Shown here piece after piece: positions 1 through 64,000 of a stretch of DNA of 64,000 nucleotides (position 1 is its first letter; each line of letters opens with the position of its first letter). The position numbers and the translations under genes were made by a program. The notes below the pieces were generated by a model, which worked only from the letters and a program-made list of their open reading frames with translations, searched no databases and was not told where the DNA came from. This DNA is from Beroe forskalii (taxonomy: Eukaryota > Ctenophora > Nuda > Beroida > Beroidae): positions 186,001 through 250,000 of the forward strand of contig WFMF01000038.1 of the NCBI GenBank assembly GCA_011033025.1, in the 5' to 3' direction.

Positions 1-517
1 CGGATTATCTTGCAAATATCACCACAGCTGCTGTACACACTTCATTTTATCTTTGTGTAATCTGATATTACAGAATCTGCTGCAAGAATGATTTCATTTT
101 TTGAATATGTACTGCGAAAATCTGCTACGCTTGCAAAGAATAACGGGTGTTCACCATATAAACTTGGTATCATTATCGTGAATTCGTGGTCTGAAAATAT
201 GCTACCGAGCGCCAATCATATCCCCGGCCTCACAATCTTAACATTTAGTAGATGCAATGTTCGATATTTCTTACCATGGAATGAAAATTTTCGACTGGGA
301 AAATTTCCAAAAATGGTATTTTTCTAGATGATCACAATGCGCGATAACCTTTATTAAACATCTCCCCAATTTTGCACCCATCCTGATTTGAAGTATTAGC
401 GAGAAGCGTCATCCCCTGTGGTGTTTACTTTTTTGTTTGTCCTCGATTTGTCCACAAAGGCTCTCCCTGTAATGGTCGGTAAGATTATTTGGCAACTTGG
501 TAATATGCCGATGCACA

Positions 518-660
518 GCTGGGGCACAACCTGGGCACACCTCGGGCACAAGAAACACCTGGGGCACATTCGGGTACAACCATCTGGGGTACAACTCGGG
601 CACACTTGGGGCACATCTCGGACACAATTAATGAACAAAACATATCTGGGGCACAACCAC
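518..660. repeat. Degenerate minisatellite, core CTGGGGCACA
   Basis: About twelve imperfect copies of a 10-13 base motif (CTGGGGCACA, CTCGGGCACA and similar) follow each other. The cysteine/proline-rich open frames on either strand are by-products of the repeat. Confidence 0.75.
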
Positions 661-1632
661 CTGAGGGCCTATCGAGGAACTCACCATCTAGGTTCAATGT
701 GGTTTACGGATTTTTAGACACTGTTCTTGGTTATGGAACACACTCAATTCAAACCGAGTCAAATCCCCTGAAAAAGTGAAAAGTTTCTGCTTAAACGCTG
801 GTATTTAGCCCAAGAAAGTTTGTGTAGAATATCAAACGTTTAACCTTGATATATAAAGCATAGTCCTATGTTTGAAGTTTAAAACATTTAATTGAGGTGG
901 TGTTAGAAATCTTCTTAGATCCACGGGAAGAGGTCAATCTAGTTCAATTAATGCAATGAGGACTTCATTTTTTGATAAATAAGTACTCATTAGTTGTAAT
1001 CATGCGACCCTTATTCAACAACCCGACCCGTGAATTCAGTCCATCTTCTTCAATGGAAATTCTGCATCATAAAATTCGGTGTAATATTTGTTTTGAAGAG
1101 CCGAATTTTCCTATAAAATTTGCACGGGAAGCTAAAAGATTTAAGAATCCCGTTTTATTAAGCCCATGATCTCTCATATAACTGCATGGTAACTTAGTGC
1201 TATGTTTCGCTATATCAGTTTTAATGACTTCCAGCTCATCCAAACCTTGCTGCTGATAGCTATTTCTCGATTTCGATCTTTGGGTTATTGCGAAATTGTT
1301 CTTGACCACCCTAGAAACTAAATAATTAATAAAACTTTACATAATTTTTTATAGTATTATGCTGCCATTTACTGTATGCTTTCTCTATTTCTCTGAAAGT
1401 TTTGTCGATTTCTAGATTGTACAAACAACCTAAATTCAACTTCTTGCTCCACTGAGCATAACATCACCTTAAATAAATTCTGGCACTCTACAAAATACAT
1501 TTCAGTGCCATTCAGCATATTTTGACAATTCCAACTCTTCTTCTGACACTAAATAACAATACGTTTCAGTTTCAGTCAGCACAACTCAAGAAATGGGAAA
1601 GATCTCACTGATCTGTACGCGGAGGTGCTAGG

Positions 1633-2130
1633 CGTCCTGTCTGAAGCCAGGTACCTATATTATATTGGGAGGTGGTTTACTGGTTTAGCAGAATTATCAT
1701 GGAATCGTCATGATCTACATGACGATTCCATGATAGGTGGTTGTCTGAAGCCAGGTACCTTCCAAGAGGTTTTCTAACAGAATTGTCGTCATGATCTACA
1801 AGAATTTTAAAGAATTTTAAAATATAATTTACAAGCCAGGTACCTATATTGGGAGGCGTTCTAGCAGAATTATCGCCAGGCACCTGCACACCTGCATCGT
1901 TCCGCGTCGATCGAATGAATTGGGGAATGAATTGATCAAATGAAAAACGAACACAATTGCTCGCGCTTGCTACTTTGCGCTGAAATCGTCATAAAAGTGT
2001 ATTGTGCGCGTTTTTCATTTAATCAGTCCATTCGATCGACGCGGATCGAACATAGGTACCTATGTTGGGAGGTGTTCTAGCAGAAATATCGTCATGATCT
2101 ACATGACGATTCCATGACAGCTCTAGAAGT
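1633..2130. repeat. Nested repeats with GCCAGGTACCTATATTGGGA core and short palindromes
   Basis: The phrase around AGGTACCTATATTGGGAGG recurs at about 1650, 1755, 1845 and 2055. Close to it is a palindromic segment in which ATCATGGAATCGTCATGA is followed by its own reverse complement (about 1695-1735, partly again near 2085-2117). The structure looks like nested insertions of a small palindromic element. Confidence 0.55.
1868..2052. mobile_element. Palindromic MITE-like element, copy 1
   Basis: Long inverted ends are visible: CATCGTTCCGCGTCGATCG on the left matches the reverse complement of CGATCGACGCGGATCGAAC on the right, followed inward on both sides by the reverse-paired ATCAAATGAAAAACG. 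No coding capacity. A second, cleaner copy lies at 3.6-3.75 kb in the Furry intron. Small size, inverted ends and multiple copies support a non-autonomous DNA element; the superfamily is not determined. Confidence 0.6.
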
Positions 2131-2183
2131 TGTTCTTGACTACCCTTCTTGACTACCCTAAAAACTAGAAAATTAGTAAGCAC

Positions 2184-2474
2184 ATGAAAAGTAGTAAAGT
2201 AAAACTTACGCACGTCTTAATACGCGGGGTAAGGCACCACGGATTGAACATTTTCATGAAAATTTCGGACCAGTATTTTAAGTTCTTTTTCAACCCTGTG
2301 AAAAAACAACATGTAAAACTCAGATTCCAATCGGTGATCCGGAAGTTCAAAAGGGAAATCAACCTGACGTACTACGCCACCCAAACCATAATCAACTTCA
2401 TCAACGGAATGCGGTTCATAAAGCTGAAGCTCTACCCGATTGAAGCTCTCCAAGCTTCCTTCGAATTTATGCAG
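2184..2474 (+). CDS. FRY: FRY exon 1 of window (5' limit uncertain)
   Basis: The frame is open from 2169 and ends at a CAG|GTTTGA donor in phase 0. The part from about 2274 (YFKFFFNPVKKQ) to FEFMQ matches the Furry segment before the ELGxxFLD motif. The true 3' splice site is probably the CAG ending at 2273, but an upstream AG (about 2232) is possible. The ATG at 2184 is not expected to be a start, because the family has about 250 more residues upstream. Confidence 0.75.
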
Positions 2475-5400
2475 GTTTGAAAATCGACGACGATAATCAC
2501 AACATTTTCAAAAGGTTCTGAATACACTTCTCTCGTATCAGTTATTTCGTTTATTAAACTTCAACCTCTTGAGTTGAGAATCGAGATTATAGAACAGCGG
2601 AGTTCGGATGATTGCCGCATTAGATTTTCGCCCCACTCTAATAATACCTTGATTATAATCGCATACGCAGTTGACTGATGAATTGCGATCACTCAGTATC
2701 TGAATTAGTGAAGTTGAGTGACATAGTTGTTGAAATATAATATATTTCAACAACTATGTCACTCAACTTCACTATACAAATCAAATTCTCGAATTCGTTC
2801 CAGTATGAGGATGAAAGATGAGTTATAAAGTAGTTGATGAAATAATATTTAATTCAAATAATAACTAATCTCAATTCAGGAGCTAGGAGAGTTTTTCCTG
2901 GACGCCAAGTCGGAGAAAGAAACGCGGTACGCTTACGCGGGTCTCATCACGGCTCTCCTAGTTCCTGTGGCAGCTGTCATTAACCGGGAAGTGAACGTTC
3001 CTGTGTGTAGGAACTTCGTGGAGAAACTTTACCAACCCACGCTCCAGCTGTCCTCAAGACGATCCCATGCTGCGGTGAGACGATGATAGAGATTTAAATC
3101 CCCATTTTTTGGTTATTTTAATGCCCATTTTTAGGTTTATTTAATGCCGATTTCTAGGTTAATTTAATGCCCATTTCTAGGTTAATTTAATGCCCATTTC
3201 TAGGTTAATTTAATGCCCATTTTTAGGTTAATTTAATGCCCATTTCTAGGTTAATTTAATGCCCATTTCTAGGTTAATTTAATGCCCATTTTTAGGTTAA
3301 TTTAATGCCAACTTTTTTGGTTCATTTGAAGCTCATTAGTCATTATGATACTTAAATCTTATTTTAAAATTCATTCGACGGTCGTTTTTAAGTTCATTTG
3401 ACGGCCCGTTTCTAGGTTCATTTGAAGCTAAGCTTCAGGTTCATTCGAAGTTCATTTTTATGTTCATTCTATTTTTGGTATTATTTTGTTTGCGGTTTTA
3501 TCAACCTCTTAATTGATAGAACGATGCCTCAACGATGCTTTACCAGGCGACATCAGTTGGATGTTTCAAACGAAAACACCATAGACGCCTCAGTTAATGG
3601 CATGTTAATTACCTTAGGTGGTTTCATCGTTCCGCGTCGATCAAATGGATTGATCAAATGAAAAACGCACACAATACACAAACTGCAATCGCGCGCAATT
3701 GTGTGCGTTATTCATTTGATCAGTTCATTCGATCGACGCGGAACGATGCAGGTGCCTTATTCTCGTTAAAACGTTGTTGTCCTTTAGGGCCGGTTAAATA
3801 AGGGCCCATCATTTCCTTATTTCAGCACCTGTACGACTTGATAACCACTAATTTATTGCCTTCCAATTGTCAACACTTATTAACCATTTCATTGGCCCGT
3901 ATGCAATGTAAGTAACTAGCTAGTAGTTACTAGGTAGTGACTAGGTAGTGACTCACTAGCTAGTGGTTACTAGGTAGTGACTAGGTAGTGACTAGGTAGT
4001 GACTACTAGGTACTAGGTAGAGGCTCAATTCCAGCTAAATATACGGGTATTCAGTGTTGAAATTTATTGGATTTAGTTCTCCTTTTTTATTCTATTTTTT
4101 AAGAATACTTTCAGGTTAAAATCATTTTTCCTTCAATTCGAAAAATACAAATTAATTATTAAAAAATTCATAATTTATTCCAGCAGCGTCCAAAAATTAC
4201 AGTTTTACCGTCAAAAAATTCTAAAAATGGAACAAATCATTGGTAGAAAGCTCGTTTAAAATAATTTTCTTCTTGACGAAATTAGCAATTAAATATTCAA
4301 AAATTGGAGCAGCGTCAAAAATTACAGTTTTACCGCCAAAAAATCTAAAAAATAGCGTACAAATCATTTAGCTCGTTTAAAAATAATTTTTCTTCTTGAC
4401 GAGAGCAATTAAATATTCAAAAATTCATAATTAATTCTAGCAACGTCAGTTTTAACGACGATCATTGGTAGAAAGCTCGTTCAAAAATAATTTATTGACG
4501 AAAATTAGCAATTAAATATTCAAAAATTCATAATTAATTTAGCAGCGTCCAAAAATTACAATTTACCGTTAAAAATTATTTTTAAACGAGCTTTTAATTA
4601 TTTGCACCTATTTTTAGAATTTTTTGACGGTAAAACTGTAATTTAACGCCATAGAATTAATTATGAATTTTGAATATTAAATTGTTAATTTTCGTCAAGA
4701 AGAATAAATTATTTTTAAAAACGAACTTTCTACCAATGATTTCCAGGCCCTATTTTTAGAATTTTTTGACGGTAAAACTGTAATTTTTGGACGCTGCTAG
4801 AATTAATTATGAATTTTGAATATTCACTAATTTTCGTCAAGAAGAAAAATTATTTTGGACGAGCTTTCTACCAATGATTTGTACCTATTTTTAGAAATTT
4901 TTGACGGTAAAACTGTAATTTTGGACATGCTAGAATTAATTATGAATTTTTGAATATTTAATTGCTAATTTTCGTCAAGAAGAAAAATTATTTTTAAACG
5001 AGCTTTCTACCAATGATTTGTACCTATTTTTAGAATTTTTGACGGTAAAACTGTAATTTTTGGACGCTGCTAGAATTAATTATGAATTTTTGAATATTTA
5101 ATTGCTAATTTTCGTCAAGAAGAAAAAATTATTTTTAAACGAGCTTTCTACCAATGATTTGTACCTGTTTTTAGAATTTTTTGACGGTAAAACTGTAATT
5201 TTTGGACGCTGCTAGAATAAATTATGAATTTTTGAATATTAAATTACTAATTTTCGTCAAGAAGAAAAATTATTTTAAACGAGCTTTTCTACCAATGATT
5301 TGTACCTATTTTTAGAATTTTGACGGTAAAACTGTAATTTTGGACGCTGCTAGAATTAATTAGTTTTTTGAATATCTAATTGCTAATTTTCGTCAAGAAG

Positions 5401-8400
5401 AAAAAATTATTTTAGACGAGCTTTCTACCAATGATTTGTACCTATTTTTAGAAATTTTTGACGGTAAAACTGTAATTTTTGGACGCTGCTAGAATTAATT
5501 ATGAATTTTTGAATATTTAATTGCTAATTTTCGTCACGAAGGAAAAATTATTTTTAAATTTTACCAATGATTTGTACCTATTTTTAGAATTTTTTGACGG
5601 TAAAACTGTAATTTTTGGACGCTGCTAGAATTAATTATGAATTTTTGAATATTAAATTGCTAATTTTCGTCAAGAAGAATAAATTATTTTTAAACGAGCT
5701 TTCTACCAATGATTTGTATTTTATTTTTAGAATTTTTGACGGTAAACTGTAATTTTTGGACGCTGCTAGAATTAATTATGAATTTTGAATATTAAATTAA
5801 TTTTCGTCAAGAAGAAAAATCATTTTTAAAACGAGCTTTCTACCAATGATTTTACCTATTTTTAGAATTTTTTGACGGTAAAAACTGTAATTTTTGGACG
5901 CTAGAATTAATTATGAATTTTTGAATATCTAATTGCTAATTTTCGTCAAGAAGAAAAAATTATTTTTAAACGAGCTTTCTACCAATTATTTGTACCTATT
6001 TTTAGAATTTTTTGACGGTAAAACTGTAATTTTTGAACGCTGCTGGAATTAATTATGAATTTTTTAATAATTAATTTTTATTTTTCGAATTGAAGGAAAA
6101 ATGATTTTAACCTGAAAGTATTCTTAAAAAATAGAATTAAAAAAGTAGAACTAAATCCAATAAATTTCAACACTGAATACCCGTATATTTAGCTGGAATT
6201 GAGCCTCTACCTAGTACCTAGTAGTCACTACCTAGTCACTACCTAGTCACTACCTAGTAACCTCTAGCTAGTGAGTCACTACCTAGTCACTACCTAGTAA
6301 CGACTAGCTAGTTACTTACATTGCATACGGGCCATTATTTCAGCACGAGTAGGATTCGATAACCACTAATTAATTACCCCCTTAGTTAATTACCTAGTTA
6401 ATTACATGATTATTTCAGCACCTGTACGACTTGATAACCACTAATTTATTGCCTTCCAATTGTCAACACTTATTAACCATTTCATTATTTCAGCACGAGT
6501 AGGATTCGATAACCACTAATTAATTACCCCCTTAGTTAATTACCTAGTTAATTACATGATTATTTCAGCACCTGTACGACATGATAACCACTTATTAATT
6601 GCCTCCCACCCTAGTTAATTGCATGTTAACCATTTCCTTTCTCAGCACCTCTACGACATGATTACGATCCTGCTAAGCGTCTCCTCCAAGCAATTCTTCA
6701 TTACCAACTGGCCAATCTTCCTGCAGATGTGCATCAGCGGCCTCAAAGTGAGTAGCCAATGTGTGTCCACATGGATCTATAGATAAAAACGCGTAAAATG
6801 GTAGAAATACTGTACTTTCGACAGGAATCCGATGAAAAGTAGATTGCGCTCACTGTAAAATGCGCGCCTTAACAATCACTTCATCGATCGATGTATGTGC
6901 ACAAATTTGAGTAAAATGGTGTTAATATTGAGAAATTTGTTGATTTTCCTCATTCCCAAATTCATTACGCAAATAAAGTGAGTAGCATGATGTTATATTT
7001 ATGAAGGAAATTTACATGGTGAGAAATTGTGGGTTTTTTTAAAAGAAAATGCTAAATCAATTCCCCTCCTCAGACGCGCGACCTCTCCAAGGTGTCCGTT
7101 CAACTGTATCTACCGGCTGGTGTGGGTCTACGTGGTGCGGATTAAGTGCGAGGCAAATACAACCACCAACCAGAGACTCTCACAGATCATTGAGGCCATA
7201 TTCCCCAAAGGTTTGTGTGATTACCTGCACCTTGAACCCCGGAATTTCGAAAATCGTAATCCCGAAAACCCCTGTGTGAATTCCGATATCACGGAATCCG
7301 GAAAAACGTTATCCCTAAAATATCTGATAGGAATTCAGATTTTCGGGGGTTTGCAACACAGAATCCCGAGAAGCGGAATTCCCATACTATTCGGTTAAGT
7401 CCTATAATCAAAGCCTTAATCAAGCAATTGTGGATTATGGACATGTGTGGTTCTTTGTGTGTCTGTAGTTTTTGAACTCATTAACCATGATATTGATAAC
7501 TTCGCAAAACTCAAGGTTGTCTATCTAATGAATACTTAGGAAAATGCATGCACACCATAATCAATACTATTGATTGTGATGATATTAATTAATCATATAG
7601 ATTAATTAGTTAATTATGCGATATTCCGCACTTATCCAGTGGACGAGAGAGGGATTCCGTATCGTAGGGGGTTTGGAATCAAGGTCTCATACTCGGCTGA
7701 CTTGAAGAAGCCTGTCAATAAGAAACATTCTGACTCTAAGCACAAAAACTCACGTAAACATACATAGAAATGTCAATTTTTCTTGGATTGCCCTGATCGA
7801 ATGCCAACAATATCGATATTTAAAGTCAGTTAGTTTAGCTGGAAATTTTTAAGAACCTGTAATGCCTCTTTGTCAAAAATTGCCGCCTGTTATTCACCTT
7901 TTGGCTTCGTCACTCAAGAATCACTGATCAAGCATGCTGATGCGTATTGTGCGTAGCCTTGCAGAAATAATTTTGGATGAAAGTTTCAACTACTTCAATT
8001 TCCCGAACCTGACCCCATCATCTTTCTCTGGATAATAAACCCCTCACATCAAAACACCCTCGGCTGGCGGCTCACTGCCTGCCGACAACTGACCCCATCA
8101 TCTTTCTCTAGATTATAAACCCCTCACATCATAACACCCTCGGCTGGCGGCTCACTGCCTGCCGACACCAGACCCCATCATCTTTCTCTAGATTATAAAC
8201 CCCTCACATCATAACACCCTCGGCTGGCGACGAAAAGCACATCCTATTCGAAAGCTCTTATTTTCATTCAACTTACTCACTTTGCATCACTCATCAAAAT
8301 CACTGCATAACAGGGGCGTGTCGAAGTCCTACGTGCACGGCTTTTTCATGCGCGGCGTAAACGTGCGCGGCTTTTTCATGCGCAGCTCACTGCCTGCAAT

Positions 8401-11400
8401 AGCAGCCAGTGAGCCTCGCACGAATACGCGACGCATGAAAAGCCGCGCACGTAGGAGTTCGACACGCCACCGTTAAACTGAAGGCATCCCGTGGACCGTG
8501 GTAGAGAGAGAAAGTGCTCTGAGTGGACTCTGAGTTGGAATTGGTGGACCGCTTTGTATCCCCTGCACGGAATGTGATTGCCTGCATTGAGACGGCATGA
8601 GACTGTTCCCAGAATATGATTTATAACTATCCTTTTACCCCTCGCACCTCTATTTTACCCCCTGACACCCCCAGCTAACCAGGATCTCGGAACATCATCC
8701 CGCGTGAGGGAGTGCAGACTGCAGCCCCTCACACCCCCACTATTTAGCCCCTCTCACCCCCACTATTTACCCCCTTGCACCCCAACTGATTACCCCCTCA
8801 CACCCCCATCTTACCCCTCACACCCCCATCTTACCCCCTCACACCCCCATCTTACCCCTCACACCCCCATCTTACCCCTCACACCCCTATCTTACTCCCT
8901 CACACCCCCATTTACCCCCTCACACCCCATCTTACCCCCTCACACCACATCTTACCCCCTAACACCTCCATCTTACCACTCCATTCCCCCATTTACCCCC
9001 TCACACCCCCATGCAACCCCTCACACCCCTATCTTACTCCCTCAAACCCCCGTTTACCCCCTCACACCCCCATCTAACCCCTAACACCCCATCTTACCCC
9101 CTCACACCCCCATTTATCCCCTCACACCCCCACTATTTATTCTCTCGCACCCCCATTTACCCCTTCACACCCCCATTCAACCCCTCACACCCCACACTAT
9201 TTACCCCCTCACATCCCCATTCAACCCTTCACACCCTCATTTAACCCCTCACACGCCCATTTTACCCCCTGACACCCCAACTTACCAGGTTCTCGGAACA
9301 TCATCCCGCGGGAAGGGGTGCAGCCCCGGGACTTCATCCAGCTGATCCAGATAATCGCGTTGGAGAAGCTGGACTACGTCATGAAGGAAGTGGTGTACGA
9401 TCTGCTGTGCGTTAACAACCGGAAGATGATCACCTCCATTTACCCCGAGCGTATGTTGTCATGAGTTCTATATGATTTACTGATTATAATGTTAATTATA
9501 TTCTCTGCGACAAGGAGCATTGACAAGGTCATGGTAGGAAACGACCGGTTAACCGAACCGAAACCGAAATACCGGTTAACCGGGCGTTTTCAGCCAACCG
9601 AAACCGAAACCGCAACCGAATATTTTGATTTCGCAATTAACCGTTTAGGGAGATCGGCGTTTTTACCGAACCGAAACCGAAACCGTAACCGGATTTATTG
9701 AGAAATTGTAACCGGTCGTTTGGTAGGTCATGGAGTACTGAAATGATAACCCATATGGGTGCACATGCATTGATCGAAGTTGGGATTGATAAAGACGCAC
9801 AATTTGCAGTGCGCGCAATTTAATTGTCATAGGTATTCTTTCGTATTCTACACGTTTTATCGATCAATCCTTGTGTACACATACGGGAATAAGGTCTAGG
9901 TCTATGATTTATAGGTACCATCAAAGTTGAAAAGTTTTATGAATACTATTGCTAGCAGGGTCTGGTGACCTACGGTCACTGTAAAACATGAGCCGTCCTC
10001 TTTAAGTCTTTAGTGTCAGTATATCGTATTCTATACCAATTAATGATTGCCATCATATTCATAGCCGGCAACCACCTCTGAAAACTTCTATTTTCAGGAA
10101 TGAACATCGGTCTTAACTCCTACTGTCGGGAATGAACTTCGGTCTTAACTCCTAATTTCAGGAATGAACATAGGTCTGAACTCCTGTTTTCAGGAATGAA
10201 CATCGGTCTGAACTCCTACTGTCAGGAATGAACATAGGTCTGAACTCCTACTGTCAGGAATGAACATCGGTCTGAACTCCTATTTTCAGGAATGAACATC
10301 GATCTGAACTCCTAATTTCAGGAATGAACATAGGTCTGAACTTCTGTTTTACAGGAATGAACTTCTATTTTCAGGAATGAACATCGGTCTGAACGCGTTC
10401 CTCTCCATCGCTAACCACCTTGAGAAGAAGGAAGGGAACCCTCCGATGCCAGGAAGCAACTTCCCATACCCCTCCGGTAATTCACCTAATTGGTGTGCAC
10501 TTTAAGCTTTTAAGGGGGGGGGTCACCCCTCATGCTTGTACCAACATTTTGACGGTGGTCTTGAGTCCATAGTTCCAGCGTTTCCCATGTGAGGCCTCGG
10601 AGCAAAATGGCGTCCAAAAATTGAAATTTTACCAGCAGAAGATAGAGCTTAGCTTTTGCTTGCATTTGATTCGTCTCGACGAGATGATTATTTATTTTCG
10701 TGTATTTGTTTCTCAAAATTAGATGAAAAATGACGAAGCTATGGCCATGCGAAGTGTGCGCCAAAGTGGCAGTATGTTGGCCTATTTTGGGCCTAAAGAT
10801 GCCCAATGCCCATTATGGTTTTTTATAGGTACTAGACTGATGCAACAATTTCTTATGTTCTAAAGTAACTAAAAACACTAGCTGTAGCACCACATTAAAC
10901 CGAGGTTTTCTGCACAGAAAGAATATCAGGCTTGCCCTGGAGCTACCACAGTAGCCAAAAGAGGGGCTAAAAGGGGCAAAAAAGGGGCTTTGACTGGTGG
11001 GTAATGGGAATCGCCTTCTGGAGCTACTACAGTAGCCAAAAGAGGGGCTAAAAGGGGTGTTGACTGGTCGGTATCTCCTACTGGGATAGGAGAGCTGGCT
11101 GGTCCAAGGAGGTGATGCCCAGACTCATTCATCTCCACTTGGGCTAGGTTTTTTGTGTGTTTTTTTCTTCTCATCCCCCCCTTCTATTTCACCATTATTC
11201 ATTTATCAAACCATTAGATTTAAACCATTAGATCTCTAACTTATAATATGTGAATATGTGAATATATCTCTTCAGAAGTGAAAAAGAAGGTAACGTGTTG
11301 GAACACTTATATGACTAATATTCATATGTGATAGGCAGTACCTTCTGATAGTCATTGACTATTAGTAGGTACTGTCTACCATTAGATCTCTATTTTATAA

Positions 11401-14400
11401 TTCCTCAATTCTTCAGAAGTTTACAAGAAGAAGGTGACATGTTGGAGCACTAACTCCATCACTGACGAGATAGCGGAGTCCATTGGTGTAGGGGTGTATC
11501 TGATCGGGGTTAGGAAGGCGCTTGAGAGGATGCTCCACAACCTACAAATAGCCCTGGTGAGTCAAACAGGAAAATTTGAATAATGAGACAAGATAATTTA
11601 AGAGTAAATTTAAGGTGGAAAATTGCTCGTTTTTCGTATGTTTTCCTGCAGAAAATATAAATGAATCACTGATGTCTGATAAGTGCTGTAAACCATTCAT
11701 TGTGCTTTATTCCATGAAAGCATGAAGAGGAAGGAATTCTGGACTGGTGTGTGAGTGATGTGGAAAAAGTTTCTTGCTCTAACAAGCCCCAAATTGAATG
11801 ATCAATGAAGAATTTTATGAAATTTAATTTGATTTTGAACTTTTGAATTATAAATTATTTTGTCTGGTGATACCAGACCCGATGAGAAGTATTTTTTTTT
11901 CAAATTTTACATGAAATATATTTCACAATGTCATTCAGGTTAAAATATTCTGTCATTCCTACTTAACCAAAATAGCACAGAAAATATGAATCAAGTGCAA
12001 AATCTGGGCTAAACTCCCAACACAGCGTTAACCATTATTACAGGGAGGCCCGTCAAAAACATCAATCAATAAATAGGGTATAAAATAAATGATAACAATA
12101 ATAATAAATAATTACGTCATCTGATAAAATTAAATCACAAACTCACAAATACTATGGTTGTCAATTGTAATCATAGATTGGTATTTAAATTGTCACACTT
12201 AAAGTCCTAGGTCACAAAGAAATTACTTTTCTGCATCAAGACCATCATTTCGAAAAATACAAATTTGTTTATAATTTCTTGTATAAGGGTATTTTGCTCT
12301 TGCCTTACAACTTAATGACCATCTAGTTCACGGACTGAGTAAATTGAATTAATCGGGCCAGTCTAGATCTGCTTTCCAAAGGAAAGTTTTGAGTTGTGGA
12401 GATGCTTTTAACTTGCCTAATACTATAAGGGATTTTGTTCCATATAACCATTGTTCTATAGAAAAATGAATTCCTAAAATTATCACAATTGGGCCTTATG
12501 GTACATTTTAATCTTGAACAATCCTCTTGCTCACAATATCATGTGTACTTCTGGTGCTCCTTACTCAGTATGTTTAATGATATGAAAGCCTTCTGGTAAG
12601 GTGATGTTGATAAGAGAGTGTATGATTTTGAACATCATGATTAGGTCAGTTATGATAAATTTGTGTTTTATTGGAGGGATATTCAGGGTTTTCAGTTTAT
12701 TATAGTATTCAGTATCACAGATATGGTCATGGGGACGGCCTTCAATCCACTTAATGGCCCGCTTTTGGATGGCCTCAAAACCACTGAGCTGGTTGGAGCT
12801 GACTGGATGCCAAATGATGGAGCAATGCTCAAATAAAGACCTAACTAGTGTAAGGTAAAAGGTTCTTTTTGTCTTTTATCACAGGTGAAATGACAAATAC
12901 GTGTTACAAGTCCTAGACGGGAGCTTGCTTTAGATAAGAGACTGTTGCATTGTTCTGACCATAAAAGTCTAGAGTTTACTGTGACTCCCAGATCTACTTG
13001 AGATGCAACATAATCTATGTAAGTATTGTGAAGCTTGTACTGGAAGATTGTACATGGTAGATTATGGAGTATGTTTCTTTGGTTTGTTACAGCTAAAGCT
13101 TTACATTTCGAAGGATGAAATTTCATCTTGTTTAGTACAGACCAGTTATGAAGATTATCTATGTCAGCTTGTAGAGCAAAATGATCAGCCGATATCTCAA
13201 TTTCTCTCCAGATTTTTGTATCATCTGCATAAAGGGCGATGTTAGTTTCAGGACTTATACAGTCGAACATGTCATTAATAAATAAAACAAATAGCAGGGG
13301 ACCTAGAATAGAACCTTGGGGTACTCCTGAGTTGACTGGTAACTGAGTCGACAGTGATCCACCAATTACTACCTGCTGTTTCCTGTCCTTCAAATATGCA
13401 CGAATAAATCTGAGCATGGGTCCATTTATTCCCGCCCTGGCCAGGGCGGTAACCCCCCGCGGTAAAAAGAAAACTGGCCAGGGGTATAAGTTAGAGATTT
13501 GAGTGTCACAGGGTGAGATAATATATACATAATAATAATAATAATATCATGATAATTGGGACCCATCTTAAAACGATGAGATCTCAAGAACGGGAAATGG
13601 TAGAGCCATGATCGAGGTCACGTTTTGTTCATCTAAGATGGGATTGTGGATTAGGCTATGTGAGAAGGTCTGGTGACGTCATTATGATGCCATTATGACG
13701 TCATCAACTTAGCGAAATTTTATTTCTTTTTTAGCGAAAATAGGCCATTTTTGAGCGCATTTTGCACCAAGAAGGAAAGGAAATAGCTCTCTGATTTTTC
13801 AGAATGATTTTTAGCAAATTTAAAGAGCTTTCAGAAAATCATATGGATCATTGGGCTATCTCGATTTTTCATCGAGATATATGATTTTCGAAGGTACGGT
13901 GAAAAATCGATTTCCAAATTATAGGACAAAACTTAAACGAGTGAGATGTCAAGAACTGCGACTTATCTTGAGATGAGACCGGCCAAAGTATGTTGTGCTA
14001 AGGCGGAATTGTGGCTTAGGCTATATGGGAAGTTGGTTTGAGCCTATTTGGGTGCTGTGATGACGTCATCAAAATCGCGTAAAACCACTAAAATAGCGTA
14101 TTTTGCAATAGAACGCTATTTTGCGCTACTTTGGACATCTCTTACTAATAGAGTTTTCATCGGATTATGTTTTACTTTGATATGCTGCTTTTAGACCTTG
14201 AGATTTAGCTATAAAACGAGTTTCAGGGCGATCGGTTGAAGATTGATGTCGTGGGAGTCTTCTAAAAATTGAACTGCAAATTGATTGAAATTATGTTTAT
14301 GACGAAAATATGTACTGTGGTCCTATTCTGTGATACGATGGTGAACTGATGATAGTTTCTCCATGTCTCGCAGTGAATAGGGATGAGAAATATACGATGG

Positions 14401-17400
14401 ACTAGTGAAGCACGTGAGTTCACACGGACGTTTTGTAGAAATTAGGGGATTTGAAGAAATTGATATTTACACGGGATTTTCGACTTGATTATGTTAAAAT
14501 GAGTTTAAATATGACTAATGCACGTGAAATTAGATCTGGTTGCCTTATTTCAGCACGTGAGTACACAGGGACGTTTTGTAGAAATTAGGGGATTTGAAGA
14601 AATTAATATTTACACGGGATTTTCGACTTGCTTACGTTGAAATGAGTTCAAATACGACTAATGCACGTGAAATTAGATCTGGTTGCTATATTTCAGCACG
14701 TGAGTTCACGTGGACGATTTGTAGAAATTAAGAAATATATCAATTCTAGTAATTCCTAGCTAGAATAACATAGTTTTGGACTTCGTCAGGGTGAGTTATG
14801 TGGGTTAGATTTGCGTGTGGGCTAGTAACGTGGGTTCGGACTACGTGAGGGCAAGTAACGTGGGTCCAAACTGCCTTTGGGCAAGAAACATGGGTTCAAA
14901 CTACATACATCAGTCAAGATATCACCACCAAAACCGTTGGACGGTTGGTCTAGTAACCCCCCGCGGGTTTGGATGTGACAACGGAACCTGAAAAGAGACA
15001 AAATGGGCTGATCACATCCAAACCAGCGGGGGGTTACTAGACCAACCGTCCAACGGTTTTGGTGGTGATTTATTAAATTTATCCTTTAGTTTACGCAATA
15101 TCAAGTCATGTGAGACACTGTCAAAGGCTTTGGCAAAATCAAAGTAAATAATATCAGTTTTAGATTTATTGTTAAGGGATAACGAAATGTTGTGAATAAA
15201 TGGGACCATTTGAGTGGTACATGATTTCTCATTTATAAAACCATGCTGTCTTACATCTAGGAGGCGTTCGCATTCATTAAAAAGCTCTTTCTTTTATGCA
15301 ACGTTCGAAAATTTTCATTACTAAGGATGTCAAGGAGATTGGTCTGTAATTTTCTACTGAGCCCTTTTCATCTTTCTTATGCACTGGTACAACAGATGCA
15401 AGTTTCCAATCACATGGTATACAACCAGTGTTATAAGATATATTAAACATTATTGTAAGGGGCCGTGCTAGTGTGGCTGCACAATTTTTAAGGACCATAC
15501 CATGGATGCCATCTGGGCCTGCAGCTTTGCTAGGGTTAACATTTTTGAGTAAAAGGAATACATCAAATTCGTGAAATGTTAGTCCATTAAAACGGTCCAA
15601 GTCAGGTTGCATATCAATATCGATGTCATAGGAGCTGGCCTCGGAGAATTGGTCAGAAAAGAATGTGTTAAATAGGTTAGCTTGGTCATTAGGTTTTGTT
15701 CGATAGCAGTTTTTATACCAGACAGTTTCAGGTATGCGTGGCGCGTCATACTTCTCGACAGGGACTATCATCGATAGTCAATAATTATTAATTAACTATT
15801 AATTAATTAAAATTTATGAAAATTAATATAAATAATACGTTTCATTCCAGGGTCACATCCTCCAAACGAACCCAACGTATGCTAACAAGAACAGCGATGA
15901 GATCCTTGAGGGAGAGAGAAAACTCAAAGTGCAACTTCTGAAAACTTGTGTGGGGGCCATCCCTCGCATCATTCCTGAAGGCATGCAAAAGCAGTGCTTG
16001 TCTTGGTTCTGCTTTGTTGTTGTTTTTGTTTTTGTTGTTGTTTTGCTGTGTTGTTTTTGTTATTGTTGTTGATAACTGATTAAGAAACTTTTATGCTCAA
16101 AATTGTCAAAAATTAACAACTTATTAGACTACAATTAAAAAAAACTGAGTGTACTGATCATGATGAAACGATCGAATGAGAGAACGTATGGTTATAACAT
16201 AAATCTGTTCCCCCTTAAAGAAAAAAAAAATCATTCGTTTTCCCTATAGATCTGATCCCCCTTGAAGAACAAAATTTTCCTTCGTTTTTCCCTGTTTATC
16301 TTTGCATCATAGCATTTTTCATTGTCCTAGGCATGCAGAAGGCAAGTCTTGTGGAACTGATTTCTAAACTAACAATCCACATGGATAAGGACCTCTCCTG
16401 GACAGCGGTGGATACTCTCAAAAACATGATCAGGGAACTCCCCCGGTGGAGACTTAACGTTGTCGGGGGTGAGTTGTATTTCTTGTACACCATTGATTCT
16501 TTTTTATAATTTGAACTTCGTTTGAGCCGCAATTTTCAATTTCAATTGTACATTATGTAACGCGCGAAATATCCAATGTTTCATCCACCACTACGAAGTA
16601 TAATGAGTTATTTATCCGACTCTCCCCCCCCCTTCATAACTTATTTATCCGACCCCCCCCTGAGTTATTCAGCCGACTCTCCTGCCCCACCCCTCCCATA
16701 TTTTATTCAGCCAACTCCCTGCCCCCCCCTTCAAGAGTTAGGGAGCCGACTCTCCCCCCCTTCATGAGTTATTTATCCGACCCCCCCCCCCCCTGGAGTT
16801 ATTCAGCCGACTCTCCTGCCCCACCCCCTCCCATATTTTATTCAGCCAACTCCCCTGCCCCCCATGAGTAAGTGAGCCAACTTCCCTGTCCTCAGGATAT
16901 CGGACTCCCCTGCCCCCCCCCCTATGAGTTATATTCAACTGACTTCCCACCCCAGGATATCGGACTCCCACCCCCCTATGAGTTATATTCAACTGACTTC
17001 CCTGTCCCCAGGATATCGGACTCCCCCCCCCCATGAGTTATATTCAACTGACTCCCCTGCCCCAGGATATCGGACTCCCCCCTATGAGTTATATTCAACT
17101 GACTTCCCTGTCCCCAGGATATCGGACTCCCCTGCCCCCCCCCATGAGTTATATTCAACTGACTCCCTGTCCCCAGGATATCTGACTCCCCCCCCCCCCC
17201 CCCCCCCATGAGTTATATTCAACTGACTCCCCACCCCAGGATATCGGACTCCCCTGCCCCCCCCCATGAGTTATATTCAACTGACTCCCTGTCCCCAGGA
17301 TATCTGACTCCCCACCCCCCCCCACCATGAGTTATATTCAACTGACTCCCACCCCAGGATATCTGACTCCCCCCTGCCCCCCATGAGTTATATTCAACTG

Positions 17401-20400
17401 ACTCCCCTGTCCCCAGGATATCTGACACCCCCCCATGAGTTATATTCAACTGACTCCCCTGTCCCCAGGATATCTGACTCCCCACCCCCCCCCCCACCAT
17501 GAGTTATATTCAACTGACTCCCCACCCCAGGATATCTGACTCCCCACCCCCCCCCCCCCATGAGTTATATTCAACTGACTCCCCCCCCTATGAGTTATAT
17601 TCAACTGACTTCCTGTCCCCAGGATATCGGACTCCCCACCCCCCCCCCTATGAGTTATATTCAACTGACTCCCCACCCCAGGATATCGGACTCCCTGCCC
17701 CCCCTCCCATGAGTTATATTCAACTGGCTCCCCCACCCCAGGATATCTGACTCCCACCCCCCCCCCCCCTTCATGAGTTAGTGAGCCGACTCCCCACCCC
17801 AGGATATCTGACTCCCCACCCCCCCCCCCCTATGAGTTATATTCAACCGACTTCCCTGCCCCAGGATATCGGACTCCCCTGCCCCCCCCCATGAGTTATA
17901 TTCAACTGACTCCCCACCCCAGGATATCGGACTCCCTGCCCCCCCCATGAGTTATATTCAACTGACTTCCCCCACCCCAGGATATCTGACGTTTATGCAG
18001 AACGTGCCACACAACTACCCCTTCGTCATGGACAAGGCGCTCGTCCACCTTGCTACTTTCATCACGATATGGAGGGACAGACTGCAGCAGGACGGGGATG
18101 CTGAGAAGGTAAGGAGTAATTATACCATATAAGGAATAATTCACCTTGCTACTTTCATCACGATATGGAGGGACAGACTGCAGCAGGACGGGGATGCTGA
18201 GAAGGTAAGGAGTAATTATACCATATAAGGAATAATTCACCTTGCTACTTTCATCACGATATGGAGGGACAGACTGCAGCAGGATGGGGATGCTGAGAAG
18301 GTAAGGAGTAATTATACCATATAAGGAATAATTCACCTGGCTACTTTCATCACGATATGGAGGGACAGACTGCAGCAGGACGGGGATGCTGAGAAGGTAA
18401 GGAGCAATTATACCATATAAGGAATAATTCACCTGGCTACTTTCATCACGATATGGAGGGACAGACTGCAGCAGGACGGGGATGTTGAAGGTAAGGTAAT
18501 TATACCATATAAGGAATAATTCACCTTGCTACTTTCATCACGATATGGAGGGACAGACTGCAGCAGGACGGGGATGCTGAGAAGGTAAGGAGTAATTATA
18601 CCATATAAGGAATAATTCACCTTGCTACCTTCATCACGATATGGAGGGACAGACTGCAGCAGGACGGGGATGCTGAGAAGGTAAGGAGTAATTATACCAT
18701 ATAAGGAATAATTCACCTTGCTACTTTCATCACGATATGGAGGGACAGACTGCAGCAGGACGGGGATGCTGAGAAGGTGGGAGTTCAAGTTGATGATTAT
18801 ACCGTATAAGGAATAATTCAAATAAATCTGGGAGTGAATTGATGATTTTGGCGGTTATAGAAAAAACACAGCAACACAGATAAACCATATTTTGTTGACA
18901 ATAAGGGAATTTATACTTTTTCAATTTTGTTTCCTTCTTCGAACTAAGTATCCCCTGACTATGACGTCATATATCTCCAGGTAAACAAGGACCTGTTCCA
19001 GACAGACGAGAAGTTCTACCAGAACATAGCCCTGATTCAGAAGGTGGAGGGGATGGCCATTGTAATGCTGTCCTCCTGCTCCCAGAGGACCAAGAACTAT
19101 GCTAAACACCTCCTAGTGGTGAGATTAAACTCATGTCGTGATGTTATTTTAAACTCATTTTACTTATTCCTTGCCTAGGTAATAAACACTTAAACACGGA
19201 TCGACTGATACTATATAATTTACCCCGTTTTAGGAGTGATACGATATTATCAAAATTAGATTGTAATTTCTTTCCGAACAGAGGTGTACACCCTTTTTGG
19301 TATCATATGATATTTACCTATTTACTTTGCGCGTCTTTTGAGCGCGCGGTTCAACATGTCTGTACGCCGCGCAAGCTTTAGCCGTGGACACAAAAGACGC
19401 GCAAACTGCAGTACAAACTGTCATCGTAAGCTGATGCATGCCTACTACAGATAGTTTACCCCATCTCAGGAGGCATTTTCTTGCAATTTCCTTTAATAAG
19501 TTATAATTTACCTTTTTATTTACCCTATCTTGTACAATAATATACCCCACATATCTCAGGAGGCCCAAGTGCTGTTTGACGTGATGGTGCGGCACTTTAG
19601 ACAGAGGGGTACTTACTTTGAGGATCCTGTGTGGACTAAAATAGAGGAGATTAGCGAGGGCGTTATCATGAAGTGCTTGCAGGTGACACTAAAAAGAAGA
19701 TATAATTTGATATAGGCAGACCTATAAGAAAAAGGTCAACAACAGACTTGTAAAATTAAATTTGATTGCAAATTTGCGATTAATTCACTAATCACTACAT
19801 AAGTTGGTCTTTTGAATTATTGTTCGCCACTGTACCCGCCACTGGACATATGATGTTTGTTTTTATCGAGAGATCTCTCTTGTAGGTTCAGCATCAAACG
19901 AAGGTTCCTAAACCTAACGAGATTAAGACCCTCAAGCAGTTCCTAGATGATGAGTGTACCCACAGCGACATCAACTGCAAGGAGGACGGCACTAGGTAAG
20001 GAGACGAGGGTTTTTTGTGTTTGTTTTCTCTTTTGATAAGCCTCAGCGTCCAGAATCATTACAGGATTAGGAGTAAATAAAAAATTTTGTTTTAAAAAAA
20101 TCGGGAAAAATTTTGGATTTTTAATTTTAAAAACATCAATTATTATTTTTAAGATGAAGCTGAAACTGTCAAGGATCACCTCAAACCAAAATTTTGCACA
20201 ATGGGATGAATTTGTGGCTCAGGAGAGGTTAGCGATGTCCTCCCGGGAATTTCATCGTAAAATTTGGCCTTGTTTTGCCTCAAATGAACAAGGCAAGGTC
20301 AAAAACTCCCAACTTTGAACCAAGGAAGTATATTCTGACCTCTTGATTAAGATTACATTTCTTTAAGAGGACTGAAGCACCTCCATGAGGTTAAAATGGC

Positions 20401-23400
20401 TAAAACTGTAAAATCCAGGTTTTCAGATGTCGCGACACAGTTTTAGCCTCAAGACAGCAACAAAGCCAATGAAAACAGATTCTTGATGGCAAAATGAAGC
20501 TGAAACTGTCTAGGATCACCTCAAACCCAAATTTTCACAATGGGATGGATTGGTGGCTTTCAGGAGAGGTTAAGTGACTTCCTCCCGGGATTTTCAAAAA
20601 TTCAGGCCATTTTTAGCCTCAAATGGACAACGCAAGGTCAAAACTCCCAAATTTGACCAAGGAAGTATATTTTGACCTTTGATTGAGACTGATAACTTTG
20701 GGAGGACTCAAACACTTCTTTGATGAAGTGGCTAAAACAGTAAAATCCAGGTTTTTGAGATGTCGCGACAAAATTTAGCCTCAAAACAGCAACAAAAGCA
20801 AGTAAAGACATATTCTTGATACCAAAATGAAGCTGAAACTGTCTAAGATCACCTCAAATCAAAATTTTACTCATTAAGATTTGTTGGCAGATCTCAGGTG
20901 AGGATAAGTGTCTTCCTTCCCATGTTTTTATCAAAAATTGGATTTTGTGTTAGCCTCAAATCCACAACGCAAGGTCACAAATTCTAAATTTTGACCTAAA
21001 TTTTGACCTCCAGATCAAGAAAAAATACTTTGGAGGACTAAAACTCCTTTGATGCATTAAATGGCCAAAAGCTGTGAAATAAGGCATTTTTTGCTCAAAT
21101 CAGCCTCATATTTAACCTCACAGTTGCCACAAATAAGGTAATATCATGTTCAAAAAGTTTTTGGTCACCACAGATATCCAAACTAACTTTTTATGTGAAA
21201 AGATTGGCATTATAACCTTTTTGAAAAAATGATGTATAAATAAGCCAATGTCACAAATTCCTTACATTCTGGCTGCTATCAATGAAATATGGATATTTTC
21301 CTTTAAAATTCCTCGGTTAAATCCTCGGCAAATCTATAAAAACTCGGCCGAGGAGAATTGGGATTGAAAATGACCGAGGCCGAGGCATTCCGAGGATTTG
21401 CAATTCTGACCGAGGCCGAGGCCGAGGCCTCGGTGAAACCCCAATCCTCGGTGAAAACCGAGGCCGAGCCGAGGCCTCGGTCGATCCTTGCATTTTTCAT
21501 TGTCCTAGGCATGCAGAAAGCAAGTCTGGTGGAACTTATCTCCAAACTGACAATCCACATGGATAAGGACCTCTCCTGGACAGCGGTGGATACTCTCAAG
21601 AACATGATCAGGGAACTCCCACGATGGAGACTTAATGTTGTCGGAGGTGAGTTGTATTTCTTGTACACCATCCATTCTTTTTTATTTTCAATTTCAATTG
21701 TACATTATGTAACGCGCGAAATATCCAATGTTTCATCCACCACTACGAAGTATAATGAGTTATTTATCCGACTCCCCCCCCCCCCCCCCCCCCTTCATAA
21801 CTTATTTATCCGACCCCCCCCCTGAGTTATTCAGCCGACTCTCCTGCCCCACCCCCTCCCATATTTTATCCAGCCAACTCCCTGCCCCCCTTCATGAGTT
21901 ATTCATCCGACTCCCCCCCCCTCATGAGTTATTCAGCCGACTCCCCTCCCCCCTCATGAGATATTCAGCCGACTCCCCCCTTCATAACTTATTTATCCGA
22001 CCCCCCCTCATGAGGTTATTCAATGACTCCCCTGCCCCCACCTCCCATATTCTATTAAGCCAACTCCCCTGCCCCCCCTTCATGAGTTAGTGAGCCGACT
22101 CCCCTGTCCCCAGGATATCGGACTCCCCCCCCATGAGTTATATTCAACTGACTCCCCACCCCAGGATATCTGACTCCCCACCCCCCCCATGAGTTATATT
22201 CAACTGACTTCCCCCAGGATATCTGACTCCCCTGCCCCCCCCTCCCCTATGAGTTATATTCAACTGACTCCCTACCCCCCATCGGACTCCCTGCCCCCCC
22301 CCATGAGTTATATTCAACTGACTCCCCCCACCCCAGGATATCGGACTCCTCTGCCCCCCCCTATTCAACTGACTCCCCCCACCCCAGGATATCTGACTCC
22401 CCTGACCCCCCCCTATGAGTTATATTCAACTGACTCCCTGTCCCCAGGATATCTGACTCCCCACCCCCCCATGAGTTATATTCAACTGACTCCCCTGTCC
22501 CCAGGATATCTGACTCCCCACCCCCCCCATGAGTTATATTCAACTGACTCCCCTGTCCCCAGGATATCTGACTCCCCACCCCCCCCCCCCTATGAGTTAT
22601 ATTCAACTGACTCCCCTGTCCCCAGGATATCTGACTCCCCACCCCCCCATGAGTTATATTCAACTGACTCCCTGTCCCCAGGATATCGGACTCCCCACCC
22701 CCCTATGAGTTATATTCAACTGACTCCCCCCCCAGGATATCTGACTCCCCACCCCCATGAGTTATATTTAACTGACTCCCCACCCCAGGATATCGGACTC
22801 CCCACCCCCCCATGAGTTATATTCAACTGACTTCCCTGTCCCAGGATATCGGACTCCCCCCCCCCTCTGAGTTATATTCAACTGACTCCCCCCACCCTAT
22901 GAGTTATATTCAACTGACTCCCCCCAGGATATCGGACTCCCCCCCATGAGTTATATTCAACTGACTCCCCTGTCCCCAGGATATCGGACTCCCCTGCCCC
23001 CCCCCATGAGTTATATTCTTATATTCAACTGACTCCTCACCCCAGGATATCGGACTCCCCTGCCCCCCCATGAGTTATATTCAACTGACTCCCCCAGGAT
23101 ATCGGACTCCCCTGCCCCCCATGAGTTATATTCAACTGACTCCCCTGTCCCCAGGATATCTGACTCCCCTGCCCCCCTATGAGTTATATTCAACTGACTC
23201 CCCACCCCAGGATATCTGACTCCCCTGCCCCCCCATGAGTTATATTCAACTGACTCCCCTGCCCCCCCCCCATGAGTTATATTCAACTGACTCCCCACCC
23301 CAGGATATCGGACTCCCCCCCCATGAGTTATATTCAACTGACTCCCCCCCCCCTATGAGTTATATTCAACTGACTCCCCCCCCCCCAGGATATCTGACGT

Positions 23401-26400
23401 TTATGCAGAACGCCACACAACTACCCCTTCGTCATGGACAAGGCGCTCGTCCACCTTGCTACTTTCATCACGATATGGAGGGACAGACTGCAGCAGGATG
23501 GGGATGCTGAGAAGGTAAGGAGTAATTATACCATATAAGGAATAATTCACCTTGCTACTTTCATCACGATATGGAGGGACAGACTGCAGCAGGACGGGGA
23601 TGCTGAGAAGGTAAGGAGTAATTATACCATATAAGGAATAATTCACCTTGCTACCTTCATCACGATATGGAGGGACAGACTGCAGCAGGACGGGGATGCT
23701 GAGAAGGTAAGGAGTAATTATACCATATAAGGAATAATTCACCTTGCTACTTTCATCACCATCTGGAGGGACAGACTGCAGCAGGACGGGGATGCTGAGA
23801 AGGTAAGGAGTAATTATACCATATAAGGAATAATTCACCTTGCTACTTTCATCACGATATGGAGGACAGACTGCAGCAGGACGGGGATGCTGAGAAGGTA
23901 AGGAGTAATTATACCATATAAGGAATAATTCACCTTGCTACTTTCATCACGATATGGAGGGACAGACTGCAGCAGGACGGGGATGCTGAGAAGGTAAGGA
24001 GTAATATACCATATAAGGAATAATTCACCTTGCTACTTTCATCACGATATGGAGGGACAGACTGCAGCAGGATGGGGATGCTGAGAAGGTAAGGAGTAAT
24101 ATACCATATAAGGAATAATTCACCTCGCTACTTTCATCACGATATGGAGGGACAGACTGCAGCAGGATGGGGATGCTGAGAAGGTAAGGAGTAATTATAC
24201 CATATAAGGAATAATTCACCTCGCTACTTTCATCACGATATGGAGGGACAGACTGCAGCAGGACGGGGATGCTGAGAAGGTGGGAGTTCAAGTTGATGAT
24301 TATACCGTATAAGGAATAATTCAAATAAATCTGGGAGTGAATTGATGATTTTGGCGGTTATAGAAAAAACACAGCAACACAGATAAACCATATTTTGTTG
24401 ACAATAAGGGAATTTATCCTTTTTCAATTTTGTTTCCTTCTTCAAACTTATAGTATCCCCTGACTATGACGTCATATATCTCCAGGTGAACAAGGACCTG
24501 TTCCAAACAGACGAGAAGTTCTACCAGAACATAGCCCTGATTCAGAAGGTGGAGGGGATGGCCATTGTAATGCTGTCCTCCTGCTCCCAGAGGACCAAGA
24601 ACTATGCTAAACACTTACTAGTGGTATGATTAAACTCATGTTTAAACACTTACTAGTGGTATGATTAACAATATCACACAAATACAGCTTGTACGCTCAG
24701 TTAAATAATGTCCTTATAGACCACTCTTCTCTCCTAGACTCCTCCAATATCCTAGACCCTTTTTCAAGAACTACGCTAAACACTTACTAGTGGTATGATT
24801 AACAATATCACACAAATATAGCTTGTACGCTCAGTTAAATAATGTCCTTATAGACCACTCTTCTCTCTAGACTCCTCCAATATCCTAGACCCTTTTTCAA
24901 GAACTACGCTAAACACTTACTAGTGGTATGATTAACAATATCACACAAATATAGCTTGTACGCTCAGTTAAATAATGTCCTTATAGACCACTCTTCTCTC
25001 CCAGACTCCTCCAATATCCTAGACCCTTTTTCAAGAACTACGCTAAACACTTACTATAGTGGTATGATTAACAATATCACACAAATATAGCTTGTACGCT
25101 CAGTTAATAAATAATGTCCTTATAGACCACTCTTCTATCCTAGACTCCTCCAATATCCTAGACCCTTTTTCAAGAACTACGCTAAACACTTACTATAGTG
25201 GTATGATTAACAATATCACACAAATATAGCTTGTACGCTCAGTTAATAAATAATGTCCTTATAGACCACTCTTCTATCCTAGACTCCTCCAATATCCTAG
25301 ACCCTTTTTCAAGAACTACGCGAAACACCTCCTAGTGGTATGATTAACAATATCACACAAATATAGCTTGTACGCTCAGTTAATAAATAATGTCCTTATA
25401 GACCACTCTTCTCTCCTAGACTCCTCCAATATCCTAGACCCTTTTTCAAGAACTACGCGAAACACTTACTAGTGGTATGATTAACAATATCACACAAATA
25501 TAGCTTGTACGCTCAGTTAATAAATAATGTCATTATAGACCACTCTTCTCTCCTAGACTCCTCCAATATCCTAGACCCTTTTTCAAGAACTACGCTAAAC
25601 ATTTACTATAGTGGTGAGATTAAACTCCTGTCGTGATGTTATTTTAAACTCATTTTACTTCTTCCTTGCCAAGGTAATAAACACTTAAACACGGATCGAC
25701 TGATACTATATAATTTACCCCGTTTTAGGAGTATCAAAATTAGATTGTAATTTCTGTCCGGGCAGAGGTTTACACCCTTTTTGGTAGCATATGATATTTA
25801 CCTATTTACTTTGCGTGTCTTTTGAGCGCGCGGTTCAACATGTTTGTACGCCGCGCAAGCTTTAGCCGTGGACACGAAAGACGCGCAAACTGCAGTACAA
25901 ACTGTCATCGTAAGCTGATGCAGTGATGCATGCCTACTAAATAGTTAACCCCATCTCAGGAGGCATTTTCTCGCAATTTCCTGTAATCTCTTATATAATT
26001 TCGCAACCTCTGTTTTTCTGTTTGTCGTAACGGCGGAAACATCTTCGGAACGCGCGCGCATTACGATTTGTGCGGGTAACCATGGTGACACGTGCACGGA
26101 GAATTGCGCGCGCGCTCATTTCTGTTAATGGTGTTTTGATTACGTTGCGATCGGCGATCTCTAATAACTTTTGAACGGATCGGAGTTTTTTGATGCGGTA
26201 AGAAGTATTTGGTGAATTTGAAATTTGCGAACGAGGTGCTGCGTAGCAGCGCCGAGTGAGCTGTGTATTTGCAGGCCCAACGGGCCTGCTAGTCTTACTT
26301 ATAAAGTCGCATTTTCTGTATGTTCTCCGTACGTCACGCCCCATGGCAACGCGCGCGCAATGGGGGAAATTGCACGTGCAGATTAACTGCGCGCGCGATC

Positions 26401-29400
26401 ATTTCTGTTTAATGCGGTTTTGATTTCGGTGCTTCATAACTTTTGATATGATTGGAATTTTTTATGGGGTAAAAAGTATTTAGTTGGTTTGAATTTTGCG
26501 AACGAGGTGCTGCGTAGCAGCGCCGAGTGAGTTGTGTATTTGCAGGCCCAACGGGCCTGCTAGTAAGTTATAATTTACCTTTTTATTTAAACTATCCTAT
26601 ACAATAATTTACCCCACATATCTCAGGAGGCCCAAGTGCTGTTTGACGTGATGGTGCGGCACTTTAGACAGAGGGGGACCTACTTTGAGGATCCTGTGTG
26701 GACTAAAATAGAGGAGATTAGCGAGGGCGTTATCATGAAGTGCTTGCAGGTTAGGGCGGCTCAAGATGCATTTTATATGAAATGATTTCCGACAGTGATT
26801 ATTTGCTGACCAAGGGATGAAATAATCAATAACCACCAAAAATAATAGCTCTCAATATATTTCCATCTTGTCCGGCGTCAAAAACGACATTAGAAGAGGT
26901 TAAGAAAATGAAAAATCGAGAATCTGGACCGTATACGATGTATTTTTTTTAATCAAATTGTCTCTCTTCTAGGTTCAGCATCAAACGAAGGTTCCTAAAC
27001 CTAACGAGATTAAGACCCTCAAGCAGTTCCTAGATGATGAGTGTACCCACAGCGACATCAACTGCAAGGAGGACGGCACTAGGTAAGGAGACGAGGCGTT
27101 TTTTCTCCTTTTTTAATCCTCAGGATCCCAAAATCACTATCAGATCTTTCAGAATTGTCTCACTTCTTATTTTCCTGTACTAAAGTACTAACCTCCTCCT
27201 CAGTAAAGTATTAACCTCCTCCTCAGTAAAGTACTGAAGTTTATACCTTCTCCTCAGATCCCCTCTCTCCATGTGCCTCTACAGGAGAGCCACATGGAGA
27301 GAGGAGAGAGCCTCTCCCAATGTTTCATTCCCCACTTTCATAGCTACTCCGACATGGATGATTGCTTTTTTTTTTCTTTTTTTTTGTTACATCGAGCAAA
27401 CGCGCCCCCGAAGTCCTGGTGGACTTTTTGGCAAGGTGCTTGGTTATGGAATACTCTCCTTGTATTGTCAAACGTTGTTTTCCCCAGCGAGGGGGTCAGA
27501 CAACGTCGGACAATCTTTGTACCCCCTTTTATTTCCCAATTTGTTTCCCCATTCCCCCGTTGGTTCCCCCATATTGAAATACTTCATAATTTAGGTTTAT
27601 AAATTTAAGAACATTTGCTGGTCTAAGAGTTTATTCTATTACGATACACAAGCGTCTAAGCGCCCATTACATCTATTATATGTATCCCTACAGTCAGCAA
27701 AAATTCCACCCATTACATCGGTTCCCTTCCCTTTTCTTGCGTCTTGCGCCCAGTGTTGACTTTTAGGAGTGTTATCCAATGCCAGAAAGGAGAACCAATT
27801 ACCTGGAGAGTCGCCACACTCTCTAGACTGGCAGACAGTCTCTGATTACGATGAAGCTGGAACAAGAGAAAGAGTTCCTGGTCGAAGAGGAAGCTGTTAA
27901 CATACCAATACTAGGAAAACCAACGTAAAAAGGCATTTATTAGGTGATAGTGATGATCATATAATAATGAGGAGGCCTATCATGACAGTGCACTAATTAT
28001 AAAAGAATGCCTTAATAAGTTCAGGACATAATCTAAATAAACCTCCACTACTTCAATCTATTTCAAGATGGGCCGCGAACTTACGAGAAACCCAGGGCAT
28101 TATGAGAATTCTAGGAGAAATAGGCACCTAACGTAGCAATAAAGCTCAAATCAATAACAGACGACCAAAACTGTGTTGATTTGTGTTTTTGTTTGTGTTT
28201 TGATTTGTGTTTTTGTTTTTTTTCCACTGTATTTCCTTAATTTCTTTTTGGTATACTCGTTAAAACTGGTAGTCTTAGCTATCAGTGCGATTTTTCTTCT
28301 TCGAGGCTTCAATTGTAAACTGAGGTCAATGCTTCTATGATGTCTAAGAGAATCAATCTGGTCCTTCGTTGTTTTTTGTTTTGTTTCATTTCAAAGTTCC
28401 AAGACCGACCGTAGCATATTTTCTCAAGCTACTGTGGGTGCCCATTCGTCATTCATGTTCAGGCACATCCAATGGGAGACTACCAGTATAGTTTTCTGTC
28501 GTGTTATTATTATAAATGTTTTTCGAATAATCTTCTGACTTAATTGGAAATATTACCAATTTGACTTGGCTAGTCGATTGAAAAAGATAAGTAGGCAAAG
28601 CTTGTCGAAGTTTAGAATATCATCACCAATGCAACCCCTGCATATCTTTATCAAGAAGTTGCTGAAAAAAAACGCTATAAATGCCCAATATAGTTAATCA
28701 ATGAAATACTGCGCCATTGCGCCCATCATGAGAAGTATCGGAACAGATTAATGAGCAATGCTAGTTAAAGATAAATTGGCAAAACTAGTCGGGCAAAAGG
28801 CTGCACCTGCATATATCTTCATCATAAGGAATATTATGAATATGCAAAATGTAGTATCAGGTGTGGTGAAATCTACAGAAAAGTGAAACATGATCATATG
28901 GTAGTTATTTCTAACTTAATTCAGCACAATACAGGTGGTACCTTGCAGTGCATTTTCATCTTATCTTCGCTTCAAATTTAGAACGTAATTTAGCGAAATA
29001 AATTTCAACAAAGACTGATAATGTAAATTGATTGGAGTTGTGCGTTAAGTCTAATTATTAAAATTGGGATATTCATGGTAGGCTTTCCATTATCGGTAAC
29101 AAATTTTTTATCTAGATAAACCGATAATTATTTCGGTTTTATCTAGATAAAATTTTTATCTAGATAAAATCTATCAGTTTTTAGAAACTTTTTTGCCACT
29201 GTCAATCTGGTTACTTTCGCTAAATATACGTCAGTCTGATATCATTGTGATTGTTGATACACCCGACTGGCGTTAGTGAAAAGTGAGACTGTTGTTACTT
29301 GTTATTGATAACACTATGACCAAAAATTGTCAATGATACGTAATAGTGGTGCTTCCGATTGGTATCAGATTTCATTCAGGTTGATATCATTGATTTGTCA

Positions 29401-32400
29401 GTGTTCGACTGATGCAATTTATCGGTCAGAACGGTATTAGGAATACTATACAGCAGACTAGGTCAGAGATGCGCCCGAAAGGTATCAATTATGCATCAGA
29501 TTGGTGTCAGTGATAAGTCAGACTGGTGTCAGTGATAAGTCACACTGCCAGACTGGTGTCATTGATACGGCAGACTGGTGTCATTGATACGGCAGACTGG
29601 TGTCAGTGATACGGCAGACAGGTGCCAGTGATACGGCAGACTGGTGTCCGTGATACGGCAGACTGGTGTCAGTGATAAGTCACATTGCCAGACTGGTGTC
29701 ATTGATACGGCAGACTGGTGTCAGTGATACGGCAGACAGGTGTCAGTGATACGGCAGACTGGTGTCAGTGATACGGCAGACTGGTGTCAGTGATAAGTCA
29801 GACTGGTGTCAGTGATACGGCAGACAGGTGTCAGTGATACGGCAGACTGGTGTCCGTGATACGGCAGACTGGTGTCAGTGATAAGTCACATTGCCAGACT
29901 GGTGTCATTGATACGGCAGACTGGTGTCAGTGATAAGTCAGACTGGTGTCTGTGATACGGCAGACAGGTGTCAGTGATACGGCAGACTGGTGTCAGTGAT
30001 ACGGCAGATTGGTGTCAGTGATACGGCAGACTGGTGTCAGTGATAAATCAGACTGGTGTCAGTGATACGGCAGACTGGTGTCAGTGATACTGCAGAGTGG
30101 TTTCAGTCATCTATAGCAGATTGTTAGTGTCTGTAATACGTCAGGCCAATGTTAAATATCTGAGGTGTGTCTGTGACACGACAGAATAGTGTCACTGGTG
30201 CCAGATTTGTGTCGGTATCAGTTATCCATTAAACAAGTGTCAGTGATACATCAGGATAGTTTCAACTATACATCAAATAGGTGTCTGTGGTATGTCAGAC
30301 TGGTGTTGGTGATTGTTCAGAAAGGTACCAGTGACATGCTAGACTGGTGGCAGTGATCCTTCAGACTGGTGAAAGTTGAAACCAGTCCAATTTTACAAGC
30401 ACTTTTCAACGCCAGCTATTTTGCTATTTCATCTAGATAAAAGTAATTTTTATCTAGATAAACCGATAATTTATTTTGACGAATTATCGGAGATAATTAT
30501 CGGTTTCGATTATCGGACTGGAAAGCCTAATTCATGGTATGCAGCAGCATTAATATTATGAATGACAGAGCTATTTGAGATAAAGTACCCTTCCAGTTCC
30601 CTACTAACCTACCCGTACGCCCATAATCATGTAGAGTGGAGGATTGTTGAAGAGATAATTAAAATTAACCTGCCAAAAAGAAATACTGCACCAATTTGCC
30701 CATCGTGAAGAGTATTCTTAATAAGGTTAAGATAATAATAATTGCCATAAGTAGTCATGTTATGATACTGTAACAGTGCACCTAAAATGGTGATGATTTA
30801 AATACAAGATACTTTAAACGTAGCGAGCCATGAGATATAGTGTTGCGTCGATGCGATAATCTTGAGGCTAAAGAATTATGGCTGATTATAAAAAACAGCT
30901 AGTAAAATGCGCTTATACACCTGTTATGGGAGGATTGTACTGGATTAAAAGAAATTAACTATCCTGAGTGAGAGTCTAAAACACATAGGAATGAATAGCT
31001 TTGGTTGTTCGGACAAGAAAAATGAATGAATAGACGATTTTACTGCCTGATGTAATGAATACTTTTTAGTCTATTAGCTTATTCCTAATAAGTAGGAAGA
31101 ACTAGTGTGAATTAATGCACCCGTCATGAAAATCTAATAAATATATTATTATAAAGATAGACAAAACGAGTCAACAAATGATACTTCGGCACCTAGTGGC
31201 AAAAAGTGGATACTCTAGATCAAGTAGAAAACTGGTATGTTAACAGGAAAGCAGGAAGGAGTTGATTCGTTACTACTCGTTGTACTTGTCATCTGAAACC
31301 GTCCTCAAATTTGATTGTACCCAGTTGAGTTGTAAGTGGTAAAATACCATAAAATATCTAACGCTGTATTTGAAGTGTTAGGTAATTGCGTGCATGGCAC
31401 AAATTAGACGAATCTTCATCTCTGCTAACCCATCCCAATTTTATTTATTCTGCTAATCGAATGAAGACGATCGATTGACTAATTACATTCGATTAACCGA
31501 TTTGACGATTTGTTATACATTTTCTTAAAGGTTTAAAGGTCTCTTCCTTCGGAAAACTAATATTTGCTTCCTCAGATCCCCGCTGTCCATGTGGCTGGTA
31601 ATCCTCTTCGGGATGCTCCACGAGCTGGTGATCAAGAAGAAGTGTGTATCAGCCCTCTACCAAGCGTACCTTATCGGCAGTGCCAGGTAAGAAGAAGTGT
31701 GTATCAGCACTCTACCAAGCGTACCTTATCGGCAGTGCCAGGTAAGAAGAAGTGTGTCTCAGCACTCTACCAAGCGTACCTTATCGGCAGTGCCAGGTTT
31801 GTGAGGATGTATTAATTCGTCCGTTCGGCGTTCATTGCTTCCGCTTACTGCGTCCGTTCATTTTGCCCGTTTATTTTGCCATTACATGATGCTTGCACTA
31901 TAATATTCGAATCTTGCGCGCTTATCAGGCATTTATGGCGCCAAACACGCGTGAAACCTGCGCCAAACCGGCCCAGCGATTCCTTCGTTTGACTAAAATA
32001 CCCCCTCCTTTCCCACGTGCCGTGGATAATATAACCTCCCCATTCCCAGGTTCCAGAAGCTGCACCCGCTGATAGAAGCGAGTATTTCCGACCTGGGCGC
32101 CATTTCCCGTAACCCCATTGGACGGAGTCGCCGAGTGGTAGACAAGTGCGATCTGTGCCTGTGGCGCAACCTCATGATCCTCTGTTGCAAGACGGTCCGG
32201 TGCCCTCCCAAGTTCAACAAGAATACCGATTTGATGGCGCCGGTGGCGCAATACGCCAGGTGAGTACAGATCTGATGGCGCCGGTGGCGCAATATGCCAG
32301 GTGAGTACAGATCTGATGGCACCGGTGGCGCAATACGCCAGGTGAGTACAGATCTGTTGGCACCGGTGGCGAAATACGCCAGGTGAGTACTGATCTGATG

Positions 32401-35400
32401 GCACCGGTGGCGCAATACGCCAGGTGAGTACAGATCTGTTGGCACCGGTGGCGCAATACGCCAGGTGAGTACAGATCTGTTTGTTGGCGCTAGTGGCTTA
32501 TTACGCCAGGTGAGTACAGATCTGTTGGCTCCGGTGGCGCAATACGCCAGGTGAGTACTGATCTGATGGCACCGGTGGCGCAATACGCCAGGTGAGTACA
32601 GATCTGTTGGCACCGGTGGCGCAATACACCAGGTGAGTACAGATCTGTTGGCACCGGTGGCGCAATACGCCACGTGAGTACTGATCTGTTGGCGCAATAC
32701 GCCAGGTGAGTGCTGATCTGTTGGCACCGGTGGCGCAATACGCCAGGTGAGTACAGATCTGTTGGCACCGGTGGCGCAATACGCCAGGTGAGTACAGATC
32801 TGTTGGCACCGGTGGCGCAATACGCCAGGTGAGTACAGATCTGTTGGCTCCGGTTGCTCAATATGCCATTTGGAAACCAATCTGTTGGTACCTTTCAATC
32901 TTTCACACTCAGCTGACGACGATAACCTCATGATTTTCGAAAGCTCCTGATTATAATCTAGGTTTTTGTTGACTAGCACAATTTGAATAAACCGACATTA
33001 AATGTCGGTTTATACAGTTATTGTGCCAAATTTTTGCACAATAACTGTTCGTATATCAGTTATGAATTAACTACAACCTATAACAAAATATTTCCTTGTG
33101 TTCCAGTAACCCGGGGATGAAGGACCCTCCCACGGTTCTCAGTGCTGTGGAGCTGTATAAGAGGGTGGTGATGCTGCTCAAGAACGATAACGTGGACGTG
33201 CAGGAGATATCCGTAACGGCGCTAGGCGCTTCCAACCCCGACGTTTTCAGGTTTACAGAATTTTAGCGCATGGTTTTTGTTACCAAATTGATTGAAGTAG
33301 AGGAAAAGACCCCATATTGTGACCCCATATTGTTCTCCAGTATCCCTGTGAAATGTGACCCTATATTGTCCTCCAGTATCCCTTTGAACTGTGACCCTAT
33401 ATTGTCCCCCAGTATCCTGGTGACCCTATATTGTCCCCCAGTATCCTGGTGAAGTGTAACCATATATTGTCCCCCAGCATCCTGGTGAACTGTGACCCTA
33501 TATTGTCCCCCAGTATCCTGGTGACCCTATATTGTCCCCCAGTATCCTTGTTAATTATATTGTGAAAGATCCTTGACCCTCTATATTGTCCCCTCAGTAT
33601 CTTGGTGAACTGTGACCCTAAATTGTCCCCCAGTATCCTGGTGAACTGCGTTGACGAGCACCTGGGAGACACTCTGTCTCGGAGTGAGACAGTACGGAGA
33701 CGGAGACGTCGAGAGCACCTCCGACTTCAGGTAACTGTTTCAAACTATTCTGCTTTAATAGGGAGCCCGACTTTTCACGTTACGACATTCGTGCTAGCGA
33801 CACTTAATCTCTCTTTCCTGACCCTATTATTAACCAACGCCTCAATTCTACCCCAGACTAAAAGTTTAACGGACATATGTTTACATGAGCTATAGAGCAC
33901 CTTTTTTGCCCGGTTTTTGCGTAAGGAAAACATTTCCTTGCGTTCCAAAAAGGCTGAATAATATCCTACAACGAGACTTGTCTCAGGTGTCGCGAGTGTA
34001 CGAGCTGTGTGCTGATAACGGGTGTTTTAAGAAGGACAGCATCGGAGACATGGGCGACACCATAGAGTCCATCACTCACTACATCGACCACACCAAGTAA
34101 TGTGCTTAGTGGGAATTTCTGTCGAAAGTACAGGATATTAACGCGTTTTTTATCGATCCATTGTGCAAACACGTATGGTTAAGAACTTCTAATCCATACG
34201 TGTGCACACTGCACATGGATCGATTAAAATGCGTAAACAACTGCACTTTCGACAGAAATTCGATGAAAAGTAAATTGCACGCACTGTAAAATGCGCGTCC
34301 TTATCATATTTCCTTCATCGATCGATGCATTAATTGCACCTGCATATTATGGGTTACTAGCAATACTAATAAGTTCTGGAACTAAGTACGAGACAGTGTG
34401 GTTTGGGTTACCAGCAATACGCATACATCTATGGCAGTTCAGCATGATGAACTTTCCACCTTGTGCTCAAGAAGTAGAAATGCTGGTGGAGCTACCTAAA
34501 TTCCAAATAACTTGGTTCCAAAATGATTCAAAATTGATTAAAATTGATTTTAAATCGATTCCTATTGATTCGAATTGATTCCAAATCGATTTGAATTAAT
34601 TCCAAATTTATTCCAAATTGAAAGCAAATTGATTGCAATAAGAAAAAATTATTACTTCATCAGGAGTATATGCGAGGAAGAGAAAGACTCGACAATCCTC
34701 ACAGATTTGAAGTTCCACTTCTGCGAGTTCATCCGGAAAATGATCGTGTCGTCAGATTCTTGCGGGGAACTCAACTTTGAGAGCTTAGCTCCAGGTGAGT
34801 GGGTACTGGAGTTGGTTGGAGTCAGTCAGACACGGAGTCAGACAGACACGGAGTTGGTTGGAGTCAGTCAGATCGCTCGAAAAGGAGTGCTCGATAAATT
34901 TGGATATCATCAAGAAACTTAGAGAGCAAGTTAAAACGTTCAATGATACGATAAACTTTTTAAAATCGCTCGAAAATCGTGCTCGATAAATTTGGAAATC
35001 AAGAAATATTGAATTGAGTTTAAAACGTTTTGATTTCGATAAACTTTTTAAAATCAGGAGCTTTCGAAAATCGTGTGATTATCGTCGTCAGCTGGAAATC
35101 AAGAAATATTGAATTGAGTTTGAAATTTTGATTTTGCAGTACGGAGAATGGAGTTGTTCCGGTTGTTCCGGGGTTGGTGCCACTACGACGCTGAGTCGTT
35201 GTCAGAGAAGATAGACAAGAGCAAGCTCCTCAACAAGAGTACCAGGTATCTAACTTACTGTTCCTTGACACCACTTTCCTTGACACCACTTTCCTTGACA
35301 CCACTTTCCTTGACACCACTTTCTTTGACAAACAGAGCACCAGGTATCTGGCAATGTTCTCCGTGACACCACTTTCATTGGCATCGCTTTCATTGGCATC

Positions 35401-36122
35401 GCTTCCCTGACACATTCTGTGGCACTTACCCCTGACATGATCACCCTTCTCTGACAACCACTTTTTCCTTGACACCATTTTTCCCCTGACACCACTTTTC
35501 CCCTGACACCACTTTTCCCCTGACACCTCTATTTCCCTGACACCACTTTCTCCCTGACACCTCTATTTCCCTTGACACTATACTTCTTTCAGTTCTCTGA
35601 GTACAGCGTCTCTTCTGGCAATGTGTGCACTTCTCAACGCTGGAAGCATCTCAGAGAATGATCTGAGACATAACAACTGTGAGATACTGATCTGGGTCAA
35701 ACATCTCATAGGTAAGCGTGCATAACATCACAAACAAAAGTAATTTGCAGTTATTTCATTATTTCATTTGCAAATTATTTCATTATTTCATTATTGTCAG
35801 AACAAAACCGCGCGTGTTTTGATCTTGTATTCTGGCACGTTTAATCCCTTTTTTCAAATATTGGACATCATTCATTGACCCATATTTTGGCCCAAGAAAT
35901 CATCTAGTCCAATGATAGATTTGCTGAAAAATTGCTGAAAATTGAAGAAAAAATCTAAAATTTTCGGAAATTCCACCTATGGTGATTATACTGCCACTTT
36001 GCGGCCAGGTTCCGATGACAAGTACACGCATTCCCTCGGTTGCCAAGTAACGGAGATGCTGCTGCTTAACAACCCTGACAAGCCCTTCATCCTCAACTGG
36101 GTCATGAACCAGTGCTACATCG
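2184..36122 (+). CDS. FRY: Furry (FRY) homologue, partial gene, 22 exons seen
   Basis: Overview of the exons listed one by one below. Furry is a roughly 3,000-residue HEAT/Armadillo-repeat scaffold that binds and activates NDR-family (Tricornered/LATS-like) kinases in cell-polarity, mitotic and dendrite-tiling control. The joined exons read as one protein of about 1,000 residues, colinear with the Furry N-terminal region. Landmarks are the VNVPVCRNFVEKLYQ stretch (exon 2), LVWVYVVRIKCE (exon 4), PERMNIGLNAF (exons 5-6), KLTIHMDKDL (exon 9), the RRRRRREHLRLQ basic run (exon 17) and LGCQVTEMLLL (exon 22). Splice phases agree at every junction except in exon 4 (one extra base). The start and the C-terminal two thirds are absent from the window. 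Exons 9-13 are duplicated. Introns are packed with tandem repeats and mobile elements. Family assignment is by recalled conservation, not by a search. Confidence 0.9.
2706..2774. repeat. Near-perfect 69-base palindrome in intron 1
   Basis: TAGTGAAGTTGAGTGACATA and what follows is mirrored by its reverse complement ending at 2774, with essentially no loop (centre AATATAATATATT). It would extrude a cruciform or fold into a long hairpin in RNA. No target duplication was identified. Confidence 0.85.
2880..3074 (+). CDS. FRY: FRY exon 2
   Basis: 65 codons, phase 0 to 0, between TTCAG and GTGAGA. It encodes ELGEFFLDAKSEKE and continues through LVPVAAVINREVNVP to LQLSSRRSHAA. This is among the most conserved blocks of Furry proteins and fixes the identification. 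Confidence 0.93.
3105..3330. repeat. 24-bp minisatellite in FRY intron 2
   Basis: Nine or so copies of TTAATGCCCATTTCTAGGTT in direct tandem, with T/C variation in the CCCATTTYTAGG part. More diverged copies (TTCATTTGAAG...) continue to about 3460. Confidence 0.85.
3617..3756. mobile_element. Palindromic MITE-like element, copy 2
   Basis: CATCGTTCCGCGTCGATC at 3625 is matched by its reverse complement ending at 3748. The inner arms ATTGATCAAATGAAAAACGC also pair, around a GC-rich centre with AATTGCGCGC. It is the same family as the copy at 1.9-2.05 kb. Confidence 0.7.
3820..6645 (+). repeat. Copies of the exon 3 acceptor (about 75-bp unit), split by an insertion
   Basis: The true junction at 6645 reads CTCAG|CACCTCTACGACATGAT. 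Near-copies of the acceptor plus the first exon bases (TTTCAG|CACCTGTACGACTTGAT or TTTCAG|CACGAGTAGGATTCGAT) lie at about 3828, 6343, 6415, 6490 and 6570, each followed by AACCACTAATTAATT. The first copy is separated from the rest by the 2.4-kb element at 3894-6333. The array supplies several extra 3' splice-site-like sequences in the same intron. Confidence 0.75.
3894..6333. mobile_element. 2.4-kb foldback element with long inverted ends and inner repeats
   Basis: The left end GGCCCGTATGCAATGTAAGT is exactly the reverse complement of the right end. The inverted ends continue for some 250-300 bases (CTAGGTAGTGA repeats, then the block around TCCAGCTAAATATACGGG). Inside are units of about 130 bp: about four in one orientation (4180-4560), then about eleven inverted (4570-6050). 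Each contains GACGGTAAAACTGTAATTTTT or its complement. ATT flanks both sides (3891-3893 and 6334-6336). The uninserted sequence CCATTTCATTATTTCAGCAC is present at 6478-6497, so a 3-base target duplication is supported. There is no coding capacity. The 3-bp duplication recalls PIF/Harbinger, but this is only suggestive. Confidence 0.85.
6646..6747 (+). CDS. FRY: FRY exon 3
   Basis: 34 codons, phase 0 to 0, donor GTGAGT. It encodes HLYDMITILLSVSSKQFFIT and on to CISGLK, matching the Furry segment with the conserved SxKQFFxxNWxIF motif. Confidence 0.92.
6770..6920. repeat. Dispersed MITE-like repeat (shared with 34.2-34.33 kb)
   Basis: The block with ACTTTCGACAG, GATGAAAAGTA, CTCACTGTAAAATGCGCG and TCATCGATCGATG recurs almost intact at 34195-34330 in another FRY intron. 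Inverted ends are clearer in the second copy. It is probably a small non-autonomous DNA element. Confidence 0.6.
7074..7210 (+). CDS. FRY: FRY exon 4 with one-base frameshift
   Basis: The first part (TRDLSKVSVQ) is in the frame demanded by exon 3. The rest (IYRLVWVYVVRIKCEANTTT through IIEAIFPKG) is one base out. The exon is 137 bases long, while the phases of exons 3 and 5 require 3n+1, so one extra base near 7101-7107 is certain on arithmetic. A sequencing or assembly error is the simplest cause; a damaged allele is the alternative. Donor AAAG|GTTTGT, phase 1. Confidence 0.88.
7211..8010. other. Intron 4, proximal part: nothing recognised
   Basis: The open frames here run on from exon 4 and have no protein-like character. 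No repeat or RNA gene was recognised. Confidence 0.5.
8011..8229. repeat. 80-bp tandem repeat, about 2.7 copies
   Basis: GACCCCATCATCTTTCTCT starts at 8011, 8091 and 8171, each followed by TAAACCCCTCACATC and ACACCCTCGGCTGGCG. The copies differ at only a few positions. Confidence 0.88.
8308..8475. mobile_element. Palindromic MITE-like element
   Basis: TAACAGGGGCGTGTCGAA on the left pairs with the inverted TAACGGTGGCGTGTCGAA on the right, and the pairing continues through TCCTACGTGC and CGGCTTTTTCATGCG. The centre is short. No coding potential and no certain target duplication. Confidence 0.65.
8640..9285. repeat. Pyrimidine-rich minisatellite holding a copy of the exon 5 acceptor
   Basis: About thirty copies of a roughly 20-base unit, CCCTCACACCCCCATCTTAC, lead up to the exon 5 acceptor. 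At 8675-8720 lies an imperfect copy of the junction itself: TAACCAG|GATCTCGGAACATC against the real TTACCAG|GTTCTCGGAACATC. The array is therefore bracketed by two versions of the same 3' splice site. Confidence 0.8.
9289..9450 (+). CDS. FRY: FRY exon 5
   Basis: 162 bases, phase 1 to 1. It encodes GSRNIIPREGVQPRDFIQLI and on through LDYVMKEVVYDLLCV to IYPE. It matches the Furry segment with FPKGSRxxxPR and the AMKEIxxDLL motif. Donor GAGC|GTATGT. Confidence 0.93.
9540..9715. repeat. ACCGAA-rich degenerate repeat
   Basis: Runs of AACCGAAACCGAAA alternate with CCGGTTAACC, a palindrome-prone composition. A related fragment with the same wording is seen at about 51.68-51.80 kb. Confidence 0.6.
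9751..9895. repeat. Inverted-repeat MITE-like segment
   Basis: CCCATATGGGTGCACATGCA with a nearby GGGATTGATAAA is roughly mirrored by ATCGATCAATCC and GTGTACACATACGGG. The TGCGCGCAATTT centre resembles that of the other small palindromic elements in the window. Boundaries are approximate. Confidence 0.4.
10080..10374 (+). repeat. Tandem copies of the exon 6 acceptor and first exon bases
   Basis: The exon 6 junction is TTTTCAG|GAATGAACATCGGTCTGAAC. Upstream are about nine near-copies of this segment, each followed by TCCTATTTTCAG or TCCTACTGTCAG, at a spacing of about 35 bases. Each copy keeps an AG and a short pyrimidine tract, so the intron ends in a ladder of 3' splice-site-like sequences. 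Confidence 0.9.
10375..10476 (+). CDS. FRY: FRY exon 6
   Basis: 102 bases, phase 1 to 1. With the previous C it completes PERMNIGLNAFLSIANHLEK and runs on to PPMPGSNFPYPS, the conserved PERMNIGLxAF and EPPMP motifs of Furry. The true acceptor was chosen because only this copy continues into open, conserved coding sequence. Confidence 0.93.
10477..11269. other. Intron 6, with a short two-copy repeat
   Basis: At 10930-11065 the block GGAGCTACYACAGTAGCCAA followed by AAGAGGGGCTAAAAGGGG occurs twice, about 90 bases apart. Otherwise no gene or known element was recognised. Confidence 0.5.
11270..11312 (+). repeat. Partial copy of the exon 7 start
   Basis: CTTCAGAAGTGAAAAAGAAGG at 11272 followed by TAACGTGTTGGA repeats the real junction CTTCAG|AAGTTTACAAGAAG with GTGACATGTTGGA at 11411. 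The flanking TTAGATCTCTA and TATAAT wording is also repeated, so acceptor plus exon edge were duplicated once (spacing about 135-140 bases). Confidence 0.8.
11417..11556 (+). CDS. FRY: FRY exon 7
   Basis: 140 bases, phase 1 to 0. It encodes EVYKKKVTCWSTNSITDEIA and on through VGVYLIGVRKALERMLHNLQ, matching the Furry block with LTDEEAKxIGxxxYYPQVRKALD. Donor CTG|GTGAGT. Confidence 0.92.
12520..13430 (-). pseudogene. Reverse transcriptase, C-terminal half, of the LINE
   Basis: It contains the palm motifs GVPQGSILGPLLFVLFINDM and the catalytic ALYADDTKIW, then the thumb region. Downstream in the same direction is the extension FEHCSIIWHPVSSNQL ... AIQKRAIKWIEGRP, typical of CR1/Rex/Jockey-like elements. 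Frame changes occur near 12845 and after 12600, so the copy is decayed. Confidence 0.88.
13431..15067. mobile_element. 1.6-kb insertion with palindromic ends inside the LINE
   Basis: The direct repeat ATTTATT (13424-13430 and 15068-15074) brackets the block, as expected for a 7-bp target duplication. The left end opens with the palindrome CCGCCCTGGCCAGGGCGG and then GTAACCCCCCGC. The right end, read inward on the other strand, has the hairpin ACCGTTGGACGGT and then the same GTAACCCCCCGC. A 58-bp inverted repeat occupies 14922-15067. The interior holds about three 145-bp copies of a CAGCACGTGAGT... unit (14408-14720). No coding potential. The class is not determined. Confidence 0.7.
15075..15771 (-). 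pseudogene. Reverse transcriptase, N-terminal half, of the LINE
   Basis: It shows the pre-palm segment NPSKAAGPDGIHGMVLK, the fingers motif ASVVPVHKKDEK..ENYRPISLTS and block A IIYFDFAKAFDSVSHDLIL. A frame change lies near 15290. The coding continues across the insertion into the other half at 13430. Confidence 0.88.
15851..15980 (+). CDS. FRY: FRY exon 8, with apparent GC donor
   Basis: 130 bases, phase 0 to 1. It encodes GHILQTNPTYANKNSDEILE and on through LKTCVGAIPRIIPEG, corresponding to the Furry segment that ends FRTCIAAIPRLIPDG. The exon must end at GAAG to stay in phase with exon 9, but the next bases are GCATGC, not GT. That makes a GC-AG intron or a site overwritten by a copy of the exon 9 start: GGCATGCAAAAGCAGTGCTT beside exon 9's GGCATGCAGAAGGCAAGTCTT. 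Confidence 0.87.
16331..16468 (+). CDS. FRY: FRY exon 9 (first copy)
   Basis: 138 bases, phase 1 to 1. It encodes GMQKASLVELISKLTIHMDK and on to RELPRWRLNVVGG, matching Furry GMSRTDLIELLARLTIHMDE. Acceptor CCTAG, donor GGGG|GTGAGT. A second copy, different only at synonymous positions, lies at 21509. Confidence 0.93.
16600..17980 (+). repeat. C-rich array built on the exon 10 acceptor (first copy)
   Basis: Some twenty-five units alternate two phrases: ATGAGTTATATTCAACTGACT and CCCCAGGATATCKGACTCCCC, separated by runs of 5 to about 18 C. The real exon 10 junction is CCCCAG|GATATCTGACGTTTATG, so every unit carries an acceptor plus the first exon bases. The proline/serine-rich open frames are repeat shadows. 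Confidence 0.9.
17981..18108 (+). CDS. FRY: FRY exon 10 (first copy)
   Basis: 128 bases, phase 1 to 0. It encodes GYLTFMQNVPHNYPFVMDKA and on through ATFITIWRDRLQQDGDAEK, in the place of Furry GFVYFIVREVTDVHPTLLDN...LISQWRQ. Donor GAGAAG|GTAAGG. This copy is intact. Confidence 0.9.
18109..18781 (+). repeat. Seven extra copies of the exon 10 donor edge (96-bp unit)
   Basis: The last 56 or so bases of exon 10 (from CTTGCTACTTTCATCACG to GATGCTGAGAAG) plus the first 40 bases of the intron are repeated in tandem. Each copy keeps GAGAAG|GTAAGG, except a decayed fourth extra copy and the last, which reads GTGGGA. The intron segment contains in-frame stops, so read-through would truncate the protein. 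Confidence 0.92.
18981..19118 (+). CDS. FRY: FRY exon 11 (first copy)
   Basis: 46 codons, phase 0 to 0. It encodes VNKDLFQTDEKFYQNIALIQ and on through KVEGMAIVMLSSCSQRTKNY to LLV, matching Furry VVEGFALVILCSSRPATRRLA. Acceptor TCCAG, donor GTGAGA. Confidence 0.92.
19466..19485 (+). repeat. Partial copy of the exon 12 acceptor
   Basis: TTTACCCCATCTCAGGAGGC repeats the real junction TACCCCACATATCTCAG|GAGGCCC about 90 bases further on. The same pair exists in the second cassette (about 25953). Confidence 0.7.
19560..19682 (+). CDS. FRY: FRY exon 12 (first copy)
   Basis: 41 codons, phase 0 to 0: EAQVLFDVMVRHFRQRGTYF and on through VWTKIEEISEGVIMKCLQ, where Furry has REIRALFALLEI...SPSILESFI. 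Donor CAG|GTGACA. Confidence 0.9.
19886..19995 (+). CDS. FRY: FRY exon 13 (first copy)
   Basis: 110 bases, phase 0 to 2: VQHQTKVPKPNEIKTLKQFL then DDECTHSDINCKEDGT. Donor ACTAG|GTAAGG. Base for base identical to the second copy at 26973. Confidence 0.88.
20050..21300. repeat. About 335-bp tandem repeat, three diverged copies
   Basis: AAGCTGAAACTGTCAAGGAT (or variants) followed by CACCTCAAA begins at about 20156, 20495 and 20828. Each is followed by matching blocks (CTCAAATGGACAACGCAAGG; AGTAAAATCCAGGTTTT). The copies diverge with indels. Confidence 0.75.
21335..21490. repeat. CCGAGG-rich repeat at the edge of the duplicated cassette
   Basis: Dense GAGGCCGAGGC and its complement CCTCGG alternate, giving overlapping palindromes. 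The block ends at CCTCGGTCGATCC, exactly where similarity to the first cassette begins. A shorter relative with the same end (CTCCTCGGTCGATC) is at 36157-36247. Confidence 0.7.
21509..21646 (+). CDS. FRY: FRY exon 9' (second copy)
   Basis: 138 bases, same phases as exon 9. It differs at 11 positions, all third-position synonymous changes; the protein is identical. Acceptor CCTAG, donor GGAG|GTGAGT. Confidence 0.9.
21725..23388 (+). repeat. C-rich array built on the exon 10' acceptor (second copy)
   Basis: Same two phrases as in the first cassette (GAGTTATATTCAACTGACT and CCCCAGGATATCKGACTCCC), with about thirty units and C runs of up to 18. The order and number of units differ from the first copy, so the arrays have turned over independently. 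Confidence 0.9.
23389..23514 (+). CDS. FRY: FRY exon 10' with a 2-bp deletion
   Basis: Equivalent to exon 10 but reads GCAGAACGCCACACAAC where exon 10 reads GCAGAACGTGCCACACAAC. The lost TG at about 23412 shifts the frame after ten or so codons. With 126 instead of 128 bases the phases no longer fit. If real, this disables the second cassette; if an assembly error, both cassettes are intact. Confidence 0.85.
23515..24280 (+). repeat. Eight extra copies of the exon 10' donor edge (96-bp unit)
   Basis: Same unit as at 18109-18781. Most copies carry GAGAAG|GTAAGG; the last reads GTGGGA. Two units have lost a T in the AATTATACC part and one lacks a G in GGAGGGAC, marking them as independent of the first array. 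Confidence 0.92.
24486..24623 (+). CDS. FRY: FRY exon 11' (second copy)
   Basis: 46 codons, protein identical to exon 11. It differs at GTA/GTG, CAG/CAA and CTC/TTA only, all synonymous. Donor GTG|GTATGA. Confidence 0.9.
24624..25620 (+). repeat. Seven copies of the exon 11' donor edge (about 135-140-bp unit)
   Basis: CAAGAACTACGCTAAACACTT followed by ACTAGTG|GTATGATTAACAATA recurs seven times with little variation. Each copy is separated by CACACAAATATAGCTTGTACG and ACTCCTCCAATATCCTAGACC. It repeats the last 25-30 bases of exon 11' plus its donor. The first cassette has no such array, so the expansion postdates the duplication. Confidence 0.92.
25987..26292 (+). mobile_element. Helitron-like non-autonomous element, copy A
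   Basis: The 5' end is TCTCTTATATAATTTCGC. The 3' end is the hairpin GCAGGCCCAACGGGCCTGC running into CTAG. The preceding host base is A. TC start, terminal hairpin, CTRR end and no target duplication are the Helitron signature. A second element follows directly. Confidence 0.8.
26293..26563 (+). mobile_element. Helitron-like non-autonomous element, copy B, head-to-tail
   Basis: It starts TCTTACTTATAAAGTCGC immediately after the CTAG of copy A and ends with the same hairpin and CTAG at 26563, before host T. Shared internal blocks include GAACGAGGTGCTGCGTAGCA and GCGCGCGATCATTTCTG. The empty site is visible in the first cassette at 19496/19497 (CTTTAA|TAAGTTATAATTT). Confidence 0.8.
26627..26749 (+). 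CDS. FRY: FRY exon 12' (second copy)
   Basis: 41 codons, identical protein to exon 12. The two base differences (GGT/GGG, ACT/ACC) are synonymous. Donor CAG|GTTAGG. Confidence 0.9.
26973..27082 (+). CDS. FRY: FRY exon 13' (second copy)
   Basis: 110 bases identical to exon 13 at the nucleotide level; phase 2 end fits exon 14. Donor ACTAG|GTAAGG. Confidence 0.88.
27170..27305 (+). repeat. Copies of the exon 14 acceptor, with a truncated exon start and hairpin
   Basis: AACCTCCTCCTCAGTAAAGTA is repeated, then TTCTCCTCAG|ATCCCCTCTCTCCATGTG at 27248 mimics the real exon 14 start (ATCCCCGCTGTCCATGTGG, 4.3 kb downstream). The copied start is immediately mirrored (CACATGGAGAGAGG), forming a snap-back hairpin. 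Confidence 0.7.
27306..29070. other. Intron 13 sequence, nothing recognised
   Basis: AT-rich sequence without protein-like frames, apart from repeat or chance frames at 27.27-27.6 kb. No tRNA-like or other RNA structure was noticed. Confidence 0.45.
29079..30529. mobile_element. hAT-like non-autonomous element with 8-bp target duplication
   Basis: The left end TAGGCTTTCCA and right end TGGAAAGCCTA are inverted repeats. ATTCATGG occurs directly outside both (29071-29078 and 30530-30537). Subterminal TTATCTAGATAAA and CCGATAAT motifs occur near both ends. An 8-bp duplication is characteristic of hAT elements. There is no transposase; most of the interior is a minisatellite. Confidence 0.85.
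29470..30110. repeat. 22-bp minisatellite inside the hAT-like element
   Basis: About 28 copies of CAGACTGGTGTCAGTGATACGG, with AGTCA or CACATTGC variants in place of ACGG. More diverged copies continue to about 30370. Confidence 0.88.
30538..31575. other. Intron 13, distal part: nothing recognised
   Basis: AT-rich sequence with no coding signal or clear repeat, ending at the exon 14 acceptor TTCCTCAG. Confidence 0.45.
31576..31686 (+). CDS. FRY: FRY exon 14
   Basis: 111 bases, phase 2 to 2. It encodes SPLSMWLVILFGMLHELVIK and on through KKCVSALYQAYLIGSAR, matching the Furry segment with FLKQENLPKHCSTAVSYAW. Donor GCCAG|GTAAGA. Confidence 0.9.
31687..31796 (+). repeat. Two extra copies of the exon 14 donor edge (55-bp unit)
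   Basis: GTAAGAAGAAGTGTGTATCA followed by the last 37 bases of exon 14 (CACTCTACC to GCCAG) is repeated at 31687 and 31742. The series ends with GCCAG|GTTTGT. Three successive donors are thus available in 110 bases. Confidence 0.92.
32050..32259 (+). CDS. FRY: FRY exon 15
   Basis: 210 bases, phase 2 to 2. It encodes FQKLHPLIEASISDLGAISR and on through CDLCLWRNLMILCCKTVRCP to APVAQYA, matching Furry YIGLWRNYLILCCSAA. Donor GCCAG|GTGAGT. Confidence 0.93.
32260..32875 (+). repeat. About fourteen copies of the exon 15 donor edge (41-bp unit)
   Basis: The unit is GTGAGTACAGATCTGATGGC followed by the exon end ACCGGTGGCGCAATACGCCAG. Nearly every copy keeps CCAG|GTGAGT. One unit is shortened (about 32690) and one is altered to CCACGTGAG. 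The large minus-strand frames here are shadows of the repeat. Confidence 0.94.
32987..33049. repeat. Two adjacent perfect hairpins
   Basis: ATAAACCGACATT / AATGTCGGTTTAT (32987-33013) is followed at once by ACAGTTATTGTGC / GCACAATAACTGT with a 9-base loop. Both lie in intron 15, shortly before the exon 16 acceptor. Confidence 0.85.
33107..33250 (+). CDS. FRY: FRY exon 16
   Basis: 144 bases, phase 2 to 2: NPGMKDPPTVLSAVELYKRV and on through VQEISVTALGASNPDVF, matching Furry SSLFKHIVPMMRSES...LVLGLGRTNPGAFR. Donor TTCAG|GTTTAC. Confidence 0.92.
33320..33633 (+). repeat. Copies of the exon 17 acceptor (about 37-bp unit)
   Basis: The real junction is TTGTCCCCCAG|TATCCTGGTGAACTG. Upstream, about eight copies (CCCCAGTATCCTGGTGA with GACCCTATATTGT between) end in the same AG and exon start. 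Some units lack the AACTGT portion. Confidence 0.92.
33634..33730 (+). CDS. FRY: FRY exon 17
   Basis: 97 bases, phase 2 to 0: ILVNCVDEHLGDTLSRSETV then RRRRRREHLRLQ. The basic run corresponds to the strongly conserved KRRRRRDILRVQL of Furry. Donor CAG|GTAACT. Confidence 0.94.
33987..34096 (+). CDS. FRY: FRY exon 18
   Basis: 110 bases, phase 0 to 2: VSRVYELCADNGCFKKDSIG and on to HYIDHT, matching Furry VRIFELLADAGVIS...EYVDLTR. Donor CCAA|GTAATG. Confidence 0.9.
34115..34335. mobile_element. MITE-like element with inverted ends
   Basis: TTCTGTCGAAAGT at 34118 pairs with ACTTTCGACAGAA at 34248, and TTAACGCGTTTTTTATCGATC pairs loosely with GGATCGATTAAAATGCG. The following block to 34335 repeats 6.77-6.92 kb. 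Small dispersed non-autonomous element, superfamily unknown. Confidence 0.65.
34664..34794 (+). CDS. FRY: FRY exon 19
   Basis: 131 bases, phase 2 to 1: SICEEEKDSTILTDLKFHFC and on through EFIRKMIVSSDSCGELNFES, matching Furry ENEKDSDTLKDIRCHFSALV. Donor CCAG|GTGAGT, followed by a few short GAGTTGGTTGGAGTCAGTC repeats to 34880. Confidence 0.92.
35140..35245 (+). CDS. FRY: FRY exon 20
   Basis: 106 bases, phase 1 to 2: VRRMELFRLFRGWCHYDAES and on through KIDKSKLLNKST, at the Furry SLRHSLFMLFSHWAG segment. Donor ACCAG|GTATCT. Confidence 0.9.
35260..35585. repeat. TTGACACCACTTTCC minisatellite with a second donor-like edge
   Basis: The 15-base unit TTGACACCACTTTCC recurs, at first exactly and then with CCTGACACCACTTTTCC variants. 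At 35335 GAGCACCAG|GTATCTGGCA echoes the exon 20 donor GAGTACCAG|GTATCTAAC. Confidence 0.8.
35593..35711 (+). CDS. FRY: FRY exon 21
   Basis: 119 bases, phase 2 to 1: SLSTASLLAMCALLNAGSIS and on through CEILIWVKHLI, matching Furry YCALKAMSAVLCCGPV...YLYKWLDNIL. Donor ATAG|GTAAGC. Confidence 0.91.
36009..36122 (+). CDS. FRY: FRY exon 22, last one seen
   Basis: 114 bases, phase 1 to 1: SDDKYTHSLGCQVTEMLLLN and on through FILNWVMNQCYIG, matching Furry KKVHQLGCEAVTLLLELNPD and WAVDRCYTGS. Donor ATCG|GTAATA. The next exon should begin near the CFKAI motif; nothing like it was found on the plus strand to the end of the window. Confidence 0.92.
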
Positions 36123-36156
36123 GTAATATTTGCAGCTTTAATTCGTGAAATGCGTA

Positions 36157-36247
36157 ATGATCGACTGAGGACTCCGACCTCGGTTTTTACCCAGGAGTAA
36201 AAAAGTTTTACCCAGGACTCGGACAAAATCACTCCTCGGTCGATCAA
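36157..36247. repeat. Short inverted repeat, GATCGACYGAGGA ends
   Basis: GATCGACTGAGGACTC at the left is mirrored by ACTCCTCGGTCGATC at the right, with TTTTACCCAGGA repeated inside. Its end matches the CCGAGG block at 21.34-21.49 kb. Confidence 0.55.
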
Positions 36248-36616
36248 TAGAAATATGTTGGGATTATCGGTAAATTATATTCATCAAACTCGCCCGGGAA
36301 TATTTCATGAGTAAAGGTAAATTTATGTCAAAAGAAAATTTATGTCAAATTATGTCAAAAGAAAATATTTCAGAATCAAAACCTGACAAATTCAACAATT
36401 AAATCAAACTAGTGTAAGAATTGCATTGTATTCAACTAGCTGATTGGTGTTGACCCCTCATATTCATCCATACCAACCCTCCAAAAATCTCAGAATCTCT
36501 CTAAAGTCTAAATCTCCGTTGGTGGGTTGTTCAAGACTATTATTGGCACGACTTTGGTGTCTCACTTAATCCCACTTTAAGAACAAGGTTGACAGTTTCC
36601 TAGCTTCTAAGCGTTT

Positions 36617-39600
36617 CTACAGCTTGACACCACAGTCCACCCCAAACATCTTAGAGAGCGTGAGACTGACGGGCCCCGTGATAATCAGGTATCTACAGCT
36701 TGACACCACAGTCCACCCCAAACATCTTAGAGAGCGTCAGACTGACGGGTCCCGTGATAATCAGGTATCTACAGCTTGACACCACAGTCCACCCCAAACA
36801 TCTTAGAGAGCGTCAGACTGACGGGTCCCGTGATAATCAGGTATCTACAGCTTGACACCACAGTCCACCCCGAACATCTTAGAGAGCGTCAGACTGATTC
36901 GTGATAATCAGGTATCTACAGCTTGACACCACAGTCCACCCCGAACATCTTAGAGAGCGTCAGACTGACGGGTCCCGTGATAATCTGGTATCTACAGCTT
37001 GACACCACAGTCCACCCCAAACATCTTAGAGAGCGTCAGACTGACTGGTCCCGTGATAATCTGGTATCTACAGCTTGACACCACAGTCCACCCCAAACAT
37101 CTTAGAGAGCGTGAGACTGACGGGTCCCGTGATAATCAGGTATCTACAGCTTGACACCACAGTCCACCCCAAACATCTTAGAGAGCGTCAGACTGACGGA
37201 GTGACAGACCCCGTGATAATCAGGTATCTACAGCCTGACACCACAGTCCACCCCAAACATCTTAGAGAGCGTCAGATTGACGGGTCCCGTGATAATCAGG
37301 TATCTACAGCTTGACACCACAGTCCACCCCAAACATCTTAGAGAGCGTGAGACTGACGGACCCCGTGATAATCAGGTATCTACAGCTTGACACCACAGTC
37401 CACCCCAAACATCTTAGAGAGCGTGAGACTGACGGACCCCCGTGATAATCAGGTATCTACAGCTTGACACCACAGTCCATCCCGAACATCTTAGAGAGCG
37501 TCAGACTGACGGGTCCCGTGATAATCAGGTATCTACAGCTTGACACCACAGTCCATCCCGAACATCTTAGAGAGCGTCAGACTGACGGGTCCCGTGATAA
37601 TCAGGTATCTACAGCTTGACACCACAGTCCACCCCAAACATCTTAGAGAGCGTCAGACTGACGGGTCCCGTGATAATCAGGTATCTTCAGCTTGACACCA
37701 CAGTCCACCCCAAACATCTTAGAGAGCGTCAGACTGACGGGCCCCGTGATAATCAGGTATCTACAGCTTGACACCACAGTCCACCCCAAACATCTTAGAG
37801 AGCGTCAGACTGACGGGCCCCGTGATAATCTGGTATCTACAGCTTGACACCACAGTCCACCCCGAACATCTTAGAGAGCGTCAGACTGACGGGTCCCGTG
37901 ATAATCAGGTATCTACAGCTTGACACCACAGTCCACCCCAAACATCTTAGAGCATCAGACTGACGGGCCCCGTGATAATCTGGTATCTACAGCTTGAAAC
38001 CACAGTCCACCCCAAACATCTTAGAGAGCGTCAGACTGACGGGTCCCGTGATAATCAGGTATCTACAGCTTGACACCACAGTCCACCCCAAACATCTTAA
38101 AGAGCGTCAGACTGACGGGTCCCGTGATAATCAGGTATCTACAGCTTGACACCACAGTCCACCCCAAACATCTTAGAGAGCGTCAGACTGACGGAGTGAC
38201 GGGTCCCGTGATAATCAGGTATCTACAGCTTGACACCACAGTCCACTCCAAACATCTTAGAGAGCGTGAGACTGACGGCCCCGTGATAATCAGGTATCTA
38301 CAGCTTGACACCACAGTCCACCCCGAACATCTTAGAGAGCGTCAGACTGACCCGTGATAATCAGGTATCTACAGCTTAACACCACAGTCCACCCCAAACA
38401 TCTTAGAGAGCGTCAGATTGACGGGTCCCGTGATAATCAGGTATCTACAGCTTGACACCACAGTCCACCCCAAACATCTTAGAGAGCGTGAGACTGACGG
38501 GTCCCGTGATAATCAGGTATCTACAGCTTGACACCACAGTCCACCCCAAACATCTTAGAGAGCTGATAATCAGGTATCTACAGCTTGACACCACAGTCCA
38601 CCCCAAACATCTTAGAGCGACTGACGGAGTGACGGGTCCCGAGATAATCAGGTATCTATAGCTTGACACCACAGTCCACCCCAAACATCTTAGAGAGCGT
38701 CAGACTGACGGGTCCCGTGATAATCAGGTATCTACAGCCTGACACCGCAGTCCACCCCAAACATCTTAGAGAGCGTGAGACTGACGGGCCCTGTGATAAT
38801 CAGGTATCTACAGCTTAACACCACAGTCCACCCCAAACATCTTAGAGAGCGTGAGACTGACGGAGTGACGGGCCCCGTGATAATCAGGTATCTACAGCTT
38901 GACACCACAGTCCACCCCAAACATCTTAGAGAGCGTCAGACTGACGGACTGACGGGTCCCGTGATAATCAGGTATCTACAGCTTGACACCACAGTCCACC
39001 CCAAACATCTTAGAGAGCGTCAGACTTACTGGTCCCGTGATAATCAGGTATCTACAGCCTGACACCGCAGTCCACCCCAAACATCTTAGAGAGCGTCAGA
39101 CTGACGGCCCAGTGATAATCAGGTATCTACAGCTTGACACCACAGTCCACCCCAAACATCTTAGAGATCGTCAGACTGACGGGTCCCGTGATAATCAGGT
39201 ATCTACAGCTTGACACCACAGTCCACCCCGAACATCTTAGAGAGCGTCAGACTGACGGCCCAGTGATAATCAGGTATCTACAGCTTGACACCACAGTCCA
39301 CCCCGAACATCTTAGAGAGCGTCAGACTGACGGAGTGACGGGTCCCGTGATAATCAGGTATCTACAGCTTGACACCACAGTCCACCCCAAACATCTTAGA
39401 GAGCGTCAGACTGACAGGTCCCGTGATAATCAGGTATCTACAGCTTGACACCACAGTCCACCCCAAACATCTTAGAGAGCGTCAGACTGACGGAGTGATA
39501 ATCAGGTATCTACAGCTTGACACCACAGTCCACCCCAAACATCTTAGAGAGCGTCAGACTGACCCGTGATAATCAGGTATCTACAGCTTGACACCACAGT

Positions 39601-41800
39601 CCACCCCGAACATCTTAGAGAGCGTGAGACTGACCCGTGATAATCTGGTATCTACAGCTTGACACCACAGTCCACCTTGAACATCTTAGAGAGCGTCAGA
39701 CTGACGGGCCCCATGATAATCAGGTATCTACAGCTTGACACCGCAGTCCACCCCAAACATCTTAGAGAGCGTCAGACTGACGGGCCCTGTGATAATCAGG
39801 TATCTACAGCTTGACACCACAGTCCACCCCGAACATCTTAGAGAGCGTGAGACTGACCCGTGATAATCTGGTATCTACAGCTTGACACCACAGTCCACCT
39901 TGAACATCTTAGAGAGCGTCAGACTGACGGGTCCCCGTGATAATCAGGTATCTACAGCTTGACACCACAGTCCACCCCAAACATCTAAGAGAGCGTGAGA
40001 CTGACGGGCCCTGTGATAATCAGGTATCTACAGCTTGACACCACAGTCCACCCCAAACATATTAGAGAGCGTGAGACTGACTGGTCCCGTGATAATCAGG
40101 TATCTACAGCTTGACACCACAGTCCACCCCAAACATCTTAGAGAGCGTGAGACTGACGGGTCCCATGATAATCAGGTATCTACAGCTTGACACCACAGTC
40201 CACCCCAAACATATTAGAGAGCGTGAGACTGACGGGTCCCCGTGATAATCAGGTATCTACAGCTTGACACCACAGTCCACCCCGAACATCTTAGAGAGCG
40301 TCAGACTGACGGGTCCCGTGATAATCTGGTATCTACAGCTTGACACCACAGTCCACCCCAAACATCTTAGAGAGCGTGAGACTGACGGACCCCGTGATAA
40401 TCAGGTATCTACAGCTTGACACCACAGTCCACCCCGAACATCTTAGATAGCGTGAGACTGACGGACCCCGTGATAATCAGGTATCTACAGCTTGACACCA
40501 CAGTCCACCCCAAACATCTTAGAGAGCGTGAGACTGACGGACCCCGTGATAATCAGGTATCTACAGCTTGACACCACAGTCCACCTTGAACATCTTAGAG
40601 AGCGTCAGACTGACGGGCCCCATGATAATCAGGTATCTACAGCTTAACACCACAGTTCACCCCAAACATCTTAGAGAGCGTGAGACTGACCCGTGATAAT
40701 CAGGTATCTACAGCTTCACACCACAGTCCACCTTGAACATCTTAGAGAGCGTGAGACTGACGGAGTGACGGGTCCCGTGATAATCAGGTATCTACAGCTT
40801 GACACCACAGTCCACCCCAAACATCTTAGAGAGCGTGAGACTGACGGGTCCCGTGATAATCTGGTATCTACAGCTTGACACCACAGTCCACCCCGAACAT
40901 CTTAGAGAGCGTCAGACTGACGGAGTGACGGGTCCCGTGATAATCAGGTATCTACAGCTTGACACTACAGTCCACCCCGAACATCTTAGAGAGCGTGAGA
41001 CTTACTGGTCCCGTGATAATCAGGTATCTACAGCTTGACACCACAGTCCACCCCGAACATCTTAGAAAGCGTCAGACTGACGGGTCCCGTGATAATCAGG
41101 TATCTACAGCTTGACACCACAGTCCACCCCGAACATCTTAGAGAGCGTCAGACTGACGGAGTGACGGGCCCCGTGATAATCAGGTATCTACAGCTTGACA
41201 CCACAGTCCACCCTAAACATCTTAGAGAGCGTCAGACTGACGGGTCCCGTGATAATCAGGTATCTACAGCTTGACACCACAGTCCACCCCGAACATCTTA
41301 GAGAGCGTCAGACTGACGGAGTGACGGGTCCCGTGATAATCAGGTATCTACAGCTTGACACCACAGTCCACCCCGAACATCTTAGAGAGCGTCAGACTGA
41401 CGGGTCCCGTGATAATCAGGTATCTACAGCTTGACACCACAGTCCACCCCGAACATCTTAGAGAGCGTCAGACTGACGGGTCCCGTGATAATCAGGTATC
41501 TACAGCTTGACACCACAGTCCACTCCAAACATCTTAGAGAGCGTCAGACTGACGGGTCCCGTGATAATCAGGTATCTACAGCTTGACTCCACAGTCCACC
41601 CCGAACATCTTAGAGAGCGTCAGACTGACTGGTCCCGTGATAATCTGGTATCTACAGCTTGACACCACAGTCCACCCCGAACATCTTAGAGAGCGTGAGA
41701 CTGACGGGCCCAGTGATAATCAGGTATCTACAGCTTGACACCACAGTCCACCCCGAACATCTTAGAGAGCGTGAGACTGACGGGTCCCGTGATAATCAGA
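36617..41800 (-). repeat. About 68-copy array of the SLC35G1-like terminal coding segment (76-bp unit)
   Basis: Each unit, on the minus strand, reads CTGATTATCACGGGACCCGT through CTCTCTAAGATGTTTGGGGT to CAAGCTGTAG and ATAC. It encodes LIITGPVSLTLSKMFGVDCG, VKL and a stop. The unit nearest the gene (41728-41800) continues into the transporter's last exon, so that unit is the source. Many units carry a 9-base extra (GAGTGACGG), giving 85-bp variants. The array lies downstream of the stop codon, where the 3' UTR would be, and ends about 500 bases from FRY exon 22. Confidence 0.9.
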
Positions 41801-41961
41801 GCAGCCCCACAGTGACATGGTCTCTGCCACCTCCTTAAACACCACCACTTGAACCACGAAAGCAAGAACTGTGTCCAGATTCCGGATTAGGGAGACTGTA
41901 GCGGCTTTCTCGTAGCTTAGTCCTTTGTTGACGGAGAGGAAGACGGCAGCGGTGGCGAAAC
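41728..41961 (-). CDS. SLC35G1: SLC35G1-like transporter, exon 2 (C-terminal)
   Basis: With the last G of exon 1 it starts GFATAAVFLSVNKGLSYEKA and continues ATVSLIRNLDTVLAFVVQVV, the second EamA-domain half of DMT-type transporters, to the EVAETMSLWG segment. A one-base frame change is then needed to enter LIITGPVSLTLSKMF...VKL and a stop at 41730-41728. Acceptor CCCCAG. Without the shift the frame also closes within a few codons. Confidence 0.75.
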
Positions 41962-42137
41962 CTGGGGTTGGGTCTGGTGATCAATCAGTTATGAAAGGAT
42001 TAATCTGCCTTTACAATCAATTAATTGAAAATATTTTGGTCATTAGCAAACAGATAATGTGGTCGGTACTAGTTGTGAAAACTCATCATTGAATTTGAAA
42101 GCCTCATAAACTCAGCTTAGCCTTTATAAAACTCAAC

Positions 42138-43094
42138 CTAGGAAGAGGAGAATGACTCTGAAGGAGGGATGACAGGAGGGGTTGATGTAGGGCGACTGCG
42201 TGGCTGCCTGCAGAATGACACCCGCCACACACTGACAACACACCGTACAGTGACACCACCAGGCAGTTGACAACGGGGCCGATGTGGCGCTGACACACGT
42301 ACGCCATGCTACGAGTCAGGGCTGCAGCGAGGGGCACTATGTTGTACCACAAGGGGTAGTCCTCGGCCCCCTTTGTTGAGGGAAGATGAAAGTGGGTCTT
42401 GCAATGAGTATGATGCCGGTTAAACCTGCCAGAATCGCGAATATGTGGAACAAGTTAATCTGCTCCTTGAGGAAGATCCGTGCCAGAACACAAGTCATTA
42501 TGGGGAAAGTGAAGACCAGGGCAGTGGCATTGCCCAGCGGGAGGTTCTGGACGCTCCACACCTTGCAGAGAAGAGACACTGAGCCGAACGCACACCGGAG
42601 AAACACCCACTTTTTGCGGGTAAACTGTACCAGGGAGTGTCCGTGAAAAGCGATGAGGATGGCGAATAAGCCCCCTGCATACGCACAGCTGATCAGGACC
42701 ACTTCTCCGCTTGGTAAAATCTTCATGTGTTTTACAAACCCACCGTGGCAAGTTGCCAGGAAGCTAGCGAACACGAAGAGGGAGACGCCTTTTATCCTGT
42801 TGATAACTGGGAATTTAGTTTGCAGTGACTCCAGGGGTTCGGAATTTTGAGGGACGGAACTCTCGGGTTCGGAACCTTGAGGGACGGAACTCTCAGGACG
42901 GAAATTTGATTTTTGTCGAGCTTCTGTTCTGAAACTGCTGGTGGTTCATCGTCCTGAATGACACCAGATTCTGTTGGAGCCGTTCGATCATCTGCTATCA
43001 CTTCTGGATTACTGAATATCAGTGAATCCTTGGTAGTAAAGTCCTGCATCGGTATACTTCTGCTTGCCGAGCTTTGAGACATTCTAAATACCAA
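42138..43094 (-). CDS. SLC35G1: SLC35G1-like EamA/DMT-family transporter, exon 1
   Basis: Multi-pass membrane protein of the drug/metabolite transporter superfamily. It begins MSQSSASRSIPMQDF (ATG at 43082; another at 43094), followed by an acidic, low-complexity N-terminal tail. Then comes the hydrophobic core FVFASFLATCHGGFVKHMKI, LISCAYAGGLFAILIAF, the family-typical NLPLGNATALVFTFPIMTCV, FLKEQINLFHIFAILAGLTG and IILIARPTFIFP. After a break it continues YPLWYNIVPLAAALTRSMAY and VAGVILQAATQSPYI...VILLFLG to a donor. Apparent one-base shifts lie near 42907 (A run), 42365 (AAAGGGGG) and 42220. They suggest sequence errors, but an inactive gene cannot be excluded. The human SLC35G1 substrate is not firmly known. 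Its 3' end faces FRY. Confidence 0.8.
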
Positions 43095-43565
43095 GAATAA
43101 TGAAACACTGGAAACCTATCTGGATCTAGTTGACGATCAGTGAATACAGAAATGTGTAGGTAATAATACAACGCAATATGTGGAAACCAGCTATTCTTGA
43201 TAACCAATTATGACAAATGAAAATTGTGGATGGATAAATTGCTGATAAGATCGAGCTGGTGGGTTTTCTTAAACACCTAAAAGCCAAAAGGCAAATCTTC
43301 AGAACATCAGAAGACCTGCAATGTTTATTAGTAACGGATCATAGTTCAGATGATTCATTCATAGCTTGACGATGATTCATTGTTTGAAGCATTCGAGACG
43401 ACTTTCACCTTTTCAGCCCAGAACATTTCAGCTTGTAGAGAACTATACAAAGAAAACTATACTTAGGAAAATATACTACTACAAAAACAGTTACTATGAA
43501 AATACACTAGTACGATAGTAACTATGAATCAGCTTCCTACTTAGTGCTGTTGTAATGATGCGCTA

Positions 43566-43652
43566 CACATACAAAAAATACACATATACACATATACACA
43601 TATACACATATACACATATACACATATACACATATACACATATACACATATA
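43566..43652. repeat. ACACATAT microsatellite
   Basis: About ten near-perfect copies of ACACATATAC-type units. Confidence 0.9.
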
Positions 43653-44849
43653 AAAATACAAGTGACACGGTCACGTGTATCAGTGGGCACTACTGCAGCC
43701 CTAGATTGGAATGATTGTCCAAGCTATTGATCACTAGCTCTTACCTATGGCTATAGCTCGAACCATTGCTCAGGTCTGCGAGATTTTCGATTGTAGGACT
43801 ATATAGCTAAATTATTCTGTAGGTTTAGCTATAAAGTCCTAGCTCTAGCTATTCAGTCCGTTAGCTGAAAAGTCCGAACTGCGGACGATAGCTAAATCTG
43901 ATCTTACTGTTCCTCGGCAAAGGTAATGTGTTTCTCGGTATGGGTATAATGCTGTACGCTTTGCCATAGCTAATCAAACCGTACGATTCCGCCTAATTAG
44001 AGCACATGATCCCGTGTCGGTGTAGCGATTCAGTGATTCACAGCTGTTAACAAGATGACCACTGTATCTAGTGTCGCAGCGATACGATATATCACATTCA
44101 CAGAGAACATCAATATGTCGTAGCGATGTGATGTAACATCAATGTCCCATTCAGGGCCCCATCATAAACCGTCTGATCCAGGTACGCAGATGATTGTACC
44201 CCTTCTACCCCGTTGAAGGATCTGTGGTCCACCATGATCTCATGAGGGTATAAGGAGCGAAGTTCCTCACGACACCCAGAGCTGTCCGCCCTCTAAGTAA
44301 CTTGACTTCTTCGTTGTTGTACATTGATAGCGAAAAAATGAATTTGATGTTGGATCCTGCAAAGAGGCATCTCTCATACTAGGTGCCGAGGTCATTGCAA
44401 TTAACTAATTAAGTCATCAGATTCTCCCCATGGTGCCAAGTTTATGGGCAGTCAAGTCTTTATATTCTTCTCATGGGAACGGAATTCTAATAAGGTCAGC
44501 TAACAAGCAGTAGCTTCGTTAGATTCTACTGAGTGTTCCTGATGAGTCCCGGAATCCTAATGAGGTCAGCTGACAAGCAGAATCTCTGATGAGAGGCATC
44601 TGTCGTTATGGGACAAATATTGTCCAAAACTGCAACCGTGCCCTAGAATGTGCCGCAGAGTCCACTCTAAAACAAAAGTGTGCCGTAGCGTCGCCCCAAA
44701 ACTGAAAAGTGTGCCCACGAGTCCTGTGCCGTAGGGTCCTGTGCCGTAGGGCCCAGTGCTCTACAGTCCTATGCCGTAGTGTCCGAACCCCGTTTAACTT
44801 AAATCTTATAAATTGAATGGGGAGGGAGGAACAGCTATGATACAGATTT
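43653..44849. other. Upstream of the transporter; short repeats only
   Basis: It includes the recurring phrases TAGCTATA/GTCCTAGCT (43750-43880), a 55-base near-duplicate around AAGGTCAGCTAACAAGCAG (44490-44585) and short GTGCCGTAGGGTCC repeats (44640-44790). No gene was recognised. Confidence 0.45.
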
Positions 44850-44949
44850 NNNNNNNNNNNNNNNNNNNNNNNNNNNNNNNNNNNNNNNNNNNNNNNNNNN
44901 NNNNNNNNNNNNNNNNNNNNNNNNNNNNNNNNNNNNNNNNNNNNNNNNN
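44850..44949. other. Assembly gap, 100 N
   Basis: Exactly 100 N, the conventional size for a gap of unknown length. Any statement across it is uncertain. Confidence 0.98.
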
Positions 44950-46205
44950 ACTGATCGACGACTCGATTGACATCGACGACTCGATTCTCGACGACTCGAT
45001 TGACGATCTCGACTCGACGACGATTCTCGACGACTTGACTCGACGACTGATTTCGACGATTTCGAGCTCGACTGACTGACGACTGACGTCGACGACTCGA
45101 CGTCGACAACTCGACCTCGACGACTCGACGTCGACGGTCGATCGACGACTGACTGATACTGAGTCGTCGACTCGAGTCTCGACGACCTCGACGCTGACGA
45201 GCGATTTCGACGACTCGACGTCGAGACCGACTGACGAGTCGACGACCGAGTCGTCGAGTCGAGTCGTCGTTCGAGTCGTCGAGTCGTCGAGTCGAGTCGT
45301 CGAGTCGAGTCGAGTCGAGTCGAGTCGTCGAGTCGAGCCGAGTCGAGTCGAGTCGAGTCGAGCCGAGCGTCGAGTCTACGAGTCGAGTCGAGTCGTCGAG
45401 TCGTCGAGTCGTCGAGTCGAGTCGTCGAGTCGAGTCGTCGAGTCGAGTCGTCGAGTCGAGTCGTCGAGTCGTCGGAGTCGTCGAGCCGAGTCGTCGAGGC
45501 CGAGTCGTCGAGCCGAGTCGTCGAGTCGAGTCGTCGAGTCGAGCTGTTTGCCGAGCCGTCGAGTCGAGCTGTCGAGAAGGAGCCGGAGTCGAGTCGCCCG
45601 AGTCGAGCCGCCGAGTCGAGCCGAGCCGAGTCGTCGAGTCGAGTCGAGCCGAGCCGTCGAGTCGTCGAGCCGAGTCGTCGAGTCGAGTCGTCGAGCCGAG
45701 CCGAGCCGTCGACGAGTCGTCGAGCCGTCGAGTCGAGTCGTCGAGTCGAGTCGTCGAGCCGAGTCGTCGAGTCGTCGAGTCGTCGAGTCGAGTCGTCGAG
45801 TGTCGAGTCGAGCCGAGTCGAGTCGTCGAGTCGAGTCGTCGAGTCGAGTCGTCGAGCGAGTCGAGTCGTCGAGTCGTCGAGTCGTCGAGTCGAGTCGTCG
45901 AGTCGAGCCGCTGAGTCGAGTCGTCGAGTCGAGTCGTCGAGTCGAGTCGTCGAGTCGTTGAGTCGAGTCGTCGAGTCGTTGAGTCGAGTCGCCGAGTCGT
46001 TGAGTCGAGTCGTCGAGTCGTTGAGTCGAGTCGTCGAGTCGAGTCGAGTCGTCGAGGTGTCGAGTCGAGTCGAGTCGAGTCGTCGAGTTGAGTCGAGTTG
46101 TCGAGTCGAGTCGTCGAGTCGAGTCGTCGAGTCGAGTCGAGTCGTCGAGTCGAGTCGTCGAGCGAGTCGTCGAGTCGAGTCGTCGAGCCGAGTCGTCGAG
46201 TCAAG
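44950..46205. repeat. GAGTCGTC satellite-like simple repeat
   Basis: The array is made of GAGTC and GTC blocks (TCGAGTCGTCGAGTCGAGTC and similar), fairly regular from about 45240 and irregular (CGACTCGA orientation) beside the gap. It yields long Arg/Ser- or Asp/Ser/Thr-rich false frames on both strands, including a 550-residue one running through the N gap. Confidence 0.95.
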
Positions 46206-46429
46206 TCATGAAGTCCAGTCATTGAGCCGTCATTGACTACCTCCGCTGTCGATAACATTTCATCTACATTATTATTTTCATTCCTAATGAGAGCTAATGA
46301 ATTAAAAATTTTGAAGGACGTTGCGTAAAAATAAGTGCTCGCAGTGGAGGTAGGGCAACACTAACAGTCACATACAGTCGTTTAGGTCTATTCTGTTGCA
46401 AAGCTAAGTTTTTCCAAAATAACATATGT

Positions 46430-46860
46430 TATTCCCATTGAGTGACATGAACTAGGTGAACTCAATGAACTCAGGTGAACTCTGTAGTTCAACGCAGTTC
46501 ACCCTAGTTCAACGCAGTTCAACGTAGTTCAACGTAAAGCTCAATGAATTCAGGTGAACCCAGTTCAACGCAGTTCATATGAATGAACTAGTTCATTCAT
46601 ATGAATTCATATGCATCTCAGTTCACTAAATTTTGGTGAACTAGTTCATCCGTGTTTAATGAATTCATATGACCATATGAAGTTCATATGAACTTGGTGG
46701 AGTTCATACAGTTCATATGAATTCATGAAGTTCATATGAAGTTCATTCATATAAAATTTATTGAACTGGTAAACGCATTCATATGAACTCATATGAATTC
46801 ATATGAATTCATATGAAGTGCGCGGCGACTTCATATGAACTGCAGTTCACCCAGTATATA
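46430..46860. repeat. GTTCATATGAATTCATATG palindrome-rich repeat
   Basis: Short units GTTCAACGCA, then TTCATATGAA and GAATTCATATG, recur in both orientations and make many overlapping small palindromes with NdeI- and EcoRI-like cores. Confidence 0.8.
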
Positions 46861-47029
46861 GCCTTTGAGCTCACTCACGTCTAAGATGATAGAAAGTTAT
46901 AATATTCAGATATTGGAGAATCGATATGACATTTCATCTCACTAAATTTATTCTCTCGACACTTTATTTTCTCGTGAAATCTCTGAGCAAAGGTTCGGAC
47001 TGGGTTCTGGTTTAGGAAGATGCCGTATC

Positions 47030-47345
47030 CTGAGATGAAATGTCCTGAGATGAAAATGTCTGAGATTAAATGTCCCGAGATTAAATGTCCTGAGATGAAA
47101 TGTCGTACAACCGTCAATGTTATAAGTATTTCTTTGGCTACAGTAAAAGGATCAAGAGGGTGTAAAGCAAGGTTTTCTTGTAAGCTAATATATTTTCAGT
47201 ATTTCCATGATTCTAGGTGTACTTACGTGTACTCGGGTCATATTGATTTCCTAAATGTCCTGAGATGAAATGTCGTACAACCGTCAATGTTATAAGTATT
47301 TCTTTGGCTACAGTAAAGGGATCAAGAGGGTGTAAAGCAACATAG
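47030..47345. repeat. Duplicated 90-base block with TGTCCTGAGATGAAA repeats
   Basis: TGTCCTGAGATGAAA repeats at 47040-47100. The following block (GTCGTACAACCGTCAATG to AGGGTGTAAAGCAA) is present again at 47269-47341 with one or two changes. Confidence 0.8.
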
Positions 47346-47455
47346 AATAAGACAGGAATTAAATAGAAATTAGACGAGAATTAAGCAGGAGTCAAACAGG
47401 AATTAAACAGGAATTAAACAGGAATTAAACAGGAATTAAGCAGGAATTAAAATAT
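47345..47455. repeat. GAATTAAACAG minisatellite
   Basis: About eight copies of the 12-base unit AGGAATTAAACA, diverging at the left edge. Confidence 0.85.
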
Positions 47456-49900
47456 TATGGATACGAATTGTTATGTCCGACCTGATACCGAGCTACACTT
47501 GTTAACTTCAGTTCAATTTAAAACCATTATATTTAATAATCTGATACATACCTACGATTTTGGACTCGCACATGAACTGTGAGGATCGCACCCCCACAAT
47601 TCCGATGGAAGTGTAAGTAAAACACCGCGAATCCGTATCCTTCGTGTAGTATGCCGTGCACCAGGGGTCGGCATTGCATCGATCGTAACATTGGATGTCT
47701 TCGTACTCGACCTCTCCACCTATTAGTTAATGTCGACGACGTAATATTTTACCCACAAGCGTCCATTTGGCATTGCCCAATCGGCGCGCGAGTTAACTGC
47801 AAACTCGTTCGCTGATTGGTCAATGTCTTGAAGTTGACAAATGACAATTTCGTGATCCTATGGGAAAGCTTATATGCCACCTATAATAGAGACGCATATA
47901 TGATTTTAAACGACTTTTAAAACGCCAGTTTTGTGCATTGTGCACTTCCCATGGTCGGATTTTCATGAATCCTGGTAAAATCGTGCCCCTTATAAGGTCT
48001 AATAAGGTCTTAGATTTGCTAAACACGTATATTCCTCATAATAGGCACACACCTATGCGGGCTTAGGAAGTCTTAGATGACCTAATATTTAATCAACTTT
48101 GACCTACTAACCGTTGTTTTCGGGGGTATCTCCGCCCATGCAGGGTCCTGCAATACCCTCATAGATGTATGGTACTTCTGCAAAAGATAGATAACTATTG
48201 TCATTAAAGTGACAATTCGAACTGCAGTTTTGTCTGCGCGGCGTAGAAACATGTTAACTATTTAAACCTATTATTTAATGTCTTTCCGCCGCGTGCAAAA
48301 AAATGCAGTTCGATCTGTCACCGTAAAAATAGTATTTTCAGAGAAATAATAATTAATAACTTATGAAAAATAATTCCCAAGAGATCAGACAAAAACGTTG
48401 AATTTGTTAGGAACAACAAGCTAAATCTTTATAATGAGGTACTGGAATAGAGTGGCCTTGAATTTAACCTCATTGGCCTTGATTATTGAAGGAGGCTCAA
48501 AAAAGACTTTTTCTAATGCACGCGGGCAGACCCACATTAGACTATAACCTCGAATGAAGGAGGGCTCGAAAAAGACGAGCAAGCCACAAACTTCCAGTTC
48601 ACGTATCAAATTTCTGCATAGATTCCATCAAAAGAACACAAATTTGCGCGTATTTTTCGAGCCCTCATCGAGCCGTGCGGTCTGCAAAAAATAATATATA
48701 CGTAACCAAGCCCAACCGGTGGGAAGACGTTATAGTTAACACATGGCACCTAGGACGTTCAGTTTGTTTGTTTGTTTGTTTGTTTGTTTTTTTGTTTGTT
48801 TGTTTGTAAATAATACCTATGTTACAAACCTGGCTCAGGGGAGAGGACACCTCGTATCCAAAGAACAAGAAATATTGAAACATGCCAATCCATTATATTG
48901 ATTCCTGAGCAGAGATTAGAGTAATTTCGGATTATTGCCTAGCCGCAAATCTTCAAGAAATTTCAAACAGGAATTTTCGATTTTTCGATTGAAATTAAAT
49001 TGGAATTTTCAACGGCCACTGACCCCACCCGAAATTCGAATTGATCTTTGTTGAAAATTTGAACTGGCAGAATCAAGCATGAATATAAATATCCGAGAAA
49101 TTTTTAAATCTAGTGTAAAACTAAAGTCCGTGATAATTTAAATTATGTCGAAAAGGCATAGAATAATCTAAATCAGAGATTCATCGGTGTCTAGTAAATT
49201 GCTATAATCCTTGCCTACGGCCCTACGGGCTGCAGGTGTAAAAAATCCCTCGGGCAAAGCGCCTGCCCTCGGGAAATATCCCAAAATGATGAACCTATAA
49301 CTTTAAAGGACGAGTGTACTTAAAATTAACCTATCCTCATATTCAAGTCATATGTCAATTACGTGTTACTAAGCATTTCTGTGAAATCCCGGTAATCAAA
49401 TTCCCTTCCTATCGCGTGTGAGAGCTAAATAAATAAATTACGCTGTGACGTCGTTCTTCCTTTTGTGCGCTCTCGTATATACTGCATGAGAGCTTATTTA
49501 CACCAGTTTTATATCATAATGAAAGCGTTTCGGCTGATTATAATCATTAATTTTTAATGAGAAATTTAAAGAGAAATTTAAGATCACACCTGTGAGTGGT
49601 AGCAGTAGTAATACAATGTAAAATCATATGCATAAATGAAAAAAGATTCAATAAACCAATCAAGAGTCAGGATATATTCGGATATCATTATGAATAGACG
49701 TGATATCATATCTGTAAGTTTCATATTTCAATAATACCATACAGCACTACAATAACAATGAGTATAATACACTTCCACCAGTTTTGTTATCATTTTGTGT
49801 CGATGTTTCTTGTTTTCCAGTCGTACAGTTGTCAGTGTTCAATACAATAGTCTGATCAAAATTCAAATTACTTATTTATCTGGCATCCTACTAAGAGCCT
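47456..49900. other. No gene recognised
   Basis: AT-rich sequence; contains a GTTT tetranucleotide repeat (48762-48808) and a short CGGCCCTACGGGCTGCAGG near-palindrome at about 49225. No coding signal or RNA gene was seen. Confidence 0.45.
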
Positions 49901-50089
49901 TGGAGAGGAGATCATCTTTAGAGGGCTTTTCAGTCATGTGAAAAGTTTTGGGAACTGCTTTCCTAATGTAAAGAGACAGATCAAATGTACAACATCTGTT
50001 CTTCTCCAATACAAGTAACAACCTCAGACAAAATGTTCTTCTTCAGTAGCATAGTATCTCTCTGGTTGCTGTTCTTCAGGGACGTATAT

Positions 50090-50690
50090 TTTCTGTGCTC
50101 GAGAGTAGGGCTGCAACTTTATGAGACGTAGTTGGAGCAGTAAGACCATGATTATGTTCTAGGGCTGTTAGCATTGTCATAAGGATGTGAGTGTCCATTT
50201 TATAGGCATTACATTTAGGTAGATACTTGAGTTTTTGAACTATGAAACGATTCAAGTGGTCCAGTGTGGAGGAACTTCTCACACTTGCGCATATCGTTGC
50301 ACAGCCTAGTATCGGTGAGAATTTTAAAGAGGACAATGAAATCAGCATCTCCGACAGAAAACCACTTCCCTGTACGGTGAACACGCTTAGTGAGAGGCAG
50401 ATGTAAACATTTTTGGTTTTTACTGGCTAATGTGGGCGCTTTTGGGTAGGGTTTCTTTCCACGAAGTTCCGCAAAAGTAGTTTTGAGTTTTTACTTCTCG
50501 GCCAAGAATGAACATTGAGAACGTGAAACAAGCTGAATGGAACAGCTCCAGTAGTAGGTCTGATTTTCATTACAAGATTGCACCCACCAAAAGTGATTGA
50601 CGAGATCGTTAGTCCAGGCTAAGATTTTTGGGTACTTCTTTCCAGCCTTATCTAGTTTTTTCCGAAGTCTCTTAGTCCTTATCTATAGTT
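50090..50690 (-). pseudogene. Decayed transposase-like fragment (possibly Kolobok-type)
   Basis: Reading the minus strand with two frame changes gives TKRLRKKLDKAGKKYPKILA then WTNDLVNHFWWVQSCN. Next is KCLHLPLTKRVHRTGKWFSV, then LFKILTDTRLCNDMRKCEKF followed by LHTGPLESFHS, and then LKYLPKCNAYKMDTHILMTM. The order NHFWxC, then a TxxRLxxDMxKxxxFxHTGxLExFH block, then LKYxPK, is that of a widespread transposase-derived family in fish and invertebrates. I place it near Kolobok/THAP-type proteins from memory only. It is broken and incomplete. Confidence 0.5.
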
Positions 50691-51030
50691 CTACATCCTT
50701 ACCTTCACAAAGATAAGTTATCTATATCCTTATTCCTTATCTAATATCTACATCCTTATCTTCACAAAGTCCTTATCTATATCCTTGTTCCTTATCTACA
50801 TCCTTATTCCTTATCTACATCCTTATCTTCACAAAGTCCTTATCTATATCCTTGTTCCTTATCTACATCCTTATTTTTCCTTATCTACATGCTTATCTAC
50901 ATCCTGATCGTTCCTTATCAACAAATACAATCTATTATATCCTTATCTACATCCTTATCTAAATCCTGATCGTTCCTTATCTACATCCTCATCTAATTAT
51001 AGTCATCTACAAAGTCCTTATCTTATCTTT
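50672..51030. repeat. CCTTATCTACAT minisatellite
   Basis: About twenty imperfect copies of CCTTATCTACAT or CCTTATCTATAT, with ACAAAGT interruptions. They begin at the broken edge of the transposase-like fragment, whose own sequence there reads CCTTATCTAG. Confidence 0.85.
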
Positions 51031-51464
51031 TTAATTTTGAATGGCACATGATAATCCCTAATAATCAAAGAAATTTCATATTTTAAAGCAATAGTGAGGA
51101 CAAATCTTGTGACTTAAAATCGTACAATGAATATTGGTGTAAGCACTATAAAATTATTAATATTATTATTAATTATTATCATTTCGTAATTTCTACGCAC
51201 GTTAATGTTTAAACCCCCTTTCTATATATTGTCATAAATTACCCTTTTTATCATTGCCTAAAACTTGTCACCAAAATAGTATGCCATTGGATAATGGATA
51301 TATTAATAAATTTCAGCCGCATAATAAAAGGTTCCAACTCGAGAGAGAAGGGCAGCTGCTTAGGAACGTTATGCACTGCTGCATTATACCTGCAACATGT
51401 TCGGCAGTCTAAAACTGTCCAATATATTCTAGTATATATATTATGGAACATGTAATATTCTCAC

Positions 51465-51493
51465 TTTCTGTATATATATATATATATATATAT
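51465..51493. repeat. TA microsatellite
   Basis: A run of about twelve TA repeats. Confidence 0.95.
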
Positions 51494-52224
51494 TTTGACA
51501 CGTTCTCCCCCGGAGAGTGTAGAGAGTACATCTTTCTATATTGTCAACACTACACGCACATTCCCTCGCTCACTACTGTGTGCTATATATTTTACTGTAG
51601 TTATATCCTGCTTCAGTTTGCGGCTGCTAGAGCTATTCCAATAATATTTTGGTATTTTTGTCATTTTCAAATATTTAGACTCGTGGTTACCTTCCGGTTT
51701 CGTTTCCGGGTTAATACGGTTTTCATCAAAATTTTCGGTTGCAGTTTCGGATAGCCAAAAACTTAACCGGCATTATGGTTTGGCCTAACCGGTCGTTTCT
51801 AATTCTATTTTAGTATTTTTAGCAATAAATTATCCTTATCTTTTGAACCAATAAATCTTTCTCTCCTCCCACATTCCACAAGTCTACATGAAAATAATAA
51901 TTTGGAGTGCATAGTTTAATATATATGTTGGAACCACGTAGTTCCATTAATTAGTTAATTCTCCCCGTCCAACGCTCTGCCCTCCCAGAAAACCGGTTGC
52001 GGTATCTCATTCTACTCAAATATAAAGCAATAACAATATATCCTTTGTTTTCTCCTCCACATACCTCTCCACTACTCACTACTTGGTACTTCGGTTTCTT
52101 TGGTTTCTTGCGTGTTTGTGTGTGTTTGTGTGTGTGAGTACTGGTCGAGTGGTACCGATGATTATTACCACTCGTCACAGTTTGTGTACGGAAATTTAAA
52201 CGCGGTTTTGTGTAATCAAGTTGA

Positions 52225-52445
52225 CAACTTTTAACCCTGATAATGAAGTCATAAGTTCACCACTCTGAACCTTGATAATGACGTCACTACCTCAACTTAT
52301 ATTATATCCCTCCACCACGTTTAGTACCAGAGATCATCCAAGACATCAGCTCTTCTTTCCCGCAGTGGTAATATCTATTTCCTCACAAACTTTAAACCTC
52401 GTCAATTTACCACTCTAAACCCTGATAATGACGTCATCTCAACCG
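52225..52445. repeat. Dispersed phrase ending in a CRE-like TGACGTCA
   Basis: CCACTCTRAACCCTGATAATG followed by ACGTCA occurs at about 52256 and 52410, in weaker form at 52230, and again at about 54515. The perfect palindrome TGACGTCA is the CREB/ATF site, but repetition of the whole phrase points to a dispersed repeat rather than to promoters. Confidence 0.55.
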
Positions 52446-55225
52446 CCTATACATCCCCTTCTTTACCGTTATATGGAGAGTGGTGAGGCCTCGAGATCGC
52501 CATATATCCGCCGCCTAGTGTATTATACACGCGTTTACATAATATAGAGGGTATATAGAGCCTACTGACCCGCAGTTAAAAGTACTCAGGAAGTTGTGGT
52601 GGGACTTTCCTAAACGTCTTGGCTTTCGTCTATTTTCCCCGATAATGCTATACACGTCTTGGTATATTTGGGTACTTAGGCGTACCTACGTTTTGTCTTA
52701 CTTCGTGCTAGGAATTATAAGCTTGACAGTATTCCAGTACTTACTTACTTACTTATGCCTGGAACTCCGTAGTTCCAGGAGATAATTTAACTTTTAAGCT
52801 CTTATCTTTGTTTATTAGTGGATATATCCAATGGCCGACCGCAACATATAAATTTGTACCGCACTAAAGAGGCGTACGTTTAACGAACACTTACTGTACC
52901 ACACTTACAGACACTTAAACGAACACTTACTGTACCACAATTGCTGCGGTAAATGTACGGTTTATATTGTACAGTGCTTCTTTAGAAGATATCGTATGGT
53001 TATAAATAGCTATAAGCAGTTTTGGTTATAGTAGGATGCTTTAAATTGATTGGTCTTTAAAAGCCGATAATCGATTTCCTAAAAGGTAAGATAGGGCTAA
53101 TCAGTTGACTTACTATTGATTACAGGAAAAATTTATAGTTTCTTCTCAGCAACGTTTTCTAATGTTGATTTTTTATATGTTGCGTATGGCCGATAAACCT
53201 GCAATTTGTACCCATTGCAGGTTAACTATTGCATAATTAATGAAGTAAGTTATGTAAATTGTAAAATGTAGGTAGGTACATAGTTCTATACGATCTCAGA
53301 GGATAATGATTAATATGTATAAAATCTTAAATTTGTGTAAAAGTGTGTACAATTCGTGTACAATTCGTGTACCTACAATTGATGTATTATGTATACGATG
53401 TAAATCTACATACTTAACTTTTAAGAAGCTTTTAATCTTTAAACTGACTACGATTCAAAGTATTGAAAGCAGCATTTTTATAGCTGGATCAAACTCTACC
53501 GGCATTCAAATTTTCTCGAGTAGTTATAAGTCCTTATAACGACCACATGGTCACCCTGAACCTGAAATTCTTTGACATACATGGACTTGGGGAAATATTC
53601 ATGCAATATTGTAGATAATTTGATTTTAGTGGACTCTCTGTAATGCTGCTCATTGGGAAAGAACATTTTTTGGTGCTTTTGGGCCATTAATGGTTCAAAA
53701 AGTCCATTTTACGATTTTAGCCCAAAAATCAGTGTTTTTAAGTCATGTTTGTGGGGTCGTTTATTGTTCAAAAAGCCCATTTTAGTTTCCTATTGCATAC
53801 AATTTGCAGAATAAATATTCTCAAAAAATATTGAATAAATTATTATGTACAGAATAAAATATTGAATAAATTATTATGTACAGAATAAGAAATACCTACA
53901 CAAATTTTAATATACAAATTTGAATGTACAAAATATGGAAAATGCGTTTACCGTGTACCTTTCATCTCTCCCGAATTATCCTATTCCCATTCCCATCATG
54001 GACTTAGTGAGGGTAATTATAATTATACATAGAATTTACTATACCGTTCTGCGTCTTTTTGTACAGTGTGCACCGTTTGTGAAGTTTTGTATATTGTTCC
54101 ATTTGTGTTGTTTGCCAAATTATTTGATTGTATATTTGCTCTGAATAAAGCAGAATTGAAGCAACCTAATCCTTTTTCCCCTAAATCAAATTAACTTAAA
54201 ATCAAAGCAACCTAATCTATTTATTTGCACTTAAATTATAGTACAGCTCATAATTCGATCTTTTCACCTCCCCTCTGAGTAGTGTATTAACCTACTGCTG
54301 CTGATATTGAATCGAGTATAATTATACTGCTAGACCAGTAATGTACTAGGTTATTAATTTACTACTTCTTTATTAAATACTCAATGTACAGTAACATATT
54401 AATAATTTTACTCTTCTATGTATGTTTGTGTGTGGAGCTAGTAAAATTTGTTATGTAGTAATGCTGTACATATTCTGTATGCGAAAAGTAGGCGGACTGA
54501 TTTCATCAATCCACCATCTCAAACCCTGATAATGACGTCACAATCCACCGCCTATGCCTCGCTCATGCCGTATACCTTGTCCATGATCCATGATCCTTGT
54601 CGACCAGTAGTTCTTTGTTCCGAGCTGTATACATATTGTGTTTGAGTCGTACATTCATGCCAGTAGATTTACACTGCTTCGCCTAGCCTTCAGTGCCTTA
54701 TGTATATATGCCTCGGCATAATTGTTCAACGTGAAAGATGAAAATTCTGGGATTTTTCGAGTGGGAAGAATGTTTGGGGATATAGTCTGAAAATTAAAAG
54801 TTAAAATTAATTTAGTAGCATAAAGTGGACTGGAGAAGGGGAGGAATGGACGGGAGAGAATTTCAATTCGAAAGAGGGTGCGGAGAGGGTCGGGACGACT
54901 GTATAAGACGTCTTCTATATATAACCCACAATCTACCCTGCAGTTTGAGCCCATGTAACCTGCATGTCCTACCTGCTAACAACTCCATCGCAACCCTGGT
55001 AGACACTATATTAGAAGCTGCTCTGGATACCTCCACTAACCTTCCCTGAAGCCTGCTCACCCCTAACTTCTCAACTGCTCACCCATCTCAAGATATACTT
55101 TCTCTTCGAACCGTGAAGCACTCAACCTCAGAGAGTTCCTTTGAACTGAAAGACAGAGCAGTAGGAATATTCTAAAAACACAACCCTGTAGTGAATCATA
55201 GCAGCCCCACCCTCTTCCTTCAGAT
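52446..55225. other. No gene recognised
   Basis: AT-rich sequence with short chance frames only; repeats such as TATTGAATAAATTATTATGTACAGAATAA (53823-53890, two copies) are present. The 3' part should hold the promoter and leader of the GTPase gene that starts at 55226. Confidence 0.45.
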
Positions 55226-55268
55226 ATGCAGTGTACAAAGTGTGTAGTGGTTGGAGATGGTTTTGTAG
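55226..55268 (+). CDS. Rho-family small GTPase, exon 1
   Basis: The ATG opens MQCTKCVVVGDGFVG, the first strand and most of the P-loop (G1, GDGxVGKT). The family usually reads GDGAVGKT or GDGGVGKS; here the residue at the Rac 13-equivalent position is Phe. Ends in phase 1 before GTGAGT. The Met-Gln start is exactly that of Rac and Cdc42 proteins, which supports this ATG. The gene continues with the three exons below; the C-terminal CaaX part is not seen. Confidence 0.85.
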
Positions 55269-55470
55269 GTGAGTTATTAATAAAGGGGTCTGGGGTAGTT
55301 CAGTAATTCGTGTGAAAATTCTTTCTAAAATAACCACTGAGATAACAGTTTCGTACCACAATATGCTCATAAACATTAGAGGCTACCCCGTGAAAGGAAT
55401 GCTGGACTAATAATTCGTTACTTTTCATTCCAAAATATTTCCTTGTGTTTGAAAACCACCCTTATTTCAG

Positions 55471-55587
55471 GTAAAACCGCCCTGGTTGGAGTGTTTAGTA
55501 ACAAGGAGTACACAGAGACGTATACACCGACCATATTCGATAACAAGATAGTGGGGATACAGTACAAACAGACCTGGATCAACTTAG
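55471..55587 (+). CDS. Rho-family small GTPase, exon 2
   Basis: 117 bases, phase 1 to 1: KTALVGVFSNKEYTETYTPT then IFDNKIVGIQYKQTWINL. It completes the P-loop GKT and contains switch I (TPTIFDN, with the effector-loop Thr). Acceptor TTTCAG, donor TTAG|GTTAGC. Confidence 0.9.
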
Positions 55588-55799
55588 GTTAGCTGGGGTT
55601 TATTTCCAATTTTCCTCATCTAATTTTCAATATCTTTTCAATTTTCATTTTTTTCCAATTTCCTTCAATCATGCCATGGCATCGGTATAACATCAGATGG
55701 CTGTCAAAAATAGGCATCATTATATTCTGTAGTGATCACTATCAAACCATAGTCCAAGTAAGGGGCCATGCGCGTATCTAACATCCTTGACTCCCACAG

Positions 55800-55945
55800 G
55801 AGTATTCGATACAGCAGGGCAGGAGGAGTATGATAAACTGAGACCCATGGCTTACACAGACACAGACGTGTTTATTGTATGCTTCTCAATGGTGGACAGG
55901 GACTCCCTCGAGAACATCCTCAACAAGTGGGCTCCAGAGATTGAT
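55800..55945 (+). CDS. Rho-family small GTPase, exon 3 (3' limit uncertain)
   Basis: [20 protein letters not shown] contains switch II with the catalytic Gln (DTAGQ), then [20 protein letters not shown] and NKWAPE. The next exon starts with ATTGAT, which is also what follows GAG here. The conserved spacing requires only one ATT GAT. No GT donor sits at the expected point; the nearest is after ATAGGGA. The junction is therefore unresolved. Confidence 0.82.
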
Positions 55946-56201
55946 ATAGGGAGTCTATTACGAAATAGACTGAAGTCAAAAAACGTAAATTTGCAATTAA
56001 CTTTTTTGACTCAAATTTAATTCAGAAAGTACCCCCAGATATAATAAAATATTGAGAAACACCCTTCTGATATTCAGAAATAGCCGGATGTTAACGAAGA
56101 TGATTGTGCATTTCAAACAATTCTTCGTTGCCGAAGAATTCACACAAAGTCATTACTCTGCTTTGCCCTTTCAATTGTTGTCTAACGTTTTATCCTGTCA
56201 G

Positions 56202-56312
56202 ATTGATAAGTTCAGTCCCAAGTCTAAGAGGTTATTGGTGGGAACTAAACTGGACTTATGGACCAGCCAAGACCTACGTCAGAATTCATTGACGAAATTG
56301 CCAAGAAAATCG
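56202..56312 (+). CDS. Rho-family small GTPase, exon 4 with one-base deletion
   Basis: It begins IDKFSPKSKRLLVGTKLDLW, giving the guanine-specificity motif TKLD (G4). Continuing in that frame loses the family pattern, whereas one added base after TTATGG gives DQPRPTSEFIDEIAKKIG, the usual helix ahead of the G5 motif. A missing G in a G run (about 56260) is likely a sequence error. Donor ATCG|GTGAGA. The next exon (G5 and C-terminus) was not found; the 5-kb array follows. Confidence 0.8.
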
Positions 56313-56389
56313 GTGAGACAGATTATTGAATTTTGGGGCCGAACGACGAATTTTTACCTTCGACTGTGTGATACTAATACGAGTATGAA

Positions 56390-59300
56390 CTGGTGTCAGT
56401 ATTTATACTGGTGTCAGCATGTATACTGGTGTCAGCATGTATACTGGTGTCAGCATGTATACTGGTGTCAGCATGTATACTGGTGTCATCATGTAAACTG
56501 GCGTCATCATGTATACTGGTGTCAGCATGTAAACTGCTGTCAGCATGTAAACTGGTGTCAGTGTATACTGGTGTCAGTGCTAAACTGGTGTTAGCATATA
56601 AACCAGTGTCAGTGTGTGTAAACGTATGTCAGCATTAAAACTGGTTCAAGCATTTCTAAACAGAAACTGGTGTCAGAGTGTATACTGGTTTTTTGCATGC
56701 AAACTGATGTCAGCATGTATATTGTAAACAGCTGGTGTTAACTAGGGTCAGTGTGTTTACTGGTGTCATGCTAAACTGGTGTCAGGTGTTAATTTGTATA
56801 TAAACTGTGTTTTACTGTCAGCATGTGTAAACTGGTGTCAGAATGTAAACTGGTATAAGCAAATCCGGGGTCAGTGTGTTTACTGGTGTCAGCATGTGTA
56901 AACTGGTGTCAGAATGTAAACTGGTTTACTGGTGTCAGCATGTGTAAACTGGTGTCAGAATGTAAACTGGTATAAGCATGTAATCCGGGGTCAGTGTGTT
57001 TACTGGTGTCAGCATGTGTAAACTGGTGTCAGAATGTAAACTGGTATAAGCATGTAATCCGGGGTCAGTGTGTTTACTGGTGTCAGCATGTAAACTGGTG
57101 TCAGAATGTAAACTGGTATAAGCATGTAAATCGTGTGTTTACTGGTGTCGCAGAGTGTAATCCGGGGTCAGTGTGTTTACTGGTGTCAGCATGTGTAAAC
57201 TGGTGTCAGAATGTAAACTGGTATAAGCATGTAATCCGGGGTCAGTGTGTTTTGGTGTCAGCATGTGTAAACTGGTGTCAGAATGTAAACTGGTATAAGC
57301 ATGTAATCCGGGGTCAGTACTGGTGTCAGCATGTGTAAACTGGTGTCAGAATGTAAACTGGTATAAACATGTAATCCAGTGTCTGGTGTCAGCATGTGTA
57401 AACTGGTGTCAGAATGTAAACTGGTATAAACATGTAATCCGGGGTCAGTGTGTTTACTGGTGTCAGCATGTGTAAACTGGTGTCAGAATGTAAACTGGTA
57501 TAAGCATGTAATCCGGGGTCAGTGTGTTTACTGGTGTCAGCATGTGTAAACTGGTGTCAGAATGTAAACTGGTATAAGCATGTAATCCGGGGTCAGTGTG
57601 TTTACTGGTGTCAGCATGTGTAAACTGGTGTCAGAATGTAAACTGGTATAAGCATGTAATCCGGGGTATAACTGGTGTAATCCAGAATGTAAACTGGTAT
57701 GTATGTAATCCGGGGTCAGTGTGTTTACTGGTGTCAGCATGTGTAAACTGGTGTCAGAATGTAAACTGGTATAAGCATGTAATCCGGGGGTCAACTGGTG
57801 TCAGCATGTGTAAACTGGTGTCAGAATGTAAACTGGTATAAGCATGTAATCAGTGTTTTACTGGTGTCAACATGTGTATGTAATCCGGGGTCAGTGTGTT
57901 TTACTGGTGTCAGCATGTGTAAACTGGTGTCAGAATGTAAACTGGTATAAGCATGTAATCCGGGGTCAGTGTGTTTACTGGTGTCAGCATGTGTAAACTG
58001 GTGTCAGAATGTAAACTGGTATAAGCATGTAATCCGGGGTCAGTGTGTTTACTGGTGTCAGCATGTGTAAACTGGTGTCAGAATGTAAACTGGTATAAGC
58101 ATGTAATCCGGGGTCAGTGTGTTTACTGGTGTCAGCATGTGTAAACTGGTGTCAGAATGTAAACTGGTATAAGCATGTAATCCGGGGTCAGTGTGTTTAC
58201 TGGTGTCAGCATGTGTAAACTGGTGTCAGAATGTAAACTGGTATAAGCATGTAATCCGGGGTCAAGGTGTCAGCATGTGTAAACTGGTGTCAGAATGTAA
58301 TCCGGGGTCAGTGTGTTTACTGGTGTCAGCATGTGTAAACTGGTGTCAGAATGTAAACTGGTATAAGCATGTAATCCGGGGTCAGTGTGTTTACTGGTGT
58401 CAGCATGTGTAAACTGGTGTCAGAATGTAAACTGGTATAAGCATGTAATCCGGGGTCAGTGTGTTTACTGGTGTCAGCATGTGTAAACTGGTGTCAGAAT
58501 GTAAACTGGTATAAGCATATGTAATCCGGGGTCAGTGTGTTTACTGGTGTCAGCATGTGGCAAACTGGTGTCAGAATGTAAACTGGTATAAACTTGTCAT
58601 AATCCGGGGTCCGGTGTGTTTACTGGTGTCAGCATGTGTAAACTGGTGTCAGAATGTAAACTGGTATAAGCATGTAATCCGGGGTCAGTGTGTTTACTGG
58701 TGTCAGCATGTGTAAACTGGTGTCAGAATGTAAACTGGTATAAAAGCATGTAATCCGGGGTCAGTGTGTTTACTGGTGTCAGCATGTGTAAACTGGTGTC
58801 AGAATGTAAACTGGTATAAGCATGTAATCCGGGGTCAGTGTGTTTACTGGTGTCAGCATGTGTAAACTGGTGTCAGAATGTAAACTGGTATAAGCATGTA
58901 ATCCGGGGTCAGTGTGTTTACTGGTGTCAGCATGTGTAAACTGGTGTCAGAATGTAAACTGGTATAAGCATGTAATCCGGGGTCAGTGTGTTTACTGGTG
59001 TCAGCATGTGTAAACTGGTGTCAGAATGTAAACTGGTATAAGCATGTAATCCGGGGTCAGTGTGTTTACTGGTGTCAGCATGTGTAAACTGGTGTCAGAA
59101 TGTAAACTGGTATAAGCATGTAATCCGGGGTCAGTGTGTTTACTGGTGTCAGCATGTGTAAACTGGTGTCAGAATGTAAACTGGTATAAGCATGTAATCC
59201 GGGGTCAGTGTGTTTACTGGTGTCAGCATGTGTAAACTGGTGTCAGAATGTAAACTGGTATAAGCATGTAATCCGGGGTCAGTGTGTTTACTGGTGTCAG

Positions 59301-61355
59301 CATGTGTAAACTGGTGTCAGAATGTAAACTGGTATAAGCATGTAATCCGGGGTCAGTGTGTTTACTGGTGTCAGCATGTAAACTGGTGTCAGAATGTAAA
59401 CTGGTATAAGCATGTAATCCGGGGGTCAGTGTGTTTACTGGTGTCAGCATGTGTTTACTGGTGTCAGCATGTGTAAACTGGTGTCAGAATGTAAACTGGT
59501 ATAAGCATGTAATCCGGGGTCAGTGTGTTTACTGGTGTCAGCATGTGTAAACTGGTGTCAGAATGTAAACTGGTATAAGCATGTAATCCGGGGTCAGTGT
59601 GTTTACTGGTGTCAGCATGTGTAAACTGGTGTCAGAATGTAAACTGGTATAAGCATGTAATCCGGGGTCAGTGTGTTTACTGGTGTCAGCATGTAAACTG
59701 GTGTCAGAATGTAAACTGGTATAAGCATGTAATCCGGGGTCAGTGTGTTTACTGGTGTCAGCATGTGTAAACTGGTGTCAGAATGTAAACTGGTATAAGC
59801 ATGTAATCCGGGGTCAGTGTGTTTACTGGTGTCAGCATGTGTAAACTGGTGTCAGAATGTAAACTGGTATAAGCATGTAATCCGGGGTCAGTGTGTTTAC
59901 TGGTGTCAGCATGTGTAAACTGGTGTCAGAATGTAAACTACAGCATGTAATCCGGGGTCAGTGTGTTTACTGGTGTCAGCATGTAAAACTGGTGTCAGAA
60001 TGTAAACTGGTATAAGCATGTAATCCGGGGTCAGTGTGTTTACTGGTGTCAGCATGTGTAAACTGGTGTCAAATGTGTCAGTATAAGCATGTAATCCGGG
60101 GTCAGTGTGTTTACTGGTGTCAGCATGTAAACCAGGGTAAACTGGTATCAGTGTGGGGTTTGTTTACTGGTGTCAGCATGTGTAAACTGGTGTCAGAATG
60201 TAAACTGGTATAAGCATGTAATCCGGGGTCAGTGTGTTTACTGGTGTCAGCATGTGTAAACTGGTGTCAGAATGTAAACTGGTATAAGCATGTAATCCGG
60301 GGTCAGTGTGTTTACTGGTGTCAGCATGTGTAAACTGGTGTCAGAATGTAAACTGGTATAAAGCATGGGGTCAGTGTGTTTACTGGTGTCAGCATGTGTA
60401 AACTGGTGTCAGAATGTAAACTGGTGTCAGAGTGTAATCCGGGGTCAGTGTGTTTACTGGTGTCAGCATGTGTAAACTGGTGTCAGAATGTAAACTGGTA
60501 TAAGCATGTAATCCGGGGTCAGTGTGTTTACTGGTGTCAGCATGTAAACTGGTGTCAGAATGTAAACTGGTATAAGCATGTAATCCGGGGTCAGTGTTTA
60601 CTGGTGTCAGCATGTGTAAACTGGTGTCAGAATGTAAACTGGTATAAGCATGTAATCCGGGGTCAGTGTGTTTACTGGTGTCAGCATGTGTAAACTGGTG
60701 TCAGAATGTAAACTGGTATAAGCATGTAATCCGGGGTCAGTGTGTTTACTGGTGTCAGCATGTGTAAACTGGTGTCAGAATGTAAACTGGTATAAGCATG
60801 TAATCCGGGGGTCAGTGTGTTACTGGTGTCAGCATGTGTAAACTGGTGTCAGAATGTAAACTGGTATAAGCATGTAATCCGGGGTCAGTGTGTTTACTGG
60901 TGTCAGCATGTAAACTGGTGTCAGAATGTAAACTGGTATAAGCATGTAATCCGGGGTCAGTGTGTTTACTGGTGTCAGCATGTGTAAACTGGTGTCAGAA
61001 TGTAAACTGGTATAAGCATGTAATCCGGGGTCAGTGTGTTTACTGGTGTCAGCATGTGTAAACTGGTGTCAGAATGTAAACTGGTATAAGCATGTAATCC
61101 GGGGTCAGTGTGTTTACTGGTGTCAGCATGTGTAAACTGGTGTCAGAATGTAAACTGGTATAAGCATGTAATCCGGGGTCAGTGTGTTTACTGGTGTCAG
61201 CATGTGTAAACTGGTGTCAGAATGTAAACTGGTATAAGCATGTAATCCGGGGTCAGTGTGTTTACTGGTGTCAGCATGTGTAAACTGGTGTCAGAATGTA
61301 CACTGGTATAAGCATGTAATCCGGGGTCAGTGTGTTTACTGGTGTCAGCATGTGT
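56390..61355. repeat. 74-bp tandem array, about 60 copies, in the GTPase intron
   Basis: The consensus starts TGTTTACTGGTGTCAGCATG, continues TGTAAACTGGTGTCAGAATG, then TAAACTGGTATAAGCATGTA and ATCCGGGGTCAGTG. A simpler 18-19-base unit (TATACTGGTGTCAGCATG) fills the left end (56390-56600), suggesting growth from a short to a compound unit. Most copies are identical; a few are shortened. The Cys/Val/Trp-rich frames are shadows. Confidence 0.95.
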
Positions 61356-61854
61356 TGTACACACCAGCTGTAAACAAGCGATGGACCACTGCGTTGTGCT
61401 CGAAAATGCCAATTCACGAAATAGTCAGTGAAACCAGGAGCTGAGGATCATAGTTCAAGCTTTCGAGTATCAACTATCACAAAACATGGTTCACAGTACA
61501 CATGGAGACTGGAGAGTCAACGAAACATAAATCCTCCTTATGAAACACTGGCAAACTTCCATTCAGATAAGAATTTAGCGCAGGAAAGAATCACTGAATC
61601 GGTAGTCATGGAACCGTCACGAGCTGATCACAGGGTGCTGACTCTGAACTACAATTGGTGTTATTCAGTCAGAGACGGCACCCCGTGAACCACTTCCATG
61701 ACTGAAAGCTTCACACCGAGACTCAAAATTCCTGTACCAAATTAGCACCTCATATCATTCACTGATCATTTTAGCATGAATGAAATAAAATATCAGGAGA
61801 CTCAGTGTGAGGGCTCTACAACTCGCCTCCTCGCCAAGCAGATAGTTCTATATC

Positions 61855-62747
61855 GGGGGGGTTCAGCGGTAAGTGGTATGGACGGCATCACACTTAAGGG
61901 CATGGGGGTGGGTGGGTACTTCGAACTAGCGACCAGATAGCGGCAGACGGTAAATGGTATAAATTTTAGGGTAAAATGCAGTAAATCCACTAAATTTGTT
62001 ACGAAATTTGTGAAAAATTTGTCAAAATGCCCATTTTCAGAAATTTTGGATATTGAAACTGGATTTCTCGGCTGCTCCTAGCGCTCTTAAGTAAATTTAA
62101 TTATGAATCAGGAATTTAACCTTAAATTGGTGTGACGTCATCATGGACTATTACATGCTACAAAAAGATGACGTAACCAGCTGATTTCTAATATCGATGA
62201 TATATGCCAATGATTTGGCACAATTGTTTGAAGAATTCACGTGACATAAATGTTACTATGTAGATAAGACTTCAAAGTTTCAAGTTGATTAGTACCTAAG
62301 AGTAGTTAGTAAAAAAAGTTTTGAGTTCGTAAAAAATGTTGCGGGTCACATCAATACCTACCCATTGCACCCAGTGCAGTCTAGATAGTTCTAGGTATCT
62401 AGATATCTAGGCAGTTGTATGGTAAAATTCTCTTGTGTTTTTAAAATCTGTAGCAATTTTGGGTATTAAATTGATTGTGTCCCTAGAAAGGAATCACTTC
62501 GTAAAGAGTAAGTGACTTTATATATTTGATAAGAGTGAGAAACTAAGGTTATATGAAACAAAGGGTCGCTTTTTGCAATCAATTTGTGGTCCCTGAAACA
62601 ATTTCTGTAGCTTGTAGGGGTGGGTCTAATTTTCAGTTCAGCTTGACCAGTTACAGGCATGCCGCTATCTGGTGGGTGGGTGGGTGGTTGGGATTCTCGA
62701 CCAGATAGGGTGATGCCGTCCTTCCACTTACTGCTGAACCCCCCCCG
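61855..62747. mobile_element. 0.9-kb inverted-repeat DNA element with 8-bp target duplication
   Basis: The left end GGGGGGGTTCAGCGGTAAGT and the complement of the right end (GGGGGGGTTCAGCAGTAAGT) match. They continue into GGACGGCATCAC and a GGTGGGTGGGTG tract plus ACCAGATAGCGGCA. TCTATATC lies outside each end (61847-61854 and 62748-62755), with one extra G at the right. No coding capacity. The 8-bp duplication fits hAT or P-like elements; the ends do not decide which. Confidence 0.78.
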
Positions 62748-62755
62748 TCTATATC

Positions 62756-63125
62756 TATATAAATAACATCATTCAATATTTAGCAACTGCTGATGATGAT
62801 TCAAGGCTTAAATCAACTCCTATTAATCATCCAATTAGCTTATCTATTATTCAAGGCCTTCAAGTTATTGAGTTTTTACTAATCATCATTGGACTATTAG
62901 TGGAGTTCATGGTAGGAATCAAAACATAGTTATAGAGTGGAATTAGTCCATGACAGATGACAAGATATCATGCATACTACGGTTGAACAACAGTTGAACG
63001 GGATGTTTACATAAAATAAACACTGTTTCTCAATGTGCACTTGAAACTGCTCGATCTTCAAGCCATATGATGCAAAATTCAAAACTAAATGAAGGATAGT
63101 AGATCACAACAAGTCGCCGCAGAGG
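62756..63125. other. No feature recognised
   Basis: AT-rich, without coding signal or repeat. Confidence 0.4.
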
Positions 63126-63132
63126 GAGAAAG

Positions 63133-63186
63133 ATGGCGGCGACCTCCTTCACCCACCTTACTGTGATACTATCCGAACAGACCAGG
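63133..63186 (+). CDS. Possible first exon beginning at AAAGATGGCGGCG
   Basis: ATG at 63133 in a strong context gives MAATSFTHLTVILSEQTR up to ACCAG|GTAACC, a plausible donor. AAGATGGCGGC is also the classic YY1 site found at animal transcription starts. No protein family can be recognised from 18 residues, and no second exon was found before 64 kb. Confidence 0.3.
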
Positions 63187-64000
63187 TAACCGGGATCCCG
63201 CTGCCAGCATAAGAATAACTCATTCGGTCAAACTGAGTCTCATCTCACCTGGGAACAACACAAACACAAAACAATCAGAACACCTCAACACATAACTTCA
63301 AAATTATCTTTTAAAATAACTCCAAAACCTCGCAATTTCGTACACTGAGCCGTGAACTCATGTTCATTCTTACTTAAACAACCAATGATCAACCGTTGTT
63401 CATACTACTGTAGTCCACTTTAACTGGAAATCAACTTGCGCGATATGACCCTCTGGTCTGGCTAAAAATTGTCAATGTGCTTACCTGAAAAAGTGCAAGT
63501 CTCAACGTGATTCTGAGACTCACATGTGAATTAGAGAAATTGATTGTGACTATACTTAATTAACATCCATGATCCATCACTCAAAAATAAACATGAATCA
63601 ATCGTGACACAAGAAGACGAGAGTATAGTTCATAAATGAATCACTGCATGGCGAGATCAATGCTGACTGCTGAGGGAGTGAGTCACTATACAGCAACTAG
63701 TTGTCTGTTTCCCTGAAGCTGAGGCCTTGTGAATATCCTCCATCATATCCACAGTTCCCATTCACTAGGTGGCAAAATGTCCATATCTGTTACAAACCCT
63801 TCGACTGTCCAATGTCCATAATCCATATCAGTGAGGTGGTCTTCTGGGCTTCTGGCCATTATTGGAATAAGGCATGTTACGCATGTCATGATGTGGGTAA
63901 TTCCAGTTCTGAATGTTCATCACAGAAGTAACTTGTAACCATCACTTGATTGCTTCCTTGGCGTCAACTTTCAAAAGTTTGTCCATAGAAACACTGAAAT
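63187..64000. other. No feature recognised
   Basis: No coding or repeat signal that I can support. Confidence 0.4.

Follow-up and report, generated by a model that had tools for sequence, protein, structure and literature searches.

Minisatellite-like tandem repeats lying over exon-intron boundaries, termed 'mirages', are described in the amphioxus genes Adh3, globin, TnC and PGBD5 (PMC3087553, PMC3902484). In these accounts normal mRNA is found despite the repeats, and somatic instability is reported for the Adh3 mirage. Repeated segments are also described in connection with intron gain. In the potato RdRp case the duplication crosses an existing intron-exon boundary (PMC4974935), and in Daphnia, as told in PMC3443670, introns with short direct repeats were gained by double-strand break repair.

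The window, the whole stretch of DNA analysed here, is 64,000 nucleotides of the Beroe forskalii genome, and the gene that bears the arrays is the N-terminal half of FRY (2880..36122, +). The gene model leaves out an upstream exon at ~2307-2480 and the exons between 19.7 and 31.5 kb, and the last FRY donor, whose edge had been set one base short, lies outside the 35 FRY junctions counted. A Pfam scan took in six pieces of the 264-kb stretch. The exons and repeats are as follows.

2880-3074, 6646-6747, 7074-7210, 9289-9450, 10375-10476, 11417-11556 (+): FRY exons, first to sixth listed
15851-15980, 16331-16468, 17981-18108, 18981-19118, 19560-19682, 31576-31686 (+): FRY exons, seventh to twelfth listed
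32050-32259, 33107-33250, 33634-33730, 33987-34096, 34664-34794, 36009-36122 (+): FRY exons, thirteenth to eighteenth listed
6333..6668 (+): acceptor array at the exon starting at 6646; 75-bp unit (150-bp higher order) with TTTCAG and ~17 exon bases; AG kept in 3/3 motif copies
8652..9324 (+): two-copy duplication at exon 9289-9450; acceptor and ~35 exon bases, 66-column alignment
10083..10394 (+): acceptor array at the exon starting at 10375; 32-bp unit, ~9 copies, with TTTTCAG and ~20 exon bases; AG kept in 8/9 motif copies
15981..16330 (+): GC-AG intron, candidate for gain by duplication; donor and acceptor junctions alike in register in a gapped alignment
16883..17990 (+): acceptor array at the exon starting at 17981; ~59-bp C-rich unit, ~19 copies, with CCCCAG and ~10 exon bases
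18046..18778 (+): donor array at the exon end 18108; 96-bp unit, 7.7 copies, 63 exon and 33 intron bases
21813..24281 (+): second copy of the arrays at 16883..17990 and 18046..18778, within a duplicated FRY segment
24599..25620 (+): donor array after the second copy of exon 18981-19118; 137-bp unit, ~7 copies
31634..31798 (+): donor array at the exon end 31686; 55-bp unit x3, ~50 exon bases and the 5' splice site
32224..32892 (+): donor array at the exon end 32259; 41-bp unit x16, ~33 exon bases and GTGAGTACA
33318..33650 (+): acceptor array at the exon starting at 33634; 36-bp unit, 9 motif copies, with CCCCCAG and ~14 exon bases
36616..41799 (-): stop-codon array of an EamA (SLC35G-like) transporter gene; 76 bp x ~68, not a splice junction

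The original prediction had placed exon-edge repeats at 11 named FRY junctions, and with our inferred mapping of its exon numbers to coordinates, nine of them match local copies of exon edge and splice site; the phenomenon is real, and the observation as stated is partly confirmed. The nine comprise seven main-copy arrays, one two-copy duplication (exon 5) and one array in the diverged second copy (exon 11'). Units that hold the 3' splice site and the first exon bases are present at the exons starting at 6646, 10375, 17981 and 33634, and units that hold the last exon bases and the 5' splice site at the exons ending at 18108, 31686 and 32259, as well as at the donor at ~24623 in the second segment copy. 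The original prediction was right that the units hold splice sites and exon bases, on the donor as well as the acceptor side, and that they arose separately. The 20-bp C-rich unit at exon 5 (start 9289) holds no exon bases, but the acceptor and ~35 exon bases are duplicated; the duplicate sits ~607 bases upstream, and the C-rich array (8725-9286) separates the two copies. The exceptions are exons 7 and 12. For exon 7 there is neither an array nor a local junction copy at 11417 or 15851, and a 47-bp x2 array at 16199-16293 ends before the exon at 16331. For exon 12, the repeat at 27181-27235 ends in an acceptor-like CTCAG but holds no exon bases; the stretch after it is not recognizable as a FRY exon, and its first bases resemble, by eye, the exon start at 31576. 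Units said to be 35-140 bp in 2 to ~30 copies measure 32-150 bp in 3 to ~19 copies in the FRY arrays. The claim that the arrays are independent events is borne out by their sequences, except for the arrays at 21.8-24.3 kb, which duplicate those at 16.6-18.8 kb. Within that duplicated segment the copy of exon 17981-18108 bears a small deletion; the donor of the first copy of exon 18981-19118 has no array. Among the FRY junctions counted, 5 acceptors and 3 donors are repeated.

Exon-edge repeats were found in six of the eight genes sampled (FRY, VWA8, DRP1, VCP, XPO1 and a myosin), on contigs C447, C636, C405 and C580, and none were found in the pieces of CLTC and GALNT examined. Two CLTC arrays start within 5-15 bases of a donor but include too little exon sequence, and were counted as not anchored. 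CLTC exons are mostly 62-79% identical to human, and matches to human CLTC, POLR2B, XPO1 and VCP are mostly 50-90% identical. Across the eight genes the copies lie on the intron side at all 14 repeated junctions, acceptor copies only to the left and donor copies only to the right, and exon centers are rarely repeated (3/64). VWA8 is present in two copies, alleles or paralogs, whose flanking matches are 87-93% identical and whose donor arrays differ in length: 62 bp x4.1 (255 bp) in one, and 62 bp x3.1, then 135 bp x6.6 (~1.2 kb), in the other. A 31-bp VWA8 array, detected by TRF in the second copy only, is outside the counts. The 76-bp unit of the EamA array is the 3' end of that gene's coding sequence, stop codon included; TA of the TAG is kept in 67 of its 68 motif copies.

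The lengths of the splice-edge units show no adjustment to the reading frame, as only 4 of 12 are multiples of 3; the 12 exclude the repeats at exon 5, in the myosin and in XPO1, the 31-bp repeat of VWA8, and the array over the stop codon. In neither the donor arrays nor the acceptor array at 10375 are the splice dinucleotides clearly better conserved than the other unit positions, and the donor arrays give no clear sign of selection on the splice columns. Two acceptor arrays kept AG in 40/40 and 9/9 copies, compared with means of 0.83 and 0.87 over the other unit positions, which is weak evidence because the copies were picked by the motif beside the AG. Long arrays favor GC-rich units (a weight of 2.6 for units of at least 52% GC), and exons are GC-rich.

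The edges that enter the counts were partly curated. Exons proposed by the aligner were dropped by hand if they were very small, had no AG or GT, or seemed spurious (XPO1 1, CLTCa 6, CLTCa5 1, DRP1 8, GALNT 3, MYO 2, VWA8p5 6, VWA8p 1, VWA8m 2), and edges in VCP and VWA8p5 were changed by eye. Second copies of CLTC and VWA8 and the VWA8p last-exon donor are outside the junction and array counts, and the first CLTC piece (CLTCa5, 4 junctions) enters the TRF array tests only, not the local-copy counts. The joined VCP and XPO1 exons have stops in every frame (best 4 and 8, respectively), which points to wrong edges in some exons or to frame slips and lowers trust in single edges.

Eleven of the 27 long TRF arrays are anchored on junctions, vs. 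2.9 expected under uniform (P 0.00025) and 3.4 under GC-weighted placement (P 0.0009). Most of this excess comes from FRY, with 7 anchored vs. 1.3-1.6 expected; without FRY, 4 are anchored vs. 1.6 and 1.9 expected (P 0.08 and 0.12). When any local copy is counted, 14 of 161 junctions are repeated vs. a copy-collapsed expectation of 8.6 (P 0.056), or 6 of 126 vs. 3.9 without FRY (P 0.20). Short cases of two or three copies, such as those in XPO1 and the myosin, escape TRF when it is used alone. At a low TRF threshold (score 50), 10 of 68 arrays are anchored vs. 5.0 expected (P 0.032, with one VCP edge wrong), and 3 of 28 vs. 2.3 without FRY (P 0.41). There is one repeated junction in each of XPO1, MYO and VWA8p5, whose introns are almost repeat-free (expected 0.00, 0.23 and 0.18). 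Within FRY, where arrays cover 39% of the gene, 8 of 35 junctions are repeated vs. 44% of intron points, a lower rate because the copies themselves inflate intron length; the copy-collapsed expectation is 4.7. A raw coverage null, which expects 15 of 35 FRY junctions where 8 are found, was discarded as unfair since array growth inflates intron length, and copy-collapsed nulls were used instead. Whether the FRY repeats exceed chance depends on the null, and because FRY was chosen for its looks, its own P values are post hoc.

The excess at junctions over expectation ranges from ~1.6x (any local copy) to 3-4x (long arrays), neither being significant without FRY. The enrichment test, proposed as a genome-wide one and run here on pieces of the eight genes, thus returned a long-array excess that is not significant once FRY is removed, and special anchoring of arrays on splice junctions is not established. 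The argument that intronic satellites have no reason to be anchored there was over-read: tandem duplication is plentiful, and a unit can also hold the end of a coding sequence, as in the 76 bp x ~68 array. Taken as a whole, the original interpretation is partly supported.

The arrays are probably minisatellites born by very active local tandem duplication, which would survive where the extra copies can be spliced out. Duplication, driven perhaps by unequal exchange or slippage, would strike coding and non-coding bases alike. A duplication inside an exon would break the reading frame and presumably be purged, whereas a segment straddling an exon edge would leave its extra copies on the intron side, or after the stop codon. 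The outermost original splice site would stay in use, and the copies, spliced out or left untranslated, would allow the array to grow and shrink. We favor this reading because copies lie on the intron side at every repeated junction and exon centers are so seldom repeated, because the junction repeat rate is near the copy-collapsed intron rate, because the same pattern is seen at a stop codon, because unit lengths are not frame-tuned and splice dinucleotides not clearly more conserved, and because VWA8 array lengths differ between copies and long arrays are GC-rich like exons. Directly observed are the arrays, the intron-side position of their copies, their occurrence in six of eight genes, the stop-codon array and the differing VWA8 lengths; the long-array excess, the fully kept AG in two arrays and the XPO1, MYO and VWA8p5 junctions count against this reading.

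Those same junctions, each in nearly repeat-free introns, and the excess of 11 of 27 long arrays vs. 2.9-3.4 expected would fit splice junctions being preferred birthplaces of arrays, owing to the sequence there or to some event at these sites during transcription. We consider this rather unlikely, as the excess is not significant without FRY (4 vs. 1.6-1.9; 6/126 vs. 3.9), one array lies over a stop codon, and the units are GC-biased. That the arrays are assembly artefacts appears highly improbable: copies within arrays differ from one another, the same VWA8 donor array has different lengths in two inverted copies, and the exon-edge pattern recurs on all four contigs named above, although the assembly does have inverted copies within a single contig (for CLTC, C784; for VWA8 and the start of the window, C447), one of two 100-N gaps in 264 kb adjoins an array, and exons show apparent frame slips.

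Tandem duplication has also been proposed as a source of introns, and the original prediction saw in the arrays a resemblance to the Rogers model, in which duplicated AGGT-bearing exon segments turn into introns. Several donor units do hold AG|GT, and the potato and amphioxus accounts offer precedents (PMC4974935, PMC3087553). We compared 78 introns, a set that includes the second VWA8 copy, pairs of non-neighboring exons where an exon was dropped, and a wrongly set VWA8m last-exon edge. Donor and acceptor are similar in register in three of them: a GALNT intron with 13 bases exact at both ends and an XPO1 intron with 12 bases exact, both to be compared with a maximum of 11 in 6006 mismatched pairs, and FRY intron 15981-16330, with a gapped match (score 26, p 0.0002 vs. 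the 6006 mismatched pairs). The latter, the only FRY intron with in-register ends, is free of exon-edge arrays. The three include no array-bearing intron; array-bearing introns lack the hallmark, donor-side sequence repeated in register at the same intron's acceptor, and none of those among the 78 compared is bounded by in-register segment copies. The GALNT and XPO1 introns, which are flanked by short in-register repeats and lie outside the array finding, start unlike their downstream exons (by eye), and therefore agree no less well with insertion accompanied by short direct repeats. Intron gain in progress is thus an improbable account of the arrays. A broader form, in which tandem amplification of coding edges still goes on as a mutational process across the whole genome, scattering reserve splice sites through introns and occasionally producing new introns, the last point being suggested by the three introns whose ends repeat in register, seems to us unlikely.

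Set beside the described systems, exon-edge tandem repeats as such are already known, from lancelets. As in the published accounts of amphioxus mirages, the tandem unit here spans the splice site and the exon edge, both 5' and 3' exon boundaries are affected, and AG or GT is retained in many copies; the number of copies varies between two haplotypes in amphioxus and between two gene copies, alleles or paralogs, here. In contrast to those cases, which in these accounts all come from lancelets, there are here several repeats per gene and one array on a stop codon. The likeness to potato RdRp (PMC4974935; review PMC3443670) is that the duplicated segment carries splice signals; unlike that intron gain, the extra copies here lie within existing introns. 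The break-repair introns of Daphnia, as told in that review, resemble the GALNT and XPO1 introns with their 13- and 12-base in-register end repeats, but this concerns two introns outside the array finding. Our sample adds mirage-type repeats in six of eight genes and connects them with a probable, simple cause: tandem duplication, with selection acting as a filter at coding edges. Many exon-edge copies, together with two diverged copies of some genes, would make this genome well suited to observing whether such repeats turn into alternative splice sites or new introns.

The plus-strand gene in the window (186001-250000 of contig C447) is FRY, matched exon by exon and in order to human FRY. In searches of the assembly (216 Mb, 1134 contigs), all eight of the Pfam MOR2-PAG1_N matches listed fall in this locus, seven on tabulated FRY exons or their second copies and one at ~2307-2480, an upstream exon outside the table. 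Eighteen exons were set with our own spliced aligner and by eye, with one GC donor among them; the last exon edge is one base short in the exon table used for counting. For the C-terminal half of FRY, the stretch of C447 from 96 to 360 kb yielded nothing scoring above 27 bits. A FRY segment is duplicated within window 16180-27000, the copies lying ~5 kb apart, and the second copy of exon 17981-18108 has a small deletion and a shifted frame. Conserved exons at window 7074-7210 (FRY) and 41780-41840 (the neighbouring EamA gene) show what look like frame slips of one base, perhaps assembly errors.

The FRY arrays are visible by Tandem Repeats Finder (TRF), and splice sites within their units can be read directly in the sequence. 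An automatic check found seven anchored arrays, counting a junction when 16 or more bases of the 22-mer across it matched the array consensus; 9414 pairings with arrays from other genes put its false-positive rate at 0.0003. Local copies of any kind occur at 8 of 35 FRY junctions, the exon at 9289 being the addition, and the second copy of exon 18981-19118 provides a ninth case. The original prediction had FRY intron minisatellites made from exon edges at 11 junctions; these nine were matched to edge copies, and exons 7 and 12 were left unconfirmed. A 137-bp donor array is present in one copy of the duplicated FRY segment and absent from the other.

Seven further genes were aligned in pieces, with human proteins as queries. 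At least one anchored repeat was found in six of the eight genes sampled, and at all 14 repeated junctions the copies lie on the intron side.

Exon-edge repeats in genes other than FRY
VCP, last-exon donor: 60-bp unit, 7 motif copies
DRP1, donor: 175 bp x3.3
VWA8, donors: 92 bp x12.8; 62 bp x4.1; 31-bp array in one of two gene copies
XPO1, acceptor: ~35 bp, 2 copies
Myosin, acceptor: ~57 bp, 2-3 copies

No anchored repeat was found in CLTC (10 junctions) or GALNT (16 junctions); two CLTC arrays begin just behind a donor. The two inverted VWA8 copies differ in array length (255 bp vs. ~1.2 kb), their flanking matches being 87-93% identical. DRP1 also contains an 84-bp x1.9 repeat (3345-3505 in the reverse complement of C447:170001-180000) that includes a tRNA-like GAATCGAACCCGGGATC motif and is perhaps a SINE.

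Other repeats and inverted copies were seen along these contigs (C784 is another contig of the assembly).

Further repeats and inverted same-contig copies (best pieces of the inverted copies ~86-98% identical)
C784:28583-66030: inverted copies, CLTC
C447:110900-138000: inverted copies, VWA8
C447:156831-157426: inverted copy of window 1-600
Window 3915-6312: 11/40-bp array and inverted counterpart on both sides of a 136-bp x11 array, resembling a mobile element whose terminal inverted repeats enclose an internal satellite
Window 44606-46207: low-complexity GTCGA-type array adjoining a 100-N assembly gap
Window 56389-61353: ~5 kb satellite of 18-bp units

For the inverted copies there are two readings: duplication by fold-back, or a head-to-head joining of two haplotypes by the assembly.

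Arrays of the exon-edge type are not confined to splice sites. Adjoining FRY on the minus strand is an EamA-family (SLC35G-like) transporter gene, whose final codons and stop lie in a 76-bp unit that recurs ~68 times over 5.2 kb. The direct frame and the best family-fitting frame are one base slip apart, and under either the coding sequence terminates within the first unit.

The exon-edge arrays are probably the product of plain tandem duplication: duplication would act everywhere in the genome, be purged within exons and be tolerated at coding edges, where extra copies are predicted to land outside used sequence. Unit lengths are indifferent to reading frame (multiples of 3 in 4 of 12). In two acceptor arrays the splice columns appear better conserved than other unit columns; in donor arrays they show no clear extra conservation. 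Long arrays are GC-richer than their own flanks (66 arrays in 264 kb around the window, P 0.003) and exons are GC-rich; GC weighting lifts the expected number of anchored long arrays merely from 2.9 to 3.4.

That junctions are instead preferred birthplaces of arrays seems unlikely, and the counts depend on the null chosen. Junctions are repeated less often than intron points under raw coverage (14 of 161 vs. 25.3 expected), because arrays inflate introns. With copies collapsed, 8.6 are expected (P 0.056), and 3.9 against 6 of 126 observed when FRY is left out (P 0.20). Among long arrays (score at least 150, at least 2.5 copies), 11 of 27 are anchored vs. 2.94 (uniform, P 0.00025) or 3.43 (GC-weighted, P 0.00087), P values to be read, like all that include FRY, with its selection for showing exon-edge arrays in mind; without FRY, 4 are anchored vs. 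1.60 (P 0.079) or 1.86 (P 0.12). At low TRF thresholds, in counts with the VCP edge misplaced, 10 of 68 are anchored vs. 5.0 expected (P 0.032), and 3 of 28 vs. 2.3 without FRY (P 0.41). A roughly two- to threefold junction preference over chance is no more than possible. One repeated junction each was found in three gene pieces whose introns are almost free of repeats; for this reason plain duplication is weighed slightly lower and junction preference slightly higher.

The original prediction also likened the arrays to intron gain. The 50 bases around the donor were compared with those around the acceptor in 78 introns, with 6006 mismatched pairs as control. A 346-bp GALNT intron (C447:281555-281900, plus strand) has a 13-base exact in-register direct repeat of the exon end at both flanks, and a 171-bp XPO1 intron (reverse strand of sequence L034, 1764-1934) one of 12 bases; both exceed all mismatched pairs (maximum 11). 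The FRY GC-AG intron at 15981-16330 has a gapped donor/acceptor match (p 0.0002). Judged from sequence, these three are candidates for gain by insertion or duplication. The GALNT intron, which sits inside the conserved DxHxEC stretch, resembles an insertion turned intron. None of the three introns with in-register end similarity contains an exon-edge array, so they make no case for the arrays as intron gain.

Structures of the same kind are known in amphioxus. They are called mirages in PMC3087553, which describes an acceptor-side mirage in the BflGb6 globin gene (3 or 6 units, differing between two haplotypes), a donor-side one in BflGb9 and units of 10-72 bp in Adh3; intron gain out of mirages is proposed there. 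Mirages also occur in amphioxus PGBD5 and troponin C, according to PMC3902484. PMC4974935 describes a potato intron made by duplication across an intron-exon boundary, and other models of intron gain are reviewed in PMC3443670. A literature search by titles and abstract openings recognised no report of mirages outside lancelets, which leaves their absence unproven. The Beroe forskalii arrays are likely a further case of the mirage kind, in another animal.
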